A stretch of DNA of 64,000 nt from Asterochloris sp. CNOR1 (taxonomy: Eukaryota; Chlorophyta; Trebouxiophyceae; Trebouxiales; Trebouxiaceae), in NCBI GenBank assembly GCA_963969365.1, contig OZ017751.1:3100001-3164000 (forward strand), written 5' to 3'. Under the pieces are notes generated by a model. That model saw only the letters and a list, made by a program, of their open reading frames with translations, had not been told where the DNA came from and made no database searches. Below, one piece after another: positions 1 through 64,000 of the stretch. The position numbers and the translations under genes are program-made. Positions within the stretch are counted from its first letter, which is position 1. The number at the start of each line of letters is the position of its first letter.

Positions 1-2037
1 GGTTAGGTCGAACTCACGGGCCAGGGCCAGCAGGTGCTCCACTGGGGCGTCAAAGACAGCCTCAAACTTGAAGCTGTGCACAGATGTGCCTGCAGCAGGA
101 GGCAAGGCAGTCTCGACTTGCATATAGTTGAGGAGAAGAAAAACAGAAATCAGCCATACGTGCCACCCGCACGCCTGAAGCTGGCACAAAAGCAGCCTGG
201 GCAAGGCACATCAAGGGTGGCCACTATTCATGCACAGTCAGCCTCAACCAGAAGCTGAGCACAGCAGGCCTTCCAGCAGGAGGCCAAACTTTTACCAGCC
301 TCACTTATGCCTGCAGGTTGTTGCTGCACACAGTCTGTCATCTGCCTCAGTCAGCCACCCATCACCTGCTGCAGTCGTTCCTCACGTTGACCATGACGGT
401 CTAACCCCACCAGAATCCCCACTTGTGCCTAAAAAAAGTGCACCTGCTGCCCAGCCTGCCAGAAAGTGCATGCCGCAGTCACCCTTCACACACCCCAACA
501 ACACCCCCACACACCTCGCTCATGTCGGTAGTGGGCCTGCAGGTCGTCGCTGCGCACAGGCTGCCACCCCCTGTGGTCCCGCAGGTCCTGCAGCGCGACC
601 TCAGCAGCCTGAGCCAGCTTCTGCACCTCCGCAGCATTAAGCCCGAGTGCCTGCCCATCCGCACCAAGCTGCTGCATGGACACCCCTCTGAGAGAGCAGA
701 GCTCTAGCAGCTGCTGGTGGGCTCGCAACATCTGGCCGTCTGCAGAGACACAGGCAGCACGTCATGAGCTGGTCTGCAGATCTGGCAATTGGCAGAGCAG
801 GCCATTCTGAGCTGGCCTTGCCAGCTGTGTCTAAGCACATGTACATCAAAACAAGTACACAGGTGAGGCCTACAAATGTAGTCATCTGCAGTGGCACAGC
901 AGGCAGGGAGGAGGGAGGCAGAGTGACTTTACTGCTGCACGATGCAGCCTCAGACTGGCAGCTGGTGTAAGGTGAAGAATCAATACAGAAAAGGCTGCTG
1001 GTCAGCTGTGGCCCACTTCAGGATGAGCCCAGCTTGGCACACCAGATGGCAGCCACTGCAACGGCCCCCCGGCGGGCACATGCACCCTCAGCTGTGCCTC
1101 ACCTGTAGCTGCCTGCAGAGCCTCCTGGAAAAGAGCCTCATCGGCCAAGTCAGGCGTGTGCATGTTGCTCTGCCGTCCTTCCACGCCCGTTGAACGCAAC
1201 CTGGGCGCAATTGAGATTGCCCTATCGTCTGCTGATGTCAGCTGGTGAGGGTGGCCAGTCCTCAGAGAGAGATCCTTGTCTGAGGCGCTGTCTGCATAGC
1301 TGAATGAGCGCCTGGAAGAGGGTATGAGAGCCTCGCCGGTGTGATCAACCTCTGGGTCTCTGTCTGGCTGCTGCTGGACTTCCAGCATCTGCAGGGCACG
1401 GATGGAAGCTTGCCTGGACAGCTGACGCAGCACTTGCACTGTTTGCAGGCACACACGCCCATGCAGCACCTGCTTGGGTAGCTGCTCATGCTTGGCAGCG
1501 TGTGCATGGCAAAGAAACAAAACTGACTTCGCCTGGCTTTGTCAGGCAATGGGGCAGCTGCATCGTGCAAACCCTTTTGGGTGTTGCATAAGCCTGGCGC
1601 ACCTCGAGGCTATTGTCCAGCGACTGCATGGCCACCTCGTGATGGCGCTCGTATCTGTGCAGCAGCTCAGGCAGCTGCATTGTGGGAGTCGCGTCAGGCT
1701 GCTGCAGGCCCACCACAATCCGCGCCAGCGGCAAGGGGCTTCTGCTCTCCCATATGCGTTCCTGCTTCCTGGTTGTGGCAGATGCAGAATGAACGCTGAC
1801 TACTGAATCTACTTTCTGGACTGAGGCTGCATGCGCAGAGACTGGTACTAGGGATGCAGGCTTGGATGGCCCATCCTGTGCTTGCTGATCTTCATCTGTT
1901 TGCCTAGATGAGCAACAGGCCACACTATGTATAAAGGTGCTGGTTTTGGTAAGGGGCTCGCTGGAGCATGTCTGACCCATGTTGCCTGTGCCTGCGGCTC
2001 TGCAGTCTGCTGCAGTCACGCAGGAAGAGGGCAACAT
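1..2037 (-). CDS. START-like lipid-binding domain protein (3' end beyond the window)
   Basis: Four exons join in frame on the minus strand: 1603-2037, 1103-1469, 515-739 and 1-89, all with GT-AG introns and closing phases. The last visible exon encodes FKFEAVFDAPVEHLLALARE, which resembles the opening strand and helix of START/SRPBCC lipid-binding domains; most of that domain would lie left of the window. The upstream part is Gln/Leu/Ser-rich with no recognised domain; part of exon 515-739 looks helical. Two starts are possible: 2037, or a Met at 1980 that would begin MGQTCSSEP, a good N-myristoylation signal with a nearby Cys for palmitoylation. I favour 1980 because a membrane anchor suits a lipid-binding protein, but this is inference. 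The gene is head-to-head with the creA-family gene. The START call rests on a short stretch and could be wrong. Confidence 0.5.
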
Positions 2038-2156
2038 AAGCGTTGCATCACGAGAAAACAGTCAACCGGGAAGAACGTAAAGAAAAGCTTATGAATCTAA
2101 ATGCCGCCTTCCTCAACAAGCCTCTCTCCCATCACTTTAGGACAAGGCATTTTTCA
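1981..2156. promoter_or_regulatory. Compact divergent promoter region (START-like gene / creA-family gene)
   Basis: Only 119-176 bp separate the two start codons, depending on which Met the minus-strand gene uses. Both promoters and 5' UTRs must fit here or overlap coding sequence. I see no convincing TATA box placed for either gene. The function is inferred from position only. Confidence 0.4.
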
Positions 2157-3722
2157 ATGGCCCCTTATGCTCTGCTGCAATCCTCATGCAAAGTGGCATG
2201 CCAATGTGGGCGTGTCAAGGCACGAAAACAGTGTCGGAGTCAGGTGCCACTATGCAGGAGACGTCCTGTGCAGGCTGTGCTGAGCGTCCAGCAGCGGTGC
2301 CAGCAGCTGGCTGCCAAGTCTGCAGGTCTGGGGCTGGCAGCTCTGGTGGCGTGCACAGGTGAGCCTATCAATGCTCATATGTCAAGGCCGTGCCATGCTG
2401 GGCCCCCTGCAGCTGTCCGGACCTCTACATCTTCTCGCTGCAGGACCTGCTGCTCTCGCTACTGACAAGGTGGGGAGCTTTGAGGCTTCTGGCCTGATTT
2501 TCAAGGACAGCGTGGAAGTGATTGCACAGGAGGATCCTGCAGGTGGCTCGGCACTTTTCTGCGCAAACCAGTGGCTATTGCATTAGTGTTTGTAAACGTT
2601 GCTGACCTCTTTCTGCTCTCTGCTTGCAGTCAAGGGCGTCACGATATACATTAGTGAGCTCACTTGGCTCATCATTTCTGCTGCCCGTCAACCTGCTGCC
2701 AGCCTTGCCGCCTGTCAGGAGCAGGGCTCACTGTGCTCCTTGTACTGCAGGTGACTTCAACAGGTATCAGCTGATAAGGATCATACACAGCGTCCTGTGA
2801 TGCTCAAGGTGCATGGTTCGCATGCTGTGCTTCTCAGGCGCCCCACAAGCTCCGTGCTGCAGGTCCCTCACAGACAAATTGAACAGCAACTTCTTTGATG
2901 AGCCCTCACAGGCATAGACCCCTGCCAGCTGCAGTGTCCAGCATGTCTGTCAGCTGCGGCCTTTTGCTGGCAGTGTCCCACATGTGTGTCAGCTGCAGCA
3001 TGCCTGCCAGCTGCAGTGTGCACTGCCTCTGTGTTGGCAGCTGGTCCATGGCTGCAGAGGCTGCATGTCAATTGTGTTGTGTTTGCTTCAGGCCTCAGTG
3101 ACTTGCGCCATCACTGCTCCGATCCAGATCCCTGACTACAAGGCGATTGCTGGTGACAAAGAGGTATGACATTGCAAGCCAGCTGCACAGGCAGTCAGTA
3201 ATGGCTTTGCTGTGCAGGTGGTTTCCAAGGCCACACAGGGCATGAACAGCTCATGTTGGGTGCAAAGCCGTAGCTGTGAGGTCTGCAGTGCATGTCACAT
3301 AGCTCAGTCTGGCAGTGGTTGTTGTCACAGGTTTTCTCTCAGGCAAAAGGGATCAACTTTCTCCAGAACAAAACCCTCAGAGTCCGGCGCCTCTATGATG
3401 CCAAACACTCCACCCTACTCTATGTTGCCTACAGCACTAGACTGTCAAACGATAGCAAGGTTAGGCCACTGCCCTTAGCACTACCAAAATCAGGTCAGTA
3501 GAGCATCACTGAGTCCAGTGTGCCTCCTGTCTGCAGACAAACAGCACAAGGTAAGATGGACATGGATCCTCCAGGTACTCGCGCGTCATCACATGCAGCT
3601 GCATGCTCCAGACGGTGCCTACCTGCAGGTACAAGACATCTGTCTGTGCGCTCCCCATTGCTCCTGAGGTCACCACAGCCACCAGCAATCCCAAAGCCCA
3701 GATAGCCCCTGAAATGAAGTGA
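2157..3722 (+). CDS. CreA-family protein with probable plastid transit peptide
   Basis: Nine exons (2157-2358, 2444-2542, 2630-2653, 2751-2763, 2863-2911, 3092-3163, 3331-3459, 3537-3550, 3629-3722) give 696 nt and a 231-residue protein with every phase closing. Residues 1 to about 67 are basic, Cys/Gln/Ala-rich and poor in acidic residues, like an organelle leader. The rest follows the bacterial CreA and plant plastid CreA pattern: VKGVTIYIS, then FFDEPSQASVTCA, LRVRRLYD, LLYVAYSTRL and finally YKTSVCALPI. CreA proteins are small proteins of unknown biochemical role. Two exons are micro-exons of 13 and 14 nt. The intron at 2912-3091 starts with GC. An alternative 12-nt exon at 3218-3229 was rejected because VFSQAKG from 3331 fits the family better. 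The gene ends tail-to-tail with the ravA-like gene. Confidence 0.88.
2912..3091 (+). other. GC-AG intron in the creA-family gene
   Basis: The exon ends ..CACAG and the next bases are GCATAG, with no usable GT nearby. Phase and family conservation (DEPSQ joined to ASVTCA) require the break exactly here, with the acceptor TTCAG at 3087-3091. The intron body holds imperfect repeats built on CAGCTGCAGTGT. Confidence 0.7.
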
Positions 3723-4006
3723 CTGCTGCTGCTTTGCCCAATTTAGCACTCCTAGCTACACTGGAACATTCTGTTTTGGCCCTTCCTGTCCCTCGCCACA
3801 GTTTTGTCCCTGAACAGACCCCACTTATAATTGATGGGAAATTCAAATGAGCTGATGCAGCAAACTTTGCTGAAGGGGCCAAGTGAAGGTCACTGCACAC
3901 GCAGCTGTTAAAGAATGCCAATCCAGTCTAAGGTACACGCCGAGTTGTGCGATGCAGGGTACAGGGGTTCTAGCGGGAGGGTCGTAGCCGACTTCAACAA
4001 GGGGGT
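3723..4006. other. Intergenic gap between convergent stop codons
   Basis: About 284 bp lie between the stop of the creA-family gene and the stop of the ravA-like gene. It must carry both 3' UTRs and poly(A) signals. I see no further coding exon. Confidence 0.5.
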
Positions 4007-7000
4007 CTACGCAGAAGGCGCAGGATTGCTGTCCTGCGCACTCTGAATCTGCTTCAGGCGCTGCTCGACCTGCTGCGTGGAGAGGTCCCTCACTCCCCCC
4101 TGCATTCTGCGCGTCCCCAGACGGCGTATGTCACCAATGGGACCGTTTCGAATGTGCTCCACCCAGTGCTGCCCCAGGGCTGTGGTGAGCACAACCTGGT
4201 CCTCTGTCAGGCTGAAGGCTGCCTGAAGAGCACACAGGGGGCCCTGTGAGCGGCTGCGCCCCACACTACCTCTGCGGGGACCGCTGCGGTGGGGGGCTGC
4301 GTAGGTGCTCCCCCCAGCGGTCCGGCAGCGTCTTGGAAATGGCCAGGGGGGACGTCGCGTGGTCCAGGTTGGCCTACGCAGCAAGGCACAGGGCACAGGC
4401 GTCTGTCTGGTGGGTGTGGGCAGGTGGCCGCAAGGACCGGCAGGGCGCTGCGGAGACTGAGGTGAACGCATGGGCTCAAGACGTCTCTCCATGGGTGTGA
4501 AGCAGGTGCCCAGCGTGTAAGCTCCATAAGGCCAGAACCCCGTGCCCTTGGTTCATGGGAGGCACAAGTGTGGGTCAGCGCCAGACGCGACTGCCATCAA
4601 CACATGCAAGCCAGCAGCTGGCTCAAGAAAGCTGAGAGGACCCATACTGAAGGCCAGATCATGCACAGAGCTTCCCCAAAGTAGCCGGCGCGGCGCGGCG
4701 TAGGGTGCACAGACAGGGTGCAGGTCTGCCCCCAATTGTATCACGGCAGCAGACCTTTCTGAGTTGCAGGCATCCCTCATGTGATTGCTCTCAGCTGCAG
4801 GTCAGATGTCTGACCAGCCAACACATTGCCTGTAGCCTGGAGTTTGCATGTGGCAGATTATCATTGCCTGCTGCAACAGGTTCAAAGTCGCCCTGTTGCA
4901 AGTCCACAATTGCAGGGTGCAGGGCACGGTGAGCAGGCTCTTTAGAGAAGCCCTCCGCCCATCAGCAGACTTACATGCAGCCCGCAGACCCACCACAACC
5001 ATGCCAGCCAGAGTAGATCAACTGCCGAGCGTTTAAACCCAGACCGGCCTCTCCTACCATGCCACACACTTGCATCCATGCCAGCAGAAACAATGTACAG
5101 AAGCAGTGCAGGGCACATCACCTGGGGCTGACCTGTAATGTGACCACCTCATACAGCATCTTCTCATGCTCCTGCTGCGTTTTCCTAAGCTTGGGGAGGA
5201 GTGAGGTGCGCACAATGTCATTATCTGAGCCGGCTGTCCACAGACCACCTGCAGTCAGGGAGGCTGGCTTTGATGGAGGGTACATGGGGCTGCTTGCTGC
5301 CAGGCTATCAGGCTATCAGGCTATCGCCTGCAAAAGCCAAGGCATAGATCAGTGGAACGGCACGTGCGCCCTCTGGACAAGCATCGACTATGTGCATATC
5401 AATGGTCATCTTTGCATATGCAATGCAGTGCTGCTTGCAGAAGTGGCTTGTGGCACAGCGCATGAGTATGTGCCCTCCAAAGCCAACTCATCCCAGAACT
5501 GGTGCCCCGGGCCACCTGTCAGATGCCACCAGCGCTTTGCAACCAACGAGGCAACAGAGCCATGTCCCACTGGCATGCAGCTCACCTAGGCCCTCACTGT
5601 CCCCATCCCCAGCGGTGGCAGCTGTGCTGGCGCGAATGTCTGCCAGCTTGTCAACGAGGGTCTCCCGCAGTCTCTCTGCCTCCTGAATGACACCCTCCTT
5701 GGCGGCACCGTCAGAGCCCACGCAGTTGCAGGCACGGCCGAAGACACCTGCAGTTGCGGCAGGGATACTTGCGGGCAGCTCCTGGTGAGTAGTAAAGGCC
5801 AAGGGTGCCAGGCAGCACAGGGAAGTGAAGCCCTGCTCAATAGAGGATATTGTCCCTTACAGGTGAGAAGCACATCATGCCTGGGACGCCGTATTGTGAT
5901 GTGCTCAACATAGACATGCATTCACACAATCTCATGATGCAAAGTCGACACAGGGCACAACATTGTCAAGCGCACAGGCAACTAGCATGCAGCAGTGCAG
6001 TTGCCACACTGCAGGCTGCCGCATGCTTCAAGCAACACAGTGGTACAGCCCCGCCCAGAGGAGATACTGTCAGAGCCCCACAAACCCCACGACCATTGGC
6101 GTATGCCAGGATCACCAAATTGATGAGCAGGCGGTGTCCCACCAGCAACAAGGCAGTGCCCAGCATCACACCTGAGATGCACAGGCAGCCTCCTGACCTC
6201 GCATGGTCCTGTTCAAACACACCCTTCAGGTCATGCAGCCAGCCAAGCAGGCAGACCCCAGACTCACCCCTGAGGATGTAGTTGGCCGCCTCCAGGCCAT
6301 TGTCCTCAGCCATCTGGCTAAGCAGCCAGTCACTGATGCGGGAAGCCTCCTCAGGGCGCTGCCACAGAATGTGCTGCAGCAGGAGGCAGTCGTCTAGGGT
6401 CACCGTATCCCGCCCGCTGGTGTAGGCCGCCACCTGCAGCAGGGCAAGCAGGTCTGGACTGGTGTAGGTTCAGGTCTGGACTGGTGTAGGCTCAGTGCCG
6501 CCGCCTGCCGTATCACAGCAAGCACTGTGTCTATCCTGTTTCGCAGGATGTAGTGATCCAGAGTCTGTGCAGGCCGCCACATGCAGCAGGGCACTGGCTC
6601 CATATGACTGCGTAAGATGTCGTTGAGCAGACTTGACAGATGCTGCCATGGTGCCCGTGACACACAAAAGCATGGCCCTTGACGACACAGGAAACCAGCT
6701 GGGATGCTGACAAACACTTCAGGAGAATGATTCCCAGCGTGTTGCATGCAGGCTTTGTGCAGCATGGCAACGTCTAGCTGGCTGCAGCGCAGGCTCTGCC
6801 TTGAGCACTGGCGGCTCTGCAAAGCTGAACCCTGCGCATCTGGCAGGAGGCAGTACACAAACGTGCAGCAGGCGCCAAGGATATGCCTAGACCAGTAAGT
6901 TGGTGCGCTCCAAATGGTGCCGGTCACTGAAAGTAATCTGCAGGGTTGCACATGCCTGGAATGGCAACATGAAATATACTGCCAAGTTCTGGGTCCTGTC

Positions 7001-10000
7001 AGACAGGTTGTGGGACTCACAAAAGCCAGCGAACCCACAAACCAACCTGCATGAGAGCCACTGCCTTGACAAGGCGCCTGTCGGACACATAGACTGGGGG
7101 CTCGCACTTGTCCTGCAGCCACTGCCGCAGGTCTGCTAGGGTCTGAATGACCTCCCCGGGAACCTTCACGTGCTGCAGAGCCTCCTGCCTGCAGGGCACA
7201 AAGATAAAGCATTGGGTAGTGTGGGGCCTCTGGTTGTGCACCGTAGGCTCTACATTTGCACCAGAACCTGCATGCTGCAGGTCAGAGTATCCAGCAAGAG
7301 GGTTTCAATGTTTGTGCTGGCAGTCAAGACATATGAGCTGCTTCGGCAGAGCCTGAGCCACATGTGCACAGCCTCACACATCTAGCCTAGAGGGCAGACA
7401 TGGGTTGTTGCATGCCAGCGCAGGCCTGGCAGTCTGTGTTCCCAGACAATGGACTCAGCTGCAGTACTGCACTGCCCACCTAATCTGTTGGAAGTCCTCC
7501 ATGCTGAGTGCAATGTCCTCAGGGGCCTGTGCAGGAGCTGACCCTGGGCCACTGCCATTGATGCTGCTGCTGACCCCTCCCACAGCGCCGCCCTGCAGGC
7601 GCATCAGCAGCCAGCAACGATCAGCATTGGGAGGAAGTGTTTGAGCCCTGCCCATCTGCACTCACGCCAGATGGCCCGCAAAGGCCAGGCGGGGGCCTGA
7701 CAAAGTAGACCAGCTCACCATCTGACAGATGTGATTTGCATCCCTCAGATATCTGCAGCACTCCCTGTGTTGACTGCACTGCAGCTCTCCCATCCAGGGA
7801 ATAGGGCCAGGCAGACATCCCAGAAGCTGCCACTCACCGCCAGGTTATGCTCCGCAGCGCCGCTCAGCATCTGGGGCAGCCCTGCAGCGCTGACTTGCTG
7901 CACCTGTCGCCGGATCAGAAACCTGTCGTACAGGGCGTCCAGCTCCTCGCTTTCTGGGAGCTCATTGGAGGCGCCCACCTGCAGTGCGCAGCAAGGTCAG
8001 GCTGGACTCTCAAGACAGCCATGTAACTCTCTGACAATCAAGGCAAGGCATGCACAGCTTCCTGTCACTACCACCACCAGTCATATACAAGCGGGCTTGT
8101 TCTGGGCGTTGCTTGGGTGCCCGGCTCACGGCAGGTAGGGCAGGTCCCATGCTGAAGGAAGCACGCAACATGGGCGACCTTTAAGTATGGCGCCAACCTG
8201 CTTGAGGTTGCTGTGTCGTGGACCAAGCAGAGCAGACAATGGAAGGAACGTGTTCAATCTGGCGCATTGTTTGCTGCTTCAGCAAAAGCCCCCAGCCTCA
8301 CCAGGCACAGCAGAGGCACAGTCTCCCGCACAGCGCCATTGTCAAACAGGCGCTCGTTGAGGACGGTGAGCAGCGTGTTCAGGATGGCACTGTTGGCCTT
8401 GAAGACCTCGTCAATGAATGCCACATTGGCCTGGGGCAAGTACCCCTCAGTCTGCAGGCAGCAACAGGCTTCTTGTAGGGCAGCACAGCATCAGGCAAAG
8501 AGGGAAGACCCCTGGTCTGCAGCAGGCAGCAGCCAGCTGCTTGAGATCTTAAGATTGGGGCAAACCACTTGAATCAATCTTGGCGTCTCCAGTCAGCAGG
8601 CATCATGTGTGCACAGGGGTGAATGGCTCAACAAGATGCCTGGTCAGCAATGTGTGAGTCCAGCTGCCTGGTACCCCACACAGCTGTGGGCATGGTGCTG
8701 CACGAAGGACCAATGACGTAGGGTGCCCAGCAGCACCAGACAGCTATCGACCTCCAGAAAGCATGCTGGGTCTACTTTGTGATATGCTCAGCAGCACCTC
8801 GCTGCATTGCAAATTGCTTTTTTAATAAGTAATACTTGCCTGGCGGACATACTGGTCCTCTTCCAGCGCTCGCATCGAGAGGGGGCCAAACAGCTCCTGC
8901 AGCACAGAGGATGCTTGACATCAGCTTTGGCCCTGCTGTGCCCTCAAGACGCCACAATCAAAGGGCTGCTACATGCGCAGGCCGGCCGGCCAGAGGCAGC
9001 CTCTGCCCTTGGGCTGACAAGCAGGGATGTTCTCAGCTGCTGTGGCCGCACAGTTAGCCAGATGCTGGTGTCACCCAGGGTGCATGGCTCAAGCCTGGCT
9101 TAAAAATCCAACAGCTCACAATGCCAGTGGCCAGCCCATACTGCAGCTGACTGACAAGTAGTGCTTGGCTCACCTCCGGCACACTGAAGCGGGTCAGCAG
9201 GCGCTCGAAGAAGGTCCCCTTGCAGAGGCGAGTGAGTCGGCGGCCCAGCTCGCTCTTGGCTGTGCCAGGGGGGCCCACGTACAGCACATGTTCCCCTGCT
9301 AGGGCAGCCAGCAGCAGCAGCCGCACCTGCAGCATGGCAGGGATGTGTGTGACCTGGCCGCAGTGCATGCATTGCAGCACATGTGTGAGCACCCATCTGC
9401 TGGTCTCAGTGTTGGCTGCTGCCCGGCCAGCCAGGCTGCTGCTGCTGCGGCAGGTACACCCATCCCCAGAAGTAGCGGCAGCAGCAAGCTGGGGCAAAGC
9501 ATGAGGCTGGCAGTGCGTCAGCTCAGCATCCATAGGGCTGCAGCAGGTCGTGAGATGCTGCTGCCACTACTACACGGTTACAAAGCATGCACTCCCACTA
9601 TGTGGGAGAGCTATCAGCCTCAATCTCAGGACCTTGATGAAAGTCACACCTTTGGCTGCAGGGGATGATCGAGCCCTTCTGCATCACGCCCACACCCAGC
9701 GCCTTTTACACGCGCTGAAAGTGCATGGCGCCTTCATACCATCAGCAGCACGCCAGAAACCAGCCTTGAAGCACGCCCAACCCCACCTGCGAAGCACCCT
9801 TTACCAGCCCTGACTGCAGGCCTCAATGGCACGCTGCAGCTTGCATCACAGGTCACTGCCAACGCAGCAGTGGTCCACCAGCCCCCAACCACCTGTGTGT
9901 CTCGCTCCACCAGCCCCGACTGCATGACCTTAAGGGCATGCCACAGCTGGAACCGCCAGGCAAGATCAAGTCAGCAGTGCTCCGACACCACCCTGCTCCC

Positions 10001-10916
10001 ACACACCTCTGTGTCCCTCTCCACCAGCCCCGACTGCATGGCCTCGATGGCCCGCTGCAGCTTGGGCCGTAAGCCCGATGTCCGGTCGGCTGCGCTGCCC
10101 TTGCCCTCCTTCCGCTGGCTGGCAGTCCTCTCCACATCCTCCACTGCAGCCTGGTAGGCCTGCCTGGCAGCAGTCTTCACCACTTTGTCCTGCACGGCGG
10201 ACCATCCCGGTGCATGTTGGTGGCGGGGAGCCCCCTGCACCTGCCCCATGGGGTCAGATGGCTCCTGCAGGGTGGATGCGCGTGCTGCGCATGGCAGCGG
10301 ACAGGGCAATCCCTCAGGAAGGCACGGGGCTGTGGGCCGGCTGCACATATTGCTGTGCAGCGCAAGGTGGCAGGTAGGCTTTCAGGCAGACTGCATGAGA
10401 AGCACTGGAAATGAAAAAGCCTCGCACCTCTTCGAGCCGCTTCTCCTGCTTTTTAGCTTCAACATTTGCACTGGCACCTGCAGTAGGAGATGCACGACAC
10501 TGTCATGCATCAAGCAATCAGTACAATGCTGTGCTGACATGCGCCGGCCCCGCTCCCCACACCAGACACTTAGGCTGACCTTCAGCGTGTGTGACATGCC
10601 TGCCAGCGAAGTATTTGTTGAACCTGCATGCAGGAGCTGCGCATGTTTGATGTGCTTTTGAAAGCACCTGAGGCAGGATCTGCAGGCAGACCGACCTTGA
10701 CTGAGCAGCCTGGGTGCTGAGCCCTCGGTGTATGAGCTGAGAAGATTTGAGCAGACGAAACTGAGGGGCTAGAGGTATGCAGTTTCCAACAGCCTCAGGC
10801 AAGCAACGGCCAGCAATAGATCGCGAGCCCTGTGCGAGCCAGGTCATAGTTGTGTATGGCTTATGACAAGAAGGCAAAGAGGACTGACCTATGCGATCAC
10901 AGGTCAGATGGGCCAT
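4007..10916 (-). CDS. RavA/MoxR-type AAA+ ATPase
   Basis: Thirteen exons close in phase and give 1938 nt, 645 residues: 10696-10916, 10428-10470, 10007-10264, 9174-9326, 8840-8896, 8302-8451, 7838-7978, 7480-7592, 7047-7188, 6268-6433, 5586-5747, 5133-5248 and 4007-4222. The AAA+ core is unmistakably RavA-like. Walker A GPPGTAKS is near residues 192-199, ELFGPLS at 226-232, Walker B FIDEVF near 256-261, sensor 1 GASNELPE near 296-303, and an Arg in LYDRF near 313. The lid region carries YVSDRRLVKA and LLLQHILWQRPEE. RavA ATPases are hexameric MoxR chaperone-type machines known mainly from bacteria. Residues 1-75 could be an organelle leader (MTWLAQ.. from an internal Met, then a basic Ser/Leu-rich stretch). 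Intron 8452-8839 begins GCAAGT. The last intron (4223-5132) is long, so a missed exon there is possible. Confidence 0.85.
5302..5325. repeat. 8-bp microsatellite, AGGCTATC x3
   Basis: Three perfect copies of AGGCTATC lie in a ravA-like gene intron. No function is suggested. Confidence 0.8.
6449..6492. repeat. 22-bp direct repeat, two copies
   Basis: Two adjacent copies of a unit starting CAGGTCTGGACTGGTG lie in the ravA-like gene intron, just upstream (minus sense) of exon 6268-6433. They differ at one base. Confidence 0.75.
8452..8839 (-). other. GC-AG intron in the ravA-like gene
   Basis: On the minus strand the exon encoding ELFGPLSMRALEEDQYVRQ ends CGCCAG and continues GCAAGT, the textbook GC donor. 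The next exon starts after CTGCAG with TEGYLPQANVAFIDEV. Splicing here rebuilds the continuous RavA motif order and keeps phase 0. Confidence 0.85.
9795..10075. repeat. About 110-bp tandem repeat, three copies, spanning an exon end and donor
   Basis: The 3' end of the ravA-like exon 10007-10264, encoding LQRAIEAMQSGLVERDTE, has two decayed copies in the following intron. They share a block like CACCAGCCCCGACTGCATG. The copies start near 10030, 9917 and 9810 on the plus strand, about 108-113 bp apart. Only the first is joined in frame to the Walker A exon. Confidence 0.7.
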
Positions 10917-11031
10917 GATCTGGTGGCCTGACTTCTTTCAGGCATTGCATCTTGTCTGGATGGACTCCAACCTTGACTGCAACTCTCACAGCAGAAGTAA
11001 TCATCAAAAGCTTGCCTGAGCCGGATCCCCC
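10917..11031. promoter_or_regulatory. Divergent promoter region of the ravA-like and PPR genes
   Basis: Only 115 bp separate the inferred start codons of two divergently transcribed genes, both likely organelle-targeted. No TATA box stands out. Shared regulation is an inference from spacing. Confidence 0.45.
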
Positions 11032-14000
11032 ATGCAGGCCCTACTTAGTGCCCTCATCAGGCAGCAACAGCCAGCCCTAGATGCTGCTCTCAGATGGAGG
11101 CTCACTCCCGTGGCGATCAAGCACTTTGCAGCAGCTGCAGTCACCGCGACTGATGTGCAGAGCACAGCAGGTGAGGATGGAGACCTGTAGCCTGTCTGGA
11201 CCTCATACTGCAAGCTGGCATCATCTTCCTGAGATGTGCTGTTCCCCCTGCAGGCACCAGCGGCAGTCAATGGTGGCGGGACCCCAGTATGGATGCGGCT
11301 CAGGCACAGGCAGTCTTCAGGCAAAGGTTGCAGACGCATGGAGCCCAGGGTGAGCCGCAGGATGTCCACTGATGAACTTGCCTGCGCTGTCTGCTGGCAG
11401 CTCATGAGGGATGGCTGTCTTCCAGGCACACTGCGTTGCTGATGGCAAGGAGGATCACCAGCATGTAGGTGCCCTGCAGGAAGGGCTCACTCTTTGCAAG
11501 GCATTTCATGTTCACCTGCAGGACATGGTCAAGTGTGCTGCGCGGCCGTTCATTCATAGCTTGGGTCTCTGAGCAGCACAAGCATTTGGGCCCTGCCTGC
11601 AAGCCAGCCAGCGCGCCCTGATGGCAGCGTGCATGTGGTGGTGCACTTCACATGCAGTGCTGTACTTCCTGCTAACTGCTTGACTAGCAGGGGGAGCTGG
11701 CCGCTTTGAGGAAGCACTCCTCCCTTGCAGCGCCCTGAAGGCTCCAAAACACGCTTGCGGCTGTATTCTGCTTGCATATCCCAGCAAGACACAAACTCCC
11801 ATCTCTGCATGCATACAAGCAGGCCCTGCTGACGAGCTCTTCACACAGAAACACTGTGCTGCAGACCTCATCCCTGCCGCTCACAGCTGCATACTGGCCT
11901 TACATACCCACAGACTTCCTAAAACCCAGTGCCTTTGAAGTTGATCACCACTGCTTGCAGACCAGCGAGGCCTGCTGGCGGTTTTCGAGCGCATCTCCAG
12001 CCAGGAGGAGGCTGCAGCAGCACTCGAGGCTGTAGCGGAGCTGCGGCGCCACCGCGCGCACCAGCAGCAGCACTCCCTGTTCCACATGGTCAAGATGGAT
12101 GCCTTCTTCCGGGTGAGGTGTAGGGTTGGGGGCTCTCTGAGGGACAGGCTACCTCTGGAAGGTGGGATGCTGCTGCTGAGGCCAGCACTTGCAGCATCTC
12201 AATGACTACTTTGTCCAGGCTCTTGTTACGTTGAGGGGGGCTGCATGCTGCCTCTGGGAAGGGGGGTTTCCCTGCTGAGCCTTGCACACGCACCAGCTGC
12301 GACCATGGGTCTGGTGTCCAGATTGTTGTCAGCGTGAAGACTGCAAGCTGCCTCTGGGCATGGGGCTTTCCTGCTGAGGCGGGTGTCAGCAGCCAGAACA
12401 ACAAAAACAAAACTGCATGGAAACAAGTCTGACATCAGACTATCTTCACAGTGAGGCGTGGTCAAGCCTGCAGGCTGCCTCTGTTAAGGGTGTCCTGCAG
12501 CTGAGGCTGGCAGCGGCAGCACCACATGCCAGCTGTAGTCAGTGCTGGCCACTAGAGCTGGCCATTGAACCTGTGTGCGTGGCTGCCAACAATGCTAGCT
12601 GGGAGGTTGCAATCAGGCTGCCTACCACACCAGTTTGGCAGATGTCAGGTGCCGAGCAGGGCCACTGCAGACTGTCATCAAGACCAGCACTGTGTCATTG
12701 TGAGGCAGGAACCTGCAGGCCACTCCCAAGGCCAGCTAATCAGATGGGGCAGCCACTGCAACAGAGGCCTGCTGCTTGTCATGGCACTTGGCAGCGGTCC
12801 CCTTGAGATGGGCCACTGGCCTGTAAGCTGTTGCTCGGGGGCCGCAGGGCTGGCAGGCCAGATTGGTGGTACTGGGCGTGGGCTGAGCAGGTGTCTGGGC
12901 AGCTTGGGCGTGCAGAGAGACTAGTTGTGCCTCTGACTGAGCCTCCACTGAGGCAGCTGGGCTTGGGCTGCACGTGTCTGGCTACCAGCCGGGCTTGGGC
13001 TGCATGTGCCCAGCCGTTGTAGGGCTGCTGCCGGCAGCATTGGTGTTTGACAAGGTGTCTGCTGGTCTGCCCAGGGATGCAGACCCACAGGAGCAGCACA
13101 TGCCAGAGGAGTGCTGGCTGTGGGGCATGGACCTGTAAGCCGCACTCGTAGGCACCACGCCCTCCTTCAGCCTGCTCAGCACCCTCTCACCCTCCTTAAG
13201 GCTGCTCAGCATCCTCCAACCCACCTTCTGCTGCAGGCATGCCGCAGCGTGGATGCCTGGAAAGTGGCAGTGGAGGCGCTGGAGCGGGCGACGGAGTTGG
13301 GCATATATGCCGGCGTCGCCCGCTACAACATGGTGCTCAAGTGGCTGTGCAACCAAAGAGCACTCTCAGAGGCCCGCCAGTGAGTCTCGCCTCCCTGTCG
13401 CATGCAGCTGCTTGGTCAGCCAGCCCCAAAGGGAGCCTCTACAACACCTTCAACTCCGCGGCCAGATGGCTCCTTGTGCTGGTTCTTTGCAAAAGACTTC
13501 ATCCCACAGCAAACTTTGCGTTGCACCTGTCCGACTGCCTTTGCCAGCCCGCAGTGCTAGTGCATTGTCAATTGTGACGGGTGGTCTCTTGTGTTTGCAC
13601 TCTCAGGCGAGAGCACGCTGCCTGTGCCAGCCAGCAGCGGTGCCGTGCAAAACTGCGGTGGTCAGGCAGCGAAAAGGGTTGCAGGCTACTTGAGATGGTG
13701 CAAGAGCACAGACTCAGCCCCACACAGAACCTTGACCACCTGTTGGTTGTTTGCCTTCAGTGCTGCCGTACAAAGCCCATGCTTGAGACCACTGTGGCCG
13801 CCCTGCAGGCTGTTTGAGATGATGAAGCAACACAAAGTGCGCCCAGACAGCACCTCGGCATATCACCTGGTGCGCACGTCCATGCTGCTCGGGCATCGGA
13901 GCCTGGCTGAGGCGTATGTGCGCGAATTTGAGTCCAATGGCATCAGGTGCGTGGCCTTACTGAGTTCAGACTAGTCCCAAGGTTCCAAGTAAAGGTGTCT

Positions 14001-14307
14001 GTGCAGCATCAGCATTGTATGTCTCTGCTTGGGCTGAACTGGGCAGGGCCCTGTTGAAGAACAGTTAACATGGGTGTTGATGCTGATGGCTGCCACACAT
14101 GAGGTGAACATGTGTAGTCTGCCCCTTGCAGGCAGGCAACGCCACTTGACTGCTCTATGTTGACCATACAGGTTGGCGCCCAGCGTGAAGGCCTGGCTGA
14201 GCAAGCCGCCCAGTCAGCTTGCTGCTGTGCGAAAGAAGCAGATGCCCAAGGCCCAGCCCAGCTTGATGTCACAGCCAGCAGGAGATGCTGGAGCAAGCAC
14301 AGTCTGA
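11032..14307 (+). CDS. Short pentatricopeptide-repeat (PPR) protein, probably organellar
   Basis: Six exons (11032-11170, 11254-11349, 11961-12112, 13237-13379, 13809-13946, 14172-14307) close in phase to 804 nt, 267 residues. Residues 1-46 look like a mitochondrial or plastid leader (Arg, Ala, Leu and Gln, no acidic residue until the first Asp near 17). Then come WWRDPSMDAAQAQAVFRQRL and a helical region whose last two units read as PPR-like hairpins: AWKVAVEALERATELGIYAG, then LFEMMKQHKVRPDSTSAYHL. The tail is basic (RKKQMPKAQPS). Short PPR proteins of this size (compare the plant THA8 group) bind organelle RNA and help splicing or transcript stability; that assignment is tentative. The long third intron contains a tandem repeat. 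The gene is head-to-head with the ravA-like gene. Confidence 0.72.
12140..12515. repeat. About 100-bp degenerate tandem repeat in the PPR gene intron
   Basis: A motif like CTGCCTCTGGGAAGGGG..CTGCTGAGG recurs near 12151, 12249, 12351 and, weakly, 12474. Spacing is about 98-123 bp. It lies in the intron between exons 11961-12112 and 13237-13379. Confidence 0.55.
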
Positions 14308-14535
14308 ACTAGTTGCGCCTGACCACATGCAACGCAAGTCAAGCTTACACCTTTTTGTTGTGTAAGCATCTAATTGATGATGTAGGTCAGGTGACAGATT
14401 CGGTTAAGCCAACCAGCCCACTCGTCCGGGCTCCTGAAACCACAGTCCATTTGAGTCTCGGAATCCAGCTCTCGCAATTCAGCAATCTCCGGGCTTCCCA
14501 ACAAACTTGATCCTCACAACGTGCTCCAAGCTAAC
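14308..14535. other. Intergenic gap between the PPR gene and the phase-1 exon gene
   Basis: About 228 bp between two same-strand genes. It presumably holds the 3' UTR of one and the promoter of the next. No recognisable element seen. Confidence 0.4.
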
Positions 14536-17500
14536 ATGGTCACGCGCGTGATGCAGTCCTTGGCGGCAACCTATTGTTATGTGGTGGCTTTCCTGGGGCT
14601 GGACCTCGTAGCTAGGACCTCTGGTTCGCTCCCAGGTGACTGTCAAGCCAGCAGAGCACCAGCAACCACCGGGAGATCAGCAGCCATATCCTGCAGCTGC
14701 ATGCGCCCTGTGACTGCCTGCTCGCGCTGCTGCCGGCTACTCTTGATGCCTGTCTGAGTGGCAGCTGTCTGCCTGTCTGCTGGCTGCTGGAGTTGCGCCC
14801 GCGCTTTGACCAACTGCAACATGCCGGTGCCCCTCACAGGTTGAAGTACCTGCATTGCTGTGGCAGCATTGCACCAAACTGTTCTCCCTGCCTCCTGAGC
14901 CTGGTGCTGCTTGAGCTGGTGGCCAGGACATGCACCTGCAATTTCATTATGTTTATGCTGGCAGCCTGCATGTGGCTGGCTGCAGGGATTCAGGCTACCT
15001 CTTCACTGCCATCTGCAACCAAGTCCTTGTGTCTGGCTGCCTGCAGGCGCCTTTCAGGCCCGCTTTGGCATTGCCTGGCTGCAAATGGTGCATTCCCCAT
15101 CAGTTGATGAGTCGTTTGCGCCTGCCATTCATAACTTTCGGCTGGCTGCCTGCAGGAGCCTTCCAGGCCCCACAGGAGAACAACCCCATTGCGATCTTCA
15201 CGAGCTTCGTCATAGGGCCAATGTGGTGCACCACCCTGCTGGCTCTGGGTGAGGCTGGCCCCTCTATGCAAAGTGTGTGCCTTCTTTTGTGGTCAGCAGC
15301 ACCCTCTTCTGCCAGTCCCCTTTTCAGTCCAGCAGCGCTGGCCTCCTTCTGAGGCTTGTTGCCTGCATAATGACCTGCACACCTTGTACTCTGCCTGCTG
15401 TGAGGCAAGTATCAGCATGATCACCTGAACTTTGCTGCTGGCTAGCTGGTGACTTTCCAGCTAGCTGCCCTGTGCTTCAGTCAACCCCTTGCAAGCAGGG
15501 ATCTTGCAATCTGGTGTTCAGGGTCCCTGTCAAAATTTCAGGTGTGGGCTCCACCTGTGAAGTTTCATTGTGCCTGTCTTGTCTCAGATGGCATGCTTGG
15601 CTGCAGGCGTCCTCGTCAAAGTGATCAACACCAGCTTCCAAGCCATCGACGGCGTCCTTGTCATCAGCAGCAGAATCCCCAGCTTCTTTGGGATTGCCTT
15701 CAACTGGCGCATTGACTGGGACACCAGGGCTGCCATCAACAGATTCCTGGACAACGTCCTCGCCGCTGTCACCGTGTTCTTTGATGTCAGCCCTTGTGAG
15801 TCTACCCAGTTCCAGCAAACATGTCCGTTTCTATGCATCAAGCAACCCTGGGAGCATCCTGTCTCACACCCCCTTCAGCGCCTCAACCCCCTACCACTGT
15901 TTGTTCACAGCTGCCCTGCCCCAGCCTGGGCGCCACCCCTGCAGGCCGCGTGGTCTGCCTGCCAGGCCCGGTGCCTCCATGTACAGCAGTGCCCAGAGTT
16001 GCCCCACAGCTGTGCTGCGGCTTGCTCAGCTCATCCTTGCCCCTGTGGAGTCTGCCACCCTTTCTGCTGCTTTCTCTGCGCACAGCTGCCCTGCCGTGCA
16101 TGAGGTGTGCCAGCAAGGCTCATCACCTCATCTTGAGGGACACTCTGCTTCAATCACCTGCCAAAAGAGCTGTGCAATGCAGCTGGCTGGCCTGCCAGCT
16201 GTACATACTGTGCCCAGCGTCTGGCCGCCTGCCTGCAGACACAGTGCTGGTGGCGCCCATCGCTGACCCCTGCACCAAGGGCTTCAGGAAGGCAAAGGCG
16301 TCGCGCCGGACCGCCGGGGTCACTAAGCTGCTCGAGGGTGCGAGCAACCTGGCCTACGGTAGGTGCCCCACCGCTGCTGCCGCGGCAAACCGTACGCCTC
16401 GGCCTGCTGTAGGCTCCCCACAGCTGTTGCCATTGCAAGGCCCCAGCTATGGGCTCAGCACTGTCTCTGCATGGACAGCCATGCTCCACTTAACTGCCCT
16501 TTGTATGCCCTGTGAGGGGCCCCCTGCTTGCCCCCTGCTTGCCACCCTTCTGCCGTGGCTGGCTGCCCTTGTGGTGCAACATGCGGAACTTCAAGCGGCG
16601 CATATCAAAGCCCATCTGCTTCTTGTCCTGCAGGGGTCCTCATCAGACCCGCTGTCTCCTTTGCCACCGCCATGTACAACATCTACATGGACACGGTGGC
16701 CGCCATCTCCAGCTTTGCCATCTCATCCTGGGTGGCCACCTCCACACTGCCAATCTGTGAGTCTTCAACTCCTGAGCTGTGCCCAGTCTGCACACCTCCC
16801 TGCCAGCTGCCTGTGTTGTCGCATTCTTGTTGCCCCAGTCTAGGGCTGCGGATGACCCCAAAAACCTACCTGCCTTGACAAATGTTACCTGTGTGAGCAA
16901 GCTTGTAAAGGGTGTGTTCAACCACCAGGGCTGCAGCACTTCATGCCCTGCCAGCTGCCCAGCTGCCCTGCCCTCTCTGGCTGCTTGCCTGGCTGTCCTG
17001 CATGTGTTCAGTCAATGTTGTTATAGCACACACTTACTTCGCACCACGCAACATCCTTGCGTGCAAGGGGCTGAGGCTGTGTTTCCCTGCCTGCTGCCGC
17101 CCTGCCCCGCCCCATCCGCTGGCTACCTGCCTGCCCTACATCTGCTGGAGTACCAACCTTTCTGACGGGCTTTGGACTTGCAAGCCGTCGCCACCGCTTG
17201 TTTTGCAGCTCCCTCAGCATTCCTCTGCTTCTGCCTGCAGACTTTCTGTGGGCGAGCTGTAAGCACGGGCTGCGGGGTGCCATTGGTGAGGCTTGCTGTC
17301 CTGCCCCTATCGGCCTTGGTGCTTACGCCCCCTCAATCCCAGGACACTCAGGTCCAGCAACAACTCTCACACCGGCCAGCCAGCTCAGCCCAGAACCTCT
17401 GCCAGGGAGTCGTCCAGAGCTCTCTGCATGCAGCTATTGTGTACAAAACTGTTCACATGCTCTCGCTGTGGGCAGCCCTGTTTCAGCCTGCTGTAGCCTG

Positions 17501-18246
17501 TCAATGTTGCGCGTTAGTTGAAGCCGCGCTCCCAGAACAGCTCTAGATGAATCAGCCCTGTTTCGTGAGAGCTTCTCTAAGCTCAGCCAGCCCTGCAGCT
17601 GCAGTCAGCCATGTCTGTGTGACTCTTCCAGGAGCATACCATCTCTCATACATGCTGATTTCCTGCAGGGCTGACTGCTGCCCATGGCATAACATTCACC
17701 CCTTCGTCTGTTGCATCTGCCCTGCACCGGACCACAGCCACCTTTCTGCAAGGCTTTGGCATTGGTGAGCCCAGTCAAATGCTTTACTGCATCTTGTCGC
17801 TGCATGGTAGCCCCTTGTTACACATCATCTAGCCCAGCCAAGCACTTCATCACTGATTGCACTTCTTTTGCAATGCATCAGCACATCGGCAAAGTCACCT
17901 TCCACAGTGGCTTTGGCATTGCTGAGTCTGCAACCAGTCTGCAATGCTGTCCTGTGCCATCAAGGTCTCAGTGCCATCCAGCTGACCCCTCGCGCTGCAG
18001 CTGCGGGTACTGCTTCTTCTGCATACAACCTGCAGACCTGCCAGCTCTGCTTGCGGAGTCACCTCCTAGCATGTGGTGCTAACACAGCACTGTCTGGACT
18101 TTTGCCAACTTTTGCTGAAGCCACCTGATTGGTGGGTCCCCTGTGCTGCAGACTGCCCCAAGCTGGCCACTGGCACCAAGACAGGGAAGACAAACAGCAG
18201 GACGGCAGTCAACCTGACCGCCAGCAGCACCGTGAACCCGCCCTGA
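14536..18246 (+). CDS. Unrecognised hydrophobic protein built only of phase-1 exons
   Basis: Exons 14536-14635, 15156-15248, 15607-15795, 16239-16358, 16634-16756, 17241-17285, 17669-17764, 17965-18075 and 18152-18246 join to 972 nt, 323 residues. Every intron is phase 1 and every internal exon is a multiple of three. The start (MVTRVMQSLAATYCYVVAFL) looks like a signal peptide or membrane anchor. Further hydrophobic stretches include IAIFTSFVIGPMWCTTLLAL and FLDNVLAAVTVFFDV, so a membrane or secreted protein is likely. The C-terminus is polar and Thr/Ser-rich with TGKTNSRTAVNLTASS. I do not recognise a family. Small exons could be missing in the longer introns (for example 16757-17240). The uniform phase argues that the model is largely right, because chance exons would not share it. 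Confidence 0.6.
15037..15175. repeat. 105-bp tandem duplication across a splice acceptor
   Basis: GGCTGCCTGCAGGCGCCTTT near 15037 reappears as GGCTGCCTGCAGGAGCCTTC near 15142. Both copies carry the acceptor and the first codons (GAFQA) of exon 15156-15248. The upstream copy has no donor in the right phase, so it is probably a dead copy or an alternative exon. Confidence 0.6.
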
Positions 18247-21200
18247 TGGGCTGCTGCTGTAACAGGCTGAAGGGCCTTTCTGCCTGTGACCCCAGTTTGC
18301 CTAACCCAGTTACGTGCACGTGGACATTGTCGTGGTTGTAGTCTTGTCATGTAGCAAGCTGGCACACAACAATTTGCACCACTTGAGCAGACAGCTGTGA
18401 CATGGCTCCGCTGCAAGGAGGCCCATTTCTGTCCATGGGCTGTGAACCCTGCAGGGCATGTGACCTGTCAGTCTTGAGTCTTGTCCAGTAATTAGTCCTT
18501 GTTACACAGCTGAGGCCCTATGTGTCTCAGACAGAGTTTATTTGTCTGTCATCGTATACAAGCATCTTAGAGCAAGCTCTGCCTTTGAGCACAAAGTTGG
18601 TTGCTCTGAGCCAATGTACAATTTGCTGCACCATGTAAATCAAGACCTGGCTGCCACCTTCAGACCATCAACTGCGGGGTGCATTCATGCTGAGTGGACA
18701 CGCAAGTACCTGACCTGAGCTGTGTGGCTGCATGTGGTGTCCAGCAGCTTAAGATCGTCAGCATGAGAGGCACGGGCAAGTTGTCAGCAGGACGCCCATA
18801 GGACCTCCTGCCTGCTGAAACCCCTGTTGCTCTAGACGAGGCCAATCACTCGGCCTGTTCCCAGTAACTGTCATAGCTATAATGCGTCCAACAAAGGGTC
18901 TGGGCAGCAATTCCAGGCCAGGAACCAGCAGCAGATGCGCTGCATATGCATGCATGGACCAAGATGCACATTCAGCCTCTGCAGAGGACAGCAGCTGTGA
19001 TCCTGCGCAGCATGGGCGCCTTCTGCTCAGCCCAAACATAGCATCCACACAGATAGAAGCACCCAGCGGATGAGGGCGGGCAGCCAGTGGCAACATGTGG
19101 CAGTGGCACTTCCTTGTACAGATGTTTAGAATGGTGCAGTTGATTAACTGGACCAGGTTTTTGCACCAAGTGGCTGCTTTCAAGGAGATTTGGCAACGTC
19201 TCAACCTGTGCTGAGGCCCTGGCGGACATGTTGAATGCGGCAGGCTGGGAGGCGCTGCCAGGCAGTGCACTAGTAACTGCAGTGACCAATGTCCACTGCT
19301 CATTCAATGATAATTAAGGCTTATAAGGGCAGGTCGCTGGCATTTATGTCTGGCCTGGGTTCAAGCTGGGACACCGCCCCTGCTAAGGCGTGGCATGCCT
19401 GCTGCCAGTGATATTGTCGAGGGCCTCACAGTGCAGTCCAGTCGCGTCCCCAGCTAACAGTCATTTCTGGCAGGAGACGCTGACCCAGTGGGCACCATGC
19501 GCTGGGCCCATAGCTGATGCGTTGCAATTGCAGACGCGGGCAACAGCGCTGTGAAGCCTGCAGAGCACCATCTGGAGTCCGTGAAGGTTGCAAAAGAGGT
19601 CGCAGACTGTCCAGCATACAGACACAATTTCTGTTGCAGCTTGACAAATTGAAAGACAGCATGAGGAGTTGCTGCCAGCCTTCTGCCATTGCAGGTTGCT
19701 GAGTCACTTGCCAACTGCTGACCCAGGCTGCCCCCAGGCTGTGCCCAGCGCTCTGCAGCTGGTGCTGGCACCCCCAACTCAGGCTGATGTCCCAAATGGC
19801 AGCACAAAGATACAGTCCCAGCTCAACAGCAGCGACTCCATGGCTTGCAAGCAGCTCAACTGAAGAACAGCATGCATGGTTGGAATGCCTTGATGGCTCA
19901 GCGCTAGCTGCCATGCATCACAGGGCTGCTCACAGATGGAATGGACTCAGTACCTGAGTGCCAACCCTGCAGGCGGTGGCTTCAAGGTGCGCCCTAGGAC
20001 CCTTTGCCTGCAGCATTGACATGTAATACGCTGACCAGCAGCACCAGCGCTTCAGGGCTGGTCAGATGATGCCAGATGGCAGGCAGGGTGCTTGAGCATC
20101 CATGCCTGCATGGCGCTACCCATGGGCTGTACACAGCCATGAGTGCGCAGGTGGGGGGGTGCCTGTGAGCACATGGAAGGGTCAGCCTCAGCAAGCGTTG
20201 CAATTGTGTTCACCCCGCAGCCCTCAGCGCACCCAGGTCTATCTTTACCCTCTGTGTCAGAGCAGTAGTTACTGTTCATAGATAGCCCTAGCCAAAGTGG
20301 TAGGATCCTACCTCCAGAGGCAGGATCAGGCGTTCACATTTCCAATGTGCGTACAAGTAAGTGGCCCATGGGCAGGTACGTACCTGAAGACCAGGGCAAA
20401 TCCAGGTTGCGGGAGCCCTGTGAATGCCTGCTGCAGCTGCCTGTCATGCATGCAAGCACATATGTGCTCAAGGTAAATACCTTGAGCATGGGAGGCGTTG
20501 CATAATGCAAGTCATGCATGTGCTCCTCATGGTCACAAGCAGTGGTAGGGACAAGCTTGTGTCATTGAGGAGCACAATAGCCAGGGCTGAGGCTGTTTCT
20601 TCCCAGCCATGGTGTCATCTCAATGTCAAATAAGTCATGGCAAGGGGTGCTGTTGTGGCATCATATCCACCACATGCATGTGCTATTGCACAGCCAGAGT
20701 CTGGGCACATGCGCCTGCAGCTGCAGAGCTGCAACATGGGGGTGCACAGCCTATACATAGGGTAGGGTATATTCATGCAAATCTGCTGTGGTAATTCCAG
20801 TATCCGACAGTGGACGGTCCACTGGCCATGCATACCCATATGGGTACGCCGGCGCTCCTTGGGTCAAGCATGCTGCTGGCAGCTTTGCGGAGTGGCAGAT
20901 GCCCTGCCCTGATGCGCTGGCAATAGCTGCACCTTGGGCCAGACCTGTACACAGTAAACCTGTGGTCATGCAACGAGCGCATCACGTCTCTACGTAGAGC
21001 ACCTGTACGTGCGAGATCCCCACAATGTTGGGTTAACAGCCATGCTGTAATCAAGGCAGATCTTGCAAGCAGCCATGCAACCTTATCATGGACTATGCTT
21101 GGATGTGGAGATGGACACAAACTCTGCTTTGCGGCCTCAGATTTACACCCCAAGAGCACTGGGCCCCCAATGCACTCTGACATCCAGGCAGCTGCATCAA

Positions 21201-22150
21201 TGCGGGAAGTCACCTTGCAATGCTGATTCGCACTCATGGAAGCCTCATAGGGCCTGATGCGGTCCCAGGCCGCCAAGACAGGTATCCAGACGGCCTGCAG
21301 CCTTGTCTTCGATGGCTGTTCGGTAGCATCGCTCCCCTCAAAGTCTGTCTCTGCCTGAAGAAGGCTCCTGCTAGGCTGTTTGAGGGCTGCAGGGTCGCGC
21401 AGGGGACAGTGATGGCCGCTGCACGGTGCTCCGAAGCCTTGAAAGAATGCAATAATAGTTGTTTGCGCATCTGCTGTCATTTCGCGACCTGCAATTGCCG
21501 CCCAGGCCCTCATTGAGCTTGCAATAGGCTTCACAGGCCTGGTCACGATCAAGAAGGTGCCAAGATGACCAGGGCTGCAGCGCGACGCATGATTCAGGAG
21601 CTGAGACCACGAGGACTTCGCCCTGGGCCTCAGTAGTGCAGGTGGGGGCCTCTGAGTCTGCATGCCTGTGCCCCAGGGCTGGTTCCTGTGTGGACAGTCT
21701 GATTTGCCATGCTTGTCAGCGCACTGTGTTCTTACTGAGCATGTCAACAGGCACAACATAGCAGAGAATGCATCAGCTAACGCTACAGCGCCACTGCCCT
21801 ACAGATCTAGATGGATCTGGCCTCCCATCATCAGTCTCTGCTTTGGCAATGAGATCGTGGACAGGAAGTCCAGAGAAGACCTGCAAGATGGCTGTGTGGA
21901 AGATCATGATGGTAGGCTCAAGCTCAGCTGTCAATCTCTTCTTGCATTGCAATTGGTGTCATTGTCCCTTGCAAGCTTGCAAGGGACAGTATCCAAATGT
22001 CTCTTAAGGACAGTTGTCCAGGAGGTGCTGATACGTCCTGCATGAAATCCAAGCTCAGCTTAATGCATGGAGGCCAGCACAGGTGTCACGATCTGTATCT
22101 GCAGAGCTGGTGCACTGCAGTGCACCAGCAGCTGCATGCATTTCTGTGCT
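18247..22150. other. 3.9 kb without a defensible gene
   Basis: I see no exon chain with family motifs here. Stretches that could be isolated exons include 19690-19860 (+) and 21780-21915 (+), but their frames cannot be chained. A 987-nt open frame on the minus strand at 20773-21759 is listed separately. The 3' UTR of the upstream gene and the promoter and first exons of the OTU gene should lie in this interval. Confidence 0.4.
20773..21759 (-). CDS. Long uninterrupted open frame, doubtful gene
   Basis: This 328-codon frame is exceptionally long for the region, where coding exons are usually under 300 nt. Its composition is Ser, Arg, Ala and Cys-rich with scattered Trp and His and no repeat, domain or membrane pattern I recognise. 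It could be a single-exon gene, a retrocopy or chance. I lean to chance because the predicted protein shows no compositional structure. Confidence 0.15.
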   Translation of the reverse strand: MLCLLTCSVRTQCADKHGKSDCPHRNQPWGTGMQTQRPPPALLRPRAKSSWSQLLNHASRCSPGHLGTFLIVTRPVKPIASSMRAWAAIAGREMTADAQTTIIAFFQGFGAPCSGHHCPLRDPAALKQPSRSLLQAETDFEGSDATEQPSKTRLQAVWIPVLAAWDRIRPYEASMSANQHCKVTSRIDAAAWMSECIGGPVLLGCKSEAAKQSLCPSPHPSIVHDKVAWLLARSALITAWLLTQHCGDLARTGALRRDVMRSLHDHRFTVYRSGPRCSYCQRIRAGHLPLRKAASSMLDPRSAGVPIWVCMASGPSTVGYWNYHSRFA

Positions 22151-22159
22151 GTCAGGCAA

Positions 22160-25100
22160 TAGGTGCTGTTGCAGAGAAGCGGGTCATGATGGCCAACTCG
22201 ATCATAAGCAAGTATCCGCGTATACGTAAGCCTGAATCAAGAGGTAAGCTGGCTATGCAATCACTGCCCATGCATATGCAACGCATATATATATACATAT
22301 AGCAGCCAATGCTATAAAGAGGGCAGGGTGCACAAAATGAGCTCTTTGCAATTGCACCCAGCTTCTGATATGACGAGTCTTGGCCAATGCATTGGACGCC
22401 TTCATGGTCTCTGGGTGGCCAACTAGTTCAGGCTCAAGCAGTCAATGCTGTCCCTGACTGTGCTTCCTCAGATCACCCTGACAGCAGGCTTATTGCCTGG
22501 CTTTGACTATTTGTGTAGAATGAGGTTGCAATGCACTGCCACCCCGCCGCCTTTTGCTAAGCTCACCCTGGTCTCTCACTGAGTGCATTGCAATTGGTGC
22601 ACTCATGTGGGTTGCCTCATGTTGCTGGATGTGCCTGCAGGGGTAGCTGCCCTCAAGAAGAAGCAGCCTCACGGCGAGGTGGCGGTGCCCAAATGGGCCA
22701 GCCACAGGGTGAAGAAAAGTTGGAGGTGTCAAAATCACAAATCAAAGGAAGAGGATTGTCCCTGGGCCAGATGAGAAGCCACCCGTGGCTCCCAAGCTCA
22801 AGGCGCAGGAGACTGGGGCACGCGTGCAGGGTCCAGCACCTGCCCCTGTGAGCATGCAAGCGCCCAGCTGCAGGAGACTGCGTGATTGCAAGGGCTTGAA
22901 GAAGCCAGCCAGGTATGCTGAGGTGAGCTCCACAGCGCCTGCTGAGCCCAGCGCAGTAGCTTCAGCAGGGAGCGCTGCTTTGGCTTCTGTTCATGTTATG
23001 GGCGGCCCCAGTTGGCAGCCTGTGCATGCCTGCAAGAAGGAGAAGTTGATGCATTTCAGCTTCTTGGCTGGCCTGTGGCCCCCCAACATGATACTTTTGA
23101 GGATCCTCAACATGATCTCAAGAGTTGCAGCTAGTCTCATGAGTTGCTGACCCCTGCTGACAAGTGCTGCACAGAACCTCACACAGCTGACCATACTGCC
23201 TGCAGGGAGGGGTTGGGGTTCTGAAGGCAGAGGCCCCTGCTGATAACAAGGCTGAGAAGCCGGCCAGAAAGAGCAAGGGCACTGCAGCGCCAGCCTCAGG
23301 AGCTGGAGCCCCAGGCACAGCACAAGCATCATGGGCCAGGCGTGGGGGCAATGGAGGCCTCTCCAAGGCAGGGACAGCTGCGCATCTGCAGCAGGCCATG
23401 GCAGAGGAGGATGCAGGTCAGTGACTGCAATTCTCCCCCTGCATGTGCTGAAGCGTGATGCAGTGCCCCTTCATGCTACATTCGCCAGTTGCCAGGCACT
23501 TGAGCAAAGCGCAGAAACTCCAAACTACAGAGGGGATGCTGCATTGACACAATCACGGCTGCCTGTCATCCAGGCAGGCAGAGACAGAAGCTGGCGAGTC
23601 TTAAAGGCGGTGACACAAAAATGGCTTTCAGAGCCACACGGCGTGTTTGCCAATGAGCCATGCAGCACACACACACAGCTTTGGTGCTTTGCCCTGCAGA
23701 GACACGCAAGGCGGCGGGTGCTCAAGGGCCAGGAGGTGCCCAGGCCCGGAAGCAGCACAAGCGCAAGGGCCCGGCCTCAACAGCTGCAGCCCTAGCTGAG
23801 ACAGCTGCAGGAGAGGGCTGCGTCGCGGTCCCCTTTGCATCTGAAGCAGGCCCCAGTGTGCAGGCCGGCGACACGCTGGAGGATTGGGCCGACGCAGCAC
23901 TGGCCATGGCAGAGCTGGCAGAAGTGGGAGCAGGCCAGTGAGGGCGTCTCCCTGGCTTTGTCCACTGCGCTTGCAGCTGGTCCAGCGCCCTGCCCTGCTG
24001 CATGCTCGCCCAGGCAGACACTGCAGCCACAGGCCGGGCAGAAGCAGTGGACAGCATGTCCCAACATGGCACATGTGCACAAGCTGCCTGCCTTGCAGCC
24101 ACCCAAGTGGTGCCCTGCCAGCAAACTGCTCTATGGTTGGCAGGTTGAAATCGGCAGTCACGAGCTGCACAGCACACCAAGGTCTCAACTGCAGGCCACC
24201 GCACTGTGCCCCTGCAGGCGCAGAGAGGTTTCCTGCCCCCAGGAGGGGCGCGCAGCCCATTGACAGCCCTCAGCAGGGCTGGGCGGCGGGGTGGTACACC
24301 GCGGGTACCCAGGAGGCAGCCCCAGCAGCTGCAAGGGGGTGTGGCAGTGAAGGAAAGAAGGATGGAGCAGCGGCGGCGGGTGAAGGTCAGTGAACGCAGT
24401 TCTGTATGCTGCTGTCTGCACGATGAAGGGGCAATGCCTTGCATGACTGTGCAGGGGAGCGTGCCTCGGCAGCAGTGTCTTGGGTTTTAAGGGCGCTGGC
24501 AGCAAACCACTGCTCTGCCAACTGAAGCCAGCATGCAGTGCTGTCATCTGTGCCATGCAGGAGCCCCCGGTCCATCCGACCCCCTGCGCGCCCAGCAGCA
24601 GGCCATCCCCCCGCCCAAGGGCAAGGCAGTTGCCCACGAACTTGGTGCCCCACACGAGGCTGCTGCAGCAGATGGTGGTCTGAGCGCTGCGGCAGGCCCC
24701 ACAGGGTCCACAGGAGGGCCCTCAGCGTTTGAAGCCGGCGTCGGTGGGCTGGAGCAGGTGGCAGGCATTGCAGACCTGGATGCTGCAGGTCAGCCGAAGC
24801 TGCACTCTGCTTTGCTCCTGTCCTGGGCGCTTGCTCCACTGGGAGGCCACTTTCCAGGTGCCCCCTGTGCTGCCTGTGCGCCAGGCCAGGTGTGGCTGCA
24901 GACCAGTGGGCTGCAGCCCAGTTGAGTCAGTGCCTGGTGCCTGATCTTGGCCACTTGGATGATCTGCCTTCACAACAAATGAGCCTTCACAACAAAAGGG
25001 ACGCAGCTCTGTTTGTCCCGTTCTCTCCAGCGCCTGGCACCAAGCTGAATGCCGCCAGACTTTCTGGCAGGAAGTGATGTCATGCAGTCCTCTGCTCGGT

Positions 25101-28100
25101 GCCCTGCAGGGTTGCCTGGGTCTTCAGAGCCCCACAGCCCTGCATCATCAGGCAGCAGCCTGCAGTCGCAGGGCGTTGAGGCAGAGTACCTGTCCTGCGA
25201 GGAGGCAAGTGACGTTTTCATGGATGACTGGGAGGTGCCCACGGCAGCAGCCTTGGGCATGACTGATGAGCAATTTGACGCCGCGCTGCAGCAGGGCGTC
25301 ATTGGCAACAACCAGACCGAGCTTGGTGAGGCCCAAGTGCTGTCATGCATTGGCGCCTGTAATGACTACCAGGACCAGCTTGGTGACACCTGAATGCTGT
25401 CAAGCCTTGACAATGCTGCAGCGGGGGCAAAATGATTTCCAGGACCTGCTTGATGTGGGAGCTGGCCTGGCGCATTCCTGTGAGCTATGTGGCAGCGTGG
25501 CATGCTGCAGTTGTGGTGGCTCTAATGGGGTGGCTGCTTTGCATGCCTAACTCCAGCAGCAGGGCTCGCCGGAGACTGATAAAGCCTGGCAGTTCCTTGG
25601 TGCTGAGGTGCGCAATTGACACACCAGCCCAGTTCCAGATGGCGCTCTGCTGGAAACGCTGTTGCACAGCAGCCGGCTCTGTGTGCAAGATGGCAGTGGC
25701 GCCATGTCATACTGTAGGAAGTGCAGCAACTGTGCTGCAATGCTCTTGTCCACTGTACTTCAGTGTCTTCTATGTACGCAGAGAAGGCCCAGTGGCTTTG
25801 CTGGTGTCCTATCTGGTCTGCATGACCTCCATGGGGCTGATATCAGTATAGTTGTTTGCCTTCTGGTGGCTTGCTCTGCAGCTGGCCATGCTCTGCTGGC
25901 TCATCAAGGCACGTGCTTAAAGCTTAGCAGGAAAGATGGATCAGCGGGACACTTGTCATGGGCAAGCACGACCCAAACTTTGCCTTGAGTGATGCTGGCT
26001 CAGCTGTGTTCTGTCCTCTGCAGACCATGTGCTCTGGCAGACATTGTGGGCCTGTAGGTCAATTGTACCCCAGCAGAGCTGTTTCTTGCCCTGCAGGTCA
26101 TAGTTGTCTCCTAGGGGACAGGAATGCTGGCAGTTGGTCTGCCAGACAACTCCGCCACTCAGCCATCAGGCCCTGTCTGCTACTCTTATCGCGCTGTGTG
26201 GTGTCTCCTGGCCCCTGCAGGTGCTTTCTATGGCAGACAGGTTGCACCTGCTGGCGCAGTTGGGCTTAGCTCCAGCTGGCACCCCTGTTGTCTGCAAGTC
26301 CTGCAGGCACAGCTGCTACCCAACAGCACAGGGATATGGGTGTCTTGCAGCTTTGCCGCCAAGCTGCTCACACAGCGCTGTCTGGGCGGTCTGCCCTGCT
26401 CTGCTCTGGCTGGATGTGCACTTGTTTTGGGCCCCAGCGGAAGCAGACCCCTCTAGTTCCCAGCTGCGCTGGCCACTTACCTGCGCCGCATACAGATGCA
26501 AGGAGTCAAGTCCAGATGCTGCGCAGCAGGCCCTGCCCAGCCATGAGCAGCTGCACAACTTCCCCTCATGGGGCAAAGTCCGTCATCTAGCTTTGTGCCG
26601 CAGTCAGCGAGGTCTCACCGAGCCTTTTTGTGTCCCTGTAGAGGCTACGAGCTGGCAGCTGGGCTACCCGGACCTGGACCGGGCTATTGTGGTCGGCCAG
26701 GCAGTTGTCAGAGCTGGGCAGGAGAAGGGAGCAGATGCATTTCTTCGAAACCTGAAACGCCTGCGGTCACGCCTGGAGGCTCATGGGCTGACAATGGTCT
26801 TCGTCGAGGGGGACGGAGACTGCCTGGTGCGCAAGTCTTGTGGCTGTCCTGTGGGGAAGGTCTGCAGTAGTGAAGCACAGCTATATGTGCAACAGTATGC
26901 AGGGGCTATTTGCTTTGATGAGTGCAGACGTGCTGGTAGGCCAGAGAGATGCAGCCAGGGGTTTTAACAGACTTATGGCCCCACCCAGACGGGGAGACAG
27001 CAGCACGCACTTGCTGAGTCATTGATGGCTCAGCAAGAGCCCATGTGCTTGCTGCAGGACCCCTCCTGCCCTTTCACTGAGCTGTGCATGACACACTGGT
27101 TGCCAGACGTGAGAGACAAGCTGGCGGCTGCCTGCAGGCGGCTGTTGACAGCTGCATCAAGCTGGCTGGCATCTCATGACGCAGAGCAGGGTCCAAGCCT
27201 TACAGGGGCTGCCCAGAACCACTTGGGGGGTGCAATGCCAGATATGTGCCTGCAGCTGCGTCCAATTGTCTTTGATTGATGACACTGATTGCATTGCATG
27301 ATGCTGCTCAGTCCTTACTGCAGTGTCCTGCCCGTAGGACCCAGCTCTGCCAATAGGCTGGCTAACAGCGTTGCCTGCAGAAGACCTTTCTTGGCCGCAC
27401 GGTTGGCTAAGCAGCCTTCCCACTGATGGGCAGGGCGCACTTCTGACGCTGAGAAGCTTCAGTCCTGCCGTCCCATCAGATCATATTGTTCAAACCGAGG
27501 TCATACGCTGCAGTTTCAGGCAGTCATTGCGCTGGTCGCTGAGGCTGGCAGGTGCCCCGACGAATTGCGGAGGCGCATTGCTCAACACCTCTGGGAAAAC
27601 AGGTAGGATGGCCTCTTGATTCTGCTGATGTTTGCAATTTGAGCTGATGAGACCTGTGCATTCTTGAAGTCCCCTTTGCTGCTGCTGATGGCTGAATCTC
27701 CACACCCAGCCTGAGGGGCTTGCCATCTGCTCAGAACTCTTTGTGACATCAGTGCCACCGGCCGTCGGCTACTCTGCATGGAGCCTGTCAGAGTGATGGC
27801 CCTGCAGGATGCCAGCGTGGCAGTGGGGGCATCTGCCGGCCTCTCAGCTCGTGCAGTGCAACAGCCCTGGGTGTGCAGTGCAACAGCACGTACTTTCACG
27901 CTGCTAAGACAGCATAACATGCTTGCGCTACACCATTGCCGACTGGTAACTGACTAAACCCTGGGGTTTGCAACTACTGGCTAGGAGCCAGCCTGCAGGT
28001 AGCATGTCAGACTGGCTAAGCCCAGGGCTGTTGCACTGCACAAGCCCTGGACAGTGTGCACCCGCATCGGCTGCCGCAGTGCACCAAGCTGGTTGTTGTG

Positions 28101-31000
28101 GTCCACAGAGCCGCTGATGCAACATGTTAATTGCCATTTCTGACCTGCGCAGCTTGTCCTCCCGCAGGAGTTGCTGGCCTCAGGCCCCCGCATAGTACAA
28201 GTAGCTGCCACAACATGCCAAGGAACGCCCTGCAGGAGCACATGTCGAGGGCTGAGCCCCTGCGGCACACCAAATTGCTCATGCACTCTGCAGGTCTGGG
28301 CTGATGTGCTCCTGAAGTGCAGTGGTGCTCCTGCAAGGCTTGCTACAAGCCTCCAATGGCGCCAGCAAATGCTGCAGTACATCAGTTTGCTACTGCAGTC
28401 TTGTACACTACTGGTGACGGGCCACTTAGTCTCCTGCGGGGCTTGCTATGAGCGTCTGGCGGCGCCGAAGTTGGCTGCTGCAGTGCATCATTTTGCTTAT
28501 GCAGTCTGGTGTTGGTGACGGGCAACCTGCCCTTTTGCAGGGTGCACTACCAGCCCCTATTAGCACCTGAGGTCAACCCAGAAGAGTCCTCTGATGCCGC
28601 CCGGCGCTTTGACGAATACCTGGCTCACCTAGAGCGCCCGGGCACCTGGGGCGACAGGACTTGCCTGGTGAGGGCTAAGTGTGGTTCCACGATGTGCTCG
28701 CAAGCCATGCTTCTGGCCGGAGAAGATTGGCATCACTGGGCTGCCCAGCAATTGTCACACGGCTGGGGCCGAACTGTTGAGCCAAGCTTGTGAATGCATG
28801 CTGCTGACCCCTTCCCAAATGCTGTCCCCAGCGGTTCAGCGCAGCTGGGCATGAACAGGACCTCAGGGCCCATAGCCATGCTGCCGACTCTGCTGGAGTG
28901 CTGCAATGTCTGTGCCAAAATGCGTGTTGCTTGTGGACCCCACCTTGGCGGGAGGTGACTTGTTGGTGCGTTCATACTTGCAGTGGTCGATGGGTTTGCC
29001 TCATCCCCCGGGTCGCTGGCAAACCTGGACACTTCAGGATCTGTCGGGGTACAACTAATGCCGGCGAGGCACCATAACTGGGACAGCGCACAACCTGCAC
29101 ACGACCCCAGTTGTAAGGCCTACTTTCCATGTCTGTCCTGCTGCAGGAGGCTGTTGCGACTATGTACAGCAAGACTTTCATGATTGTCAGTGACCTGGAG
29201 TGCGACAAAGAAGTTGACTGGTGAGACTAACAGCAGCCTGCAGGCAGGGTGTGCAGCTGTGCCTGCTGCTGCCAGCTGCACAATGGGGCACAAGGCCTGG
29301 CTGCATCTTCTCACCAAGCATAGTGGGGTCACACTGGCTGTTGAAAAAGTTGAGCACGGCTTCAGCAATCTGTGGCCACACAATCGATGCATTCTAAAAT
29401 CGCGCTTTGCTGGGAGCCATTTGGCCACTTTCCCCCTCTGCGTTGCCCCAGCCAGCTGCCAACTGACTCTGTACACTGACACCAGTTGCCCATATGCAGG
29501 GTTGTCCCAGAGGAGCCCAATGATAGCACAGTTGTCTGCCTGGCATACCTGCAGGGGAGTCACTACAACTTCTGCAGGTGAGGGAAAGGTAGACTTTGAC
29601 CTCAGACTGCTTGCTGTGCAGGCTGCATCAGGTGAGCCTGCCTGTCACTGCTTGGGCATTGTGACATGCTGCAATGGTGGCCAGACATGCACTTTGGCTG
29701 GCAAGTCTGATTTGAGCTGTCAGCTGCGAGATGCGGGGGGTCACAATAACCCACCACACCCAGGAGCCTTGAGCTTTTTAAGAGGGGCATGGGAGCCTGA
29801 CTGGAACAGGGATCCTGCTCTTGAGGCAACCAGGCTTGGAGTCATGATATGCACTGATGTAGTGCCTATGGTGCATGCAGGCCAATTGAGGGAGGTCAGG
29901 CAGCCAGCAGCTCTGCAGCAGCTGGCGAAGTCCTGTTCAAGGCGCCGTCGGATGGCTCCACCACGCAGGCAGAGGCAGCTGCTGGTGGCCAACCAGCGGG
30001 CAGCAGCGGGGAGCAGGCGGATGCTGGGGAGCACGCTGCTGGCCAGACGGCAGGCCAGCAGCTGCCTGGGGCGTTTTGGGGCGCCTCCACTGCCCAGTGG
30101 GCGGCAGCTGGCATGGACGAGCAGGCAGCTGGTATGGACGGGCTGGCTGCAGGGGCTGGGCTGGGGCAGACAGGTACTATGCCTTGAACGCTTCAGCCTA
30201 TATTCGAAGCAGTTGCAGCTGAAAGCTTCCTGTATCTTAAGGCAGCCCAAAACTTGACCTCATTGCAACTGGCAGATGTGCAGCTTGTTGGACAGCCTCT
30301 GTTTTGGGGAAGCTCTGGTTGTCATGAGGCAGGCAGTACCACTGGGGCTCCTCCATCTGGCGGCCAGCGCTGGCTATGGCATGCTGAGCAAGGCGAGCTG
30401 AGTAGCAAAATAGGTCATGCACACCCCGCTGACCATCATTGACATACCCAGATGGGGATGAGGCCATGCCAGATGCCCCTGACAGCAGCTCGCCCGAGCA
30501 GCAGCCTGAGCAGCCCCAGCCTTGCCAGGGCACGAGCAGGCAGGAGCATGGACAGCAGCAGGCTGCCGCAGGGGGAGGAAGTGGTGCTTGACAGCGCAGG
30601 GCTGGGGTCAAGCGCAAAGCCGTAGAGGCCGGCCTGCCTGACGCCCCTCCTGCCAAGAAGGGACGCAAGCTGGCAGTGGGTGAGCCAGGCAGCGGAGCAT
30701 CTGAAGGCTCCTGCTGGAGCAGTTTTGTGGCAAAGTGTGACCAGGCAGGCAGCCAGAGGTCCCTGGGCAGCGCCACAGCGGCGTCAGTGGCTCAGGTCGC
30801 TGATGCAGCTCAGGGTCCAGCTGCAGGAGGTTCACGCGACGCAGAGATGGGGGAAGCAGGTCAGCAGCTTGCCGCCGGCTCACATGGCCCTTCCATTCAC
30901 TGGGCAGGCTTATGCACCAGTTTTCAGCTCTCTCATGCACATGTCTTCCACCTTTAGGCTTCATCACAGCTGCTGTGCTGAGGGTGCCAGTGCGTTACAG
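22160..31000 (+). CDS. OTU-domain cysteine protease (probable deubiquitinase) with Ala/Gly-rich flanks
   Basis: Chained exons: 23206-23416, 23700-23933, 24218-24385, 24561-24788, 25110-25325, 26642-26826, 27514-27602, 28541-28667, 29147-29220 and 29500-29577. The OTU catalytic Asp and Cys lie in VFVEGDGDCL at the end of 26642-26826, followed directly by FQAV in the next exon. RRRIAQHLWEN, FDEYLAHLERPGTWGD and ATMYSKTFMIV give the middle of the fold. The catalytic His is in GSHYNF at the end of 29500-29577. OTU proteases cleave ubiquitin chains. Upstream exons 23700-25325 are Ala/Gly/Pro/Lys-rich, all multiples of three and all phase 1 at both ends. Candidate start exons near 22160-22230 and 22640-22710 are uncertain. 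Downstream, 29894-30173 (Ala/Gly/Gln-rich) and about 30601-30678 (VKRKAVEAG, AKKGRKL, NLS-like) are probable C-terminal exons, suggesting a nuclear protein. Gene ends are not fixed. Confidence 0.72.
23934..24217 (+). other. GC-AG intron in the OTU gene
   Basis: The exon ends GGAGCAG and continues GCCAGTG. A GT eight bases into the intron (GTGAGG) would leave phase 2 and run into a stop in the next exon. The GC site keeps the phase-1 pattern of the neighbouring exons, whose donors read GGTCAGTG in equivalent positions. Confidence 0.55.
28270..28585. repeat. About 107-bp tandem repeat at an OTU exon acceptor
   Basis: GCTGCAGTACATCAGTTTGCT near 28371 recurs as GCTGCAGTGCATCATTTTGC near 28478. 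Each is followed about 60 bp later by a related segment (GGGGCTTGCTATGAGCG, then AGGGTGCACTACCAGCC). A third weaker copy starts near 28290. The last copy carries the real acceptor at 28540 and the start of the exon encoding VHYQPLLAPEV. Confidence 0.6.
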
Positions 31001-34000
31001 CCATGAGTATTACGCTAGCTGGGGAAGGCAGGGTCAGTGTCTGGAAGTCATAACGGGCATGCATGGCTTGCACTGGCAGTATGCAGACAGCAATGGCACA
31101 CATGCAATGGAGGCTGCCAGTATCAGTAAGCCTGCCTTCCTGCGAGAAGTGCAGCCGCATGTCCTGCTGCCTGTAATGGCAGTGGTCTGCAAATCCCTGC
31201 ACCACCGGCCTGGCTCAGGCTGACAGCCTGCTGCTGTGTGCGCCCTGCAGTGCTCTCATGGCAGCACAATTCGGCAGCCAAACACCTCTGCACCATCAAA
31301 GTCTTGCCTCGACCTGTGCTGACCTAGTAGCTAGCGCCTGCAGGGATCCAGATACGGGATGATATGCAGCAGGAGCGCGCAACAGGGCTGGAGCAGCATT
31401 AAGGCGCTGACGCAGAAGTTGGCGAAGGGGCAGCTGGCAGTGCCGCTGCCCCCACGCCAGAGGGGGCTGGCAACATGGCGGATGACCGTTCAGGTGAGAG
31501 CCTGCTGTTCAGCTTCCAACAGCACGTGCTTTGTCATCTGAGCATCCTTTTGCAGGACGCTGTTGACTGTAATGTCGGCAATGGCTTGTGCACCAGCTCG
31601 CAAATCGAAGTTGCTGGCTGCCCTGTCACTGCTGCAGCTCTGCACTCCCTGTCATGCTGGCCCCTCACGGCCCCAGCAAACAGGTGCCCTGCTGCCTATC
31701 TCGCCAGTCTTGCACAGTGCCCAGCAGAACGCAGCGTCGCCAAAATCCCCATGCTTGATGCTCTGCTGCTTGGTGTGTGCCCTGCAAGGAAATTGCTCCT
31801 CTGGTGGGTTGGACCTGGTCATTCTGGCGTACCTGTCTATGTGCAAGATTCTACAAGCCACATGGCTGCCACAAGGACAGCTGCAAAGCGCAGCAGCTAG
31901 TTGTCTCTCACGTCCTGAAAGGGCAGGGCGCTGCACAAAGGTTGCATGTACTGCCCACTGAACATGACACTATGAAGATAGCTGGCCACTACCAGACACA
32001 GGACCTTACTCAGTACAGGGCAGCAAGCAACATGATGGTTCTCATGCAGGATCCTGCGTGATGAGAAGCTGGCAGAGCGTATCAGAGCTGATGCAGCCAC
32101 CGTGGAGCCCCTTGGGAGTCACAAAGCTGCCCAGGGGGCAGAAGGCTCAGCCAGCCAGGCCAAGGGGAAAGGCGGCAAGCGGCCAGCAGCCGACGGGCAT
32201 GGGCCTGCAGCGCTGTCTGTGGCAGGCCTTGCTGCCTTGCCTGACACGCCTGCATCCTGAAGGCTGTCCAGAAGGCACAGGCTGCCGCTGGGCAGACGTT
32301 CCGGTCGGCAAAGCAGCAGCTGGGGAGGCTTCTACTGGGAAGACTTCCTTAGCACAGAAGGCAGCAGGTGGGCTGCCAGCCTTGGGCAAAGCTGCTGCCG
32401 GCCAGACAACAGCTGCTGGCCAGGGCCCAGCGACACCAAAGGCGATGCAGCTTGCCGTCAGAGAGGCAAGCAACAAATCTGCTGCCGCGCTACAAGCAGC
32501 TGGTGCTGCTGCCTGTGCAGCAGCAGCCCTGAGGCCTCAGGATGCAAAACCCCACTTGGACTGGGCGAAGAAGACCCTGCATTAGCCCATATTCAGAAGA
32601 CTGTATCCGAGGACAAATTGTCAAAGGCCATTCAGGCAGCGAAGGCCATTTAGGCAGCGACTGCAGCCCAGAAGGCTGCTACGCTTGCTGCCAAGCGCAA
32701 TGATACCGAGGTGGGCCGCAGGGCCATGTCGTGCTGCAGAGCTTTGCAACTGGTCCTGCTCAAGCACGCAGAAGCACACTCCAGGGTGCGCTGACATGTG
32801 TTGGCCCCGCTGGACCTCATACATTGTCCAAACGCTACTTGCCCAGCCAGTACCTGCTCACAATTCCAAAAGCGAGCTGTAGCCTGAAAGCGCTGCACAC
32901 TGCTCAGGCCGCTCTATGGCTGAATTGTTTTATGAACCACTTGGGCACTTCTGGCAACCAAGGAGTTGAAGGGACTCACCCTGCACAATTCAGTCCACCT
33001 GGCTTGTGCTTGCTTTCTGTGCAGGCGGCCACGCTGGACGAGTGTATTGCCAGCGATGCAGCCAACGCCTCCGCTGTGGCCGAGAAGCACCTGACTGCCA
33101 TGAGGCGGAGCATGCAGTGGTTGCCTTGGAAACGGCTGTTGCTGAGATGCAGGCCCTTGCGCCTGCAATGGCAAATGCAGGCCGCCCAAGGTAGGCCGTG
33201 GTTTCTGTCGCGCCAAGTCTGAAGAGCGCAACCTACTTCAAATGCCAGATGAGAATGCCTGTGCTTCTTGCATGGAGCCTTTGCATGCAACTCATTTAGC
33301 AGTCACAGTTTCTTACTTTGCTTTGTGCTCTGTGCGTGCTCTGCATGCGTACCCACATGGTGCTGCATTACCCACATGGTGGTGTCTCAGAGAAGGCCCC
33401 AGCACCTTGCAAAGGTGCAGATGGCCCTGGGTGCATTTTGCAACTCCGCGGGGAGCATGTGGCATGGCTTATCCCTCTGGGTCTGCTTATGCGCAGCTTA
33501 GAGCTGCAGGAGGTGGTTGTGAGGCATTTGGCAGATCTGGGCTGGGCTCTTGTCTGGCCGGCATCGCTGCAGCGAGCTGCCACCCGCTGTGCAAGCAGCC
33601 GCAGGCCCTGCATCACAACTTCTGCACACATGCTGCGCTGATGCATGCTGGAGTTGGAAAAAATGCTGAGCGCACTTTCACAGCTGCCTGAGCCCAATTG
33701 GTGCAGAGCCTAGCAAGTGAGGGTGTGAGGACTGGCCCCCGTCAAATCGAAAAAGGCCCACTGCCATGCTACATGGGGTCAGCACTCATCGACGCGCAGC
33801 ATCCTGCCACAGGCTGTGCAAAATGCTCAACCTTAGCTCCCTTACAACTTGCTCTCTTCCTTCTGCAAAGCTATACAGGCGGAACAAGTTCTCGCATTTC
33901 TGTGGATGCAGGCGTCCTGCTGCCGACGCAAACTCCCATGGACATGCCACTATCCTGACCTGACTTGCAAAGAATGATGCAGGTATGACGCCTCATGGCT

Positions 34001-37000
34001 GGAGGTGTTCAGCGAGCCAGACACCTTTGCCCTGATCTCGAAGAAGGGTTGGCGCGTGCTGCTGGCCCTGCAGCTGGTGGTGACGTGTGTGCGCCAGGGG
34101 CGTGACGATTGGCAGGAGTGGAGTGCCGTGGCTGTCACTGAGCACCAGAACATTGCCAACCCGTCAGGTGGGCTGCTGCCTGCGGTTGTGAGCAGCCCCT
34201 GCGGTGCTGTTGTCAGCCTGTCAGGTGGGGGGCCTTGCCGAGGCAGGCTGTCCATTGCAGCACCCTTTGCAACAGTGCAGATTTACAGGCAGGCTCCTGA
34301 GCAGCACCAGGAAGCACCAGAAGCAAAATGTCATTCATCTTCATGTGAGTGCCCGCAAGGCAAGGGACCAGGAGCAAAGGTGTTCTGCATGTCTCCCTGT
34401 CACTACACTCTGGCCATCCAGATACCAACGTAAGGTGCAGCTCTGTCGCTCTGCAGCTTATGCCCCCGCCTTGCTGAAGCATGCCGATGCTGCTGTGATT
34501 CACACGCTATGCAATTGGCAAATGTCGATGTTGCCTGCCAAGAGCCTTCTGTCACATGGTGTGAGCGCTTGGCAGCCATGTACTGTGCAGCTTACAGACG
34601 ACTTGTCGACTGTAATTTTAAGGGCATGTCAGCAGCTCTCACCACACTGGGGTCCTTCAGAAATCTTTGAGGACAGAATCTTTGATTCTGTCCTCAGCAG
34701 CTCATGTGCCTTGTGTCTGCAGCGTGGGCCAAGCGGCAAAGCACAGCAATCATCAAAGACATAGGGGCTGCAGCCAAGAAGATGGATGAGGCAACCGGAG
34801 ACCTCTGCAATGAGGCCTGCATCTCTGTGGACAAGTTGAGCCAGGCTTCATGGAACTACGCAGGCTTTCTGCCTAATGGCATTGATCGCTGAGGCTACTG
34901 CAAGGGCCCCATGCTGGTGACAAGCAAATGGGCACCGTTGTCGGTTAGCTCAGGCATCAGCGAGCAGCATGTGCTTAGGCAGGGCAACACATCACACCTT
35001 CCTCAGGGCCATGGCTGGTCTGTGCTGGTCGTCTGTTGTGCCTCTGTGCTGCAAAAGAGTTGCCAAGCGTTGGCACTTGCACTTCACAATTGCATGGCTT
35101 GCAGTCTGCTTCTCCTCCTTCGATGGCATTGCCCAGCCATGCTGACACAGCTTTGGCTGCAGCATGTGCCTTGCTCAGGTGTCTTATATCCCTACTGTTG
35201 CAAAAAAGCAGCCGGTAGGAGCTACGGCTTTCAAGAGACACAGCGTGTGACCAAGCTACAAGCAGCTACATATGCCTGCAGTTTGTGGGGCAGGCCCTGA
35301 CGCTGACCTCTTTAGCCAGCCTGGAGCCCGAGTTCGCTGCCATGGCTGAGCGGGAGGCACAGGAGACGAGCAATGACCTACTCAACGTGAGCAGCAGTGC
35401 CTGAACACATCACACCAAAAGACCGACACTGAGCAGTACAGGAACTGGGGCGCCATGTACCACATTGCGCAGGGTAGAGCAGCATATAGCCATGCATGGC
35501 ATCGCGGCAGTCTCAGCTGCATTGCACCCCTGGCACAAGGTGAAGTGCCAGAGCTGTGCTGCCTGAAGAGCAGCAGTCAGTTGTATGAAGGCAACAGTGC
35601 ATCCTGTCTTGGCCACCCAAGGGCACACCTGAGAGCGCCAGCCTCAAGTTGCAAGCTGAAAAAGAGCAGGCTGCCACTCACTGACTGGGACTCAGTCATA
35701 CAAGCTCCTGCAAGCTGAATCTGTGCAGGCTGCCACTTGTTGACTGTGACGCAGTCAGCAGGTATGCCAGGAACTCTGTTCCTCGGTGTGCCAGTAGCTA
35801 ATGCCATGCAGGTCAACAGCAGGAATTTTCCTGGTGGTGCCCCACAGCCACCAACTATCCCCATCTTCTGCTTGTCATTTATCTTTGAGCCCCTGTCGAG
35901 CATCTACAGATTCATGCTCTGGTGCAGACCATCCCTGTTGAGGAGCCAAAGGCCGATAAAGGATTGCAGGCAGCCCTCCACAACAGGCACTGCCGAAGTT
36001 GCTGAGGGCCACTCGTGTGTTGCTGTGCAGGAGGCTGCGAATGAGGAGCTTGGTCCCGCACTAAGTGCTCTTAGGGGCAATTCATTTTACATGGTCAGCG
36101 TGTTGCTGGCCTTCAAGCCAAGTACATCATCAGCTGCACCAAGTGCCTACGCACTTCCAATCATGTGAATAGCGCTGGCAGGCATGGTATAACATGGAAG
36201 GCAGATCAGGGACCAATAAAGTGGCAGAAGCACGAGCTGAAAGCATGCATGTCCCAATGCAGGCAGCTGAGGCAGAGAAGCTCAAGAAGGCCACAGAGGA
36301 GCTCGAGAAGGCCAAAAGGGCAGCCGGAAGGAAGCAGAGCAGGCGCAGAGGCGGGCGGAGCAGCAGGCGGCGGCACGTGAGGCAGAAGCGGAGGCGAGGA
36401 GGGAGCAGGAGCTCCAGCAGGCTGCTGCGCTCAAGCAAGAGCGGGTCAACAAAGAGCGCCAGGACAGGCTGCGCAAGGTGAGGTTTGCACGGGGTTCCCA
36501 GAGGCTGGCATGCTGCACCTGGAGCAGATAGATAGGGCTGTACTTGATGCAGGAGCTGCCAATGGTTAGCATGGGTTGGCAGCAGCTTGATCAGGTGGAT
36601 TAGGGTATGGGGCCAGGCTGCACCACCCGACTGGCGTGCACTCTTGTGTGTTTGCATGCGAAGGGCCTGCGCCTAGTCCCCAGCATGAGCAGCTGCACAA
36701 GGTGGGGTCTTTACCTGCCTGTGTGGTTTGTTGCATCACTTGGCAGGCTGCTAAGGTCAGCCAGGTGCAGCACAGGCAAGTCCAAAATGGGCTGACTTAC
36801 TGAGAATGACAGCAACCATTTTCTCAATCCTTACTATGCTGAGGAACCCGTGCGGAGAATTGATCATGCTAAAACTGAAGCCCTGGACCATACACACCTG
36901 TGAGGCATGCACCTATGCTGATGCATATCATACCTGAGTGGGACATGCTTGATAGAATCTTGCAAGCGTGCAGAACAAAATCATCTTCAGGGGCAAATTC

Positions 37001-38869
37001 TAGACACCAACACTGCAGCAGCTCATTTGCCACCCTGCAGTCCTTGCAGCAAAGATGTCACTATACCGACCTGCAGGACCAGGAGGAGCGTGAGCGTGCT
37101 GAGAGGGAGCACGCGGAGCAGAAAGCAAAGGAGTGCCAGGCAGCAGAGCAGGCCGCCCTTCGGGTGAGGCCATGTGCTGAGGTGCCTTTTTGAGGGACCT
37201 GGTCGCTGTCTGCTTGCAGCAGGTGGAAGGTCATGCTGTGGTAAGCTTTTGAAAGGCTGCAGTCTTCTGCCTGCAGTTGGTGGAGCATAGATGCTGCTTG
37301 CATGGGTGGCGTGGTGCGAGAGCTTTCCAAGCTTGCGGCAGGTGCAAAGCGGGTGCCTGTGGCTTACAGGGTCTCATGTGTCGACCAGTGGAGTAGCCTG
37401 ACGTTGCCCCGTTTGGAGTTCTGCTGGTGACTCTTCTGGATGCCCCAAAGTGCTTCAGGATTAGCTTGAGCAGCTGTGTGCTGGGCCATGGGCAACAAGA
37501 AGGGCGGCAGTCCCCAGCACAACATGTCTGGCATGCGGCACTCCAGCGCCGCACGCCAGGCGCGGCAGCCGGCTTGGCTCTGTGATGGGCACTGCCGTGC
37601 TTGGACCTTCCTGTGATGCTGCAGACACATGCAGAGCGCCAGAGAGTGGCATGGCACAGGTGTGCAGAGCGGATCTGAGGCTGGAGGGGGAACGAAGCCC
37701 TGTCCCAATCCCAAGGCGGCCAGGGGCGCTGAGAAAGCTGCAGATGCTGGCGCTGCCAGGCAACCCAAACTTGCTGCCTGCTGCAGGGCCTGCATTGCAG
37801 CCCGTCATGCCCTGTGACACCATTGATGATGGCAGCCACCATCTGAGCATTGTTGGCTGCTGCAGGTGCATGAGGCATGGGTGATGCAACAGTTGCTCCC
37901 ATTATCTGTCAGCACCACCAGGCTATGCCTACCTTGGCTCAGGAGGCTCAATTTCTGCTGCAGGCCCATGCAAGGCGCCAGCGTCTGCTGCACTAGGCCT
38001 CGCTACAGGGCCCGCCTTTTCTTCAGGCAGTGATCTTGGCAGCGCACAAGAACAATCCGAAAATGCGTGCCCAAAGGAGCAGTAACATCACCTGACGCAC
38101 AAGGCTCATTTGCTGCTGCAGGCTCACGCACAGCGCCAGCGCCTGGCGCATCAGGCCTGGCTGCGGGAGCACCCCGAGGTTCAGCTGCAGGAGCGGCCGC
38201 TGCGCGAGCTGGAGCCAGATGTCTTCAGGGGAGCCTCTGGCAATGCCACAGCGGTGAGTCGTGGCCTTGTCATGTGGTTGGCCCCTGTCAGGCAACTTGT
38301 GCAACATGGCCCAATGGTCATGACTCAGCAGTATGACCTGACCTGCAAATGCCATCCATGTACTGGGCCGATGCATATCACATCATCCAGACCTTCAAGG
38401 AAGGAGTTCAATGGCTGCATAACAGCGCTTGGTCCTGCAGCTTGTCCCTCCCACAAAGTGTGTCATGGGCACACACGTTGGCCACACTGCTTGAAAAGCA
38501 TGTCTGCTGTGGCCAGGCTATCTTAAGGGCAACTCTTGGGTGGGATGCATATGTCAAGTTGTTGCTTACGACATCTTTCCTCTGCAGCAGCAGCAGCAGC
38601 CCAACCAGCGGCGGCGCAAGGGGCAGCGGGACGCACACCCGCCAGACCCTGAAGCCCTGGAGGCACAGCTCCAGCATCACCAACAGCAGCAGCGTGCCGG
38701 CGGCAGGAATGGCAAGAAGCGGGGGAGCACCGTGCCGTCTGTGCCGCCCACCTTGTTTGACTTCCCTGACAGAACGGCGTCCTCTGGCGCTGGGGTAGGC
38801 TCTGACCAGGTGCCCAAGAACCAGTCTGGAGGGGACTCTGCAGGTGTGCTTTGCTAGCCGCTGGGGGTT

Positions 38870-39390
38870 GCTTACTGCATGGGTGACAGGCCACCTGCAA
38901 TGCTTTGCCTGCACCTCCCTAGGAGGCGACGCTGCAGGTGGTTGATGCAGGTGCCGCTGATCGTCGAGAGCTGCTTGCTGCATGGCTGACAGGGCACCTG
39001 CACTGCTTCGCCGTCACCACCCACTGGAGGGACGCTACAGGTGTGGGCTGCAATGGCCGCTGGCTTGCTGCCAGTCCTGTTGCCTGGCTGACAGGGCCGG
39101 CAGCGAGAGCCCGGGAACCCCTCTGGATGGGACGCTGCAGGCATGTGCTGTACCCCTCTTGCTGCTCTTCTTGCTGCGTGGCTGACAGGGCAAAAGCAGC
39201 ACTGCTGGCTGATGGTCAACCTGTGGAGGGGATGCTGCAGATACATGCCGCAGACCCTGCTGGCCTGCTGCGCGTCATGCTGCATTGCTGACAGGGCAAA
39301 AGCAGCGCTTCCCGACTATGTGTCATCCTGTGCATGGGCTGCTGCAGATGTCTGCTGAACTTGTCGTCGGCCTGCTGCTTGTCGTGCTGC
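38870..39390. repeat. About 100-bp tandem array, five copies (left arm)
   Basis: A block like GCATGGCTGACAGGGCA recurs near 38879, 38981, 39082, 39178 and 39283. Each is followed by a segment like GAGGGGACGCTGCAG. The array lies in an intron of the decayed U-box gene and has a counterpart in the right arm. Confidence 0.72.
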
Positions 39391-40966
39391 ATGGCTAGCA
39401 TACTACGTTGCTTCTTGTCCTGCCCTAGAACACTGCAGATGATCAGTTCTCAGTCCCAGTACATTGTGCTGTGCTTGTTCTTGCATGCTGACGTCCTGCA
39501 GCTGTGGAGCTTGACCACCGAGCACTGGAACGCAAGCAGCATGCAAGCAGCGCTGCCTGCCTGCACGACGAGCCTGAGCGAAGCTGCAATCTGGCGCAGC
39601 CTGTCTACATGATGAGCTTGAGCGAGTCTGCTTGCAGACAGTTCTTCTCTGCAGCTGGCGTGAGGCAAGCCCTATGCACACTTGCAGTTGTAGGAGACAC
39701 GCGAGAGGAGCGGGCAGCCGCTGCTATGACCGCCGCAGCACAGGCGCTCAAGCCGCGCCCTGGCAGGAGGGTCCAGCAGCAGCGCCCGCCGTCGCCCCCG
39801 CGGGCTGCATCGCCAGCCGCTGGGGCTGCCTTAGCAGCCTCCACGCTGCCTGGCCACCCCTGCTCTGGGGCAGCAGCAGCAGCAGCGGCAGGGCAGGGCG
39901 CCCACCTGCCTGCAGCGGTGGCCACTTTCAGAGCTGTGCCGACAGGCTTGGGGAATCTGGACGGGTTTCTGCCGCCTGAGAGCAGACCTTGGCAGCAGGT
40001 GGGCAGCGCTATGTGAGGTCTCTCATGCTGGCTGCCAGTGAGGGCATGGCACAGGCGGACAGCTTACCTGCACAGCGCAGTCTGTATGTCTGGTGGACGC
40101 AAGCTTTCTATGGAGCAATGCCTGTTTTGTCTCGCTTCTTGTTGGTAAGACAGAAGCAGCACCAAGCGGCCAGACCTAGCAGCAGCAGCTTGGGACGTCC
40201 GCAACTGCCATGCAGGCCCAAGCTGTGCCCCAGCCGCCCCTGCAGTTCAGCGCCCAGCAGTCTGGCACCTACTTCACACCTGAGCTGCCAGCAGGCTCTG
40301 CTGCAACGGCAGCCCCAGGGCAGAGCCACAGCGCGAGCTTGGCCTGTCCAATCAAGCCCAGGCCTCCAGAATCTGGGGCCCCGGCTGTTCCACAGGGAGC
40401 CTTCCCGGTGCCACCTCCGCAGCCAGCAGCAGCAGCGCCTTCTCACCCTGCTGCTGCTGAGGCTTGGGGAAATCCTGGGAAGGCCAGGCCTGAGGAAAAC
40501 AGCCCCTGGCTGGCCTACCTGCGATGCCCCCTCACCAAAGTAGGTTTGACTGGGTTTTGCTTTGCACTTTTTCCGTCTGGAGAAGTTCTGAGGCACCGAG
40601 TCCTAGCCATAGAGACGCTCTGCTGCCAGGCTGAACAGCTTCAGGGTGTCAGCTGCATGAATTCACTGCCTGCCCCTGTATTGCCTGCGGCACCTCCCAC
40701 GACGGTGCATCCATAGGCTTCATTCTCTTGGACGCCCCTCTGCTGCATGCATCACTGCCTCAGCAGGGACCAGGGCAGGGTTTAGGGCCTTTGTGGTAGC
40801 GACTGCATTGTGGGGCAGTACTCTTCCTGCATCAGGCTGTGGCAGGGTCCTGACAACACCTCAATGCATTGCCCTTTCACCCAGCTCAGGTCATGGTCTG
40901 CTGCACACTCAGTCAACTGCCCTGACGGCAGGTGCATCTCCGAATGTCACCTCTGTGCCTGTGCAG

Positions 40967-41143
40967 AAAGTGTTTGTGGACCCTATTCTTGCCCATGACG
41001 GGACCACCTTTGAGAGGTCGGCGCTGCTGGAGCACCTCAAAACAAGCACCATCAGCCCAACCACTGGTGTGGACCTGGGCAAGAACCCCACGCTCGTGCA
41101 GAATCGTTCCATCAAGAGCGCCATTGAGCATGTGTCAAGATGA
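40967..41143 (+). CDS. U-box terminal exon, left arm
   Basis: A 59-codon exon after ..GTGCAG encodes the core of a U-box: KVFVDPILAHDGTTFERSAL, then TISPTTGVDLG, and LVQNRSIKSAIEHVSR before the stop. With CPLTK from the preceding exon (ending 40539) it makes the typical C-P-x-x-x-x-x-F-x-D-P start of the fold. U-box domains bind E2 enzymes in ubiquitin ligases. It differs from the right-arm copy by only a few residues (EHL/EYL, EHV/EHL), so the exon appears conserved although the rest of the gene copy is damaged. Confidence 0.8.
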   Translation, partial: KVFVDPILAHDGTTFERSALLEHLKTSTISPTTGVDLGKNPTLVQNRSIKSAIEHVSR

Positions 41144-41294
41144 CGTCGACAGATGGAACTTATAATCATGCTCTTCTCCTCACCTCAGCCAGCTTCTGTT
41201 CAGTGACATCTCATGTGAAAGGAAGTGCCCTGCTCAATGCAAGTGAAGTATGGGCAGACACCGGCAAGATTCGTCTGGCAGCCTTTTCAGATGA

Positions 41295-41386
41295 GCGCCA
41301 TAGGTTTTGTGCTCCAGTGCTGTGAGTGTACCCACAGGACACCACACTCAGGCATAACTAGCCCTGCCTAATCAACCTTGTCAGGC
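41295..41386. other. Spacer at the centre of the inverted repeat
   Basis: Arm similarity can still be followed to CTGGCAGCCTTTTCAGATG ending near 41294, matched by its inverted counterpart CATCTGAAAGTGGCTGCC starting near 41387. The 92 bp between show no obvious symmetry and no gene. Confidence 0.6.
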
Positions 41387-41540
41387 ATCTGAAAGTGGCT
41401 GCCAGACAGATACCGCCAAAATGTGCCCTTACTCCACTTGCATGGGTAGCAGGGCACTTGCTTAAAATGAGATGTCTTTGAACAAAAGCTGAATGCAGTG
41501 AGCTGATGAAGAGCATGATGACGTTGTACATCTGTCGACG

Positions 41541-41717
41541 TCATCTTGACAGATGCTCAATGGCGCTCTTGATGGAACGATTCTGCACGAGCGTGGGGTT
41601 CTTGCCCAGGTCCACACCAGTGGTTGGGCTGATGGTGCTTGTTTTGAGGTACTCCAGCAGCGCTGACCTCTCAAAGGTGGTCCCATCATGGGCAAGAATA
41701 GGGTCCACAAACACTTT
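41541..41717 (-). CDS. U-box terminal exon, right arm
   Basis: This exon mirrors the left-arm one: 59 codons after GTGCAG, with FVDPILAHDG, SPTTGVDLG and NRSIKSAIEHLSR before the stop. The upstream exon ending at 41899 supplies RCPLTK. It is the C-terminal end of the large minus-strand gene. Confidence 0.85.
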   Translation of the reverse strand, partial: KVFVDPILAHDGTTFERSALLEYLKTSTISPTTGVDLGKNPTLVQNRSIKSAIEHLSR

Positions 41718-44700
41718 CTGCACAGGCATGGAGGTGACGATCAGTGATGCACCTGTCGTCAGGAGGCAGGCAGTGAATTCATGCAGCTGATACCTTTCTA
41801 ATGCTGTCCAGCCTGGCAGCAGAGCTTCTCCATGGCTGGGACTGAGAGCCTGAACATTTGCATTTTGCAGAAAAGCAGCGAAACCCAATGAAACCTACTT
41901 TGGTGAGGGGGCAGCGCAGAGAGGCCAGCCAAGGGCTGTCTTCCTCAGTTTGGGCCTTCCCAGAATTTGCCCGAGCCTCAGCAGCAGCAGCAGGCTGAGA
42001 AGGCGCTCCTGCTGCTGGCTGCGGAGGTGGCACAGGGAAGGCTCCATGTGGAGCAGGCCGGGCTCCAAACCCTGGGGGCCTGGGCTTGACTGGCCTGGGC
42101 AACCTTGCGCTGGGGCTCTGCTGCAGGGCTGCCTGCGCAGCAGAGCCTGCCGGCAGCTCTGGCGGGAAGTAGGAGCCGAACTGCTGGGCGCTGAACTGCT
42201 GGGGCGGTTGGGGCACAGCTGGGGCCTGCAAGGCAGACACAGACGACCCATGCTGCTGCAGATAGGTCTGGCCGCTTGTGGCTGCTTCCACTTTACCAGA
42301 GAGAGATAAGGGAAAACAGGAATTGCTCCACAGAATGCTTGTGTCCCCCAGACATACATTCTGCGCCATGCAGGTAAACTGTCTGCCTGTGTCATGCCCT
42401 CATTGGCATCGAACATGTACACAGCGCTGCCCCACCTGCTGCCCAGGTCTGCTCTCAAGCGGCAGAAACCCGTCCAGGTTACCAAAGCCCGGCGGGATGC
42501 GATGCGCCTGTGGGGCCCCCTGACTGGCGGCCCCGGGCAGAGCTCTGGCAGTGGCCACAGCTGCAGGCAGGTGTGCCCCCTGCCCTGCCGCTGCTGCTGC
42601 TGCCCCAGACCGGGGGTGGCCAGGCAACATGGAGGCGGCCGAGGCAGACCCAGCGGCCGGCGATGCAGCCCGCGGGGGCGACGGCGGGCGCTGCTGCTGC
42701 TGGCTCCTCCTGCCAGGGCGTGGCTTCAGCGCCTGCGCTGCGGCGGTCATAGCAGCGGCTGCCCGCTCGACTCGCGTGTCTGCCGGCCCTGCAAGTGTGC
42801 ATAGGGTGTCCCCCAGGGCCAGCTGCAGAGGCAGGTCATCTGCAGGCAGTCTCGCTCAAGCTCATCACGCAGGCAGGCTGTCAGATTGTAGCCTCGCTGA
42901 AGCCCAGTGTGCAGGCAGGCAGCGCTGCTTGCGTGCTGCTTGCGTCCCAGTGCCCGGTGGTCAAGCTTCACAGCTGCATGACATCAGCACACAAGGACCA
43001 GCACAGCACAGGGTAGCGGGACTGGCTGTGCTCTCCTGCAGCGTCATAGGCAAGGAATGCAGCCAGGCAGTATGTCAGCTGTGCAGCACAATAAGCTGCA
43101 GCCAACGACAGATCCCAGCAGACACCAGCCCACTCAGAGAGAGTGACACGCAGCTCGGCAGCACTGCTTCTGTCTGGCAGCAGTGAGACATAGCAGCCAA
43201 CCCACAGGGATAAACACCTGCAGCTACGCCCTGCAGAGGGCCTTGGGGGGACAGGCACTGCTAGTGCCCTGTCAAGAATGAGCATGACCCACAGTAAGCC
43301 AGCAGCAGTCGGACTGAAGCTGGAGCACCCCCTCCAGAGGTTGATATACAGTGACGTAGCGCTGCTGCTGCCCTGCCAGCTACCCAGCGAGGCAAGCAGC
43401 CCAGCAAACGGCCATGCTGCTGCCCTGTCATCTATGTCATAGAGCAAGAGGCCAACTGGCAGCAGCACAGACCTGCAGTGTCCTCTGCAGAGGATGCTCT
43501 ACAGCCAGGCAACACACCAGGCACAGCACACCTTGGTTCCTCACTGCAGGCCACTTCAGCCAGTCAACAAGACTGCAGCAAGCCAGCAGCAGGTGCAGCC
43601 CATGCCTGCAGCATCCCTCCGGAGGCAACCGGAGGCGCAGTGCTGCAGGTGTCCTGCCAGCCCCTGTGACAGCAAGCCAGCAGCAATTGCAGCCAACATC
43701 TGCAGCGTCCCCTGTAAAGAGAGGTGGAAGGCAAAGCATTGCAGGTGCCTCGCCAGCCATGCAGCAAGCAACCCCCAATGTCCAGCTGCAGCGGCAACAC
43801 CCACCTGCAGTCTCCCATACAGAGGGGCTGAAGGGTTGCAAGTCCTGTTCTAGGTTGCTGTCGTCCGCACAGCAAGCCAGCCTCGGTGGCCCGCTTGAGT
43901 TGCAATGCCCACCTGCAGCGTCGCCTCCAGACTGTGTCCTGGGCAGCTGGTCAGGGCCTGCTCCAGCGCTGTTTGACAACTTCCTATCGAGGAAGTCAAA
44001 CAAGGTGGGCGGCGCAGACGGCAGAGGCCCCTCCCGGTGCTTGCCGTTCGTGCCGGCAGCATGCTGCTGCTGTTGGTGACGCTGGAGCGCTGCCTCTGGG
44101 GCTTCATGGTCTGGCTGTTGAGCGTCTCGCTGTCCCTTGCGCCGCCGGTGGTTGAGCTGCTGCTGCTGCTGCAGAAGGAGGGTGTCGTAAGCAACAGAAC
44201 ATTGAGGGCAACAGGAGGGCTCTTCAGGGCACACAGATGCATGGCACCTGCACACAGGCAGCGAACCCTGCTGTGCGCAACAGTGAGGCAAAATGAGGCA
44301 ACTTATGGGTGCAGCTGCGGCGTCTGCAGGCAGGAAGATTGCTGTGTGCTGCGGCAAGTCTTTGGGGACAATGATGGAGGGCTTTGCCGGCGCTGTGGTG
44401 ATGGCTGCATGGCACCTGCATGTAAGGTGCATGTCGTGCCGTGCCTTTGTCTGAAGGTAAGGAAGGCGCAGACGATTTCCAGGCGCTGCTGGGGCCACTA
44501 CTGTGGCTCATGCAGGCAAGACTGACTTGCGTGTGGGCCATGTTGCACAGGGGCCAAGGGTCGTCACAAGGGCGCTGATGTGGGCACCACCGTGTGGCAC
44601 CCCAGCTCACTGTGCTGTGCCCCTATGCAAAGACAAGGCAGGAGCATGCCTCACGGGCCCACTGTTTTGGGTCCTGCAGGCAGGATGCTGGTGCAAGCCA

Positions 44701-47700
44701 GTGCAGTACAACCCTGATGCAGCACCCACCTGAGAGCTGTCCAAGCGTCCATAGAATAGCCTGGCCACAGCAGGCATGCTTTACAAGCAGTGTGGCCAGC
44801 GTGTGTGCAAGCCCAGGGCATGTGAGAGCAGAAGCAAAGTGTGCCCCAGCATCCCCTGACGCCTCACCGGGGGCCTGGCTTCAGATAAAGGCACACAGGC
44901 CCATGACACAGTTTGTGGGAGGAACAAGCTGCAGGACCAAGCGTTGTTGCGCAGCCCATTGAAAGCGCCCCCCCCCCCCCCCCAAACTTAAAGGTCTGGA
45001 TGACACAATATGCCCGGCCCAGTGCATGGGGTGGCATGTGCAGGTCAGGTCTTGCTGCTGAGGCATACCCACTGGCCCATGTCACACTAGCTGCCTGACA
45101 GGGGCCCACCACATGTGAAAGCATGAGAAGGCCAGGACTCACCGCTGTGGCATGGCCGGTGGCTCCCCTGAGGATGTCTGGCTCCAGCCCCCGCTGCTGC
45201 TGCTCCCGCAGCTCGACTTCGGGGTGCTCCCGCAGCCAGGCCTGATGCGCCAGGCGCTGGCGCTCTGCATGGGCCTGCAGCAGCGAGTGAGCCTCGTGAG
45301 CCACAAAGCAAGGTGTCGGGGTGGTGGTGCCAAGTAGCTGCAGTCACTGCTGCTTTGGCCAGGCACAAGTGCAGCAGACATGCAGCTTCATTTTTTAGTA
45401 AGGGCCGCCAGGATCATTGCGATTGAGAAGGGAAGGCTCTGTGGCCGGGCGTCATGCAGCAGGCGCTCTGGATGGGCCTGCAGCAGCAAATGAGCCTTGG
45501 GAGGCAAGGGACAGTTGCAACATTGTGGTGCTTGCATGATGTTGCAACAGCTGATGCTCTGATCAGGCCTCATACGCCTGCAGCAGCCATTCTCTCCCAA
45601 CTTGGATGCAATTTTAGCATCTTTGCTGCACTCAGAGGGCGTGATGGGCTGCCACACAGGAAGGATTACCTTGAATCCGGAAAGGTTTCATCCAACCCTG
45701 CAGCAGGCAGCAAGTACGGGTTGCCTGGCAATGCCAGCCTCTGCAGCATTCCCAGCGCTGCTATGCTTCTTGGGCTTGGGGCAAGGCTCTGCCACCCCCC
45801 TGAGCCCCATGTCTGCTCTGCACAGCTGTGGCATGCCACTGTCTGGCACTCTGCATGTGACTGCAGCGTCACAGGAAGGGGTCAAGCCCAGCACTGCCCA
45901 TTACACCAAGTCAGCTGTCATGCCTGGTGCATGGCGCGGGCCTGCAGCGTGCGGGGTCTCCTGTGGTAGGGATTGCCGCTTTTCCCTTTGTCCATGGCCC
46001 AGCAAACAGCTGCTCAAGGGGTGGTCCTCCTATGCATGGCGCTCAGTACGGGCTTGCATCAGGTAGAGTTGGCAGGGCTGCGCCCTGTGCACTGCCTGCT
46101 GGCAGGATGCTCAGGCCACGTAGCAGACCACATGCATGGGCCCCTTGATGATCATTGTGAAGCGCTGTACCTTGTCACTGGTAATCTGCTGATGGAGGCA
46201 AGATCAGATCAGGTTCAACCATGCAGTCTACTTTCAGGCCATCCTGTGAGGGGGCCCAAGCCATAAGCACATGCTCTGCACCTGCAATAGCATGCACTGT
46301 CCATGTGTGTTCACATGCCATGTGTTCTGCTTGCAAGCACGCCATATGTTTCTAGGACCCGAAGCACTTTAGGTTGATTATCATATCAAAGAGCTGTAGC
46401 CTGTCACCAGCACTATGCCACTCAAGGCAAGGTCAGGCACTTGCACTGGTCAAGATATGAGAGAGTGTGAGCCAGCAGCACCTGTTCTGCACCTGCCGCA
46501 AGCAAGCACCTGTCTGCAAGCAAGCAAACCCCATGCACAAGAGCACACCTGCCGGCAGCATCTACGCTCCACCAGCTGCAGGCACGCAGCGATCAGGCCC
46601 CTGAAAATGACACCTCAGCACATGGCCTCACCAGCAGGGCGGCCTGCTGTGCTGCCTGGCGCTCCATCGCTTCCTGCTCTGTGCGCTCCCTCTCTGCGCG
46701 CTCACGCTTGTCCTGCTCCTGCAGGGCAGACTAGTGACGGGTTTGCTGAAAGTAGGGCAAAGCAGCAAAGCAGCTGCTGCAGTCTGGGTGTCTTGACTGT
46801 GCACTCAGAAATGTCTTTGCTGGTTCTTCCTGCACTCTCTTGTAGGTGTGTTGAGCACCGTCCGCGTCTGCTGTCTCATGAGTCAGCACAGGTGCAGCAT
46901 GCCACACAGAGTTATATTGCAGGTGCTTCAGTTTAGCATGACCAGTTCTCAGCACAGGTACCTCAGCATAGTAAGGATTGAGAAGTTGGTTGCTGTCATC
47001 CTCAGCCATGTTGCTTATGCAGTTGAGAGGCAATTGCGCATAGTGCTTCTGCTGCAGCGGCATCAGCTTGGTAGCTCATGTAACCACTCTGCATTGGACT
47101 TGCCGGCGCTTCACCTGGCTGACCATAACAGCCTGCCAAGTGATGTGATGGAACACAGGCTGGCAAAGACCCCACCTTGCACAGCTGCTCGTGCTGCGGG
47201 CCAGGTGCAGGCCCTTTGCATGCAAACTGTTAGGAGTGCACACCAGTCAGGTGCTGCAGCCCATACCCTAACCCACCTGATAAAGCTGCTGCCAACCCAT
47301 GCTAACCATTGGCAGCTCCTGCACCACGTACAGCCCTATCTATCTGCTCCAGATGCAGCATGCCAGCCTCTGGGAGCCCCTTGTAAACCCCACCTTGCGC
47401 AGCCTGTCCTGGCGCTCTTTGTTGACCCGCTCTTGCTCAATCGCGGCGGCCTGCTGGAGCTCCTGCTCCCTCCTCACCTCCGCTTCTGCCTCACGTGCCG
47501 CTGCCTGCTCCTCTGCCCGCCTCTGTGCCTGCTCCGCTTCCTTCCGGCGGGCGGTCTTGGCCGCCTTTTTGGCCTTCTTAAGGTCCTCTGCCTCAGCTGC
47601 CTGCATTCAGGGACATGCATGCTTTCAGCTCATACTTCTCTGCCACTTTGCTAGTCAGTAATCTGGCTTTACCTGTCGTGCCATGCCTGCAAGCGCTGGT

Positions 47701-50700
47701 TGTATATCTGGTGTGCGCAGGCAGTTGTCGCAGCTGAAGAAGTAGGTGGCTTTCAGGCCAGCAATGTGATGACCGTGCAAGACGTGTTGGGTCCCCTCCA
47801 GAACGACATCGTGGAGAGAGCTGCTAACCTGCAGCCCCCTGCACAGCGACACATGAGGGGTCCTCAGCAAATGTGGCAGTGCTTGTTGTGGAGGGCTGCC
47901 TGGAGATCCTGTTGGCCTCTAGCTACTGAACGGGAACAGACTGCAACAGATCATGATCAAGGGCTACAGGAGTGCTGACAAGCAACTTGTTTGCTGTTGG
48001 TCACAACCCAGGGACTACCCTGCTGTTGACCTCCACTGCATCAGCAACTGGCACACTGAGGAACTGGTTGTCCTGGCATAGTGACCGTTTGACTGCGTCC
48101 CAGTCAGTAAGTGGCAGCCTGCTCAGGTTCTGCTTGCCACTTGAGGGTGGCGCGCCACAGCCTCGGTGCATTGTTGATTGTGTGTGGATACACTGCTGAT
48201 CTTCTGGCAGCTCAGCTCTGGTACCTCAGCTTGCACCAGGTGTCCAGTGCAGCTGAGACTACTCCAGTTCCATGCATGGCTGTATGTTGCTCTGCCGTGC
48301 GCAAGGTGGTACGTGCAGCAGGACTCCCTATACTGATGTGTTTCCCAAGTGCAAGATATGTCTGTGATGCTAGTTGCTGAAGCATTGCTGCTCACATTAA
48401 GGAGGGCGTTGCTCATCTCCTGTGCCTCCTGCTCAGCCATGGCAGTGAACTCGGGCTCCAGGCTGGTCAAGGAGGTCAGCGTCAGGGCCGGCCCCAAAAA
48501 CTGCAGGCAAAGGGAGCTGCTTGTACCTTATGCGGAGAACACCTGAAAGAAGGCACATGCCAGCAGACAAATCTGCATCAGCATGGCTGGGCAGCTTCAG
48601 CATTGAAAGAGGGGAAGTAGACCGCAAGCCATGCAACTTACAGGGGAACTGCCAATACTTAGCAACTCTCTTCACAGCACTGCTGCAGCCAAGGCAGACT
48701 GTACGCTATAGAGGCACAGCAGACTGACAGAGCAGACCAGCCATGGCTCTGAGGAAGGCGCGCACTGTTGCACTGCCCAAGCACGTGTTTGTCCACTTAG
48801 TCCTTGATCTGGCAGACTGTAGTGCCCATCTGCTTGACACCAGCATGGGGCCTCTGCATGACCATCAGCGCTCAAATGTCATTACGCAGAAAGCCTGCAT
48901 TGTTTCCTGAAGCCTGGCTCACATTGTGCACACAGATGCAGGCCGTATTGCAGAGAGACTTGGTTGCCTCGTCCAGTTCTTTGGCTGCAGCCTCTGTGTC
49001 TTTGCCCATAGTTGTACTTGTTCGCTTGGCCCACCCTGCAGGCATGAGGCACATGAGCTGCTGAGGGCAGCACAGGGGACGTTTGAAGGCCCTCGGTGTG
49101 GTGGGAGCCGCTGGCAGGCGCTTATGAATGGAATGTCATTTGTGAGCTGCTGTCAGAGCCGCAGCAGCATGGTACATGGGGGGCCAAGCGCACAGACCAA
49201 GTGACAGAAAGCTCATAGCAGGCAACCTGGATGTCTGCCAGATACAAAGCGTGAAACACATCAGCATTGGCATACTTGGTCCGGCCTTACGGCGTGCATG
49301 AGCTGCAGACAGCAATAGAGCTGGAATCTGCATAGAATTTTGGGGTTGTGGCCGGGGTGAAGTGGAGGTGAGACGCGCAGAACACCTTTGCTCTGAGTCC
49401 CTTTGCCTTCTGGGCACTTATACATGGTTGACATATTGCTTCTGGTGCCCCCCGGTGTTGCCCAGGAGGCTCCTTGTGACACAGCACATTTGCACGTGGT
49501 GCTGGGAGTGACTGCCTCATAAAGGTGCCTCGACTGGCAGGCTGGCAACCACACTTGCTTACAACCAGAGAAAATAGCCCACCTGACAGGTTAGCAACGT
49601 TCTGGTGCTCAGTGACAGCCACGGCACTCCACTCCTGCCAGTCGTTGCGCCCCTGGCGCACACACGCCACCACCAGCTGCAGGGCCAGCAGCACGCGCCA
49701 ACCCTCCTTCGAGATCAGGGCAAAGGTGTCTGGCCGGTCGAATACCTCTAGCCACGAGGCGTCATACCTGCATCATTCTTTGCAGATTAAGTATATGGTG
49801 GCAAGCGATGTGCGGTGGCGACTGGACGCCTGCATCCGCAAAAGTCCCAGATCTTGGTTCCATTGCAGGAAGGAGAGAGCACACTGCAGCAGAGGCAACG
49901 CTGAGAACTTTGCATGGCTTGTGGCATGGTGCACACATCACAGAGCTTACCCCATATGAAATGGCAGTGAGGCGTGCCAGCTTTGCTTTTGCCAGCTTTG
50001 CTTTGGTACAAGGCCTCGCACCCTCACGTGCAGGGCTCTGCACCAGTCAGGCTGAGGCAGCTCTGAGAGTGTGCCACAGCCAATTTGCTCAGCATCTCCC
50101 AGCCCAGGCATCAGTACAGCATTTGTATCGGGATGTAATGCAGGACATGCGGCTGTTGCCAATGCACAGGGGGTGGCACTGTGCTGCAGCAATGCCAGTC
50201 ACACCAGAGCACAGGCAAGGTCCGGCAATGGCCTCACAGCCACCTCCTGCAGGTGCAAGCTGCACATCAAGCAGACCCAGAGGGGCAATACCACACGCCT
50301 CCGCCAGAGCTGCTATGCAAGCATCTGCCCTGGGCCATCAGCACCTTCTTGCGGTGTGGTCACGTTGTATCAGACAGCACCACTTGACTTGGGAAAGCCA
50401 GACTTGGCGCTACAGAAACCACAGCCTACCCTGGGCGGTGTGCCTTTGCCATTGCAAGCGCGGGGCCCTGCATCTCAGCATCAGCAGCCTCCAAGACCAC
50501 CACTGCATGCTCTGCCTCAGCGGCCTGCTGCCTCATGGCAGTCAGGTGCTTCTCGGCCACAGCGGAGGCCTCGGCTGCATCGTTGGCAATACACTCGTCC
50601 AGCGTGGCCCCCTGCACAGAAAGCGAGCACAAGCCAGGTGGACTGAGTTGTGCAGGGTGAGTCCCTTAGATATCCTTGGTTGCCAGAAGTGCCCAAGTCG

Positions 50701-53700
50701 TCCAATACAACAATTCAGCTAGAGAGCGGCCTGAGCACTGTGCAGCAATCCAGGCCACGGCTGGCTCATGATATTGTGAGCAGGCACTGGCTGCGCAAGT
50801 AGAGTTTGGACACTGAGTGAGGTCCGGCGGTGCCATTGCTTCACACAGGAGCGTGTTTCTGCATGCTCAAGCAGGACAAGGCCCTGCAAAGCTCTGCAGC
50901 ACGACATGGCCCTGCAACCCACCCCGGTATACTTGCGCTTGGCAGCGGCTATAGCAGCCTTCTTTGCTGCAGTTGCGGCCTTGATGGCCGTCGACAATGC
51001 CTCCTCGGAGGCAATCTTTGACTTCCGGGCAGCTTCCACCTTGTGGTCTGTGGCAGAGGGCCCCAGCGCTGCTGCTGCAGAGGCAGCAGCACCAGGTGCT
51101 TGTCGCACAGCCGCAGGTGGGCTGCTGCTTGCCCCTCCAACGGCAGGCTGCATTGCTTTTGGAGGTGCCTGGCCAGCAGATTTTGTCTGGCCGACAGCAG
51201 CTTTGCCCAAGGCTGCCTGCCCACCATCTGCCTTCTGTGCTGTGGAAGTCTTCCCAGCAGCAGCCTCTCCAGCTGCAGCTGTTCCGAGCTGCCCAGTGGC
51301 AGCCTGTGCCTTCTGGACAGCCTTCAGGATGGCACGCGTGTCAGTCAAGGCAGCAAGGCCTGCAGACAGCGCTGCAGGCGCAAGCCCGTCAGCTGCTGGC
51401 CGCTTGCCGCCTTTCCCCTTGGCCTGGCTGGCTGAGCCTTCTGCCCCCTTGGCAGCTTTGTGACTCCCAAGGGGTTCCAGAGTGGCTGCATCAGCTCTGA
51501 TACGCTCTGCCAGCTTCTCATCACGCAGGATCCTGCAGGAGAGCCATCAGATTGCTTGCTGCCCTGTACTGAGTAGGGTCCTGTGTCTGGTAGTGGCCAG
51601 CTATCTTCATTGTGTCATGTTCAGTGGGCAGTACATGAGAGGTTTGTGCAGCGCCCTGCCCGTTCATGATGGAGGAGACAACTGGCTGCTGCGCTTTGCA
51701 GTTGTCCTTGTGGCAGCTATCTGGCTTATTATGGGTTGCGCATGGACAGGTACGCCAGAACGGCCAGCTTCAGTCCACCTGGACAGCTACGCGCATTGGC
51801 ATCCAGTCTCTTATTGGCTGCAGCCCTGAAGCGAACAGACAATAACAGCAAAACTTTGCTGTAACCCTGGAGCCCAGATTTGCCACCAAGACGCCAGAAG
51901 GAACTAGTCTGACAGAACTCATCAGGTCTCACCTGTCCAGTCTGGGAGCCTCCAGCGCTGCCGCCGTGATGCAGAACTCAAAGGCAGTGGCCACAACTGC
52001 TTGGTTCTGATTGACTAGCTCCTGGAGCACTCGAAGGGCTGCTAAGCTGCGCACTGTCATGCCCAGGCGCTCCCTCACCTGCAAGCGGCAAGGAGGTGTG
52101 AGGAGCAAAGCAGTCCCCTGGCGAGCATTGCACATAGGATGCAGACGCTGTTCACTCTCACTTGGTCCCACTCCTGCTGGGTTTTCTTTTTAAAGACTTG
52201 GGCACTGGGCCACGCCAGCAGCCTCTCCATCGTGGCCACATCCAGTGTCTGCACAAACACACACAAAGCAGCTTGAGTCCACTCATGAGTACCAAAGGGC
52301 GGGGAAGTAATGGTGCAGCCACAGCAAGTGTCTGTTTGGACAGGCAACATCTACAGGATCATGGATTGGGGCTGGGCAGAGGCAGCATTATGGCACAGCC
52401 AGCAGCCAGATTGAGTGTACCACTGCACTACCGTTGTGCAGCCGATCTGCGGCAAAGCTGACCTGGAGCAGCCATGCTGGTTCACTTACACCAGACAGGT
52501 GGTTCAAAGCTGCAGATATTTCTCAAGAAAACAAATGCTCCTGAAAGCTGGCTCCCCTGGCCTAGCAGACACCTTGAAGCAGAGGCATTGCACGCCAGCA
52601 TCTGCTGTCCACACAGTACTGAGCCACACTGGAGATGTGCTACCGCCAGCACCGCTGCAGGCGAGGTTGGAAGCTGACCTTGTCCCCCTCGGTGATGCGG
52701 TAAACCAAGTGGTCCATATGGGTGTGCTCCCAGCCCCCGTGCTCCGCGCTCAGCTTGCACATGCGCAGCAACCAGTACCCCAGGTTGCGCTCCATCTGTC
52801 GACGCGCCAGCTCCACCACAGGCTTCCGCGCCATAAAGGCAGCAGCTGCCTGCAGGGTGGAGCACAGGTGAGCACAGCACTTGCTGCAGGTGCTGTACCA
52901 CAGGATGCTGCCGAGCTGGACCACAGGCTTCCAGGTGATAAAGGTGGCAGCTGCCTGCAGTGCAAAGCACAGGTGAACACATCTCTGCTGAAGGCGCTGC
53001 ACGGCAGCATGCTGCCAGGCCAACCACAGGTTCCACGCCATGAAGGCGGCAGCTGCCTGCAGGGTGGAGAACAGGTGAGCAAAAGTGCAGGTGCTGCACC
53101 GCAGTATGTTGCCAGGCCAAGTAGAGAGCTTTGGGCCACGAAGGGGCGCCGGCTGCCTGCGGTGCATTACTTCTCTGAGTGCAGATTTCGGTGTGTGTCA
53201 GCTCCGCTGAAGCTTCTATGCCCTGAACTGGGCAGGTGCCAGCTTGGTGGGGAATTCATGGCCATCTATGACTTTGCCAGGGGTTCCTTTGTGGAGTGGA
53301 TCAGGTCTGCCACAGGCTGTCAATTGCCAAAGGCAGCAGATGCATTGGCAGACATGCAGGGCGACAAGTGTGGTACTACTTGTTTCTGCCAGGTGGTGCC
53401 AGCAACTTTGGACTGCACTCATCTGCGGCTGCAGCCATCCACAGCAGACACATGCAAGAAACAGGTCCCTGCAGGGCTCAGCATCACGATTGCAGGCTTT
53501 ACTGACCATTGCTGCCCTGCATGCTGCATGGTGATGCGCTAGCGCCTACCCACGCAGCAAAAACCCCCACCATGTTCTGTGCAACAGGCAATGCTTCCCT
53601 CTGCATGAAGGGCCGCCACAAGGTGTAATGTGAAGGTAGCAAACCAAGAGTGGTCACCTGCAGCGCTGGGATGTCTGTGCCCTGCGTGCCCAGCATCTCG

Positions 53701-56700
53701 ACTGTCTCATGCCAGAGGAAAGCAGAAGCATTCCACCGCAGCTCAGGTCTCTGCTCTGCTGGTGGCGCCTGCTCCTGCAGCAACAAGCACTACAAATGCA
53801 TGCAGAATGGGTCGACGATGCTGATGCTGTCTGGTCATGTGCCAGCAAAGGTACGGTGCAAGACCTGCCATCTCATGAAGAAGTGCCAGCTGAAGGTGGC
53901 CAGGCAAAGCTGTTTTCTGTGCAAAGTCTGTCACCTGTTTTAGGGATTCACACTGTGGAGCGCTATTCAAGCAGCAAGACACAAAATGCATCAGCAGAGG
54001 TAGGCACAGCAGGAGAGAACCCGCATGCACACCTGCAAGGAGCATTTGGCCAGCAGCCATCGTTAGCAGTGGCTGAACTTTTCCTTCAGAGTTGCACAGC
54101 TCAGTGGAAGCTTGAATGCAAAATTTGTTGCTGTCTGTCAAAGCTGGCTGTCAGCATGACATTGCTGTCCAAGCTTGAGGGAACTCATGGCCTACAGTTG
54201 TTCCTGGGAGGCTGGACTCAGGGGTTGACCTGGCAAATCCTGATGCCAACTTTTTCTCGTGGACCGACTGAAAGCATTATCCCCTATTGCTGCAGCAGAC
54301 CACACTGAGCTGCCCCTCCGCACCTTGGACTTTTCCTCCTTTTGGGCAGCCTTGCCATGAGTCTCCTGGGCAGTCTTGCCCTTTCCCTTCTTGCCCGCTT
54401 TGACGCTCTTGGGAGCAGGAACAGGGATGTCTGCATTTGCAGAGCCCTCCTGCCCAGGACAGCATGTGGCCGGCGCAGAAGTCGCTGGGCCATTCTGCTG
54501 TGGGGCCTGGCCTGCACCAGCGCCTGAGCGTGCCGCCTGCCTGGCAGCTAGGCGCAGCTTCTGCAGCTGCAGACTCACGCACAGGCAGCGTCATGGGCAG
54601 CAGACGACGCAGCAGCAGCAGGCTACTGGATGGACATCTGCTGCACAGGCTAAGCCCTTGAGTGTGGGGTTGGATGCATGCATATGGCAGTCAGTGGATG
54701 TCAAAGGCCTGTGCAGTGATGCCATGTTGCTTGGCCAGGTGCAATCGCAGAAAGGGCAGCACCCCCGATCACCAGCCTTCAACTCTGAAGCCAGCTATGC
54801 CGCTCACCTCCTCAGCAGAGAGATGCACTTGCACCAGTGCACCTCAACCCTGGTACCCGCAAGCGCATGATCTGCTTTCTTGCAGTCCCCCAATGGGGCA
54901 GCTCACCTCCTCTGCAAACAGATTGCTCCATTTTGCTGATGTGCCGGGCCGCCATGTAGGTCGCCCCGCCATCTCGTGGTCAGCGACCCGCAGGCAGTGC
55001 CCCACGTCGCTGATCAGGATCATGATCTGCATATGATGCTCTGTGCCAGGCTGGTCTGTGAAGCGCTGAATTCGGTCCCGGGTAGACTGTAGGTCCTGGT
55101 GAAGCAGCGTGAGTACCTGCAGGGCAGCAGGAAGGACAGTCAGCCTGGTGTCGCTGGTGCGCTCTGTGACTGGGCCAGCTGGTGAGCTTCGAGGTTTGCT
55201 TTGCGCACCAGTCCTGGTGGAGCAGGGGGGGGCTCAGCGCTGAGTCCCTCAGCAAACCTGGCAGTGTGCACGCAGGCATGTACTTGAATCTTGTGCCTGG
55301 ATCGCCTTTTGCAATGCTGCGTTGCTACCGGCAGGTGATGGGTGGCAATCCAAGGGCCATGCTGCACAGAACACAGCCGAAGACCAAGCACCTGAGCTGC
55401 ACCGGCCAGTCACCTGATGCCGGCAGCTCATTCCTTATCTCAGTCGGCAACGCCCAGGTCATTGCTTATTTTGATTGGCTTAGGTGAGCAGCATCAAGCT
55501 GTTGGTGTAGCGCCCTCTGGCCGGTCTGAGATTTCAACATCTGAATTCCTAGCACTCTTGGGTGCTTGGCACCCTTGATCTTTGCCAGCAGCACTCTTGT
55601 GCACCAGCATGGGAATAGCGAACACATTGCCACAATTCTGATTTTGTACTTGTGGGCCGTGCATCCCACTGCCGCTCAAGCAGCTTGGTTCAGGCATGGG
55701 CCACCATAAGGGCTCACGTCACCTGGCGAGTTCCAGACGCATACTCGCTGCTGATGAAGTGGATGTGGGCCAGCGCAGCGTCCAGGCGCAGGCTGAGGGG
55801 CAAGATGTCACCAACCATGTTGTGGAACCCCAGTATCTCTCGCAGCAGCTGCAAGGCAAGGAATATCAGGATGAGTCAGAGAACAACAGAATCAAATTGG
55901 GGCAAACAACCACAAGAGCTGGACTCCTCACCCCTGCCCCGTCTGCTTGAGCACAACACATCACATTAGCTGCCTGTGCAGCACCTGACGGATGTGTGCA
56001 GAAATAGAAATCTGATGACACTGCTATCTTTTGCTTGGGCCACCACCCATTCACCAGCAGCGGACACGTCCCTACCAGCAGCAGTGCGCAGCTCCCAACC
56101 AGCAGCAGCGTACACCACCCAATCAGCAGTGCACACCTGCATGCCCTTGTTGTGAACCAGCTGGGGGACATGCCCAAACACGCCCTTCACTTGGGGATCC
56201 TGCTCCAGCTTCCTCACAGACCCCATGCCTGAGCGAATCAAGCCCTGAGCTCGCGCGATAAGGGTTGAGCTGCTGACCAGGTGGGCGTGCTTCTTGCGAG
56301 CGTCGTTCACAGCTTGCATGTACTTCATCTGCAGACAGACAGGTAGCACACCTGTCAGTGTGTGCCTGGGAAAGTTGAGTGGTGTACGAGATTGATGCAG
56401 GCGTTGCACAGATGGCCACCATCTGCAGAGAGAGCAGCTTAATCATCAGTGCTGGTCCCCCTAAGCCTAGTGAAATGAGGTGAAGAGACAGCGGCACATG
56501 GCGTTTTCTGTCAGCATTTGCTTGGAGCATCGCACCTGCAATGACGCCAGCGCGTCCTTAAGGCCACTGCAGGCTGAGCAGTGCTTCAGCAAACCTTCAA
56601 TTTGAGGATGTAGTGCAGGGGATTGGCTGCGGGGACCTGCGATCCCAGAAGGCATCTTTGTGCTGCTGGTGCGCGCCAGGAGTCGGATTGTTTCAATATC

Positions 56701-59296
56701 AGGACACTTTGTCTCTTTGAGGTCGTGCACCTGCACCGATGCCAGCTCCACCATGTCCGCAAACCTGACCAGTGAGATGGGTGCGCAAGCCCTTCACAAG
56801 TCACGGCTTGACCTCACTTGAAACCTTTGGAGCGTGCGTGCACGGCTGCACATCACTGACGGTCCTGCCATGTTGAGGGAGCAGCTGGAGCTCAGAGCTG
56901 TGCATCCGCAAAGAGGTCAGCTTGTTCACAAGTTCAACCCCTCATTTGCGTCCCGTCGCGCACATCCAAGTCTTCACCCACTGCTCTCCCATGGAGCAGG
57001 CCCTTACAGCCGGCACCCCTGCTCAGAGCCACGCACCTGCGCCGGTGCCAGATTGTCGACGTGCGCGATCCAATGCGGCAGGTTGTGAGGCGCATTCCGC
57101 GGGTGCTTGATGGCCTCCACCATCAGCTGCACAGCCTGGACAGCATTCCTGGTGGTCGTGCCCATGTTTTTCACGTTTGGCATGTCAATGAGGGGTTTGT
57201 TGATGGACTCCAGGATTTCTCGCAGCCAGACCCACAGGTCTTCCTGCCGCACAAGGGCCCGGCCAGACCTGTACGGGGGTTGCGAGGATGTGCCCTGCAG
57301 GCCAATCAAATTTGCTGAGAGAGGGTGTTCAGGCTACTATGGGGAGTGACTCAATGGTGAAAGGTCCACTTTTCCTCAGTTAGCCTGGACCAGGCATCGA
57401 CAGAGGAAGCTGGGAAGCACTTTGCATGAGGCAGCATTGGGAGATCACAGCAGGGCTTGTGTGAGCATAGCTCTCAAAAGCAAGCCCCTTAGAAGCCACG
57501 GACATAGTGCTGTCTGAGAGCAGAGCAAGCGCCCCAGCTCCTGCAGCATATATATCAACAATACTTTTGCAAGCAGAGGCAGCCGATGAGGTGGAGGCAG
57601 CAGCTCCAACCCATCAGGGCTGGTCAGATGGCTTGGCAGCGCACTGCCAGCTCAGTGTCTGGCTCTTGCACAGCGCTGGGCTCGCCTCTTGAGTGGGCAG
57701 CAGCCTGAGGCTGCAGTGCTGCACTCACAGACTGCAGAATGATGGCGCGGTATGCAGGTTGCAGCCTAAGGGGCCTGGCAAGCTGTTCTTCCTGCTGGGC
57801 AAGCAGAACCTCCCGCCCTTCCAGCCTCGTGAGATGCGGGAATATACAACAACAAACAACCCAACCTGCCAAACCACCAACTGTCGACCTTTGATGTGGT
57901 GCATCGGCGAAAGAGTCAGTCAGCCAAGGCCTGCCTGACTGCGATCTTTCTTCACTCCTTTCATTTGTGCGTAAAGTGCCTTGGGTACCACTGTGTAACC
58001 CTTGCAGTCCATATCGGCAGGCCACAGCCATACGCGCCCCACGCCAACCCCCTCCTCCCAAAATTGGATCCCGTGTGCAAAGGGGCTGCCTGCCTCCACC
58101 ACCTGCCACATGCTCCTGTCCCCCTGCACACAGCGCAGGACAGACTGTCTCTTTCTACACGTACAGCACAGTGACTGGTTGCCGCGACCAGCTGCCGCCC
58201 ACTCTTGTCAGCCTACATGCAGCAAAGGCAGGCCTCGCAGAAGAGCATGCAGCAGTGGTGCAGCCAAGTGCTGTCTCCTGCCAGCTGCAAGCCGTTCCTG
58301 TAAGCCTGCATGCCAGGCACAGAAGGTCGCACAGTGCCCATCCCTGTGCATGCTGCAGTGCGTAGGCTGCACATGCCGTGCCAGCTGCGTCTAACAATAG
58401 TGTCCTCACGCTCCATGTTCACCAGTGATCAGTCAGCACACACCGTCATGACACAACTATGCACTGTCTCCAGGAACGTCCGAAAGGTTCTGGCTGTCGC
58501 CAGTCGCGTCTGCCCCCAATCGGCCTCCAGAAAGCAGCTGAGGACACCCCAGGCAGCCACCAGAGACAGTGGCATCACCATCGTCTGCAGTAGCAGCACA
58601 GGCAGGAGGCGCAACTCGCCTGGACAATAGGGGGTTCACCCAGGGCAGCATCCAGCAAGCGCATGCCTGCCAGCTGATGCTTCTCCCGCATGTGCTGCTG
58701 GAAGTCTTGAGGGGTCCGCTGGAAATGGTGGCAGAGCATGCACCAGTAAGCTGCTTGGGTGGGACCAAACTCCTGCAGCGCAGGCAGCATGCACGTCAGG
58801 CAGCCTGCTCCTTGGCAGGTACTCTACGCAGCAGGAAGCGCTGGTTGTGTAGATTAGTGTTCAGCCCTGCCAGGGTCGAGTGGCAGGCAGCTGCACGGAC
58901 GCCATGTGAGCAGCCAGCGGGGTGCGGGTCACGCCAGAGAGTTCCGGCATGGCAGCGCACGCAGTAGCAATACGAGGCTGCCTCAGACCTGCTCCAGCCT
59001 AAAGGCATCCTTAAGGATGAGCCTGATCAGAGCATCGTGAGGTCGAGGTGGAACTCCTGCATTGCCAGACAAGCCTTACAGGGGAAAAGACTGGAGCTTG
59101 AGTGCTCAAGCTGCAAGGCCGCCAACGAACAGCAGCGCTAATGAGAGCAAGGCTGCCTACCATCGGTTGCTGCTGAACCAAAGCTTCCTCTCTCTTTAAT
59201 GAAAACCAATGCTCTGAGCTGAGTGAGCAACGGCAGTTTCTTGTAACACTCGATCACAGCATCCAGGTGGAACGTCCATCCAGTTGTGGAGGCCAT
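41541..59296 (-). CDS. Large U-box protein with coiled coil and C2H2-like zinc finger
   Basis: The model starts at 59296 (MASTTGWTFHLDAVIECYKK) and chains 59161-59296, 58989-59056, 58620-58772, 58444-58584 and an exon ending at 58123 (GDRSMWQVVEAG). Exon 58620-58772 carries YWCMLCHHF..HMREKH, a C2H2-like finger. Other good exons: 57037-57294 (WLREILESINKPLIDM), 56536-56764, about 56145-56335, about 55720-55855, about 54900-55115, 52679-52849, 51933-52078, 50933-51532 (Ala/Lys-rich), about 49575-49770 (WRVLLALQLVVACV), about 47380-47605 (Glu/Arg/Gln coiled coil), 41899-42290 (Pro/Gln/Ala-rich) and 41541-41717 (U-box: FVDPILAHDGTTFERSALL). The C-terminal U-box points to an E3/E4 ubiquitin ligase. 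I do not recognise the N-terminal half, and not all middle phases were closed, so two adjacent genes remain possible. Confidence 0.6.
43480..43960. repeat. About 100-bp tandem array, right arm
   Basis: Units containing CAGCAAGCCAGCAGCA and GCAGCGTCCCC-like blocks recur near 43571, 43672, 43765 and 43868, roughly 93-103 bp apart. This is the counterpart of the left-arm array in an intron of the U-box gene; the copies have diverged between arms. Confidence 0.6.
44968..44983. repeat. Poly-C tract, 16 bases
   Basis: A perfect run of sixteen C on the plus strand lies in an intron of the right-arm U-box gene. I did not find an equivalent run in the left arm. Length may be unreliable in assembly. 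Confidence 0.85.
45140..45505. repeat. Duplicated exon segment in the right arm
   Basis: The minus-strand exon near 45150-45290 encodes AHAERQRLAHQAWLREHPE. A shorter diverged copy of its start (AGGCCCATCCAGAGCGCC on the minus strand) lies near 45450-45490. The left arm shows the same arrangement near 37960-38000 and 38120-38230, so the duplication predates the inverted repeat. Confidence 0.55.
52679..53165. repeat. About 103-bp tandem repeat copying an acceptor and exon start
   Basis: Exon 52679-52849 begins (minus strand) after CTGCAG with GCAGCTGCTGCCTTTATGG. Three diverged copies of acceptor plus exon start follow upstream in the intron, near 52950, 53055 and 53160. They would read AAATFITWKPVVQLG, AAAAFMAWNLWLAW and a weaker copy. 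Only the 52849 copy leads to a full exon ending in a GT donor. Confidence 0.72.
58585..58619 (-). other. Candidate 35-nt GC-AG intron
   Basis: Between the zinc-finger exon (ends GTCCAG) and the next exon (TMVMPLSLVAAWG) lie 35 bases starting GCGAGT and ending CTGCAG. Removing them joins phase 0 to phase 0. Keeping them shifts the frame. No GT donor in a suitable phase is present nearby. Confidence 0.5.
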
Positions 59297-60637
59297 TGGA
59301 GTTCCTAGAGCATAGGCCCGTGGCTAAGACTGGGCAACAAAGCAGCCAACACACCCATGTGACCCCCTAAGAGGTCAGGATAGTGTACCATCAGGCAGAT
59401 CGCGGCCATGGCAGCTGCAACTCTTTGCTAGCTGAACCACAGCCGGGGCCCCTCGCTTAGGTCACATGCCAATGTGACACCCCGCAAGATGTTGATCAGT
59501 TGCAGGCGGGTTTAGATGTAACTGTAACTCAGCTGTGCTTGACACTCTCTAACCTACACAATCAATTGCAGCCGCATACCTCTTTGCAGAGATACTCAGC
59601 CTGGTAAAGCTGCCTGGTACCTGTCCATCGACAAAAGTTAAGTCCAGCACAATGCTGTGCTCCACATTGTGGCGTTCATGGACAGCTGCTGATTTCAAAC
59701 TCAAGGATGTAAGCCTGCTGCTGCTGCTCTGCTGGTGCCTCTGGTTTTACCTGCTGCACTCCAGATTCAGGCAACAAAATTTGACACGACACTGTTAGCC
59801 TCACACATGGGCAGATACATGAGGTCGTAAAGTGGATCTGATGAAGCCATGCCCAGGAGGCAGCCCAGGCTTTGCAAGTCTGATTACTGTGCCACTGCGG
59901 CAGAACAAAGCAATGCCATCATCTCTGCAAGCTGACTGCTCAGCACCAGACTGGTGAGCAGCAGTATGATGGTCTGTAGGCGGGCAGCTGCATGCAGTCA
60001 TCGCCTTGCCTCGAGTGGCAGCTGTGAGGGAGTCTGGCTGGCGCTGGTATGCTGCATGTCCATGAGCTCTGCAATGTCTGTCATCTCCCTGTTGCGTGTC
60101 AGTCATGCGCCCACCTGCGCTGGCAGAGGCTGCTCATCTGAACTTGGCTGTCAGCCAGCACATAGACAGCATGTTCTCCAGGCTCTACACTCCCCAATGT
60201 CAAATGGCTAGGGTGCATGGCGGTGGCGTTGAATAGATGGAAATTTGCTTACTTGAGTTGTTCGATCATTATGCCAGGCCTTCAACTCACAATCGCGACT
60301 GGGCCTGGCACATGTGACTGGCAGCAACATGAACAGGCTCAGTCCCTGTGCAGCGCATATAATGGTCATTGGTTTCATCTCAGGCAGGGCTCAGGCATGC
60401 AAGTAGGGAGAATGCTGGCAGCTCACTGCAAATAGTCAGGGGTCCGCACACTCTGTGGCAGGTCAGCACGTCTTGATGGGAGAGGGCCTCTAACTTCTGA
60501 AGGTGACGCACATATTGAGCAGAAATTATTCAAGGTGGGAGTTGAAGCCAGAGCCAAAGGACATCTAAGGGCTGTGCAAGTGGGTTCAGCTGGTGGAGGG
60601 CAATCAAGCAAAGGACCGCTGAAAGTATGCAAGCTCA
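59297..60637. other. 1.3 kb without a recognised gene
   Basis: This interval lies between the start of the U-box gene and the stop of the kinase-like gene, both on the minus strand. It should contain a promoter and a 3' UTR. I see no exon chain, repeat array or RNA gene. Confidence 0.5.
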
Positions 60638-63320
60638 TCATCCAGCGGTTGATCTGGCCCGTGCAGCAGAGAAGTCTGCCAGCACAACTCGGTGAGTCTC
60701 GCGGTTGTGCAGGAAGTTGCGCAGATGCAGTTCGCCATGCCACACGTGGCGCTTATGCACTGCCTCGACCGCCCTTGTCATGGCAGGGCGGAGCTCTTGC
60801 AAGAGCGGGCTGTCGTCTGACACCTCATCACCACAGTCTGACAGCGTGAGGAAGCCCACAGCGCCTCCCAGGGTAGTGCCAGCAGCCAGCAGCTTGGGGA
60901 CACAGCAGCCCTGCACCAAGCCGGCATTGACAAGTCAGCAAGCGACTTGTGGCAGTGCTTCTGCTTGGTGTGAAGCAAGCCGGGGTCTGGATGCACTCTG
61001 CTCTCTCATGTGAGCAGATAGTGGCACCCTGTGGCTGCATGCCTGCAGGTGCAAAGCTGCAAGCGACAATGTGCAGGGCTTGCAGGACGAGCCAGCCCGC
61101 ACCTGCAGGCTGCGCAACCGCTCGTACACCTGCAGCTCCGTCTGCATTTCAGCTGCCACCTCAGGGCCCTCCAGGACGTCCCACAGCTTGAAGATTGCTG
61201 TCTGCTCGCCCAAGACGCCTCGCCTCACCTGCGGAGGGGACAGTGGGACAGGCGTCAAGCATTGCAGGGACTCGTGCAGCTCAGAATCAGGACCGCAGCC
61301 TGGAGGGGCCTGATGGCAAACTGCAGGCATTCCACTCATGGCCAGGGCAGTGCTTGGGACAGAGGAGGTGCAAGTTGAGTCAGCTCCCAGCCTGAAGACG
61401 GCAGCCCACAACCCACTCGCCTCTGACGAGGCAACTCTCACCATCCTGGTGGGCTTGCGCATGAGCACTTTTCCAAGTCCCAGCTGGCCGAAGGGGCCCT
61501 CAGGCAACGTCATCAGCCACCGCTGAAGCTGGCTGCTGGCACCCCTGCCGCTGGCCCTGCGCGTGGTGCTGCTGGGGGCTGAGCTGGGTCCGCCCCTGTC
61601 GTGTCGCTTCACAGCAGGCTGCCGGCTGCTCCCTGCAGCAGGCCGCTTGCTTCCTGCTGAGCTAGAGCCACCCCCTGCACCGGCACCTGACCCGCTGCCA
61701 TCCCCAGAGTTGTCGCCTGGGGAACTGCTGGCAGCATCACCAGCGGTGGCATTGGCCCGCTTCTTGACCTTGGGCAGCCACTTCTTGTCTTCAGGGGTGG
61801 CTGCCTCGCCCTGGGGTTTAGCCACTTGCTGCTGCTAACCTGCACAGCCACCCACAGGAGCAGCTGCCGGATGCTGGGCTCGCTGCAGGTGCTGCCAAGG
61901 CATTCGCTGAACGCTGTTGTGCTGACTTTGACATCCTTTTCGCGCTCCAGCATCACCAGCCAGCGGTTGCTGAGGATGGCGGCATACCTCGCACCATTGG
62001 CGACCTGCATGCCGTCAAGCTCTCAGGGCCTTGTCAAAGAAGCCGCGGACGGCTGTGCACCGCAGTCTTGCGGTGGCACCAGCAGTCATGGTCCCAGCAG
62101 GCAGGCGGCTGCTTGTGGGAACGACAGCTTTGCATGCTCGCCACAGGCCAGGATGCACACATGGGACACCTGTTGCGCAGGCCATCAGTTCCTCAGGAGT
62201 TCTGGGCATTGCGGGCAACCTCACCGCGTGGCCCAGGTCTGCGCACAGACGTTGAGGACCCGGTTTTTGCTCCTTCTCTGTGCCGCAGAGGAGATCGGCA
62301 AAGTGCTCGCCCTCATGGCGTTCCTGCCACTCTCCTTTGGCCTCGATGGGCAGCTTGCACCTTGCACAGCCATCTTTGCCAGGGGCCTCCTCCCTGCCCA
62401 CCAGGTCAGCAAAGCTTCGAGTGTTCCTCTTGCCTGCAGGCACCCAGGGCCCCACATTGGCCATAGCCTGCAAAGCGTCTTGCAGTGGACTAAGTGACAC
62501 AATGCACTGCTGGGTGGGGCTGCTACACACGGGGCTGTCGCTGTGGCAGCAGGAACAAGCAACAGGGCAGGGGCTTGACTGCCCGGTCACTGTGCAGGCA
62601 AGCAGCAACTTAATGTGGGCGCCTGCTAGCTCCAGGATCAATGGTATCTTCAGAAGCTTCGTGGCCTGATTGACAGGGTAGAAAATTTCCTCCGCAGCTG
62701 CCTGCCACACCTGACTTTCGGTCAGCAGGCCCGTTTCCCTTTTGATGGAAAAGGCGCCCGGCGCTGCCAAGCTTCGCTCCAGCTGCACCTCCTCCAGCTG
62801 TGGACGCACGCTGTCTACAAAGCCGTGAGCTTGCTGAGCGACTCCCACCAGCTTCACAACACTCTGAGCGGTGCATGGTTGAGCTGAATGCGTCTGAGAT
62901 GTCTTCTTGGTCGCAGCGCTGGGCCACTCTGTGAGCGGCTGGGCAAGCGCATCCCACAGCGTCATCTTAGTGGCTGCAGGCAGGCCACACCAGACCTTGC
63001 AACAAGCTGCATCTGTCGATGCAGCGCAACTGGCAGAGGTCCTTCAGCAGTGACCAGTCACCTGCTTCAGCCTGCTGCTTGCCCCACTCAAAAGCCTGCT
63101 GTTCCCCCTGCTCAGCCTGCTGCATCATCTGCTTAGCCTGCTGTTTCATCTGCTCAGCCTGCAGCATCCTCTGCTCAGCGCTCTCCTGAGTCTGTAAGGC
63201 CGACCTCCCGCGGTGCCTTACTTCTCGCCCTGCAGCCTGCTGCTTGGTACCATCTGGCAGCCTCGACATCGTGCTTTGTGCCTCTGTTAAGAGGGAAGAG
63301 ATGAATGAACATGTGGTCAC
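60638..63320 (-). CDS. Divergent protein-kinase-like gene
   Basis: Six exons close in phase to 2022 nt, 673 residues: 62996-63320, 62225-62973, 61840-62019, 61442-61810, 61103-61228 and 60638-60910. Residues 50-85 are a Gln/Met/Glu coiled coil (QAEQMKQQAKQMMQQAEQ). The middle holds CARCKLPIEAKGEW and GMQVANGARYAAILSNRW, like the N-terminal module of algal/fungal orphan kinases. A Ser/Gly-rich linker precedes the kinase part: AIFKLWDVLEG (Lys near 555), HGELHLRNFL near 641-650 (the usual catalytic Asp is Glu) and LADFSAAR near 660-667 (DFS for DFG). The protein stops soon after, so much of the C-lobe is absent. Weak or no kinase activity is inferred. Two joins need introns of 22 and 29 nt; otherwise the gene has two frameshifts. 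Confidence 0.62.
61811..61839 (-). other. Candidate 29-nt GT-AG intron
   Basis: GTTAGCAG..ACCCCAG separates WVAVQ from GEAATPEDKKW. Removal keeps phase 0. Retention puts the following kinase exon out of frame. The alternative is a one-base frameshift. Confidence 0.4.
62974..62995 (-). other. Candidate 22-nt GT-AG intron
   Basis: GTCTGG..CCTGCAG separates TTGCAAG from CCACTAAGATG. Removal joins phase 1 to phase 1 and continues as ATKMTLWDALAQ. Retention ends in TAA. A start at the Met just downstream (62965) would avoid the need for it. Confidence 0.35.
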
Positions 63321-64000
63321 TGTATTCAGTAGGTTGAGACTTAGGGGTTAGGTTACAGGGCATCACATGGCCCTGTTTGTTGTGTCACATGTCTGGCAGG
63401 GAGGAGCAGTGATAGAGAAGAGGCTCTGGCAACCTCGTAATGCCCAATTACCCTTGGGTCAGAAGCAGTGGCATGAAATGTTGAGTTCTGCTCATGTTAG
63501 CAAAAAGCCATGTTTCAAGGCTGCACAGCAGTGAAGTCAGACCACATCACAAGCAGCTGCAGGACGGGACACAATGATGAGTGTGCCCTCTGGTTCTCTG
63601 TATTGCTGCATGGACCCCACACTCATGCCAAGGTCCGGGGGCACATGCCTCCCTGCGGAGGATGCAATGTCCCTGCATGTGCACAAAGAGAGCTTGCACA
63701 GGGTCAGCCCGCTGAATGGGCTGCGCCCTTGCTCCAGAGACGCACATTCATAAGCTCATCTGCTGCCAGCCAGACCCTTCATTGCCAATCTTGGCAAATG
63801 CTGGCATGATGCATGTAGCTCAATGCATAAGGGGGGTTGAGGTCAGATGTAGACATTGGGTGTCCAGTTTTGCTAGATGGCTGCTCCACAGGGGGCTTCA
63901 GCTAGACCACATGTGGCACATGTGGGGGCATCAATGGTCAGGTACCTCTGCTTCATTTAAAGTCAGCTGTAGACCTGCTGTCAAAATTTCACGGACCCAG
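63321..64000. other. Right edge, no gene recognised
   Basis: About 680 bp upstream of the kinase-like gene. It presumably holds its promoter. No exon, repeat or RNA gene could be supported. Confidence 0.45.

Follow-up and report, generated by a model that had tools for sequence, protein, structure and literature searches.

Seven places in the window, by which we mean the whole 64-kb stretch of DNA analysed, carry direct repeats of nearly one unit length in unrelated genes, often at a splice junction. Do these repeats record a process that copies DNA over a fixed distance and builds introns or exons, or are they traces of something more ordinary? The question of how introns originate and grow is a long-standing one, and few cases are well proven; a compact genome with legible duplication scars at its exon edges could provide many testable ones when combined with transcript data and a close relative. 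A repeat length that is striking in one window can lose its force in a wider sample, and splice consensus together with compact gene structure can imitate targeting. The window (21 predicted genes) was compared with a genome sample made up of one unselected 10-kb piece from each of 18 chromosomes (180 kb out of the 56.4-Mb genome; 244 kb with the window). Gene models were unsupervised predictions from sequence alone; their median exon is 105 bp and their median intron about 200 bp, and the genome, that of a green alga, is compact and intron-rich. Direct repeats were scored at thresholds of 14, 16, 18 and 20, and the floor of 20–30 bp on duplication size was set by the search itself.

As the sequence-only reading had held, diverged copies in direct orientation were present at all seven places; their main spacings were 94–114 bp:

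9776–10064, minus strand: 3' end and donor of a MoxR/RavA-like exon, three diverged units, spacings ~107 and 114 (self-BLAST, Pfam)
12241–12371, plus strand: two copies, spacing 100, upstream of PPR exons (predicted PPR gene starts at 13004)
15033–15170, plus strand: acceptor and exon start, with a copy 109 bp upstream within the predicted intron (predicted acceptor 15155/15156)
28326–28545, plus strand: units ~106 apart, upstream of an exon beginning at 28541 (direct-repeat search)
38850–39396, plus strand: array of about five units, spacings 94–107, in the U-box gene of arm A (Pfam U-box)
43540–44000, minus strand: arm B array homologous to the arm A U-box array (arm alignment)
52806–53160, minus strand: acceptor and exon start, three to four units, spacings 97–105 (well-supported exon 52679–52849)

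Measured from the core starts, the spacings were 114 at 9878, 100 at 12241, 109 at 15033, 106 at 28370 and 94 at 43576, with 103, 106, 107 and 94 inside 38869–39396 and 105, 102 and 97 inside 52809–53120. Tandem Repeats Finder recovered only three of the noted arrays (38869, 39160 and 52806), and the first two both belong to the arm A U-box array. The last array had been placed in a U-box exon at 52679–52849; it is real, but it lies at 52806–53160 and overlaps only the 5' end of that exon. Gene names were checked with Pfam for 7 proteins of the 21 window genes, the arm B U-box gene being among the 14 left out. MoxR/RavA, PPR and U-box were backed (3 of the 7), and no family was returned for the two OTU-region models, the 'phase-1' gene or the 52.7-kb gene (612 of its 794 residues submitted). 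In the MoxR/RavA-like gene, 9776–9948 aligned with 9884–10062 at 71% in self-BLAST; the well-supported exon has its donor at 10006/10007, and one copy has a usable-looking donor at 9892/9893. The mini-exons predicted at 9893–9919 and 9787–9813 are probably decayed copies that the gene finder took for exons. The upstream copy at 15033–15170 still reads as an acceptor (score 9.8 vs 9.1). By eye, a third copy of the 12241 repeat lies near 12465–12495, the last copy at 28326–28545 extends into the acceptor, and several units of 38850–39396 repeat the end of the exon with its donor.

A 10-kb inverted duplication carries one of the two U-box arrays in each arm, and the arrays can be aligned with each other. 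They are not independent and represent, at least in part, one ancestral event. The arms hold further duplications:

35650–35757, plus strand: duplication in arm A, spacing 59 (55-base gap at the matching arm B site)
37944–38162, plus strand: duplication of acceptor and exon start in arm A, spacing 158 (predicted acceptor 38121)
45234–45506, minus strand: arm B counterpart of the 37944–38162 duplication, spacing 203 (arm comparison)

A 96-base stretch at ~43721 gives arm B one unit more than arm A. When gaps of at least 20 bases between the arms were inspected, 3 of 25 were clear duplications of adjoining sequence (96, 55 and 52 bases).

Local direct repeats were as dense in the sample as in the window (score ≥18: 48 loci in 180 kb, 0.27/kb, and 18 loci in 64 kb, 0.28/kb; score ≥14: 90 and 34 loci), and the window repeats are therefore part of a genome-wide background. 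Density was uneven, with 3 of the 18 sample pieces (L002, L008 and L013) having no loci at score ≥18. Matches at score ≥18 were concentrated at spacings of 30–299 rather than 300–4000 (sample 72 vs 7; window 28 vs 1), and repeats became scarce past 350–400 bp, with exceptions longer than 350 bp in L004 (461), L007 (468), L014 (517) and L018 (430). At score ≥14 there were 222 direct matches (spacing 20–299) vs 19 inverted ones (gap <300). A single order-2 Markov shuffle, covering the window and all 18 pieces, gave 0 matches at score ≥18 for spacings of 30–600 bp, and 50 kb of E. coli, the only comparison genome, gave 3, 1 and 0 loci at thresholds 14, 16 and 18. These far-spacing, inverted-repeat, shuffle and E. 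coli controls rule out chance or shared composition. Most copies were diverged (median core identity 0.84). Exon-exon pairs tended to preserve the reading frame: 17 of 22 spacings were divisible by 3 and 18 of 22 pairs lay inside a single exon; in the other pair classes the spacings were spread across remainders modulo 3.

We consider it likely (probability about 0.75) that these repeats were left by ordinary short tandem duplications, mostly of up to ~350 bp, which arose at many unrelated sites and were blind to gene structure. The underlying process is already known. A break or an offset pair of nicks would, most likely, leave complementary overhangs, and fill-in of the overhangs followed by joining would copy the stretch between the nicks. 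The copies would then diverge through point changes and indels, so that the spacing would drift. Since exons measure ~105 bp and introns ~200 bp, a duplicated unit would often cross an exon edge. The intron-side copy would be spliced away and, decaying freely, lengthen the intron, and the exon-side copy would be retained by selection. Multi-copy arrays may have expanded by slippage or unequal exchange, and rarely a duplicated AG|GT could create a new intron. Break repair in mouse cells yields small tandem duplications, and PMC8355091, which describes them, speaks of short insertions of <100 bp. Like the duplications described there, the present ones are direct, strictly local and at unrelated sequences; unlike those insertions, they reach ~350 bp and are known from sequence alone.

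Slippage or unequal exchange of the minisatellite type could instead be the main cause, most loci then being collapsed or decayed arrays. The arrays at 38850–39396 and 52806–53160, with three to five units, and the difference of one unit between the arms speak for this. Their head-to-tail units, three or more here, amounted to 1.9–2.7 copies in Tandem Repeats Finder. At period ≥40, however, that program's output was 5 arrays for the 180-kb sample and 4 for the window, all of at most 3.0 copies, against the 48 and 18 loci at score 18, and slippage seldom begins from a unique unit of 100–200 bp. We regard this explanation as unlikely.

A dedicated process copying at a fixed ~100–113 bp, set for instance by the replication fork, Okazaki or nucleosome spacing, would account for the common unit length, from which such a mechanism had been proposed. 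Spacings of 94–114 at score ≥18 were in excess in the window (7/18 vs 3/48 in the sample). Fisher's test gave P = 0.003 for this band, which was chosen post hoc, and P = 0.007 after one arm was dropped. Of all 21-bp bands, 104–124 held the most sample loci at threshold 14 (14 of 90), but at thresholds 16, 18 and 20 the densest band lay at 69–93. Furthermore, some threshold-14 spacings in L019 (104, 112 and 115) and L008 (104 and 107 among four) echo the window values, and there may be a weak hump near 100–125 bp in the sample. Against a fixed distance, sample spacings were broad (loci of 50–350 bp, threshold 14: 74, 92, 138, 202 and 258 bp at the 10, 25, 50, 75 and 90% quantiles), with no sharp peak at ~105 outside the window. 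With no band fixed in advance and one arm omitted, P for the window was 0.33, 0.088, 0.053 and 0.038 at thresholds 14, 16, 18 and 20. In addition, a single duplication has spacings of 158 and 203 in the two arms, and two of the seven arrays share ancestry at least in part. The proposed mechanism is thus unsupported and in our view very unlikely; the shared length of ~105 bases looks like mostly local coincidence.

Duplications might also have been aimed at splice junctions, or retained there, as a means of generating exons and introns. Units do often contain a splice junction, at a frequency about equal to that expected by chance for exons and introns of these sizes. A naive test gave overlap in 34 of 82 vs 19.4 expected, and 0 of 500 placements reached the observed value. 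A second test changed two conditions together, masking the splice-motif columns and confining placements to genes; overlap was then 24 of 75 vs 20.8 expected for cores (40 of 200 placements reached the observed value) and 38 of 75 vs 40.1 for whole units. At all four thresholds this masked, within-gene test showed no significant enrichment for cores or whole units, although core overlap lay above expectation at each of the four, the excess being about one standard deviation or smaller. The naive excess may reflect shared splice consensus, intergenic placement of the controls or slower decay of exon-copy pairs. Partners of strongly coding junctions kept GT or AG in 18 of 26 cases, a figure biased upward because the pairs were selected on unmasked scores, and motif columns were slightly more alike than flanks (0.847 vs 0.791). 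Predicted splice sites fell at matching positions in both copies in six pairs vs 0.0 expected (threshold 16); some of these copies could be used exons, or the gene finder may be calling decayed copies as exons. Judged by the standard that the sequence-only reading had itself set, the strong claim fails across these 244 kb, and we hold targeting to be highly doubtful.

Insertion of introner-like or other dispersed mobile elements at neighbouring places, suggested by the similar unit length across genes and by the introners reported from green algae (PMC9860276), can practically be dismissed, since the copies adjoin each other and contain host exon and since the five arrays searched against the whole genome matched only themselves and, in one case, the sister arm, no similar units being met at unlinked sites (match counts are lower bounds, and common words were skipped). 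Introners would likewise leave many introns in a green alga (PMC9860276); unlike them, each searched unit here is unique to its own place.

The weaker proposal, that tandem duplications can yield new introns or exons, is well founded and has been published before, and one predicted intron of the sample carries the signature. In L003, a predicted 89-bp intron (8411–8500) has donor and acceptor flanks that repeat one another, and the distance between the two copies is the intron length. The junction-anchored score was 22 with the motif masked; among 450 predicted introns, shuffled partners gave 0.00 expected at score ≥12. AGGT is present in both copies (TGCAG|GTGAG and TGCAG|GTCAG). The flanking exons have coding scores of 46.0 (5') and only 1.5 (3'), and 89 is not divisible by 3. 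The match suggests that this predicted intron arose from a duplicated AG|GT. It is the one convincing case of birth among 450 predicted introns tested in 244 kb. Intron gain of the Rogers type, by tandem duplication of an AGGT-containing segment, is reviewed in PMC3443670. L003 resembles this model in its direct duplication with AG|GT in both copies, its intron of unit length and its matching flanks; it differs in that the intron is known from prediction and stands as a single convincing case in 450.

None of the window arrays was a convincing duplication-born intron, with intron equal to unit length, AGGT in both copies and coding flanks. The nearest was a predicted 107-bp intron at 38844–38950, offset by 4, whose next exon has a coding score of 0.5. 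A second candidate, L004 2498–2622, was rejected because it fits weakly (upstream exon of 15 bp, coding score 1.0), and the top gapped donor-acceptor score (28.8, in L010) came from a displaced exon copy with no AGGT junction. Five times, two neighbouring predicted splice sites were copies of one another (three pairs of donors, two of acceptors; two of the five in the window), and some of these pairs involve doubtful mini-exons. A 56-Mb relative reportedly has about 10,000 genes with 9 introns each; if these frequencies held genome-wide, many hundred introns would still bear a readable record of their origin. That short tandem duplication ranks among the main contributors to intron length in this genome and also supplies new introns steadily seems improbable.

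Several exon edges look as if they are adjoined by decayed copies. Stretches at or near an exon edge have a copy in a putative intron in four Pfam-supported genes, namely the DPH6-like one (L006), the dynein heavy chain (L010), the TAP42-like one (L019) and the MoxR-like one (window), where the status as intron assumes that weakly supported mini-exons are discounted. As in tandem exon duplication, parts of exons are doubled beside the original; unlike in that process, the cases here mostly comprise a partial exon and one splice site, with a decayed-looking copy. In the potato RdRp gene an intron-exon boundary was duplicated and the copy became a new, used intron (PMC4974935). Units at 15033–15170, 52806–53160 and 37944–38162 likewise span the 3' part of an intron together with the 5' part of the exon that follows, but these copies look decayed. 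The mini-exons predicted in L006 and L012 are probably also decayed copies mistaken for exons; in L006 the additional residues lie between the segments matching DPH6-type structures.

The tandem duplications observed here are genuine; a shared length and a targeting of splice sites are not established. When the sequence was compared with itself without gaps, spacing by spacing (match +1, mismatch -1.5), direct repeats showed up at each of the seven places listed in the sequence-only reading (the MoxR-like, PPR, phase-1 and OTU genes, the two U-box arms and the 52.7-kb gene), with main spacings of 94-114 bp. The stretches 9776-10062, 38869-39396 and 52806-53160 were confirmed by self-BLAST, while Tandem Repeats Finder picked up the strongest arrays only. 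One order-2 Markov shuffle of window and sample gave 0 matches at a score of at least 18. The sample, to which the identical test was applied, comprised positions 1,000,001-1,010,000 of each of 18 large contigs. At scores of at least 18, there were 18 non-overlapping loci in the 64 kb of the window (0.28/kb) vs 48 in the 180 kb of the sample (0.27/kb), and at scores of at least 14 there were 34 and 90, respectively. Three of the 18 sample pieces (L002, L008 and L013) were without any locus at a score of at least 18. The duplications are therefore a genome-wide background. Applied to 50 kb of E. coli, the only comparator and not a eukaryote, the test yielded 3 loci at threshold 14, 1 at 16 and 0 at 18.

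The repeats are local. Matches (not loci) scoring at least 18 numbered 72 at spacings of 30-299 vs 7 at 300-4000 in the sample, and 28 vs 1 in the window. Counts had fallen almost to background by a spacing of about 350-400 bp; a few repeats are spaced more widely, at 430-520. At scores of at least 14 direct matches (222, spacing 20-299) far outnumbered inverted ones (19, gap <300). A duplication at L016 4431-4846, with spacings of 213-238 and a core score of 96 over 111 columns, is far less diverged than most; the process may be ongoing.

It had been proposed that a unit length of about 100-113 bp, shared among unrelated genes, points to a common mechanism. Loci at spacings of 94-114 made up 10/34, 9/25 and 7/18 of those in the window and 11/90, 5/62 and 3/48 of those in the sample (thresholds 14, 16 and 18). 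For this band, which was picked after seeing the window, Fisher tests of window vs sample gave P=0.025, 0.003 and 0.003; with one arm dropped, P was 0.046, 0.006 and 0.007 for the same post hoc band. When the band was left free and one U-box arm dropped, draws from the sample attained the clustering of the window with P=0.33, 0.088, 0.053 and 0.038 (thresholds 14, 16, 18 and 20). The median spacing among sample loci at 50-350 bp was 138 bp. On these values a special length of about 105 bp is not supported, although with 180 kb sampled there may still be a weak preference near 100-125 bp.

The two U-box arrays lie in the following feature:

31803-41342 and 41343-51779: nearly spacer-free 10-kb inverted duplication that includes U-box and adjacent genes

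Its arms are 78.6% identical over 8,790 aligned columns. The array at 38.9-39.4 kb can be aligned with that at 43.5-44.0 kb, so both trace back, at least partly, to a single ancestral array. The arms are unlike in array copy number and spacing: the spacing of a duplication common to both (37944/38102) is 158 in one arm and 203 in its counterpart. Aligning the arms left 25 gaps of at least 20 bases; in three, of 96, 55 and 52 bases, the extra sequence clearly duplicates what adjoins it (scores 24.5, 26.5 and 15.0 vs 10.5, 9 and 9 for the best of ten shuffles); a few others, which beat the shuffles by 2 or less, were left out of this count. Copy gain or loss therefore went on after the arms had formed, and spacing drifts.

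Genes were predicted with a gene finder self-trained on the 244 kb of window plus sample, which arrived at CAG|GTGAGC as donor motif and CTGCAG|G as acceptor motif and called 468 introns (median 202 bp; median exon 105 bp). Pfam families were found in three of seven window proteins (MoxR, PPR and U-box) and in all four sample proteins (DPH6-type, dynein heavy chain, AlgH-like and TAP42). Frame was kept in 17 of 22 exon-exon duplicate pairs, 18 of the 22 lying inside a single exon. The segment 11960-12113, uncalled by the gene finder, looks coding by eye and has a donor-like end; it might belong to the PPR gene as an upstream exon.

In a naive test a splice junction lay within a copy at 34 of 82 duplication loci vs 19.4 expected. 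In a stricter test, splice-motif columns were masked and random placements confined to genes. Copies with a junction then numbered 24/75, 22/65, 21/55 and 15/40 (thresholds 14, 15, 16 and 18) vs 20.8, 19.0, 17.9 and 13.6 expected, just above expectation at every threshold and equalled or exceeded by 40 to 72 of 200 random sets. Whole units across a junction numbered 38, 31, 27 and 21 vs 40.1, 34.1, 29.8 and 21.2 expected. In the masked, within-gene test, splice junctions showed no clear enrichment over what compact genes would give. At threshold 14, 55 predicted junctions lay inside duplicated cores, some loci being counted twice (site in both copies). GT or AG was kept in 18 of 26 partners of strongly coding junctions (the partner not itself a predicted site), a fraction biased upward because the pairs were picked on unmasked scores.

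Several exon edges recur close by. In the DPH6-like gene of sample piece L006, an exon end with a strong donor recurs 151 bp downstream (7501 and 7652); with scores of 7.8 and 8.3 for the two donors, alternative splicing between them is possible. In the TAP42-like gene of L019, a second copy of the acceptor and exon start lies about 115 bp upstream of the exon in which the TAP42 match starts, and the MoxR-like gene of the window has a comparable copy at 9892/10006. Of 385 pairs of consecutive donors, 3 matched, as did 2 of 389 pairs of consecutive acceptors (score at least 26; 0.06 expected each). The gene finder called the copies as small exons, and they may serve as alternative exons. Their coding scores are low (0.2, 2.0 and 3.9), and such copies are probably for the most part exon edges duplicated into introns and decaying there.

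The donor and acceptor regions of each intron were also compared with one another at a distance of one intron length. One of 450 introns stood out (L003 8411-8500, 89 bp); the gene around it has an AlgH-like (DUF179) match. Both copies carry TGCAG|GT (AGGT), and the flanking sequence is alike on both sides; the downstream exon has a coding score of only 1.5. This predicted intron is a candidate for birth by tandem duplication. L004 2498-2622 resembles it, with an upstream exon of only 15 bp. Allowing offsets of up to 15 bases, 5 of 437 introns scored at least 14 vs 0.0 expected; the other three were displaced copies, not junction-to-junction matches.

The process behind the duplications is most likely one already known. 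Paired nicks have been studied in plants. Tandem genomic duplication is described as a genuine route of intron gain, with 188 events given, in PMC3443670 (citing Hellsten 2011, Gao and Lynch 2009). In potato, according to PMC4974935, duplication over an intron-exon boundary produced a new intron, a layout shared by several units here. Small tandem duplications in mouse cells are tied to fill-in at break ends in PMC8355091. By title and abstract start, no green-alga account of tandem duplications with introns was found among the matches listed in a limited literature search. The abundance of short tandem duplications here merits genome-wide study.

The genome comprises 56.4 Mb in 21 contigs, C1-C18 each being 2.0-4.5 Mb and the window lying at 3100001-3164000 of C6, with a GC content of about 58% and, on our own gene models, an intergenic share of 27%. 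It is similar in size, GC, intergenic share and intron richness to that of the lichen alga Asterochloris glomerata, for which PMC6652019 gives 56 Mb, 10,025 genes, 9 introns per gene, about 26% intergenic sequence and a GC content of 56-62% over 98% of the genome. Two small contigs, C19 (43,319 bases) and C20 (110,056 bases), are organelle-like in size; C20 is near the size of the algal mitochondrion, printed as '11,0932' and probably 110,932, in PMC6652019.
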